Shown here: piece by piece, positions 1 to 35,667 of the stretch
Numbering within the stretch: the first letter of the stretch is position 1
Layout of the letters: each line of letters begins with the position of its first letter
Assembly (NCBI GenBank): GCA_028865615.1
Contig: JAGWJT010000004.1
Coordinates: forward strand, 1-35,667
Source of the DNA: Patescibacteria group bacterium
GTDB taxonomy: Bacteria > Patescibacteriota > Minisyncoccia > Phycocordibacterales > PALSA-1337
Direction of reading: 5' to 3'
DNA: 35,667 nt
The notes under the pieces: model-generated
What the model was told of the DNA's origin: nothing
Database searches by the model: none
Seen by the model: only the letters and a program-made list of their open reading frames with translations
Position numbers and translations under genes: made by a program

Positions 1-35
1 TTGATCACAGAGGCACTTTGCGCGAACGCATGGCG

Positions 36-1253
36 CTATTCTCGGAGCGCCTCTATAACCCCCAAGACTCGCTTGATATCGGCCTTTTTGGTGAAGCGAC
101 CAAAAGAGAATCTGACGCTCGTCCGGCTATCGGCACCTATGGCTTTGAGGACATATGATTCATCCTGATCGCGCAGACATGAGCTCTTGGTAGACACGGC
201 TATGCCGGCGGCGTCAAGCTGCAGCACAAAGAATTCGTTGTCTATGCCGGGTATAGAGACATTGAGGATGTGTGGCGCACACGTAGCCGACGTCCGCGGA
301 TTCACGATCGGGTCCGGCGCCATCTTCACAAGACCTGCTAGAAATGAATCTTTTAATTGGCGCAGCCTGGCACACTCTCTTTCTCGATTTACTCCTGCCA
401 GTAGAAGCGCTTTAGCAAAACCCATAATACCCGGCAAGTTCTCCGTGCCGGAACGCAAGCCTCTTTCCTGCCCGCCGCCGTGCATTATCGGTTCTATCAG
501 CCCATCGTCCGTCACAGCGCGCCTGACGAACAAAGCCCCGACACCCCGTGGGCCATAGACTTTGCTGCTATCCAACGTCATCAAATCGACTCCTAGTTTT
601 TCAACATTCAGTTCATCGCACAGCGCGGCTTGGGCGGCATCGGTGTGCAGGAGGGGGTATTTGGTTGTTGGTAGTTGGTAGTTGGTTGTTGGTTGTTGGT
701 TGTTGGACCCCTTTCTCCATTGTCTTATGGTCTTAGCGATTTCGCGTATGGGCTGTATGGTGCCTATCTCATTGTTGACTGTCATAATGGAAACTAACAC
801 CGTCTCCGGCTTTAGAGCCTTTTTCAATTCATGGACATCTACGACGCCGTTCTGATTCACGGCCAACTGCGTCACTTCACAGCCAGCCTTCTCCGCCGCA
901 TGCGCCATCTCCATGATGGACGAGTGCTCGATATTGGATATTATCAAGTGCGGCTTTGCGGATCGGCCGGCGGCGCCGGTATTCATGCGCTTCCATGCGA
1001 CTTTCAAGACACCTCCAATGGCTATATTGTTCGCCTCTGTCCCACCGCCGGTGAAGACTACCTCGTCGGTATGGGCATGAATGAAACCGGCCACGGCGGC
1101 GCGCCCTTCATTCATGGCCCTCTTGGCCGCTACTCCCTCGCGATATATAGATGACGGATTGGCGTATTCCGTCGATGAATACCGCTTCATGACCCGCAAA
1201 ACTCGGGGATCTATGGGCGTCAATGAAGCATAATCCAGGTAAATCCTCTTCAT
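36..1253 (-). CDS. Cysteine desulfurase (NifS/IscS family, class V aminotransferase)
   Basis: 405 aa; MKRIYLDYASLTPIDPRV, GGTEANN, NNEIGTIQPI, HTDAAQA, SxKxYGPRGVGALF; contains a low-complexity in-frame insert NNQQPTTNYQLPTTKY. Confidence 0.95.
   Translation of the reverse strand: MKRIYLDYASLTPIDPRVLRVMKRYSSTEYANPSSIYREGVAAKRAMNEGRAAVAGFIHAHTDEVVFTGGGTEANNIAIGGVLKVAWKRMNTGAAGRSAKPHLIISNIEHSSIMEMAHAAEKAGCEVTQLAVNQNGVVDVHELKKALKPETVLVSIMTVNNEIGTIQPIREIAKTIRQWRKGSNNQQPTTNYQLPTTKYPLLHTDAAQAALCDELNVEKLGVDLMTLDSSKVYGPRGVGALFVRRAVTDDGLIEPIMHGGGQERGLRSGTENLPGIMGFAKALLLAGVNRERECARLRQLKDSFLAGLVKMAPDPIVNPRTSATCAPHILNVSIPGIDNEFFVLQLDAAGIAVSTKSSCLRDQDESYVLKAIGADSRTSVRFSFGRFTKKADIKRVLGVIEALRE
656..706. 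repeat. Heptanucleotide tandem repeat (GGTTGTT/GGTAGTT) x7 inside the cysteine desulfurase CDS
   Basis: Reads directly as ggtattt ggttgtt ggtagtt ggtagtt ggttgtt ggttgtt ggttgtt gg. Confidence 0.95.
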
Positions 1254-1278
1254 ATATTGAATATAGCACAGTATAATA

Positions 1279-1767
1279 GTGCGTATGTTAGATCAAATCA
1301 TATCAAATCCGTTAGCATTATCAGTGGTCATCCTGTCCGTGGCAGTCGTCGCCTTATTTATTCTTACGATAATCATGTGGCGGAAGCTCCATCGTTTCCT
1401 GGTGGGCAGCGGATCCGTGGACTTGGACGGCTCTATCCGTTCCGTATCCGCCGATCTGACTGACTTGAAGTCGTTCCGCAAGGAGCTCGAGGATTACTTG
1501 ACGACCGTAGAGAAGCGCCTCAAGAAAAGCGTCCGGTCGGTGCGCACAGTGCGTTTCAATCCGTGGCACGGCGCCGGTCTGGGCGGCGACCAGAGCTTCG
1601 CCACAGCCTTCATGGACGAGAACGGCGACGGCGTGGTCATCTCCACCCTATACTCGCGCGACCACGTGAGCATATTCGGCAAGCCTCTGAAGAAGCATGG
1701 GAGCGAGCACGAATTGTCGGACGAGGAGCGCCGCGCCGTCGAGGAGGCGAAAGTGGGGTTGGAGTGA
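1279..1767 (+). CDS. DUF4446-like membrane-anchored protein
   Basis: 162 aa; N-terminal TM helix, then VRSVRTVRFNPWHGAGLGGDQSFATAFMDENGDGVVISTLYSRD typical of DUF4446; start may be ATG at 1285. Confidence 0.8.
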   Translation: MRMLDQIISNPLALSVVILSVAVVALFILTIIMWRKLHRFLVGSGSVDLDGSIRSVSADLTDLKSFRKELEDYLTTVEKRLKKSVRSVRTVRFNPWHGAGLGGDQSFATAFMDENGDGVVISTLYSRDHVSIFGKPLKKHGSEHELSDEERRAVEEAKVGLE

Positions 1768-1770
1768 AGC

Positions 1771-1798
1771 ATCAAGGACCAAGATCCAAGGACCAAGA
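1771..1798. repeat. Intergenic heptamer repeat (atcaagg accaaga tccaagg accaaga)
   Basis: Read directly; immediately follows the DUF4446 stop codon. Confidence 0.85.
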
Positions 1799-2003
1799 AC
1801 CACGCCAAGCACTGCGCCAAGCGGTCATCATGCTCCTGCCGCAGCCACTTCATCTCAGAGAAGTGGCACTTCACCAAACTAAAGTGCCGCTGACCGGAGG
1901 ATGCTGGACATAGGTAAAAGATGGTCATGGAGGAAGTTAAAGAGGGGTTGAGATAAAAAGAATCGCACCGGCTGTTTGCCAGTGCGACTGTGCAGATTGG
2001 TAA

Positions 2004-2351
2004 TCATTTGGTCTTGTCATCCGCCTGAACTGTAGGCATGTCATTCAAGATTATCTTAAACGATTGACAGGACCTGTCGGAATTGAATTTCATGTGACCA
2101 AAGACCTGGACATTGAATCGTTCATTCAATTGACGGATAAAATCCAATGTAGTCTGTAATGTCATGTGTTCCCTTGATTGAATGATTACAACAAGATCAC
2201 CGACTTCTTGGGAAGCTTTAATATTGACAAGCTCGGACATGGACATCCCCCTTGCCTTGGCCTCTTCTCTTAATCTGTTAACGACTCGCTGTCTCAGCGT
2301 AAGGTTGCATTTGATTGTTTTTCCATCTGGATCAGTACATTCTCTCGGCAT
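2004..2351 (-). CDS. Small protein with ribbon-helix-helix-like segment, unknown C-terminal domain
   Basis: LTLRQRVVNRLREEAKARGMSMSELVN resembles an RHH; start set at MPRECTDPDG rather than ORF start 2408; AT-richer than neighbours. Confidence 0.5.
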   Translation of the reverse strand: MPRECTDPDGKTIKCNLTLRQRVVNRLREEAKARGMSMSELVNIKASQEVGDLVVIIQSREHMTLQTTLDFIRQLNERFNVQVFGHMKFNSDRSCQSFKIILNDMPTVQADDKTK

Positions 2352-2420
2352 AATTCCTCCATTGGTTGATATTTCTATTTCAATAGTGACCAGTGCCAAC
2401 CTTATCATATTTGATTATTC

Positions 2421-2449
2421 TTGTCAAATAAGATTTTGTCTGCTATATT
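2421..2449 (+). promoter_or_regulatory. Putative sigma70 promoter of infB
   Basis: TTGTCA (2421-2426), 17-nt spacer, TATATT (2444-2449), upstream of ATG 2469. Confidence 0.65.
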
Positions 2450-2468
2450 GAGAATCTGTCAAACTGCC

Positions 2469-4043
2469 ATGCCGAAAGACCAGCAAAACCTGGTTCCGCG
2501 TCCGCCTGTCGTCGTAGTGATGGGCCATATCGACCATGGCAAGTCGACGCTTTTGGACTATATCCGCAAAACCGAAGTGGTCAAAGGCGAAGCCGGCGGC
2601 ATCACCCAGCACGTTGGCGCCTACCAGGCCGAACACACTTCGTCGGACGGCAAGAAGCATAACATAACATTCCTGGACACCCCGGGCCATGAGGCGTTCT
2701 GCTCTATCAGAGAGCGCGGCGCTCAAGCCGCAGACGTGGCTATCCTGGTCGTATCAGCCGAGGACGGCGTCAAACCGCAGACCATAGAAGCCATGGGTGA
2801 GATACGAGCGGCAAAGATCCCTTTCGTCGTAGCTATAAACAAGATAGACAAACCCAACGCCGATATCGACAAGACCAAGACTTCATTGGGAGAAAATGAG
2901 ATATATGTCGAGGGTTGGGGCGGAGATGTCCCCTGGGTCGCGATATCGGCCCTGAACGGCAAAGGCATCCCTGAGCTGCTCGATCTGGTGATACTCACGG
3001 CTGAATTGGCCGAATTGAAGGCCGACCCTGCCGCCGCAGCTTCCGGCATAGTGATCGAGTCCGAGCTAGACACCCGCAAAGGCATCACCGCTACCCTGCT
3101 CATAAAGGACGGTTCTCTCGGTACCGGCTCGTTCGTGGTGGCCGAGGACGCGTATGCGCCTGTCAGATTCATCGAAGATTTCAAAGGCGACAAGATCGAG
3201 CCGGCCGGACCTTCTATGCCTGTCATCATATCAAGCTGGACCAAGATACCTTCATGCGGCTCTTTATTTGCGACGGTATCGACAAAGAAAGAAGCGGAGA
3301 GGATGATCCAGGATTCAAGATTCAAGATTCAAGAAGAGAAACGCGCGAAAGCCAAGCCTATCGAGGCGCACAAGAAGGCAAAGGGCGAGCTGGCCGCCGA
3401 TCAATTCGGCTACAAGAAAGGCGAACCGGAGACGGTCGTACTGCCTATCATCGTCAAAGCCGATACTATAGGTTCGCTCGACGGGGTCAGACATGAGCTG
3501 GACAAGATAAGACACGACAAGGTTCAGTTGAGGATCGTCTATGAAGGCATAGGCGATATCAATGAAAACGACGTCAAGCTGGCCGTGAGCGATCCAAGCA
3601 CGCTCTTGGTCGGCTTCAACGCCGAACCGGACAAGAAATCCGCGGCCATGATAGAGCGTTCACCTGTACCGATATCCGTCAGGTCGTTCAAGGTCATATA
3701 TGAGCTTACGGATTTCGTCAAAGAGACTTTCCTGGCAAAAGCCCCGAAAGAATTCGTGGAGCAGATGATAGGAAGGGCGAAGATACTAGCCGTGTTCTCC
3801 AAAGCCAAGGACAAGCAAGTAGTCGGCGGCAAAGTCGAGACTGGTTTGCTCGAGACAGGCAGCGAGGTCAGGATAATGCGCCGCGAGGCCGACATAGGCC
3901 GCGGCAAGATACGCGAGCTGCAACAGCAAAAAGAACGGGTTTCGGAAGTGCGCGAAGGATACGAATTCGGCATGATGATAGAGTCGAAGGCCGAGATAGC
4001 CGCCGGAGATCGCATAGAGGCAGTGAGGACAGTGGAGAAATAG
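2469..4043 (+). CDS. infB: Translation initiation factor IF-2 (short form)
   Basis: VVVMGHIDHGKSTLLDYIRKTEVVKGEAGGITQHVGAY, DTPGHEAF, NKIDKP; lacks the long N-terminal region; start reset to ATG 2469 because 2421 lies in the promoter. Confidence 0.95.
   Translation: MPKDQQNLVPRPPVVVVMGHIDHGKSTLLDYIRKTEVVKGEAGGITQHVGAYQAEHTSSDGKKHNITFLDTPGHEAFCSIRERGAQAADVAILVVSAEDGVKPQTIEAMGEIRAAKIPFVVAINKIDKPNADIDKTKTSLGENEIYVEGWGGDVPWVAISALNGKGIPELLDLVILTAELAELKADPAAAASGIVIESELDTRKGITATLLIKDGSLGTGSFVVAEDAYAPVRFIEDFKGDKIEPAGPSMPVIISSWTKIPSCGSLFATVSTKKEAERMIQDSRFKIQEEKRAKAKPIEAHKKAKGELAADQFGYKKGEPETVVLPIIVKADTIGSLDGVRHELDKIRHDKVQLRIVYEGIGDINENDVKLAVSDPSTLLVGFNAEPDKKSAAMIERSPVPISVRSFKVIYELTDFVKETFLAKAPKEFVEQMIGRAKILAVFSKAKDKQVVGGKVETGLLETGSEVRIMRREADIGRGKIRELQQQKERVSEVREGYEFGMMIESKAEIAAGDRIEAVRTVEK
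3305..3335. repeat. Heptamer repeat (GATTCAA) inside infB
   Basis: gatccag gattcaa gattcaa gattcaa gaa encodes MIQDSRFKIQE. Confidence 0.85.
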
Positions 4044-4075
4044 TTATTGGTTTATAGTTATTAGTGATTAGTCAA
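4041..4075. repeat. Heptamer repeat (TAGTTAT-like) x5 starting at the infB stop codon
   Basis: tagttat tggttta tagttat tagtgat tagtcaa; first TAG is the infB stop. Confidence 0.85.
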
Positions 4076-4115
4076 GCGCAAAATAATTATTTACAACTGC
4101 AAATCATAAACTGAC

Positions 4116-4463
4116 ATGTCCACCAAAGACCTGAAACTAAAGGAGATCATAAGAGAGCTGGCGGCCGAGTTCTTCTCGCGCCAATCGAATCGGACTTCCC
4201 TCATCACCATAACCGACGTGGAACTGCTGAGCCGCAACCGGAGAGCGCGGATCCTGTTCACGGTCATGCCTGAAAACCAGGAAGGAGCCGCTGTTGATTT
4301 TGCCCACAGACAATTGACGGATTTCAAACAATACGTGCAGGACAAATCCAGGATCGCCCGCATCCCCTACTTTGAAGTAGCCATAGACAAGGGCGAGAAG
4401 AACAGGCAGAGATTGGACGAAATAAGTCAAAAGTCTTCAATGTCCTTAAAGTCTATAAAGTAA
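4116..4463 (+). CDS. rbfA: Ribosome-binding factor A
   Basis: 115 aa; STKDLKLKEIIRELAAEFFSRQSNRTSLITITDVELLSRNRRARILFTVMPE, consistent with RbfA and with location after infB. Confidence 0.85.
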   Translation: MSTKDLKLKEIIRELAAEFFSRQSNRTSLITITDVELLSRNRRARILFTVMPENQEGAAVDFAHRQLTDFKQYVQDKSRIARIPYFEVAIDKGEKNRQRLDEISQKSSMSLKSIK

Positions 4464-4524
4464 AATGCTAGTATTGTGACTGGCTTTAGATCTTATGGGC
4501 TTGATGGGCTTAACAGACTAATCC

Positions 4525-4596
4525 GGCCACGTAGAAAAGTGGTAATTCAGCGGTCTGCAAAACCGCTATACGCGGGTTCGATTCCCGCCGTGGCCT
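4525..4596 (+). tRNA. tRNA-Cys (anticodon GCA)
   Basis: Acceptor GGCCACG/CGTGGCC; anticodon stem GCGGT/ACCGC with loop CTGCAAA; T-arm GCGGG TTCGATT CCCGC; no encoded CCA. Confidence 0.95.
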
Positions 4597-4630
4597 CTCG
4601 TAAAAAACATATGGTATACTGCTATGCAAT

Positions 4631-5326
4631 ATGGCGGATAACAAAGCTGGCTTTTGGCCAGGACTAAAATCCAGATATCGACCGCAATTCTCGGAGAAAA
4701 AGTACGTCTGGTCTTTGATCTTGGCATTTGCCCTTCTCGTAGCCAGTCTGGTCATAAATTATTTCGCGGCCATGTATGCCGTCGAGCGGGCCTCCAATCC
4801 CGTGGCTGACATCATACTGTCCAACATCCCGACTTTCGATGTGGACTGGGCTTTTGTCTACGGACCGATTATATTCTGGGTCATCATATCCTTATATTTG
4901 GTATACGATCCGAAACGCATCCCGTTTACCATAAAGAGCATCGCCTTGTTCATAGTCATAAGATCCGCCTTTATAACACTCACTCATATAGGACCGTTTC
5001 CGGATCATATAAGCCTGGACGTGGCCGGCATGGACCTGTTCGGCAGGCTGACGCGCGGAGACTTGTTCTTCGTATTCAGTGCCGGCGCCGATCTATTTTT
5101 CTCCGGCCATACCGGATTCCCATTTCTCCTGGCGCTAATATTCTGGAACGACAAGACTATGAGATGGTTCTGCCTGGTCTCGTCGGTATTCTTCGGAATC
5201 GTGGTGCTTCTGGGACATCTTCACTATTCTATAGACGTGGCTTCGGCATTTTTCATCACCTATACCATATATCACATAGCGATCAAAGCTTTTCCGACTG
5301 ACAAAAATAGGCTTTTGACGGCTTAA
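4631..5326 (+). CDS. Multi-pass membrane PAP2_C / sphingomyelin-synthase-like phosphatase
   Basis: 231 aa, about six TM segments; FFSGHTGFPFLLAL and GHLHYSIDVASAFFITY resemble the C-terminal PAP2 catalytic motifs. Confidence 0.7.
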   Translation: MADNKAGFWPGLKSRYRPQFSEKKYVWSLILAFALLVASLVINYFAAMYAVERASNPVADIILSNIPTFDVDWAFVYGPIIFWVIISLYLVYDPKRIPFTIKSIALFIVIRSAFITLTHIGPFPDHISLDVAGMDLFGRLTRGDLFFVFSAGADLFFSGHTGFPFLLALIFWNDKTMRWFCLVSSVFFGIVVLLGHLHYSIDVASAFFITYTIYHIAIKAFPTDKNRLLTA

Positions 5327-5444
5327 AATAAGTCTCTACTAGAGTTATGCACATGCGCCGGAACGGATGCGCTCGTGCGTATGTTAAAATACATACGAAA
5401 AGCGCTTCGAGGCTCTCGAAATAACGCCGCGGAAGCGATTTCTA

Positions 5445-6593
5445 TTGATGAATAATGTGCCTTTAACATCAGCGATACTCGCATTCGTCGTTGCGGTCAT
5501 AGCAGCGGTCTGGGGGTTGGTACGCGGCTGGACGTCCGGACGCCGGCGCACCGCTTCGCAGCTTACGTTGGATAGGCACGGCGGCAACCCGATCATATCT
5601 CCGCAAAAGCATATGGACTGGGAAAGCGAGGGCACCTTCAATCCCGCCGCCGTCCAAGACGGCGTCGGGTCCGTGCATCTATTTTACAGAGCGATCGGAG
5701 GCGACGGGTTGTCGCGCATAGGCTACGCTTCAAGCGAGGATGGCAAGAGGATCGTCTACAGGTCTCCTTATCCGGTCTTCAATCCCACTCCCGGATTTGG
5801 CCTGCCCGAACCGGAAACGGTCTCCGGGCCGCGCTCGTATGATATGGAACGGCATCCCTCCGGCGGCGGTTGGGGCGGCGCCGAAGATCCCAGGACCGTG
5901 CGCATAGACAACCGTATATACATGACATACATGGCCTTCGAAGGATGGGACAGCATGCGCATAGCCGTCACTTCGATATCCGAAGACGATCTCAAGAAGA
6001 GACGCTGGAATTGGAAAAAGCCGGTAGTTATATCACCGCCCAAGAAGCGCAACAAAAATTGGGTGCTATTCCCGGAAAAGATCCGCGGCAAATTCGCCAT
6101 ACTTCACGGACTATCGCCCAAGGTCATGATCGACTACGTGGACAGCATAGACGACTTCTACGGCAATAAACACATTCGGAGCGGCGCCGATCATGGAGGC
6201 TGGGGCTATTCCGACCCGAGCCGAAGAGGCAGATGGGATCACAGGATGCGCGGCACGGGAGCTCCGCCGTTGCGAACGGACCTGGGCTGGCTGGTGCTAT
6301 ACCATGCAATAGACGACCGCAACCAGAAAAATGTGATCGGCTACAACATCGGAGCCATGATCTTGGACGCAAAAGATCCTACAAAGGTATTGTATCGTTC
6401 TCCGGAACCGATCTTGACACCGAAGGCCCATTACGAAAATGACGGCAAGCCGGGTGTTGTATACGGTTCCGGCGCGATCATAAAGAACGGCAAGCTCATG
6501 GTCTATTATGGCGGCGGCGACAAGCACGTCTGCATAGCGGAGACCCCTATCCGGCCGCTGTTAGACTGGCTCACTGCATACGGTAAAGTATAA
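5445..6593 (+). CDS. GH130-family glycosidase/phosphorylase-like protein with N-terminal TM anchor
   Basis: 382 aa; N-terminal hydrophobic helix; NPIISPQKHMDWESEGTFNPAAV, GGAEDPRTVRI, GAPPLRTDLGWLVLYHAID; start likely ATG 5448. Confidence 0.85.
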   Translation: MMNNVPLTSAILAFVVAVIAAVWGLVRGWTSGRRRTASQLTLDRHGGNPIISPQKHMDWESEGTFNPAAVQDGVGSVHLFYRAIGGDGLSRIGYASSEDGKRIVYRSPYPVFNPTPGFGLPEPETVSGPRSYDMERHPSGGGWGGAEDPRTVRIDNRIYMTYMAFEGWDSMRIAVTSISEDDLKKRRWNWKKPVVISPPKKRNKNWVLFPEKIRGKFAILHGLSPKVMIDYVDSIDDFYGNKHIRSGADHGGWGYSDPSRRGRWDHRMRGTGAPPLRTDLGWLVLYHAIDDRNQKNVIGYNIGAMILDAKDPTKVLYRSPEPILTPKAHYENDGKPGVVYGSGAIIKNGKLMVYYGGGDKHVCIAETPIRPLLDWLTAYGKV

Positions 6594-6600
6594 TCAAGCA

Positions 6601-8505
6601 ATGTTCACAGTCACCCGCTCTCCAAACAATCCGTTGCTGTCTCCGAACGAGGATCATCCGTGGGAGGCGTCGGCGGCGTTCAACGGTTGCGCCATAGCTT
6701 CAGGCAAGGATACTTATATAGTGTACAGAGGTATGTCAGGTCACGATCTGCTGAAAGAACCCCATATCAAGATGTCCGTGATCGGCAGGGCCACGTCGAC
6801 GGACGATGGGCGTTTCGCCGACAAAAAAGTCCTGATAAGTCCGGATGCGGATTTCGACAGGTTCGGATGCGAGGACCCTAGAGTAACCGAGTTTGGCGGC
6901 AAATACTATATTTTCTATACGGCGCTCGGCGACTATCCGTATTCGGCGGACAACATAAAAGTCGCCGTGGCTATATCCAAGGACATGGATTCGATCACCG
7001 AAAAACATCTCGTCACGCCGTTCAACGCCAAAGCCATGGCCATGTTTCCCGGAAAGATCGGCGGTAAGATGGCTGCTCTGCTCACCATAAACACCGACAG
7101 GAAACCTGCCGACATATGCTATGCCGAATTCGAAAAACCAGAAGATATATGGTCCGGCGCATTCTGGGAACAATGGCTCAAGAACGTCGACGCCCACAAG
7201 CTGTCCGTCAGACGTCTGCCTGACGACCAGGTAGAGCTTGGCGCTCCGCCATTGTGGACGGAGGACGGTTGGCTCGTCATATATTCGCATATACAACGCT
7301 ATGGTCATGGAGACCAAGTATTCGGCATAGAAGCCATGTTGCTAGACCATGACAATCCACGCAATATCCTAGGTAGGACAAAGGGTCCGTTCATGGTTCC
7401 CGAGGCATATTATGAGAAGGTAGGGCAAGTGGCCAATATAGTATTCCCCAGCGGCGCATTGATAAAGGGCGACTTGCTCGAAGTTTACTACGGCGCATCC
7501 GATACATACTGCGCCAAAGCGACCATTCCTTTGGACAACCTGGTGAGGAGCATGACTGAACCTGCCAAGCCGGTCTTGGCCAGATTCCCCGGCAATCCGA
7601 TAATCTCTCCCCGGCCCGGATATCTATGGGAGTCGGCCGGCACCATCAACCCGGCGGCCGTCGATATCGGCGGCAAAACCAGTATATTGTATAGAGCCGT
7701 CGCCGAAGGCAATGTGTCTACATTCGGATACGCTGCATCGAGCGACGGCCTGTCCATAGATGAACGGTCCGACAAGCCAGTATATTTCCCGCGCGCCGCC
7801 TTCGAGAGGCGCGTCGACGGAGGAACTACTAATTACGGCTGCGAAGACCCCCGCATCGTCAGGATCGGAGATCGATTGTATATGACATATACCGGATACG
7901 ACGGGCACACGCCCAGAGTGGCTGTAAGCTCGATCTCCTTGGCTGATTTTGAGACCGGGAAATGGAGCGGCTGGACGGAGCCGCAAGCCATCACCCCGCC
8001 GGGCGTCGACGACAAGGACGCCGCTATATTGCCCGAACCGGTAGATGGCAGATACATGATATTCCACAGGGTCAGGGAGAGCATATGCGCGGATTTCGTC
8101 GATTCATTGGATTTCGACAAGGAGAAAGTCACGAGATGCATCGAGATCATTGCGCCGAGGCACGGCATGTGGGACGGCGGCAAGGTCGGCATATCTGCTC
8201 CGCCAATAAGGACCAAAGCCGGATGGCTGCTCTTGTACCACGGAGTCTCATGGAGCACTACCTACAGAGTCGGTGCCGTGCTTCTCGACTTGGAAGATCC
8301 GACTATCGTGACAGCGAGGAGCGCTGTGCCGATATTCGAACCGGAAGCGGAATACGAACGTAAAGGGCTGACTCCCAACGTAGTGTTCCCATGCGGCTTA
8401 GTAGCGCGCAGGAACACGCTGTACGTATACTATGGTGCGGCAGACAGCGTCATCGGAGTAGCTACGATGAAGCTAGACACTATCTTGCGCATGTTGAAGA
8501 CATGA
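6601..8505 (+). CDS. Tandem two-domain GH130-family protein
   Basis: 634 aa; domain 1 NPLLSPNEDHPWEASAAFN...GCEDPRVTEFGGKYYIFYTAL; domain 2 NPIISPRPGYLWESAGTINPAAV...GCEDPRIVRIGDRLYMTYTGYDG...GISAPPIRTKAGWLLLYHG. Confidence 0.85.
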   Translation: MFTVTRSPNNPLLSPNEDHPWEASAAFNGCAIASGKDTYIVYRGMSGHDLLKEPHIKMSVIGRATSTDDGRFADKKVLISPDADFDRFGCEDPRVTEFGGKYYIFYTALGDYPYSADNIKVAVAISKDMDSITEKHLVTPFNAKAMAMFPGKIGGKMAALLTINTDRKPADICYAEFEKPEDIWSGAFWEQWLKNVDAHKLSVRRLPDDQVELGAPPLWTEDGWLVIYSHIQRYGHGDQVFGIEAMLLDHDNPRNILGRTKGPFMVPEAYYEKVGQVANIVFPSGALIKGDLLEVYYGASDTYCAKATIPLDNLVRSMTEPAKPVLARFPGNPIISPRPGYLWESAGTINPAAVDIGGKTSILYRAVAEGNVSTFGYAASSDGLSIDERSDKPVYFPRAAFERRVDGGTTNYGCEDPRIVRIGDRLYMTYTGYDGHTPRVAVSSISLADFETGKWSGWTEPQAITPPGVDDKDAAILPEPVDGRYMIFHRVRESICADFVDSLDFDKEKVTRCIEIIAPRHGMWDGGKVGISAPPIRTKAGWLLLYHGVSWSTTYRVGAVLLDLEDPTIVTARSAVPIFEPEAEYERKGLTPNVVFPCGLVARRNTLYVYYGAADSVIGVATMKLDTILRMLKT

Positions 8506-8531
8506 TGTTCGAGCGATGTTAAACTATAGCC

Positions 8532-10103
8532 ATGGACCCCGGTATACATCTAGCTATACATAATACGTTCTCGATCGTATCCGCGATCATACTGACCGGA
8601 TCGTCTTTTTTCATTTATTTGAACGGCAAGCGCAATGCGACAAATATAGCGACCGCGTTGGCGCTGATGATGGCCGTGGTTTTCTATGTATCCAATGCGA
8701 TCGGAGTGAGCATATCAGATCCTACCTTGTCCAGATACGTATTTATGTTCAATCTATGCATGTTCCCTGCGGGAGCGTTCCAGTTGCACGCTCTGTTGAG
8801 CATGGTCGGGAAGGCTGACCGGAAAAAAGCGATGATAATATTCGTCTATGCCGCTGCCGCCTTCTGTGTGACGTTCTTCTTGATATTCCCGGATCTCTTC
8901 TTGTTGCCATCAGTGCCAAAGATGTACTTCCCGAATTATTACAATCCGGGTCTGTTGAATTGGATCCGGATAGCCTTCCTAGAGATAGCCGTGCTTCTGT
9001 ATAGCCTTTATCTCTTATGGGACGCCAGACAAAAAGCCTCATCGCCCGTCGAAAAGAACAGATTCACATATTTCTTCTGGGCTTTTGTCTTTATATATCT
9101 GATCATATTCATACCAAATCTCCTCGTATACAACATCCCTGTCGATCCTTTGTGGGGAGCATTCGCCGGCATAGGTTTCGCCATACCGTTCGGATATGCG
9201 GCGGTCCGCTATGAACTGTTCAACATCAAGGTCGTAGCCAAACAAGCTTTCCTGTACAGCCTGGCCGTCGGCGTTGTGGGCGGCATCATAGTCATATTCG
9301 ATTATTTCAACTATTTGCTTACGCGGCTCTATCCTGATTTTCCATTTTGGACGACTTCCATAGTATCGGCCGTGCTAGTGGTGACGATAAGCATGCTCAT
9401 CTGGAGATATATGCGCGAAACAGACATACTCAAATACGAATTCATAACTACGGTCACCCACAAATTCAGGACCCCACTCACTCACATCAAGTGGGCCGCC
9501 GAAAACCTGGAAAAAGCGTCGTCTCCGGAAGATATCAAAGAGCAACTTGGATATATACAGAGCGCAAATGCAAAATTAGTCGAATTGACCGATGTCATCA
9601 CCAATGCATCCAATGCGGATACGGATTATTACCAGTATAGGATGGGCAGGATAGACTTATCGGCCTTGGTTGAGGAGATATTGGCTTCATTGCATGATCA
9701 CATAGCCGCAAGAAAGATGTCTTTCAAAAGCGACATCATGCCCGGCTTGTTCGTACTGGGCGATTTGAGCAGATTGAGATTCGTCATACAGACTTTGATC
9801 GAAAACGCCATAAATTACACGGCGGACGGCGGCACGATAACCATATCGGCAAGATCGGACAAAGATACGGCGATCTGCGAAGTCAGGGACAGCGGCATAG
9901 GCATAGCCAAAGAAGAACTGCCGTTGCTATTTTCCAAGTTCTATCGCGGCAAACAGGCCAGGTCGGCAGATACGGAAGGCATGGGCATAGGGCTTTTCAT
10001 AAGCAAACAGATCATAGAGAGACACCGCGGCAAGATCTGGGCTTCATCGGATGGACCCGGACTAGGCAGCGCATTCTCATTCTCATTGCCGATAGTAAGC
10101 TAA
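8532..10103 (+). CDS. Membrane sensor histidine kinase (multi-TM N-terminus, HisKA + HATPase_c)
   Basis: 523 aa; H-box VTHKFRTPLTHIKW, N-box LIENAINYTADGG, G1 VRDSGIGIA, G2 GMGIGLFISKQIIERHRGKIW. Confidence 0.9.
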   Translation: MDPGIHLAIHNTFSIVSAIILTGSSFFIYLNGKRNATNIATALALMMAVVFYVSNAIGVSISDPTLSRYVFMFNLCMFPAGAFQLHALLSMVGKADRKKAMIIFVYAAAAFCVTFFLIFPDLFLLPSVPKMYFPNYYNPGLLNWIRIAFLEIAVLLYSLYLLWDARQKASSPVEKNRFTYFFWAFVFIYLIIFIPNLLVYNIPVDPLWGAFAGIGFAIPFGYAAVRYELFNIKVVAKQAFLYSLAVGVVGGIIVIFDYFNYLLTRLYPDFPFWTTSIVSAVLVVTISMLIWRYMRETDILKYEFITTVTHKFRTPLTHIKWAAENLEKASSPEDIKEQLGYIQSANAKLVELTDVITNASNADTDYYQYRMGRIDLSALVEEILASLHDHIAARKMSFKSDIMPGLFVLGDLSRLRFVIQTLIENAINYTADGGTITISARSDKDTAICEVRDSGIGIAKEELPLLFSKFYRGKQARSADTEGMGIGLFISKQIIERHRGKIWASSDGPGLGSAFSFSLPIVS

Positions 10104-10107
10104 AGAC

Positions 10108-10875
10108 ATGGATATAGACATCAAAACAAAAGATCTCATCATCTTCGACTTGGATGGCACATTGAACCGGAGCAAGAATCCAGTAGACAATGATATAGCC
10201 GTCTTGATATTGAGGCTCCTTGCATCAAAGAAAGTGGCTATAATATCCGGCAGCGGATACAAAGAACTAGAGACTTTTTTCCTTAACGCATTGCCACCGG
10301 GTTCCGACGGGTACAACAATCTGCTGCTTTTGCCGGCCTCCGGCACCAGACTCTTGGTATGGAGAGGCACCTGGTGCGAAGAATACGCCGAACATCTATC
10401 TCCGAAGGAAAAGGAGCGGGTTATGACGGCTCTTCAGGCCGGACTCGCGGCTTCAGGGTACGTCACACCTCAGAAGATATACGGAGGCTTGGTAGAGGAC
10501 CGAGGATCACAGATCACGTTTTCAGCCAACGGACAGAATGCCCCATACGAGATCAAATCCGTTTGGGATCCGGACAGGAACAAGCGTCGGAAGATCGCCG
10601 ACGCCATATCCAGCCTGTTGCCGAACTTCGATGTCCGCATAGGCGGCACCAATTCCATCGACATAACCAAGCGCGGAGTGAACAAAGGGTACGGCATACG
10701 CAAGCTAGAGGAGTATCTGCACATGTCAACGGAAAAGATGCTGTTCGTAGGAGACAAGCTGATGAGCGGCGGCAATGACTATCCGGTCAAAGCTACCGGC
10801 GTAGATTGCATACAAGTATCCGGCCCGGGAGAGACAAAGAAGCTCATTGACGGCTGGCTTGACCGTTTATCATAG
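10108..10875 (+). CDS. HAD-IIB family phosphatase (phosphomannomutase/sugar-phosphatase-like)
   Basis: LIIFDLDGTLNRSK, EDRGSQITFSANGQ, NSIDITKRGVNKGYGI, FVGDKLMSGGNDYPV. Confidence 0.85.
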   Translation: MDIDIKTKDLIIFDLDGTLNRSKNPVDNDIAVLILRLLASKKVAIISGSGYKELETFFLNALPPGSDGYNNLLLLPASGTRLLVWRGTWCEEYAEHLSPKEKERVMTALQAGLAASGYVTPQKIYGGLVEDRGSQITFSANGQNAPYEIKSVWDPDRNKRRKIADAISSLLPNFDVRIGGTNSIDITKRGVNKGYGIRKLEEYLHMSTEKMLFVGDKLMSGGNDYPVKATGVDCIQVSGPGETKKLIDGWLDRLS

Positions 10876-11827
10876 AGGCCGCTTTTTCCGCAAGAAGCAA
10901 AGTGTCGTGCTTCCTGTCTCCCGACACCGAATGTAGGACGATGATGGCTATCGGATGACCGTCAATGTCCAATATGGAGAGCATGGTATCGGCCGCTTCA
11001 TCGGTATGCCCCGTCTTGCCTCCGATGAACCTCGGATCCGAAATGAGAGGATGTATGCTGACAAAATCATGGGCGCCGTGCTCGGTAATCGTGCCGACAG
11101 ATACGCTCGGCGTCCTGGTTATGGCCAGCAGATCGGGCCTGCTTGAATAAAGATACTTGGCGAGCTTGAAGAAATCCGATGCCGTAGACATATTGTGCGG
11201 ACTCAGACCGGATGGGTCTCCGAAATATGAATCGCTCATGCCTATCTCCCAAGCATAGCCGTTCATGAGATTGAGGAAATGAGCCCTGTCAGATGTCGAC
11301 GCCAATGCTTCGGCGGCTATATTCGAAGAGTCCAAGAGCAGCGGGTACAACATCTCTTTCAAGCTGAAAGATTCTCCCGCTCCTATGGCACTGTGATCCG
11401 GATAAGTATCGGCCTCTTGCGGAGTTATGCTGATGGTAGTGGTCGGCGACATAGTATCGGTAGCCACTATGGCCGTGACCAGTTTGGACATGGAAGCCAC
11501 CGGCAAGACTTTGTCCTGGTCCTTTTCAAGATATATCTTTCCGCTCACTACGTCGCCGACGAGATACGCTTCGGCAGTTATCACGTCCGGAGCGGGCGCA
11601 GATGATCTGGAAACAGCCGGAACCGTCGCAACCTGCGGCAAGTCTACATAGAATGACGGCGCCGTCCGACCACCAGAGCTTATCGGCTGTGTTCCTGTCG
11701 AGGGCCTAGACTCTGTAATCTGGTTATGAGCAACGCTGCTGATCGTATGTAATATCTTGATGCCGACAGCCGCCAAGACGACTGCGGTGCACGCGAGGAT
11801 CCATACAATAATGCGTTCATTGAACAT
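10844..11827 (-). CDS. Serine-type D-Ala-D-Ala carboxypeptidase (DacA/PBP5-like)
   Basis: N-terminal TM; ASMSKLVTAIVA (SxxK), LLLDSSNIAAEALA (SxN), GGKTGHTDEA (KTG); ORF extends upstream to 11863. Confidence 0.9.
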   Translation of the reverse strand: MFNERIIVWILACTAVVLAAVGIKILHTISSVAHNQITESRPSTGTQPISSGGRTAPSFYVDLPQVATVPAVSRSSAPAPDVITAEAYLVGDVVSGKIYLEKDQDKVLPVASMSKLVTAIVATDTMSPTTTISITPQEADTYPDHSAIGAGESFSLKEMLYPLLLDSSNIAAEALASTSDRAHFLNLMNGYAWEIGMSDSYFGDPSGLSPHNMSTASDFFKLAKYLYSSRPDLLAITRTPSVSVGTITEHGAHDFVSIHPLISDPRFIGGKTGHTDEAADTMLSILDIDGHPIAIIVLHSVSGDRKHDTLLLAEKAASMINGQASRQ

Positions 11828-11900
11828 CATACATAACTGTATCAAGATGAGGGTGCCAGTCAATGTTGATTACTTGACCATCGATCCATGAAAGGCGGAA

Positions 11901-12389
11901 TCACTGCGTGGCTGATATCGTCCCTGTCAATTCCCCGCTGGAGCTGGCGGTGATGCGGCCATTTTCATCTTGCATGAATGTATAGCCGGTGTTGTAACTG
12001 GTTGTGCTTTCATATGAAGCATCGGGGTCGGACGGATCGAAAGGCATAGCGGCTATATAATCAGGCACCAAACAGCCAGCTATGTCTCCATGGTCGGCAT
12101 CAGTCGATGAAGCTATAAGCGTGAAGCTTGACGGCAATGGTTTGGGCGTACCGTCACACACAAACTGCCCTTTATGCTCAGACATATTCTGGTGTATGGC
12201 ATTGACTATGGCCTCTACGTTGGCGGTGCGCTGCGAATCCCGGGCGAGCTTGAACTGGCGAGTCGGATTGACTGCGACAAGCACTATGGCTGCTAATATG
12301 GCTATTATGCCGATGACGACCAGGACTTCTATCAAAGTGAACCCTGACGAACTTGATATGCATGATTTCGATCGTATATTTGTCATTGT
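11901..12389 (-). CDS. Type IV pilin / pseudopilin (likely major)
   Basis: MTNIRSKSCISSSSGFTLIEVLVVIGIIAILAAIVLVAVNPTRQ class III signal peptide; start reset from 12467. Confidence 0.9.
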   Translation of the reverse strand, partial: TMTNIRSKSCISSSSGFTLIEVLVVIGIIAILAAIVLVAVNPTRQFKLARDSQRTANVEAIVNAIHQNMSEHKGQFVCDGTPKPLPSSFTLIASSTDADHGDIAGCLVPDYIAAMPFDPSDPDASYESTTSYNTGYTFMQDENGRITASSSGELTGTISATQ

Positions 12390-12417
12390 ATTATTATATT
12401 TACGATTATAATTCGAT

Positions 12418-12786
12418 TCACGGAAGGGCAAGGACTTCGCCGGAGATATGAGATCCGACTCCTGCAAGGCTGGTCTGTGCTTCAGCCTTTATCTTGCCCG
12501 CGACTATGCTACCTATAGTGAGCGTGCAGCCTAGATCTGCGAGCTCCACAGTCTTCCCGATCACAAAAGGATCTTTTGCGAACACCAATGGCGCCATATC
12601 TAGGCATGAAACGGCATTCAGACTCGCTTGGATGCGAGACTCGCCTCTCTGCACCGAATCCGAATAATCCGCCGCCGCCGAAAAAGCGGCTATCGAAAAA
12701 GCCATCGCGCCCATGGCCGATGCCAATATAGCGACCGTCGCGCCGAAACCCGCTTGGACATGGTTATACTCGTCACATTGCGGCAT
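12418..12786 (-). CDS. Small membrane-anchored pilus-associated protein (PilX-like position)
   Basis: N-terminal hydrophobic helix AGFGATVAILASAMGAMAFSIAAFS; lies within the pilin operon and overlaps the upstream prepilin stop. Confidence 0.5.
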   Translation of the reverse strand: MPQCDEYNHVQAGFGATVAILASAMGAMAFSIAAFSAAADYSDSVQRGESRIQASLNAVSCLDMAPLVFAKDPFVIGKTVELADLGCTLTIGSIVAGKIKAEAQTSLAGVGSHISGEVLALP

Positions 12787-12928
12787 TTTGGATATTTGAC
12801 ATGAGCCTGACATCACGATCATGTATACGGACGAAGGCACCGATCGTCACCGACATGAGGCATGCCAAAAGCGCCGAATATATGACGGCCTCAATCAAAG
12901 TCATGCCTCGACGATATCGATATTTCAT
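12773..12928 (-). CDS. Very short prepilin-like protein (51 aa)
   Basis: MKYRYRRGMTLIEAVIYSALLACLMSVTIGAFVR: prepilin peptidase motif G/MTLIEA; start inferred as ATG 12928. Confidence 0.65.
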   Translation of the reverse strand: MKYRYRRGMTLIEAVIYSALLACLMSVTIGAFVRIHDRDVRLMSNIQNAAM

Positions 12929-14366
12929 ATATGACGGGCGCCGTATGCGCCAATATGTACAACGCTTTTCCATCGCACCCGATCGCTTGTGGAGCGGCTT
13001 GCAACGGATATGCCGCACTATCTGACAGCGATCTGCCGTAGACGGAAAATTCCGAATCGATAGACCTGGTAGCCGCGAACACGTGGCTGCGATCCGCTCC
13101 TATGCCATACACGCCTCCCGGAACATTGGCCGACGAATACGGAGCGGCTTCAGTCATGCTCGGCCACTGGAACAATTCATGATCAGCCTTTACATCGTAC
13201 CCGCCGGACGTCCGACCCAAAGCCAGCGAGCCTTCGAAGGTATACAGAGCCTTTCCATCCTGCCTCTGCCAGCCGGATGGAGAGAACGACGCGGATAATG
13301 TGGGATCCGAAGGTTCGCCGATATCCAATTCCATAAGTTGTCCGATACCGGATGCCGCCACGAACGCCTCTTTTCCGTCGATCAGAATGTCGTTCACTTT
13401 GCTCCCTATTTCATAGCCGCCGATCTTGCCCGGATGCTCAGGGTCGGATACGTCTATGATCGAGAACTCGTCACCGTCCCATTTTTCCGTACCTATATAC
13501 GCCTTGCCGGCTGCATAGCTTATAGCGCTACCGACCCCGGGAGTGGTACTGGCTTGCGGCAGAGGCAATCTATACCTGCTTGCCATGGACATCGACGACC
13601 GGCTTTCCAGCTTTATTGTGTGAAGCTGATAAGACGCGCTCGACGCCGCGGCGTATATGTACCTCCCTGCGACCGATATGGACGATATTCCCGGACCGGT
13701 GTCCAGCGACGACAGGAGCCTCGGCCGTTCCGGGTCGGATATGTCGAAAGACATGATGTCCGGATCGGATGATCTCGATGAATCCGCCGACACATATGCT
13801 ATGCCGTCTCTGACTTCGATATCCGTGAGCGGCAACAATGGATCTATGGGCAAGTCGATCCTTCTTATGTCGACGCCCGAAGCCGCGCTCGAAGAAGCCA
13901 GGAATGCATATGAACCTACCGGGGAATCGACGTCCATGTCCGCGGCACAAAGCGGCGAACCGGATGCTTTGTCCTCAGTATCGATAGACGGATCTATCGA
14001 TACCTTTACGAAGACCACGCTGTCGCTAGCCGAAGCGCCGCCGTCCATCGGATCGTTTCCGCGATATGCCGCTTTCATGTCCGTTTCGATCCTTCCGTTG
14101 CCATAGGGTTTTGTAGTGGCTATGACATCTATGTCTCCGGCCACGGCTCCGCGCCTCTCACCGACATCCATGCCGTCGAACTCGCCTATATGCGCCGCGA
14201 GAGCATCCATCAATGCGGCCTTGGATCTGGCTCTTTCGAATCCATCCTCGGCGGCGGCCGACATGTCTGCCAGTGCCGCGATCATGACGGTCGACAAGCC
14301 GATGGCAAGTATGACGTCGATGAGCACCGAGCCATTTTCAATGTTGGAGAGCCCTCGATATATCAT
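12891..14366 (-). CDS. Prepilin-like N-terminus fused to LVIVD-type beta-propeller
   Basis: 491 aa; NIENGSVLIDVILAIGLSTVMIAAL then repeats such as FSIIDVSDPEHPGKIGGYEIGSKVNDILIDGKEAFVAA and MSFDISDPERPRLLSSLDTGPGISSISVAGRYIYAAA. Confidence 0.75.
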   Translation of the reverse strand: MIYRGLSNIENGSVLIDVILAIGLSTVMIAALADMSAAAEDGFERARSKAALMDALAAHIGEFDGMDVGERRGAVAGDIDVIATTKPYGNGRIETDMKAAYRGNDPMDGGASASDSVVFVKVSIDPSIDTEDKASGSPLCAADMDVDSPVGSYAFLASSSAASGVDIRRIDLPIDPLLPLTDIEVRDGIAYVSADSSRSSDPDIMSFDISDPERPRLLSSLDTGPGISSISVAGRYIYAAASSASYQLHTIKLESRSSMSMASRYRLPLPQASTTPGVGSAISYAAGKAYIGTEKWDGDEFSIIDVSDPEHPGKIGGYEIGSKVNDILIDGKEAFVAASGIGQLMELDIGEPSDPTLSASFSPSGWQRQDGKALYTFEGSLALGRTSGGYDVKADHELFQWPSMTEAAPYSSANVPGGVYGIGADRSHVFAATRSIDSEFSVYGRSLSDSAAYPLQAAPQAIGCDGKALYILAHTAPVIYEISISSRHDFD

Positions 14367-15399
14367 ATATAGGCATCATGATGGATATGGCTACCGTACC
14401 GACAACCCCTCCCATGACCAGCATCATCATAGGCTCCATGAGCGAAGACAACCGTTTCAATGTCTGATCCAAATCCCTGTCCATGATATCCGCGGCCCTG
14501 ATGATGGTCTGTCCTACGGCTCCGGATGCTTCTCCCGCCGAGATCAAAGACGATGCATACGGAGGCAGAACGGCAGACATTATTGAACTTAGCTTCTCTC
14601 CGCGCCTCACCCTAGGTAAGCCTGTCAAAAGAGACGACCTCATACCCAAAATGGTGACCTCCGATACGGCTTGGCTATATGCGGTATCTATCGGCATGCC
14701 ATTGTCTATAAGGACTCCCAGAGAACGCAGCAACATCGATAAAGCATACCTACGGAACGCTCCTCCGGCTATCGGTATATGCACGAGCATCCATTGCGAC
14801 GCTCTGTGCGCCGCCTCTGACCTGGCATAGGCGACTGCCGCGACTGTCGCGGCGGCCGCCGCTACGGCTATCATCTGCAACCAATATGATGCTACTGCGT
14901 CTGAGAAGGCTACTACAACTTTTGTCATCAATGGCAGACCGGTTCCCATGCCTTTCAATAACGGCTCTATCTGCGGTATGACTCCCCTGACAAGTCCGAG
15001 AGTGAGCGCCGACGTTGCCAGGCCTATCAGAGCCGGATACGCCATAGACGATAGGCATCTGGATTTCATGTCGGCGGCTCTTTCCATGACATAATGCGCC
15101 GAAGCCAAAGCGCTCCCCAGGCTGCCTGATGATTCGCCGCAGGCGACAAGCCCGACAGTCGAAGAGGGCAAGCCGACCTCTTCCTTTAAGGCCGAAGACA
15201 GGGATCGGCCATGCTCAAAATCCGTTTTGATCCTGCTTATACATGCCTTTTTACGGACCGACATATTGGCCGCAGTCGCATCGAGAGCGTCCGTCACGCG
15301 CAAACCGGCAGATATATACAAGCTCAAGCTTTCTATGAGCAAGGCTTTGTCCTTGGTCTTCCATTTATCGAGCCATTTTTGGATCAACCGTGTTCTCAT
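14338..15399 (-). CDS. pilC: Type II secretion/type IV pilus inner membrane platform protein (GspF/PilC)
   Basis: LSLYISAGLRVTDALDA, GESSGSLGSALA, GVLIDNGMPIDTAYSQA, SAGEASGAVGQTI; start reset to ATG 15399. Confidence 0.9.
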   Translation of the reverse strand: MRTRLIQKWLDKWKTKDKALLIESLSLYISAGLRVTDALDATAANMSVRKKACISRIKTDFEHGRSLSSALKEEVGLPSSTVGLVACGESSGSLGSALASAHYVMERAADMKSRCLSSMAYPALIGLATSALTLGLVRGVIPQIEPLLKGMGTGLPLMTKVVVAFSDAVASYWLQMIAVAAAAATVAAVAYARSEAAHRASQWMLVHIPIAGGAFRRYALSMLLRSLGVLIDNGMPIDTAYSQAVSEVTILGMRSSLLTGLPRVRRGEKLSSIMSAVLPPYASSLISAGEASGAVGQTIIRAADIMDRDLDQTLKRLSSLMEPMMMLVMGGVVGTVAISIMMPIYDISRALQH

Positions 15400-15407
15400 G
15401 TTGTTGT

Positions 15408-16562
15408 TCAGGAATACAGGGCCTTGACGGCCTCTTCTGCCGTAGTCACACCCCAATCGACCTTCTCTCCGGCATCTTCGGACATGGTACGGAAGCCATT
15501 CGACAACGCATGCTCTCTCAGAACCGACTGCGAAGCCCCTCCGGCTATCAAGCCCCTCATCATATGATCGACTTCGCAGACTTCAGCTATGACCGACCGC
15601 CCGGAATAACCGGTCCCCCGACAGACTTCGCATCGATCCGCTCGACCGGCATCGCCGGCACACTTGTCACATATCCGGCGCACCAGTCTCTGACCGACGA
15701 TCAGTCGCAATGTAGCGGCCATGAGATAGCGTTCCACTCCCATGTCAGACAGGCGCAATATGGCCTCCAGAGCGGACACTGTGTGCAGAGTCGATAGTAC
15801 CAAGTGTCCCGTCAGGGCTGTGTGCACAGCCGTCCTAGCTGTCTCCTCGTCGCGGATCTCTCCGACCATGATGACGTCCGGATCTTGACGCACCGCCGCC
15901 CTCAACCCGGATGCGAACGACACGCCGTGCGATTGCGATATGTGCACTTGTCTGACACCGGGCACTTCGTATTCGACCGGGTCTTCCAAGGTCATGACGG
16001 AGAGCGGCATGGATGACTTTAGCCCGAGGAATACGCGCAAAGTAGTCGTCTTGCCGGATCCCGTAGGCCCCGTGACCAGGATGAGGCCGTTCGTAGCCAG
16101 CGCGGCACTGCTCATCTTGGCCGCATGGTCCGGGGTGAAGCCCAGAGCGGCGAAGCTCAAGCTTTCCGCAGCTTGGGCCGGCAACAATCTTGCGACAAAA
16201 TTCTCGCCCCTATACGTGGGCATGAATGAAATACGCACGTTGTACGGCCTGCCGCAAAGCTCGGCCATGAATCGTCCGTCCTGGGGCACGGCATGGATGT
16301 CGGTCCTGGCACCCGACATGATCTTGAGCCTGGCTATCATCTCCTCGTGTAAGCGCCTGGGCAATACCCCCGCTTGCTCGACCTCGCCGTCTATCCTGAA
16401 TCTGACCAGGATATCGTCGGCGCGGGGGTCTATATGGACATCGGAAGCATTCAAACGGGCGGCCCGCTCCAATATGCCGTCCACGGCGTCGACTGCCGTA
16501 GCCGGCTCTATACCTATGGCCGACTCGGACATGAATGGCTTCTTTTCATCCATAAATGGCAT
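15408..16562 (-). CDS. pilB: Type IV pilus/type II secretion ATPase (GspE/PilB)
   Basis: Walker A GPTGSGKTTTL, DPVEYEVPGVRQVHI, RQDPDVIMVGEIRDEETA, ALTGHLVLSTLHT, CDKC...CEVCRGTGYSGR. Confidence 0.95.
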   Translation of the reverse strand: MPFMDEKKPFMSESAIGIEPATAVDAVDGILERAARLNASDVHIDPRADDILVRFRIDGEVEQAGVLPRRLHEEMIARLKIMSGARTDIHAVPQDGRFMAELCGRPYNVRISFMPTYRGENFVARLLPAQAAESLSFAALGFTPDHAAKMSSAALATNGLILVTGPTGSGKTTTLRVFLGLKSSMPLSVMTLEDPVEYEVPGVRQVHISQSHGVSFASGLRAAVRQDPDVIMVGEIRDEETARTAVHTALTGHLVLSTLHTVSALEAILRLSDMGVERYLMAATLRLIVGQRLVRRICDKCAGDAGRADRCEVCRGTGYSGRSVIAEVCEVDHMMRGLIAGGASQSVLREHALSNGFRTMSEDAGEKVDWGVTTAEEAVKALYS

Positions 16563-16595
16563 TTTACTCCCCTAGTCCTCAAGAAACGTTCAAAA

Positions 16596-16637
16596 AAGTC
16601 TCAAATCCGGATAAAAAAAGTCTCAAATCCGGATAAA
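16596..16637. repeat. Two direct copies of AAGTCTCAAATCCGGATAAA, 22-bp phase
   Basis: aagtctcaaatccggataaa aa aagtctcaaatccggataaa; each has an ATCCGGAT palindrome (16605-16612, 16627-16634). Confidence 0.9.
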
Positions 16638-16680
16638 ATTTTTCCCGGCCGCCCAGAAAACCGCCCGAAACCCCTCAAAG

Positions 16681-16709
16681 TTGCACTATCCATCGTTATA
16701 TGGTATGGT
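16681..16709 (+). promoter_or_regulatory. Putative promoter of adenylate-kinase-like gene
   Basis: TTGCAC (16681-16686), 17 nt, TATGGT (16704-16709). Confidence 0.4.
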
Positions 16710-16808
16710 TTGTGACGGTTGTTCTTTTCAATGATTGGAAAGAATCTTTCAACCCGATTATGCCTCAACAGCATTATCGAAAACACAAAAACGAAATAAC
16801 TACGACTT

Positions 16809-17489
16809 GTGGCAAAACTAATCAAATCAATCGGGCATATAAAAAAACGAGCATTTATTTGGGTTGGCCCCATTAATTGCGGCAAAGACACCCAAACTGA
16901 TGCACATGAAGAACTTTTCGGGGTGCCGGTGTTCAAGACCGGACCAGTGTTGAAGGATATGGCAAAAAGGGACCCTAATAATCCGACTTATGAGCCGATA
17001 TTCAAGGGCGGCCTCGTTCCTGATGAGACGGTGATATGGACAGCGAAGAAATGGATACTGGCGAATACCATTCATCGGGATATCCACCTTAACGGCTGCC
17101 CACGTAACGTAAAGCAAGTTGGGCCAATAATCAGCTTCTTAATCGAACGGGGCTATGGAGTTTACGTGATCTGGTTCGTAACGCCAATCCCAGTATGTCT
17201 TGATTTCAATCTTCGGCCAGTCAGGCCTGGACGTGAATTGGAGGACACTCCTCGCAATCGCGCGACGCGAATGGCCACCTATATTTGGGAAACTACGCCG
17301 GCAGCAATAGAAATGTGCGATCGGTTCGGCATTTGCGAGGAAAACCACAATATGCTGTTTGTGGACAACTCAAGCATTCGGAAGGACGAAACCGCTGGTT
17401 TGATCCTACAATTCATGGGCTTGCCGTTCACTGGACAAAGCCTATTCCCTGACAAGAACCAGCGAAGACCCGCACTCGCAATCAATTAA
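16809..17489 (+). CDS. Divergent adenylate-kinase-like P-loop protein
   Basis: GPINCGKDTQ (cf. GPPGxGKGTQ), GLVPDETVI, LNGCPRNVKQV (cf. LDGFPRTxxQ), RNRATRMATY; GTG start. Confidence 0.65.
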   Translation: MAKLIKSIGHIKKRAFIWVGPINCGKDTQTDAHEELFGVPVFKTGPVLKDMAKRDPNNPTYEPIFKGGLVPDETVIWTAKKWILANTIHRDIHLNGCPRNVKQVGPIISFLIERGYGVYVIWFVTPIPVCLDFNLRPVRPGRELEDTPRNRATRMATYIWETTPAAIEMCDRFGICEENHNMLFVDNSSIRKDETAGLILQFMGLPFTGQSLFPDKNQRRPALAIN

Positions 17490-17504
17490 TGTCTCGTTCC
17501 AATC

Positions 17505-17540
17505 ACCCCCCGCGGCTTCGGTCCGGGGGCATTTTCTTGA
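17505..17540 (+). terminator. Intrinsic terminator after adenylate-kinase-like gene
   Basis: ccccccgcggcttcggtccggggg followed by cattttctt. Confidence 0.6.
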
Positions 17541-17624
17541 CTTCCTGCCACATTTCATGCTTTACTTATGTCACCGACCGCCGGCTTGCCGCCACTGCGG
17601 ATCCCGCCGGCGGCTTTTAATTCA

Positions 17625-19421
17625 ATGGAAATACGCAACATAGCCATCATAGCCCACGTAGACCACGGCAAGACAACCTTGACCGACGCCATCATGACCC
17701 AATGCGGCCACGCAGCCGAAGGTTCCATGGATTCCAACGCCCTAGAACAGGAGCGCGGCATAACCATATACGCCAAGAATACTTCCGTAACTTACAAAGA
17801 CACAAAGATAAACATCGTAGACACGCCCGGCCACGCCGATTTCGGCTCCGAGGTAGAGCGTGTATTGCGCGCTATAGACGCGGTTTTGCTCGTCGTCGAC
17901 GCCCAGGAAGGTCCCATGCCACAGACTAGATTCGTATTGAAGAAATCCCTTGAATTGGGTTTGAAACCAATCGTCGTCATCAACAAGATCGACAAGACTG
18001 CCGCCGATCCGAAGCGCGTGCACGATGAAGTCTTGGAGCTCTTTATGGAGCTTGGCGCCAGCGATTCACAGATAGACTTCCCCACTATATATGCCATAGG
18101 CCGCCAAGGCATAGCCAAGAAGTCATTGGCGGATGAGTCGAAGGATATCACGCCGCTTCTGGACTTGATAATCGATTATGTACCCAAGGCCAACAAGGAT
18201 TCGAATGCCGCGCTCGCCGCGCAGGTCTTCAATCTCGGCTACGACAATTTCCTCGGTCGCTTGGCTGTCTGCCGTATATACGACGGTACTATCAAGGACG
18301 GCATGAATGTATGGGTCAAAGACGTCAGCGGCAAGTCATTCACGGGGAAAATCACAAAGCTTTTCACTTTCGACGGCAAACAACGTGTGGAGATACCTCA
18401 AGCCCAGTCCGGGGACATTGTGACCGTCGCGGGCATTCCTGACATTTATATCGGTGAAACTATCACTGACAGCGAAACCGCCGAGCCGTTGCCGGCCATC
18501 AAAGTCGACGAGCCCACCATCAGCCTGCAATTCTTGGTCAATAATTCTCCGTTCGCCGGCCGTGAAGGCACCTTCGTCACAGGCCGTCAGATCCGCGAGC
18601 GCCTGGAGAAGGAGCTGGAGATGAACGTCGGCCTGAAAGTCGATTTCAATTCCGGCGATCCGGCCGCCGAAGGCTTCACGGTATATGGCCGCGGCGAGCT
18701 CCACATCGCCATCCTCATAGAGAACATGCGCCGCGAAGGCTACGAGCTCCAAGTCTCCCAACCGAAAGTCATCATCAAGGAGGAGAACGGTCATCAGATG
18801 GAGCCTTTCGAGGAGGCCATCATAGATTGCCCGCAGGAATTCTCCGGCGCCATCATAGAGAAGCTCGGCAAGCGCAAGGGTGTCATGACCAACATGGTGA
18901 CCCACGGCAACCAAGTACGCATGATATTTGAGATACCTACTCGCGGGCTTCTCGGTTATCGCAACGTATTTACTATAGACACGAAGGGCCTCGGCATCAT
19001 GTCCAGCCGCGTCATAGGCTTCAAGCCGCATGCAGGCGACATAGAGAAGCGCGAGACCGGCTCTATGACATCCATGATGTCTGGTCGCACATTCGGCTTC
19101 TCTCTGTGGAATCTCCAGGACCGCGGCAGGCTCTTCATCGGCCCAGCCGTCGAAGTCTACGAGGGCATGGTCATAGGCGACACTTCCAAGGGCGACGACA
19201 TGGACGTCAATCCGTGCAAAGGCAAACAGCTTTCCAACATGCGCTCTTCCGGTAAAGACGAGGCCCTGATGCTGGTGCCTCCCTTCGAGCTCTCCATCGA
19301 GCGCGGCCTGGAGCTCATGCGCGAAGACGAATACCTCGAGATCACCCCGAAGTCGGTGCGCCTGCGCAAGAAGTTTCTGACGGAGCTTGATCGTGCGCGC
19401 GCCAAGAGGAAGGATATATGA
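17625..19421 (+). CDS. typA: Ribosome-associated GTPase TypA/BipA
   Basis: MEIRNIAIIAHVDHGKTTLTDAIM, ERGITIYAKNTSV, DTPGHADFGSEVERVL, NKIDKTAADP, TRGLLGYRNVF; start reset to 17625. Confidence 0.95.
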   Translation: MEIRNIAIIAHVDHGKTTLTDAIMTQCGHAAEGSMDSNALEQERGITIYAKNTSVTYKDTKINIVDTPGHADFGSEVERVLRAIDAVLLVVDAQEGPMPQTRFVLKKSLELGLKPIVVINKIDKTAADPKRVHDEVLELFMELGASDSQIDFPTIYAIGRQGIAKKSLADESKDITPLLDLIIDYVPKANKDSNAALAAQVFNLGYDNFLGRLAVCRIYDGTIKDGMNVWVKDVSGKSFTGKITKLFTFDGKQRVEIPQAQSGDIVTVAGIPDIYIGETITDSETAEPLPAIKVDEPTISLQFLVNNSPFAGREGTFVTGRQIRERLEKELEMNVGLKVDFNSGDPAAEGFTVYGRGELHIAILIENMRREGYELQVSQPKVIIKEENGHQMEPFEEAIIDCPQEFSGAIIEKLGKRKGVMTNMVTHGNQVRMIFEIPTRGLLGYRNVFTIDTKGLGIMSSRVIGFKPHAGDIEKRETGSMTSMMSGRTFGFSLWNLQDRGRLFIGPAVEVYEGMVIGDTSKGDDMDVNPCKGKQLSNMRSSGKDEALMLVPPFELSIERGLELMREDEYLEITPKSVRLRKKFLTELDRARAKRKDI

Positions 19422-19460
19422 AAAAAACAACCCCACGCCGAAGCGCGGGGTGTTGAATTT
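19422..19460. terminator. Bidirectional intrinsic terminator between typA and the clpP-like gene
   Basis: aaaaaaacaaccccacgccgaagcgcggggtgttg; on the minus strand the hairpin is followed by a T7 run. Confidence 0.75.
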
Positions 19461-19473
19461 GTCGTAAGGTAGG

Positions 19474-19996
19474 TCAGATAATATCGTGCACCAGTCCAAG
19501 CTCTTTTGCCTGCTCCGGTAACAGAAATGTCTCCTCCTTCATGAGTGCAAGGACTTTTGTGGCAGTGAATTTATCACCGGTCTGCTGAGCGATGAAGTCT
19601 GAATACCATCCTTGCGATGTAGCTAGACTTTTTTCCTTCGTCCGAATATCGCTAACTGACAGTCGTTCCTCCTTGTCGAAAGTATTACCGAGCTCGTGGA
19701 AATAGAAATCAGTATGCTTGGTAACAAGACGTCTGTTCCCGACAGCAAAGATTGGGATCGCCATCGAACCGACCCCCCCCAGAACCGATGATAGTCAACT
19801 TTATGCCGAGGGCCATGATCATATCAACGAACATGAAACTCGGATCGACCACGCCGCCACCGGAACTTAATAAGAGAAATAATTCCTCCTCTTTGTCCTT
19901 TTGCCACAATTCGACTACCCTTTCCAAGCACTTGCCAGTTGATTCATGGTTGAGTTTACCGAAAAGGACAGATGTTCTATCTTTATTAATCTTCAT
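19474..19996 (-). pseudogene. ClpP-like protease subunit, frameshifted at a G8 homopolymer
   Basis: ORF 19709-19996 (SVLFGKLNHES...LLLSSGGGVV...TIIGSGGG) and ORF 19474-19764 (MAIPIFAVGNRR...FYFHELG...GLVHDII) rejoin as ...TIIGSGGVGSMAIPIFAVG if one G of the G8 (C8 at 19773-19780 on +) is removed. Confidence 0.8.
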
Positions 19997-20197
19997 AATT
20001 CACACTTTCTCCATTAAAACCAACTCTCCCTTTCTCCGCACTCACGGAGTAAGAAGCGTAAGATTTCGATGGAATCGCCTTTTCAAAGGGCGTGGGTTAA
20101 CTGACGTTTGTTTTACTGCAACTGGCCACAGGATAACATGAGAGAGGTGGTGGTGTCAAGGTTGACGACAGGAGATATCTTGCATTACAATGCTGGC

Positions 20198-20300
20198 ACA
20201 AACGGGACCTCTTGGAGGCCAACCGAGGTACCCTTCTCTGGAGCAATCCACTGGATAGAGGGAAGCCGCGAACCCCCGCATGACGGGGGTTTGAAATTTA
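20198..20300 (+). ncRNA. Candidate small structured RNA (unassigned family)
   Basis: TTGACG (20162-20167)-N18-TACAAT (20186-20191), then gggacctc/gaggtaccc stem (20204-20233), tgga-GCAA-tcca hairpin within a cttctct/agagggaag stem, and terminator hairpin aacccccgcatgacgggggtt (20271-20291); no convincing ORF. Confidence 0.35.
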
Positions 20301-20681
20301 TGCGTACACGAGCATATCGACAACACCCATAATAACTGGCATGAAATCATAGGTAGACATCCTGCGTATGTACCTGTTAAATCTCTTCGAACTCACTAGC
20401 CTTACCTGCGATAGCAGGATCGATTCATCCTTCATATTGAGATAATACCGATTATCCTTAATCTTTGTGCTCATAGGAAGGATCAGGGCTATCTTATTGT
20501 TGAATTTCTTGATTACTAGGACCGGTCTCTCAAAAAGATTATTTTTGCCGTCTTGTTCATCTCCGATATTGACCCCGAGCGAACACCACCATATATCCCT
20601 TTCGTGGAATATCCGCATACGCTCACTAATCTGCATGTTCTTCTTAACGGTATTCCATCTGTCAAAATCTTTTATATACAT
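20298..20681 (-). CDS. PemK/MazF-like toxin (endoribonuclease family)
   Basis: ERDIWWCSLGVNIGDEQDGKNNLFERPVLVIKKFNNKIALILPMSTKIKDNRYY...LLSQVRLVSSKRFNRYI. Confidence 0.75.
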   Translation of the reverse strand: MYIKDFDRWNTVKKNMQISERMRIFHERDIWWCSLGVNIGDEQDGKNNLFERPVLVIKKFNNKIALILPMSTKIKDNRYYLNMKDESILLSQVRLVSSKRFNRYIRRMSTYDFMPVIMGVVDMLVYA

Positions 20682-20703
20682 AACTTATTGAAATTGGACG
20701 ATT

Positions 20704-20729
20704 AAAAGACAGGTCTTCGGGACCTGTGA
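20704..20729 (-). terminator. Intrinsic terminator downstream of truB
   Basis: Minus strand: acaggtc-ccgaa-gacctgt followed by CTTTTAAT. Confidence 0.6.
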
Positions 20730-20761
20730 TTGGCAGATAGGGTGATTATACTCCTAAGGAT

Positions 20762-21502
20762 TTACTTCAAGCAAATGTTCGTCCTCTTTATCGACAGCGC
20801 GAAAGCGCTCGTGCCAGCATCTTTGCCCATCCTGTCCGCCAGTGCTCTCATATAAGTACCACTAGAGCATTTGACGCGGATTGTGACGACTGGAAATTCA
20901 CGTGGCAATGATTTATTGAATGATTGGCTCAAGATCTCATCCCATCGCTGCTTGATTGCCTCCTGCCTGAAATCGCCTTTAACTCGGTCTATGATGTCGA
21001 ATATACGCTTCTTCAATTCACCAGCTGTTATGGTCGACTCAGAGAACTTCTCCATAGAATAAATCTCCACTTCTTTTGTCGGCATCTCCTGCGGCAATCG
21101 TCCTTCGCGCGCCAACGTATGAAGCTGTTCCCCATTCACGGCCTTCGACGAATATGGCGGGTACGGCTGCGTAAGCTTGCCAACGTATTTAATGGGATCC
21201 AATCTTTCAATATTCCAATCTTTCAATTTTTCAATATTCCCAATCGTGACCAACCCGAGAGCATCATAACTGTCCGTGCTCACGCCGAAAACGATCTCCA
21301 CCTCATATTCTTTGTCCAAGCCCAGGAAATCGGCCTTGCACCGACATTCATCGCCGACTAGAACGAGTAGCTCCCCTTCAGCCATAGGGTCGAGCCTTCC
21401 GGCATACGTCATGGGTACATCGGCCGCTACGCCTCGCTCCACCCGACAACGCTCCAGAGCTTCGAGTGGCGTCTCTCCGAGATTTTTCCAGATTTTGAAC
21501 AT
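20762..21502 (-). CDS. truB: tRNA pseudouridine(55) synthase TruB
   Basis: KNLGETPLEALERCR, YAGRLDPMAEGELLVLVGDE, KEYEVEIVFGVSTDSYDALG, QPYPPYSSKAVNG, CSSGTYMRALADRMG. Confidence 0.9.
   Translation of the reverse strand: MFKIWKNLGETPLEALERCRVERGVAADVPMTYAGRLDPMAEGELLVLVGDECRCKADFLGLDKEYEVEIVFGVSTDSYDALGLVTIGNIEKLKDWNIERLDPIKYVGKLTQPYPPYSSKAVNGEQLHTLAREGRLPQEMPTKEVEIYSMEKFSESTITAGELKKRIFDIIDRVKGDFRQEAIKQRWDEILSQSFNKSLPREFPVVTIRVKCSSGTYMRALADRMGKDAGTSAFALSIKRTNICLK
21199..21245. repeat. 8-nt-period repeat inside truB
   Basis: ccaatc tttcaata ttccaatc tttcaatt tttcaata ttcccaatc; encodes IGNIEKLKDWNIERLDP. Confidence 0.75.
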
Positions 21503-21523
21503 GAAGCGGGTGGCGGCGGCTGG

Positions 21524-22501
21524 CTATCTCCAATGCGTCTTTATATATTCCTCGGCCTCGCTCATGGAAAACGGTTGAGTCGAGTTGCCAACTCGCACGA
21601 AGAATTCCTCATGCTTGTCGCCGTTGCGCAAATAGGCCGGCTTGTGGGCGTCGCCAACAGATACCACACATATGTCCTTGCCGCCGACCGATTCGAATGC
21701 CGGTCTCACGTACTTGGCGAAAGGCATGCCAATGGCCGTCTTGACCAGGGTTGTCAGATGATTCTCGAAGCCGTCTCTATTCTTCTTGGAAAGTGTCTTG
21801 TAATCGTCGTGTAGGCCGGTCACGCGTCCGGCATCGTCCACGCCTATGAGCAATGTCCCTCCGTCCGAGTTGAGGAAAGCCACTATAGTCTTCAAGACCA
21901 TTTTCTCCAATTCCTTGCTTATCTCGCCTTTCCTGGCATCGTACCGCATGGTCTGCTTGAATTCCACAAAGAGCCCCTCTCCGCTCCGGATGAGTTCCGA
22001 AGGATCTTTGGACAGGACTCTGCCGGTCGCTTCCTGGACCATGCTCTTTATCATATATATGTGCTCGTCATAGTCCGGCACGTTCCTGATCTTGGTTATC
22101 CGGCCGTTGCCGTGCTCGAATATGAGCGAAGCGTGATGGGTCATCATGCGATCGAGCGGAGACTGATATATCTCCACGGAAGTCACGGCCTTCAGGCTGA
22201 CGGATTTGTGATGGCGGAACAAGAGGCCCGACCTGCGGATGATCTCCCTGTCGGTTATCTCGAACCTGGTGAAATACCACTCGAAGAACAGGAAGGTTAT
22301 GTACACCAGCTGGAAGCCGGAGAATATGATGATCTCCAGGATATCGAAGCGGATATATCTGGACAGGCCGAGGCTTTGGTAAATGGCGCCGTAATTCTCC
22401 AGAAAAGAGATGACATACATGACGGCCGCCGCAAAGATCTCCATGACGATGACGTTGCGTATGAAGACCAGCGGACCCTCTCTGACCACTACTTTTCTCA
22501 T
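21524..22501 (-). CDS. Membrane bPH2-like domain fused to AlbA_2/Schlafen-type domain
   Basis: Two TM helices plus FEITDREIIRRSGLLFRHHKSVSLKAVTSVEIYQSPLDRM (bPH2/YdbS-like), then GLFVEFKQTMRYD...VAFLNSDGGTLLIGVDDAGRVTGLHDD...EEFFVRVGNSTQPFS. Confidence 0.75.
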   Translation of the reverse strand: MRKVVVREGPLVFIRNVIVMEIFAAAVMYVISFLENYGAIYQSLGLSRYIRFDILEIIIFSGFQLVYITFLFFEWYFTRFEITDREIIRRSGLLFRHHKSVSLKAVTSVEIYQSPLDRMMTHHASLIFEHGNGRITKIRNVPDYDEHIYMIKSMVQEATGRVLSKDPSELIRSGEGLFVEFKQTMRYDARKGEISKELEKMVLKTIVAFLNSDGGTLLIGVDDAGRVTGLHDDYKTLSKKNRDGFENHLTTLVKTAIGMPFAKYVRPAFESVGGKDICVVSVGDAHKPAYLRNGDKHEEFFVRVGNSTQPFSMSEAEEYIKTHWR

Positions 22502-22553
22502 AGTGGCATGATAGCACAATGCGCGCATCTTTCTTATCTGCTACAATATCGCC

Positions 22554-23816
22554 ATGTCGGAAAAGGCCAAAAAACTGTCTACCGAGCCATACAAGGGGGT
22601 CAGGGACTTCTTCCCCGAAGATATGGCCGTACAAAACTATATATTCGGCGTATGGCGCAAAACCGCCGAGAGCTTCGGCTATGAGGAATACGGCGCCTCC
22701 GTCCTGGAGCCGGCCGAGCTATACCGTGCCAAATCAGGCGAGGAGATAGTGAACGAGCAGACTTATACCTTCACCGACCGTGGCGACCGCGAAGTGACCC
22801 TGCGCCCCGAGATGACGCCTACCGTGGCAAGGATGGTCTCGGCCAAGCGCCGCGAGCTCGGTTTGCCGCTCCGGTGGTATTCGATACCAAACCTATTCAG
22901 ATATGAACAACCTCAGAGGGGTCGCGTCAGGGAGCATTGGCAGTTGAACGTAGATCTTTTCGGCGCCGATTCGCCGGAGGCGGACGCCGAGATCGTCATC
23001 CTCGCCAGCCGGATCATGGAGACCTTCGGCGCAAAGGATTCGGATTTTACCATCAAGATAAGCAGCCGCGCCTGGCTGGACAAGCTGTTTGATGACATAT
23101 CCGCCGACCTGGAAGGATTTGACGCCACTTTTGATAACAAGAACGCCTTGCTCAAGCTCCTGGACGTCAAAGCCAAAGATCCTGACAGATTCGACCGAGA
23201 GATAGTCAAACTGCACCCGAAACTATCCGGCGACTTCATCGCCAGGAAATCAAAAGCTTTGCAGACTTCGGAGGAAAAGTCATACGCCGACCTGGAAAAG
23301 CTTGTCGCCACTCTAGGAAATATGGGCATAAAGAACGTCGAGCTGGCCTTGACTGAGATAGTCCGCGGCTTCGACTACTATACTGGCATGATATTCGAGA
23401 TATTCGACACGGACCCGTCCAACCGCCGTTCGCTCTTTGGCGGCGGACGCTACGACGATCTGACCTCCCTGTTCGGCGGCGAGCGGATACCGGCCGTAGG
23501 CTTCGGCATGGGCGACTTGCCTGTCAAGAATTTCTTGGAGACACACGGACTTCTGCCGGCGCCAAAAAGCCGCACGGATATCCATGTCTGCACCACCAGC
23601 TCTGAATTGGTCGCCAAAGCCGAGGAACTGGCCACAAAGCTCCGCGCCAAAGGCATGAATGTATCGGTCAACTTGACGAGCAAGAAGATAGGCGACCAGA
23701 TAGCATGGGCCGACAAGCGCGGCATACCCAAAGTCGTCGTCGTAGGCGAAGAAGAAGCCAAGACCGGCAAATACAAGGCCAAAGAGCTTGCCACTGGCGC
23801 CGAGGCCCCATTGTGA
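22554..23816 (+). CDS. hisS: Histidyl-tRNA synthetase
   Basis: KGVRDFFPEDMAVQNYIF, TLRPEMTPTVARMV, LPLRWYSIPNLFRYEQPQRGRVREHWQLNVDLFG, GGGRYDDL, PAVGFGMG. Confidence 0.95.
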   Translation: MSEKAKKLSTEPYKGVRDFFPEDMAVQNYIFGVWRKTAESFGYEEYGASVLEPAELYRAKSGEEIVNEQTYTFTDRGDREVTLRPEMTPTVARMVSAKRRELGLPLRWYSIPNLFRYEQPQRGRVREHWQLNVDLFGADSPEADAEIVILASRIMETFGAKDSDFTIKISSRAWLDKLFDDISADLEGFDATFDNKNALLKLLDVKAKDPDRFDREIVKLHPKLSGDFIARKSKALQTSEEKSYADLEKLVATLGNMGIKNVELALTEIVRGFDYYTGMIFEIFDTDPSNRRSLFGGGRYDDLTSLFGGERIPAVGFGMGDLPVKNFLETHGLLPAPKSRTDIHVCTTSSELVAKAEELATKLRAKGMNVSVNLTSKKIGDQIAWADKRGIPKVVVVGEEEAKTGKYKAKELATGAEAPL

Positions 23817-23839
23817 TCATTCGTAGCATTCGTGCGATT

Positions 23840-23941
23840 ATTCGTAGATTCGTATCATGTCTTATTCGTAGCATTCGCATAAATTCGTAGATTCGTATCA
23901 TGTCTTATTCGTAGCATTCGCATAAATTCGTAGATTCGTAT
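23840..23941. repeat. 43-bp tandem repeat, about 2.4 copies
   Basis: attcgtagattcgtatcatgtcttattcgtagcattcgcataa at 23840-23882 and 23883-23925, partial at 23926-23941. Confidence 0.95.
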
Positions 23942-23950
23942 TATATATTC

Positions 23951-24526
23951 ATGCGCCGCATAACTTTCGACCTCGAGACGAAGAACGTATTCCAAGACAC
24001 CGGTTCGAACGATCCGGCTTCTTTGGATATGTCGGTCGTATGCATCCATGATTCCGCCGACGACAGCTACAGAAGCTTCCTGGAACAGGACTTGGGCGGT
24101 CTGTGGCCTATCCTCGAAGAGGCTGACATCTTGATATCTTGGAACGGAGACCACTTCGACATACCGATCCTGAACAAATACTATCCCGGCGACCTGTCAA
24201 AGATCAAAAGCGTCGATCTCATGAAGGAGATGCAGGCTGTCCTCGGCAGGCGCCTGAAGCTCGACACCGTGGCCAATGCCACCCTGGGCTCGGCCAAAAG
24301 CGGCAACGGTTTGGACGCCATAGAATGGTGGAAGAACGGCGAAGTAGACAAAGTCATCCGCTATTGCATCGATGATGTACGCTTGACCAAAGAGTTGTAC
24401 GAATACGCTATAGACAACGGGCATCTCAAATATCGTGACAACGGTACCATCAAGGAACTGCCGCTCCAAACGGCCGATTGGGATGTTCCTGCCGGTGCGG
24501 CCATGACTTATACGTTGCCTTTCTGA
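23951..24526 (+). CDS. RNase H-like 3'-5' exonuclease (YprB/DnaQ-like superfamily)
   Basis: RRITFDLETKN, DILISWNGDHFDIPIL, YCIDDVRLTKELYEYA (DED-type exonuclease motifs). Confidence 0.8.
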   Translation: MRRITFDLETKNVFQDTGSNDPASLDMSVVCIHDSADDSYRSFLEQDLGGLWPILEEADILISWNGDHFDIPILNKYYPGDLSKIKSVDLMKEMQAVLGRRLKLDTVANATLGSAKSGNGLDAIEWWKNGEVDKVIRYCIDDVRLTKELYEYAIDNGHLKYRDNGTIKELPLQTADWDVPAGAAMTYTLPF

Positions 24527-24529
24527 AAG

Positions 24530-24666
24530 CTAGCAAACGGAGGGAAACATGCCTCCTCGGAAGCGTTCGGAGCCTTGCAAGGCTCCTCACTCGGTTCTCG
24601 GCGATTTTCCTGCTGGAAAATCGCCTGCGAATGTTCCTCGAAGGCATGTTTTCCTCCGTTTGCCTA
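24530..24666. repeat. Long nested inverted-repeat element with two internal hairpins
   Basis: Outer arms ctagcaaacggagggaaacatgcc / ggcatgttttcctccgtttgcctag; inner ggagcc-ttgcaa-ggctcc and ggcgattttcc-tgct-ggaaaatcgcc. Confidence 0.85.
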
Positions 24667-24709
24667 GTCCATGGTACAATATGCCCATACAATAAATATC
24701 ATCAATACC

Positions 24710-25477
24710 ATGGATCAACAAAACTCCCGCTCATTCATAGGCATACCAGGCGCAATCATCGTAGCAGCCGCCATCATAGCCGTAGCCATCATATGGACCC
24801 AGCAGAAACCTTCTGTGGTTCCGGCCGCAGATTCAGGCTCGGCAGCGCATACTCTGCCGCAGATCAGCATGAAGCCCGTATCGGCCGGTGATCACATATA
24901 CGGCAACCCGAACGCCCCCGTCAAGATAGTCGAGTATTCGGATCCTTCATGCCCGTTCTGCAAGATGTTCAACCCCGTCATGGAAGACATCATGAGCCAA
25001 TACGGCCCGTCCGGACAAGTAGCCTGGATATACAGGCAATTCCCGCTGGACAAGCCCGATCCGAACGGCAACGTGCTCCATCCCCTGTCCGGGACCCAAG
25101 CTGAAGGCTTCGAGTGCGCCGCTTCGCTCGGAGGCAACGATGCATTCTGGAAATATGAGAAGGCTTGGTTCGACGCTTTTCCGGACAACGGCGCCGACGA
25201 AGCGACTTCTCTAGACCAAAGCCAGATGTCGACAGTCGCCAAGTCAGCCGGCTTGGACCAGAACGCTTTTGACAGCTGCGTGGCCAGCGCCAAATTCCAA
25301 AACGCCATAGAGGCCCAATACACCGACGGCATCAATGCCGGAGTATCCGGCACTCCGTTCATAGTGGTCCTGACTCCTTCAGGTTCCAAGATACCCCTGT
25401 CCGGCGCGCAATCATTTGCCACGATGAAGACCACCATCGATACCTTGCTGTCTGCGGGGACAAGCACCGCACAGTAG
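24710..25477 (+). CDS. Membrane-anchored DsbA/BdbD-like thiol oxidoreductase
   Basis: N-terminal TM; VKIVEYSDPSCPFCKMFNPVMEDI (CxxC), GVSGTPFIVVL; start set at MDQQNSRS. Confidence 0.85.
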   Translation: MDQQNSRSFIGIPGAIIVAAAIIAVAIIWTQQKPSVVPAADSGSAAHTLPQISMKPVSAGDHIYGNPNAPVKIVEYSDPSCPFCKMFNPVMEDIMSQYGPSGQVAWIYRQFPLDKPDPNGNVLHPLSGTQAEGFECAASLGGNDAFWKYEKAWFDAFPDNGADEATSLDQSQMSTVAKSAGLDQNAFDSCVASAKFQNAIEAQYTDGINAGVSGTPFIVVLTPSGSKIPLSGAQSFATMKTTIDTLLSAGTSTAQ

Positions 25478-25521
25478 TTGATCGACCAATCGGTCAATTG
25501 CGATTAACTGTCGATCGACTA

Positions 25522-28494
25522 TTAATAACCGCTCGCTGAACTTAGATTGCACCACTCGCAATCCTGTTCCGAGCAAGTCCTGCCGGCGATCTCGCCGCTC
25601 CAGACGCTCGATATCAATTCTTGGATCTGCCCCTTTACCGCTTCGATATCAGCCGGCACGATCGGCAATAAAACGATCGGGCAACGGCCTTTTTTGTCCG
25701 GAGACAAGAATACCAGCGCCGGCGATATCTTCTTGCCGTGCTTGCGCCGGTCGCCTTCCAGCAGTAGGCGGTAAAATACGAGCTGGCGGAAATAGTCGCC
25801 GGACGAGTTCTTGGTCTGGCCTTTTATCTCGTTCGCCGACATGCCCTCACGGGTCTTGTAGTCGAAGACTTCGACAGCGTCGCCGTGCTCCACGACCGCA
25901 TCGAGCTTGCCGTGGATGGGTATGACCGTCTTTTGACCGTTGAATGAGCCCTCGAATACGGACTCGACCCAGCGTTCCGTGGCGATGTCCGCATCCGATC
26001 CGTATGCACTGAAATGCGGCAGGAGCGCCTTGGCCACTATCGGCGCATTTTCAAACAATTCAGCCTTGACGAGCTCCTTGTCCGCAGACGACAGGAATGA
26101 TTCGTGCAGATGATCCGTTACCGAGCTCTTGATCGTCTCTGTTATTGTTACCACGGCGTCTAAATCAGGCTTTGATCGATCGTTTTGCATTTTGTATTTT
26201 GTATTTTGTATTTGCTTCCATACGTCTGCCACGGCTTCATGCATGGCTGTTCCTTTCTCTGCGGCCACGGACGGGGCCTGCGGCAATTTCAGGACGCTCA
26301 AGTACAAGAATTTGTTCGGACATTCCAGGAAATGGTTGAGGGCCGTCACGGACAAGCCTGAATCCGCCAGGACCCGCTTGGCCAGGTCCACGATCTTCGA
26401 CGGGCCCCTCGGTCCGGCGGCGCTATCGTGCCGCGGCGCTCCGACGGCCGTCCGAGGCAAAGTCTCGGCCGAGACGCTGTCCGGATCGAGCTCGCTTATG
26501 AAGCGCAGCGGGGTCATAGATCTGCCGTCTGATTCTTCCAGAGAGGTCATGACGATACAATGCTTCTTTGCTCTGGTAAGAGCCACATAGAAAAGGCGGC
26601 GGACGTCTCGTATGTCGTCCAAGCCGGCGCTTTTCCTAGGCATGACGAACGACGAACCGCGGTTGCGGCCTATCCAGGCTTCTTCCGTGGCATACGGCAT
26701 AAATACGTAGTCAAATTCCAGGCCTTTTGAGCCGTGGGCGGTCATAGCGCGGATGGGCAGATCCGGGGCGCCTACGGACACTTTGACGGTCTTTGATTCG
26801 GCCGATTGCCGATATGCCAACATGGCTTTGACGAGCTCAATCGGACTGACGATGCCGCCGTTCCGCGCCAACGATTCGGCCAGAGCCACGATGCCGCGCC
26901 ATACATGCACATACGACGGATCTCCGGCTGTCAGGCCGACGAAACCGGATTCTTCGGCGGCGGAGATGATGAAGCTCACCGGGCCGTCTTCTAGCATCTT
27001 CCTGCGGAGACGGACCAGGCCGGGCAATCTCTCATCCAGATCGGCCGGCTTGCCGGAGCGCAACAGCTTGATGAGCTCGGTTGACCGGTCAAAATCCAGG
27101 CCCCACATGCCGGCGGCCAGAGTCTTGCCCAGAGAATCCGTCCTTGACAGGTCATTTATATACTCCAAGAGCTCAAAGAATACGGCGCCGACGGGATGAT
27201 GGAATATGTCTATGCTCCGCTCGGACGAAACGGCGATGCCGTCGGATTCCAGGAGACGGATGACGCGCTCGAGGTCGCGATTGCGCCTGGTGATGACCGC
27301 CACCGTCGCCGCCGGCTCGCCCTCCGATATGTTTTTGAGCCGCTCGACCATATATCGTTCTATAGCCGCGGTATTCTCGCCTGTGACGACGTCGACCGGC
27401 CGTCCCGCCTCGTCGGAACCGGACTTCAGCTCTATGCGCAATTCTCCATGTTCGTCGCCTTCATAATTGTTCTCGATAACCGAAAAAGAAGCGTCCAGGA
27501 TATTCTGGTGGGAACGATAGTTCGTATCAAGCGATATGACCTTCATGTCCGGCCAGCGCTTGCGGAGGGCCAGGAAATTCTCGACGGATGCGCCCTGGAA
27601 GCGATATATGGCCTGTTTCTCATCGCCCACGATAAAGACGTTCGGTACGTCGAAAAATTGGGCTATGGCTTTGATGATGAGATTCTGGGCATCGTTGGTA
27701 TCCTGATGCTCGTCTACGAGGATGTACAGAAAACGCTCCTGTATCAAGCGCAGGAATAGGTCGTCCTTTTCCATGGCTTTCAGGAGCTCGATTATCAAGT
27801 CGTTGAAATCCGTGCGTTTCTCTTTGTACTTGGTCTTTTCATATGCGTCATAGACGTCGGCAAACAGGATGGTGCGCTCGCATTTGGCTATCTTCTCCTC
27901 GGCTTCCGCCTTCAATCTGCCTTTGGTTGCACCACGTGTGGAAATAGAGCTCTCGTCATGCCTGATCCGTTCTATCTCATCCTTGGCATACCGGCGCACC
28001 ATCTCGGGTGTCATGGCTTCCTTCTTGGCATCGTCGATGGATTTCAATATGGCCAGGACGTATGCGTCCGGTTTTGCCGCGGGACGCAGGGCCTTGAATC
28101 TCGGCTCCGATATGATGCCGCGTATCATCGATTCCTGCTCGACATCGGTCATATTGGTGAAGCCTTCAATATGCAAGAAATGGTCGGGGTATTCGGCTAT
28201 CATGGCGGAAGCGAAGCTGTGGAACGTATGCAAAGCAACTTCGTGAGCGCGATTGCCGATGATATCGCGGAGCTTACCGCGCATGGCTTTGACGCCGGCG
28301 TCTGTATAGGTGATAGCCAGGATGCCGTGCGCCGGGGTGTCCGTCTGGCGCAAGATATTGGCGATACGGAGCGTCAATATGGTGGTCTTGCCCGTGCCCG
28401 GACCGGCTATGACCATGACGGGTCCGTCTATGGAGTCGACCGCTTCACGCTGGGCTTTATTCAGCTTCTTGTATTTCTCATCAAAAACCGGCAT
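25522..28494 (-). CDS. UvrD/PcrA-like superfamily 1 helicase fused to PD-(D/E)XK nuclease, probable Fe-S type
   Basis: GPGTGKTTILTLRIANIL, VDEHQDTN, VGDEKQAIYRFQGA, TAHGSKGLEFDYVF, VALTRAKKH; C-terminal GKLDAVVEHGDAVEVFDYKT plus ECPNKF and RTCSEQDCEWCN. Confidence 0.92.
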   Translation of the reverse strand: MPVFDEKYKKLNKAQREAVDSIDGPVMVIAGPGTGKTTILTLRIANILRQTDTPAHGILAITYTDAGVKAMRGKLRDIIGNRAHEVALHTFHSFASAMIAEYPDHFLHIEGFTNMTDVEQESMIRGIISEPRFKALRPAAKPDAYVLAILKSIDDAKKEAMTPEMVRRYAKDEIERIRHDESSISTRGATKGRLKAEAEEKIAKCERTILFADVYDAYEKTKYKEKRTDFNDLIIELLKAMEKDDLFLRLIQERFLYILVDEHQDTNDAQNLIIKAIAQFFDVPNVFIVGDEKQAIYRFQGASVENFLALRKRWPDMKVISLDTNYRSHQNILDASFSVIENNYEGDEHGELRIELKSGSDEAGRPVDVVTGENTAAIERYMVERLKNISEGEPAATVAVITRRNRDLERVIRLLESDGIAVSSERSIDIFHHPVGAVFFELLEYINDLSRTDSLGKTLAAGMWGLDFDRSTELIKLLRSGKPADLDERLPGLVRLRRKMLEDGPVSFIISAAEESGFVGLTAGDPSYVHVWRGIVALAESLARNGGIVSPIELVKAMLAYRQSAESKTVKVSVGAPDLPIRAMTAHGSKGLEFDYVFMPYATEEAWIGRNRGSSFVMPRKSAGLDDIRDVRRLFYVALTRAKKHCIVMTSLEESDGRSMTPLRFISELDPDSVSAETLPRTAVGAPRHDSAAGPRGPSKIVDLAKRVLADSGLSVTALNHFLECPNKFLYLSVLKLPQAPSVAAEKGTAMHEAVADVWKQIQNTKYKMQNDRSKPDLDAVVTITETIKSSVTDHLHESFLSSADKELVKAELFENAPIVAKALLPHFSAYGSDADIATERWVESVFEGSFNGQKTVIPIHGKLDAVVEHGDAVEVFDYKTREGMSANEIKGQTKNSSGDYFRQLVFYRLLLEGDRRKHGKKISPALVFLSPDKKGRCPIVLLPIVPADIEAVKGQIQELISSVWSGEIAGRTCSEQDCEWCNLSSASGY
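26183..26210. repeat. Heptamer repeat (TTTTGTA) x4 inside helicase CDS
   Basis: ttttgca ttttgta ttttgta ttttgta; encodes IQNTKYKMQN on the minus strand. Confidence 0.9.
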
Positions 28495-28509
28495 GCAGAT
28501 ATCTTATCA

Positions 28510-28550
28510 TGGAAATAAAAAAGACCGGCCATCACCTTGATAACCGGCTG
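28510..28550 (-). terminator. Intrinsic terminator downstream of the CTERM-like protein gene
   Basis: Minus strand: CCGGTTATC-AAGGT-GATGGCCGG then TCTTTTTTATTT. Confidence 0.75.
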
Positions 28551-28577
28551 AAAGAAAATGGCATTGATTGCTACCCA

Positions 28578-29246
28578 CTATGCCGCCAAGCCAAACTTCC
28601 GCTTAACGAAGACCATGCCGATGGCACCTATGCCGAGCATTCCGGCAGTCGAACCGCCGTCGGAAACCGGTTGGCCGACCTGGACCGTCATGAGCGAATC
28701 GCCCAACAAGTTGAGATCAGAATCATACGCCTTGAGGTCATAGTTGTATGTGCCGTTTGCGTTGGGATTAAACGGAAGAAACCATCCGAGGTTTTCTGAA
28801 TCCTCGCGCGTCGTGGCGGTGACGGACTTGCCGCCGTCGGCGTTTGCGATAGCCACTGGGTCAAACGAATACGTCAACGAATTGTTGCCGTATGATAGGA
28901 CGAAGTGGTAATTCGCGAATTCTCCACCGGAAATTCCGATGTAGTAGTCGAAGTTCCAGTTTGCCAGTCCGGGACTTGAGATCCCCGGCGAGGCGTAGAA
29001 CGTCCCTGCGCCGTTATTCGCCAATTCGCCGGCTGAATAACGCGGCGTGGCGGTGAGGCCCAGAGTGATGGTGTCAGAATTGGGCAAACCACTAATCGTC
29101 GTGATGCTTACGGCGCCGTTGGGGATGCCGGAACCACCCCAAGTGGCGCTCGGTAACGAACCGAATGAGGTATTCACCGTCGTCGCATTTACTGTCAGAG
29201 AACCCGCAGCTACAAGAAGTGCTACGGCCAATGTAATGATCTTCAT
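28578..29246 (-). CDS. Secreted protein with VPDSG/PEP-CTERM-like C-terminal sorting signal
   Basis: N-terminal signal peptide MKIITLAVALLVAAGSLTVNA; C-terminus VSDGGSTAGMLGIGAIGMVFVKRKFGLAA (motif, hydrophobic helix, basic tail). Confidence 0.7.
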   Translation of the reverse strand: MKIITLAVALLVAAGSLTVNATTVNTSFGSLPSATWGGSGIPNGAVSITTISGLPNSDTITLGLTATPRYSAGELANNGAGTFYASPGISSPGLANWNFDYYIGISGGEFANYHFVLSYGNNSLTYSFDPVAIANADGGKSVTATTREDSENLGWFLPFNPNANGTYNYDLKAYDSDLNLLGDSLMTVQVGQPVSDGGSTAGMLGIGAIGMVFVKRKFGLAA

Positions 29247-29423
29247 CGTTCTTTTTTCCTTTTCCTGCTTTGTTTTTCCTTTGTATGACAGCCCCAAGCA
29301 ATACAAGGGCCGCCAAAGGACCACGCAACCATATGCAGATCCTTGTTGACCTTAACACATAATATAGAGGTTGACAATCACGGGCTAGATTTCTCTCCCG
29401 TGGCTGGGGATAACGGGAACGAC

Positions 29424-30662
29424 TCAATAATTCCTCAACCTGCCAGCCTGTTCGTGGCTGCGGATCTTCTCGTGGGCTTTGGCTTCGATCTGGCGGATGC
29501 GCTCTCGGGTGACACCAAATTCTCGGCCGACTTCCTCGAGGGTGTGGGTGATGCCATCATTCAAGCCGTGGCGCATCTCCAGGATCTTGCGCTCTTTCTC
29601 GGAAAGGTCACCGAGGATCATATTGACCTGGTCGCGCAGGATACGTCTGGACGATTCCTGGTCCGGCGACAGGATCTTGTCGTCGGGGATAAAATCCTGC
29701 AGGGTCGACTTGCCGTCATCCTCGTCGCCGACGGGAGACTCGAGAGATACTACATCCTGCTCGATCTTTTCTATCTGATATATCTTGTCCACTTCCAATC
29801 CCATCTCCGTGGCTATCTCATCGGGCAAGGGCTCGCGGCCCAGGTCCTGCATCAGACGACGCACGACCTGCTTGTACTTGGCGATAGTCTCCACCATATG
29901 CACCGGCACGCGGATAGTCCTGGACTGGTCGGCCAGGGCGCGAGTGATGGCTTGTCTGATCCACCAGGTGGCATAAGTCGAGAATTTGTAGCCTTTCGTC
30001 CAGTCGAACTTGTCGACTGCACGGAAAAGGCCCAGGTTGCCTTCCTGGATGAGGTCGAGGAGAGTCAGGTCGGGCGATCGTCCGACGTATTTCTTGGCTA
30101 TGGAAACCACCAGACGCAAGTTGGCTTTGGCCAGGAGATTCTTGGCTTCTTCGTCGCCGTTCTGGATGCGTTTGGCCAGCTCTTTCTCCATGCCGGCATT
30201 GATGAGTGGGTACTGGCCTATCTCGCGCAGATACATCTGGATGGAATCATACGAGCTGTCGGAGCCGTGCCTGGAATATGCAGGCGATTGCTTCTTCTCT
30301 TTCTCCTTGAGCTCTTCCACTTCCAGGATGCCTCCGCCTTCCAGAACATCGACGTTGGAAGCGGCGATCTTGGCATACAGCTCGTCCAGGAAGACGATGT
30401 CGTTCTCTATCTGAGGAAATTCTTTCAGGATCTCGTCATATGTTACGAAGCCGCGATCGCGGCCTTTCTGTATGAGAGCGTCGGCTTTGGCTTCGAAATC
30501 CTTGTGGTTCCTGGCTGACGACGCCGAACTCGCAGCCTGCTTTCCGGGCTTTTTGGCCTTGGCTGACGGCTTCGAACCGGATCTCTTGCCGCCGGCGCGG
30601 CTTTTCTTGGCCGGGCGAGAATGACGGTTGGCGGAATGGACCGCTTTTTTGTGTGTGCTCAT
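29424..30662 (-). CDS. rpoD: Primary RNA polymerase sigma factor (sigma70/RpoD)
   Basis: [104 protein letters not shown]. Confidence 0.97.
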
Positions 30663-30729
30663 GTGAAGGCTATGAGATTAACGTAAGTGCGATTATATGT
30701 TAAAAGGTGCAAGTACGCAAGGGGTCTGC

Positions 30730-30838
30730 GGTAGCGGAGAGGGGAGGGTTTTTGTTTCGACGTAACGTGGTACCACTGACAACGATCAACCGCAAAAGCA
30801 CTTTACGTTGAAACAAAAACCCTTTCCTCTCCGCTACC
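30730..30838. repeat. 40-bp imperfect inverted repeat between dnaG and rpoD
   Basis: Arms 30730-30769 and 30799-30838 match at 36/40 positions; 29-nt spacer. Confidence 0.9.
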
Positions 30839-32783
30839 CGTGACGTTTGTTCGCCACGTCTGCTTTGCGCATGGACAATACTTGGCATTTCTTGGCCAGT
30901 TCGGCGACTTTGGCCTGTTCCCCCGCTCTTTCGGCGGTTCGAAGTTCGGCCATAGTCGAAATGATCTCGGCATTGACGAGATCCTCCTCAAAATTGGCGA
31001 TGAGATCGGCCATATGGATGTCCCAGCGCTCGGGTTCCGAACCATAGAAAGCCTCTGCCTCGAATGAGATATCGCCCATCATGGGCTTGGCGCGTTCGAT
31101 CATCCGGTCGAAGCGGCCCTGGGCGATATTGGCTATAGTATTACGATATTCTGCGGCTTTTGGTGCACCGGTCTTTTCCATGAGGTCGAGCAGGCCGAGC
31201 ATCCGCCGTTCGACTAGGTCGATCCTTGTATGGACGGAATCGTCGGAGGCCCCTCGGAAACCGGCTATCTGGGCCTGCTGGCCCAGCGCCTGCGCTCGGC
31301 CGCCTTCGCGGCCTGCGCGAGTTTCCTCGGAACCTTCGACGATTCCGCTAGCGAGACTCGTTCGCCCGCCTGCCACGCCGGCATGGCGGGCAGGCTCGCT
31401 TCGAACAGGGGCATTCTCGGAGCTGGATGACTTGCCAAAATCTCCGCTACCTTTCGCGGCATCGGTCATTTTCTTCTGTACTATAGCAAGATCATCACGC
31501 AATGCCTGCTCCGGTAGGTCGGTCTTGTCAGCGATAGACTTCAAGGCATACGCCTTGTCCGTAGCGCTCTCGATCACGGCTACGAAAGGCAGGACCCGAT
31601 CGCGCACGGCTCTGGGCACTTTCCTTTTGTCCGGAGTCTCTCTGAGGACGTTGCCCAGCTCGAATTCGACTATGGGTTTCGCCTGTCTCAAGGCATTTTT
31701 CCATGCTTCTGGATCTGCCAACACCAGATCGGCCGGATCCTTGCCGCCGACGATGTCGGCTATCTTGACGTCCATGCCGAGCGACAGGGCGATGCCGGCC
31801 GCTCGCATGGCGGCCTTCCTGCCGGCGGCATCGGAGTCGAAAGCGATGATGACATTGCCCGAAAGCCTCCTCAAAAGACCGAGGTTATTGATGACACCAT
31901 CCTTGCCCGATTGCTCGTCAGTGAGAGCGGTACCAGAAGCGGCTACGGTATTCTTGACCCCGGCCTGGTGTGACATGATGAGGTCCATCTGGCCTTCTAC
32001 CAGGATGGAGTAGTCGAGCCTCCTTATGTACGATTTCGCCTTATCCAGGCCGTATAGCACCGAAGATTTGTCGAAAAGCGGCGTATCGGGGCTATTCAAG
32101 TACTTGCCGGTCTTGCCGTCGTCGAGCCTGGGCAATATGCGTCCTGAAAAAGCTATGACCCTGCCACTGGTGTCAGTCAACGGGAACATGACTCGTCCGC
32201 GGAATCGGTCGTAATAATTGCCCGTATTGTCTTCGGCGCGTTTGGCCAGGCCGGCTTTCTCTATGAGCTCATTGGGGTATTTTTTGCCTTGAAGATATGC
32301 ATGGAGGTTCCGCCAGCCTTCCGGCGCAAAGCCTATCCTGAATTCGCTTATAGTCTTTTCTGATAGTCCCCTCTTCTCGAGATACTCTCTTGCCTCCTTG
32401 GCGCCGGCATTCTGGTCTACCAATCGCGCTTCGAAATATTTGGCGGCTTCTTCCGTGATCTGGAACAGTCTGTCTCGCTCGCTGTCGGCCTTCTGGTCGA
32501 AGGTGAGCTTGACTCCGGCTCTGTCAGCCAGCACTTTGAGAGCACCTTTGAAGTCGAGTCCCTCGAACTGTTCTACGAAGCTGAATATGTCGCCTTTGGC
32601 CTGACAGCCGAAGCAATAGTATCCGCCACGCTCCGGCGACACGAAGAAGCTGGCCGTCTTCTCGTTGTGGAACGGGCAACGGGCCTTGTACGACTTGCCC
32701 GCCTTCTCAAGCTTGACGTATTGCCCCACTACCTCCTCTATGGGCAGCCGCGATTTGATCTCTTCGACATTGGAGCGGTTCAT
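30834..32783 (-). CDS. dnaG: DNA primase
   Basis: VGQYVKLEKAGKSYKARCPFHNEKTASFFVSPERGGYYCFGCQAKGDIFSFVEQ; TOPRIM segment SILVEGQMDLIMSHQAG; FDSDAAGRKAAMRA. Confidence 0.95.
   Translation of the reverse strand: MNRSNVEEIKSRLPIEEVVGQYVKLEKAGKSYKARCPFHNEKTASFFVSPERGGYYCFGCQAKGDIFSFVEQFEGLDFKGALKVLADRAGVKLTFDQKADSERDRLFQITEEAAKYFEARLVDQNAGAKEAREYLEKRGLSEKTISEFRIGFAPEGWRNLHAYLQGKKYPNELIEKAGLAKRAEDNTGNYYDRFRGRVMFPLTDTSGRVIAFSGRILPRLDDGKTGKYLNSPDTPLFDKSSVLYGLDKAKSYIRRLDYSILVEGQMDLIMSHQAGVKNTVAASGTALTDEQSGKDGVINNLGLLRRLSGNVIIAFDSDAAGRKAAMRAAGIALSLGMDVKIADIVGGKDPADLVLADPEAWKNALRQAKPIVEFELGNVLRETPDKRKVPRAVRDRVLPFVAVIESATDKAYALKSIADKTDLPEQALRDDLAIVQKKMTDAAKGSGDFGKSSSSENAPVRSEPARHAGVAGGRTSLASGIVEGSEETRAGREGGRAQALGQQAQIAGFRGASDDSVHTRIDLVERRMLGLLDLMEKTGAPKAAEYRNTIANIAQGRFDRMIERAKPMMGDISFEAEAFYGSEPERWDIHMADLIANFEEDLVNAEIISTMAELRTAERAGEQAKVAELAKKCQVLSMRKADVANKRHG
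31369..31394. repeat. Inverted repeat inside the dnaG linker
   Basis: cctgcc-a-cgcc-ggcat-ggcg-ggcagg. Confidence 0.7.
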
Positions 32784-32804
32784 GGGCATAGTATAGCCCA
32801 ATTT

Positions 32805-35667
<2,863 letters not shown>

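Follow-up and report, generated by a model that had tools for sequence, protein, structure and literature searches.

The genome of a Candidatus Taylorbacteria-like Parcubacterium (710,699 b) carries a population of short tandem arrays that keep a 7-nt register, sometimes 8 to 9 nt, and often appear as 14- or 16-nt dimers. The units of a family share a conserved core and leave one or a few bases free, and the preferred unit words, or dialects, are particular to each genome. The arrays occur in two settings. Within genes they are single, sense, in-frame arms that lie in protein loops or linkers, and between genes they are mostly paired with a reverse complement into hairpins.

An earlier note on one stretch of this genome (35,667 nucleotides, here called the window) listed seven periodic sites as a window-wide pattern of near-perfect 7-, 8- and 9-nt repeats. 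The pattern is real but not specific to the window, as 57 period-7 arrays were found across the genome, compared with 0, 0, and 0 in the order-3 Markov controls, and the excess over shuffled sequence is large. Period 7 is outstanding; families with periods 8 and 9 are minor. In the genome-wide scan, periods 4 to 6 and 8 stay close to background, and perfect runs with 14 or more matches number 23 at period 7 and 0 at periods 1 to 5, except for 2 homopolymers. The head-to-tail 7-nt units above chance and the dispersal of one unit over many genome places are the marks of heptanucleotide tandem repeats of the LSSR or STRR type. The mainly intergenic location, which is usual but not strict for that type, is not seen here, as 32/57 arrays lie in genes. 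These occupy 24 of the 624 predicted genes and keep the frame. Period 7 dominates inside genes (32 internal arrays, with 8 at period 6, 3 at period 9, and 7 at period 12), although periods that keep the frame would be expected to win there. Dispersed families in the host genome include GATTCAN (31 arrays), AATTAG (13 clusters), and ATTCG (15 clusters).

Chance is ruled out genome-wide. Protein-level triplet or heptad expansion is also ruled out: the repeat length is 7 nt, arrays occur in all three reading phases, and intergenic arrays have these units too. An assembly artefact is unlikely, because many relatives whose genomes were assembled independently also have arrays in genes such as ileS and infB. 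The only Rfam match in the window is a tRNA (4525-4596), with no known structured RNA at the arrays, and in the open-licence literature on repeats of Patescibacteria or Parcubacteria we found nothing on such arrays. The arrays of the window are as follows.

656-706, minus strand: CCAACAA/CCAACTA array (reverse complement TTGGTTG/TTGGTAG), in frame in a nifS-like aminotransferase gene (36-1253, minus strand).
1771-1802, plus strand: CCAA+NNN array (CCAAGGA, CCAAGAT, CCAAGGA, CCAAGAA), intergenic, directly after the open reading frame 1279-1767.
3303-3334, plus strand: GATTCAN array (GATCCAG, then GATTCAA three times, then GA), inside infB (2421-4043).
4041-4075, plus strand: degenerate run of TTATTGG/TTTATAG/TTATTAG/TGATTAG between infB and an rbfA-like gene, beginning on the infB stop codon.
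4426-4463, plus strand: AAAGTC+NNN run of period 9, spanning the 3' end of the rbfA-like gene (4116-4463) with its stop codon.
21198-21245, minus strand: period-8 array, or 16-nt dimer, of ATTGGAAT/ATTGAAAG, in truB (20762-21502, minus strand).
23815-23941, no strand assigned: ATTCG-family element (ATTCGTAG, ATTCGCATAA), a 43-nt higher-order repeat present 2.8 times, TRF score 205.
26181-26216, minus strand: CAAAATA array in a UvrD/PD-(D/E)XK (UvrD/AddAB-like) gene (25522-28494, minus strand).

Measured against a window-sized order-2 Markov sequence at any period from 5 to 11, four of the seven listed sites are beyond chance when taken alone, each with 0 expected: 656-706 (40/44 matches at period 7), 3305-3335 (21/24 at period 7), 21199-21245 (27/39 at period 8; 90% as a TRF 16-mer), and 26183-26210 (20/21 at period 7). 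The other three are weak alone and remain compatible with chance, and "near-perfect" was wrong for them: 1771-1798 has 15/21 matches at period 7 (1.7 expected), 4041-4075 has 19/28 at period 7 (0.5 expected), and 4426-4463 has 18/29 at period 9 (1.55 expected). The first is better described as a 14-nt dimer over 1771-1802 (93% match, TRF score 53), and its family recurs as a TTGG+NNN array at C7:30514. The AAAGTC+NNN family is also found at C5:5723, C25:4980, and C31:7822. By setting, four of the listed sites are in genes, two are intergenic, and 4426-4463 reaches into the stop codon of the rbfA-like gene. The strongest repeat block of the window, 23815-23941, was absent from the earlier list; it fills the gap from hisS (22554-23816) to the next co-directional gene (23951).

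The earlier note was right that arrays lie inside conserved genes without a frame break, as seen in the nifS-like, infB, truB, and UvrD/AddAB-like genes of the window. When these four arrays and five in ileS were compared with orthologues, 9/9 were located in hypervariable loops or linkers, and the orthologues did not carry the same residues. On these checks, which the earlier note itself had set, and on the comparison with shuffled sequence, the outcome favours that note. The nifS-like array encodes SNNQQPTTNYQLPTTKYP, at about residues 183-199 of a protein with a Pfam Aminotran_5 match; the site is a variable loop across 29 orthologues, between a helix (169-184) and a strand (201-205), with a pLDDT of 62-64, where the model mean is 87. 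The infB array encodes MIQDSRFKIQE and lies between the EF-G_D2 (192-269) and IF-2 (310-419) domains, as the start of a linker helix that runs into disordered residues 298-320. Orthologues are hypervariable at this site. The truB array encodes IGNIEKLKDWNIERLD in a loop that is hypervariable in 29 orthologues, and the UvrD/PD-(D/E)XK array encodes KQIQNTKYKMQND, a loop within the PDDEXK_1 domain (714-985) that is mostly gapped in the closer orthologues.

A different heptamer is often found in the same loop of orthologues, as in the ileS loops, infB (CAGTCGG x3.9 in L096 and L128), and UvrD (TTTTGAC x4.1 at the array position in L247, where the protein is 78% identical). Pairs of arrays share a unit in 34% of cases within a genome versus 6.5% between genomes (0/2000 permutations), both figures being calculated on loci other than those retrieved by the AGAGATN pattern. 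Having been seen in two loops of ileS in G007, that unit was predicted to be particular to this genome, and among 53 genomes it was found in G007 only. GATTCAN has 43 matches in the host genome and 0 to 5 per relative. One of the ileS arrays blends into ancestral codons that are conserved (D-x-x-L), and other ileS arrays are at positions where orthologues have KFKI or KVK, which would be consistent with microhomology. The closest relatives have about 70% protein identity, too distant for a comparison with empty sites, so that insertion is not distinguishable from replacement.

The GATTCAN family bears on how the arrays arose. Most of its arrays have 4 units, and position 7 is free (A72, G33, T24, C4). 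Copies in genes are in the sense orientation in 15/15 cases, with all three phases represented. Slippage, by which local heptamers grow in place in one-unit steps (a model put forward for long simple sequence repeats, SSRs, with 7-nt units), would equalise neighbouring units at this free base. The observed identity at position 7 is 0.39 for adjacent units, the same as the 0.39 expected for independence, and is raised only between units two apart (0.63 versus 0.39, p=0.0004), so one-unit slippage is insufficient. In many bacteria, the most frequent long SSRs have heptanucleotide units, and a 7-nt length of polymerase contact has been proposed (PMC4679880, PMC4692102); several unit sequences within one genome, and the similarity of some arrays to the ancestral codons at their site, would also fit slippage. 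We nevertheless consider it improbable, as copy number is mostly four, one-unit steps would disrupt essential genes such as ileS, and the same unit is present at unlinked places of one genome and missing from relatives.

Arms are single within genes (11/13 in-gene GATTCAN clusters) and paired between genes (p=0.003). Hairpins lie mainly in co-directional gene gaps (30/34 versus 257/380, p=0.011), and most intergenic ones have stabilities of -20 to -44 kcal/mol. Dispersed copies have a fixed arm order (CTAATT..AATTAG; GATTCA..TGAATC), the AATTAG family has a conserved inner core, and G019 and G023 show the same layout. These features could suggest a mobile palindromic element (RPE-, MITE- or REP-like) with heptamer-array arms that is moved by a transposase, the copies in genes being half elements; Rickettsia palindromic elements (RPEs) likewise insert in frame into genes (PMC10969869). 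Against this, unit number and spacer length vary between copies, many unrelated families exist side by side, and the two arms of a copy show no covariation, a weak test as the arms of short copies were split at the midpoint. The matching transposase of a MITE or REP was not found, for the Y1 type (PF01797), in the AATTAG-rich G023 (99% complete), and the host genome has only one; we therefore regard such an element as unlikely. The conserved core with a free position, the species dialects, and the stable hairpins could instead mean that the arrays are selected signals, either protein-binding sites (for example, DNA-uptake-like words) or intercistronic RNA hairpins, tolerated in loops. This is doubtful too, as several unrelated dialects occur in one genome, copies in genes track protein tolerance, and the same weak cross-pairing test gave no support for compensatory pairing or coevolution of the arms at the RNA level. 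A reverse transcriptase that adds heptamers from a short RNA template where the DNA breaks, as with interstitial telomere repeats, would explain genome-specific words and a free base at the unit end, and the host genome has two RVT_1 matches. As there are several unit families per genome, and as RVT_1 was not found in G022, which is 96% complete and has AAATCTC arrays at four sites, or in G018, which is 99% complete and has an ATACCTC array, it is very improbable. Neither the presence of the Y1 transposase nor that of a reverse transcriptase tracks array richness, and both were rejected as the cause.

Our best reading, which we hold tentatively, is a copy-paste of short tracts that is particular to each genome and is then filtered by selection. 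An array would serve as the donor of tracts of about 14 to 30 nt for other sites in the genome, through short-patch conversion or through ectopic template switching primed by microhomology. Copies that break the frame, add stops, or strike structured parts would then be purged by purifying selection, so that linker and intergenic copies survive, and dialects would slowly be replaced by others within the same loops. Tract copying does not account for the 7-nt register, and the many families in one genome would require several founders. The usual four units and the fixed polarity of the hairpins suit the copying of a defined element better than loose template switching. It is possible, but rather unlikely, that a sequence-specific process writes heptamer words particular to each genome (conserved core and free base, often in four units) at many chromosomal sites, overwriting dialects over time.

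The nearest kin of the arrays are bacterial heptanucleotide repeats. Tandem heptanucleotides are known from the cyanobacterium Calothrix PCC 7601, and these LSSRs, as far as they are described where cited in PMC4692102, similarly comprise dispersed tandem heptamers with several units per genome and an over-representation of 7 nt. In contrast to them, more than half of the period-7 arrays here are in genes and in frame, the same protein loops show swapping between species, and the genome is a reduced CPR genome. The GGGAATC and GGGGA(C/T)T heptamers of Xanthomonas and Nostoc, which were explained by G-quadruplexes with four G-tracts (Rehm et al. 2015, PMC4692102), share the degenerate unit, the preference for four units, the location mostly between aligned genes, and, in Xanthomonas, some inverted pairs. 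However, only 7-11% of Xanthomonas copies are intragenic, and GATTCAN prefers four units without a G-tract in each. Heptanucleotides also form hairpin stems in P6b of the Nostoc trnL intron (class I TDNGATT, class II NNTGAGT; PMC4476775), with degenerate units, 14-nt insertions, and replacement of one class by another at one place, but that is a single intron locus, whereas the arrays here are genome-wide and also in protein genes. TAACTGA of marine Beggiatoaceae (MacGregor 2015, PMC4679880) has many direct repeats per genome and a patchy distribution too, but there a single, invariant unit lies for the most part upstream of start codons, unlike the many dialects and in-gene copies seen here. 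The invasion of reading frames in the manner of RPEs proposed in the earlier note stands in part, as to the way the arrays work, with in-frame copies in conserved genes at tolerated positions. The arrays are not RPEs, which are palindromes of about 150 bp with a conserved peptide (PMC10969869); in genes we found single tandem arms of about 30 nt, from many unrelated families per genome.

A period that is not a multiple of the codon should be rare in essential genes, and here it is the main repeat class in them, with a repeat word that differs by species in the same protein loop. The four-unit arrays without G-tracts argue against G-quadruplexes as the general reason for the dominance of 7 nt among long bacterial repeats. 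These very small genomes offer a natural comparative system for the spread of short tracts, and the arrays may be a source from which conserved proteins gain new loops and linkers. If a process that writes words does exist, it would provide essential proteins with a continuous supply of new in-frame peptide loops.

Across the whole genome (710,699 bases in 55 contigs, of which the window is the complete contig C6), reassembled from all contigs with 29,017 bases as N, we counted 57 degenerate period-7 arrays, i.e., short tandem runs of units of about 7 nt, compared with 0, 0, and 0 in order-3 Markov sequence. The claim that such arrays exceed chance therefore stands. Runs that match perfectly at 14 or more positions numbered 23 at period 7 and 1 at period 6, and periods 1 to 5 gave two homopolymers only. 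The seven window sites listed in the earlier note are more mixed: 656-706, 3305-3335, 21199-21245, and 26183-26210 are singly above chance, but 1771-1798, 4041-4075, and 4426-4463 are within it. Two of the weak ones (1771-1802 and 4426-4463) fit unit families found elsewhere in the genome, and the strongest repeat block of the window, 23815-23941, was not on that list. Based on its infB relatives, the genome is placed near Candidatus Taylorbacteria (Paceibacterota, CPR). A sample of 40 relatives (no more than 20 kb from any one, 698 kb in total, near housekeeping genes and hence non-random) contained 17 degenerate period-7 arrays and 3 perfect runs, so relatives have the trait too, and it is abundant in the source genome.

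The GATTCAN family, in which position 7 is free, comprises 31 arrays, mostly of four units and almost always followed by GA(A). The AATTAG family (AATTAG plus 1-3 bases) forms 13 clusters, of which 11 are paired; their core, AAATAATGAC..GGGATTTATTTAG, is partly in common. The ATTCG family forms 15 clusters, the window element among them. Paired elements sit mostly in co-directional gaps (30 of 34 elements of the three families, whereas 257 of the 380 gaps overall are co-directional; p=0.011) and often span the entire gap from stop codon to start codon. Intergenic arms fold into hairpins, mostly of -20 to -44 kcal/mol. GATTCAN copies are single arms in 11 of 13 cases inside genes and paired in 9 of 11 intergenic cases (p=0.003). 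Two GATTCAN hairpins 11.5 kb apart on one contig (C34:145-268 and C34:11635-11731) have similar loops and the same odd second unit, GAAGCAA, and their sequences look as if one had been copied from the other.

Other features were also seen. A further dispersed repeat, GCAGGAATTTTCCAGCAGGAAAATTCC, is small and palindromic, belongs to none of the heptamer families, and has six identical copies. The C-terminal end of a secreted protein encoded in the window resembles, by eye only, a PEP-CTERM-type anchor, which is unusual in a CPR genome.

Window 16592-16638: AAAAAAGTCTCAAATCCGGATA, a 22-nt unit directly repeated 2.1 times without mismatch, upstream of a pilB-like gene (15408-16562, minus strand)
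Window 28578-29324, minus strand: secreted protein whose C-terminus has a hydrophobic segment and a basic end
Contig C24, 15563, 18217, 18728, and 21899: GCAGGAATTTTCCAGCAGGAAAATTCC
Contig C25, 7920: GCAGGAATTTTCCAGCAGGAAAATTCC
Contig C40, 10619: GCAGGAATTTTCCAGCAGGAAAATTCC

Gene prediction by a simple codon-model script gave 624 genes with approximate edges (83% of the sequence coding). Of the 57 period-7 arrays, 32 lie inside 24 of these genes; periods 6, 9, and 12 gave 8, 3, and 7 internal arrays. As frame selection alone would favor 6, 9, and 12, period 7 must originate in the generating process. All 15 in-gene GATTCAN arrays are in the sense orientation, with all three phases represented; the reverse complement yields TGA in every frame. 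The encoded peptides are mostly hydrophilic (DSRFKIQDSRF, KSQKSKVKSQ, QNSKLKTQN).

The expectation that intragenic arrays occupy variable protein regions was borne out for nifS, infB, truB, and UvrD/PD-(D/E)XK, where orthologues differ in length and sequence. Structure models put the nifS-like array in a loop of low confidence that connects a helix to a strand, and the infB array in a helix leading into a disordered linker between the EF-G_D2 and IF-2 domains, the latter also based on domain matches. The five arrays of ileS each lie in a variable loop. In the encoded isoleucyl-tRNA synthetase (G000:C2:25333-28908 in the source genome, also numbered L023:5333-8908), residues 529-699, which separate the two catalytic halves, form a histidine phosphatase domain (E 7.7e-31 to PF00300), where a PDB search matched phosphoglycerate mutases as well; this domain may be common to synthetases of similar length in relatives.

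The same ileS loops hold different heptamers in other species, and infB and UvrD provide two more such cases. Since protein identity to relatives is only 60-72%, insertion is not separable from replacement at these sites.

Heptamers in the ileS loops of relatives' genomes
G022: AAATCTC, four times, three called as period 7
G007: AGAGATN, twice
G017: AAAAGTC, twice
G019: AAAAATC
G021: AAAATCC

Each genome tends to have its own dialect. Among 53 arrays of 23 relatives, 34% of within-genome pairs share a unit (one mismatch allowed, all rotations and both strands considered) versus 6.5% of between-genome pairs, and 0 of 2000 permutations, which treat arrays as independent, were as extreme; with different loci only, the within-genome value is 27% of 26 pairs. 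AGAGATN, the predicted G007 word, is present in G007 alone of 53 genomes, and in one G007 array, read by eye, the free base is other than T in the phase in which a T gives an in-frame TAG. GATTCAN has 43 matches in the source genome and 0-5 in each relative. AATTAG arrays are frequent in the source genome, G023, and G019, and most other relatives are without them.

How do these arrays arise? One-unit slippage is expected to equalize neighboring units at the free base, but adjacent GATTCAN units are independent there (identity 0.39 observed, 0.39 expected), which slippage of this kind does not explain. Units two apart agree more often than expected (0.63 versus 0.39, p=0.0004), an indication of 14-nt steps. 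Y1-mediated transposition and a reverse-transcriptase writer are unsupported, as each gene is absent from some array-bearing genomes. We therefore favor copying of short tracts from array to array within one genome, a step that we infer from the pattern observed; selection on frame, stops, and structure would then decide which copies persist.

Heptanucleotides are the most common long repeats in many bacteria (PMC4679880, PMC4692102). Those of Xanthomonas resemble the present arrays in four-unit preference and location between aligned genes (PMC4692102), and the Nostoc P6b stems in class replacement and 14-nt insertions (PMC4476775). The likeness to Rickettsia palindromic elements drawn in the earlier note extends to in-frame tolerance, but nothing else is in common (PMC10969869). 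Heptamer repeats as a class are thus already known; what is new is the large share inside genes, the four-unit preference without G-tracts, and the turnover of dialects within the same protein loops.
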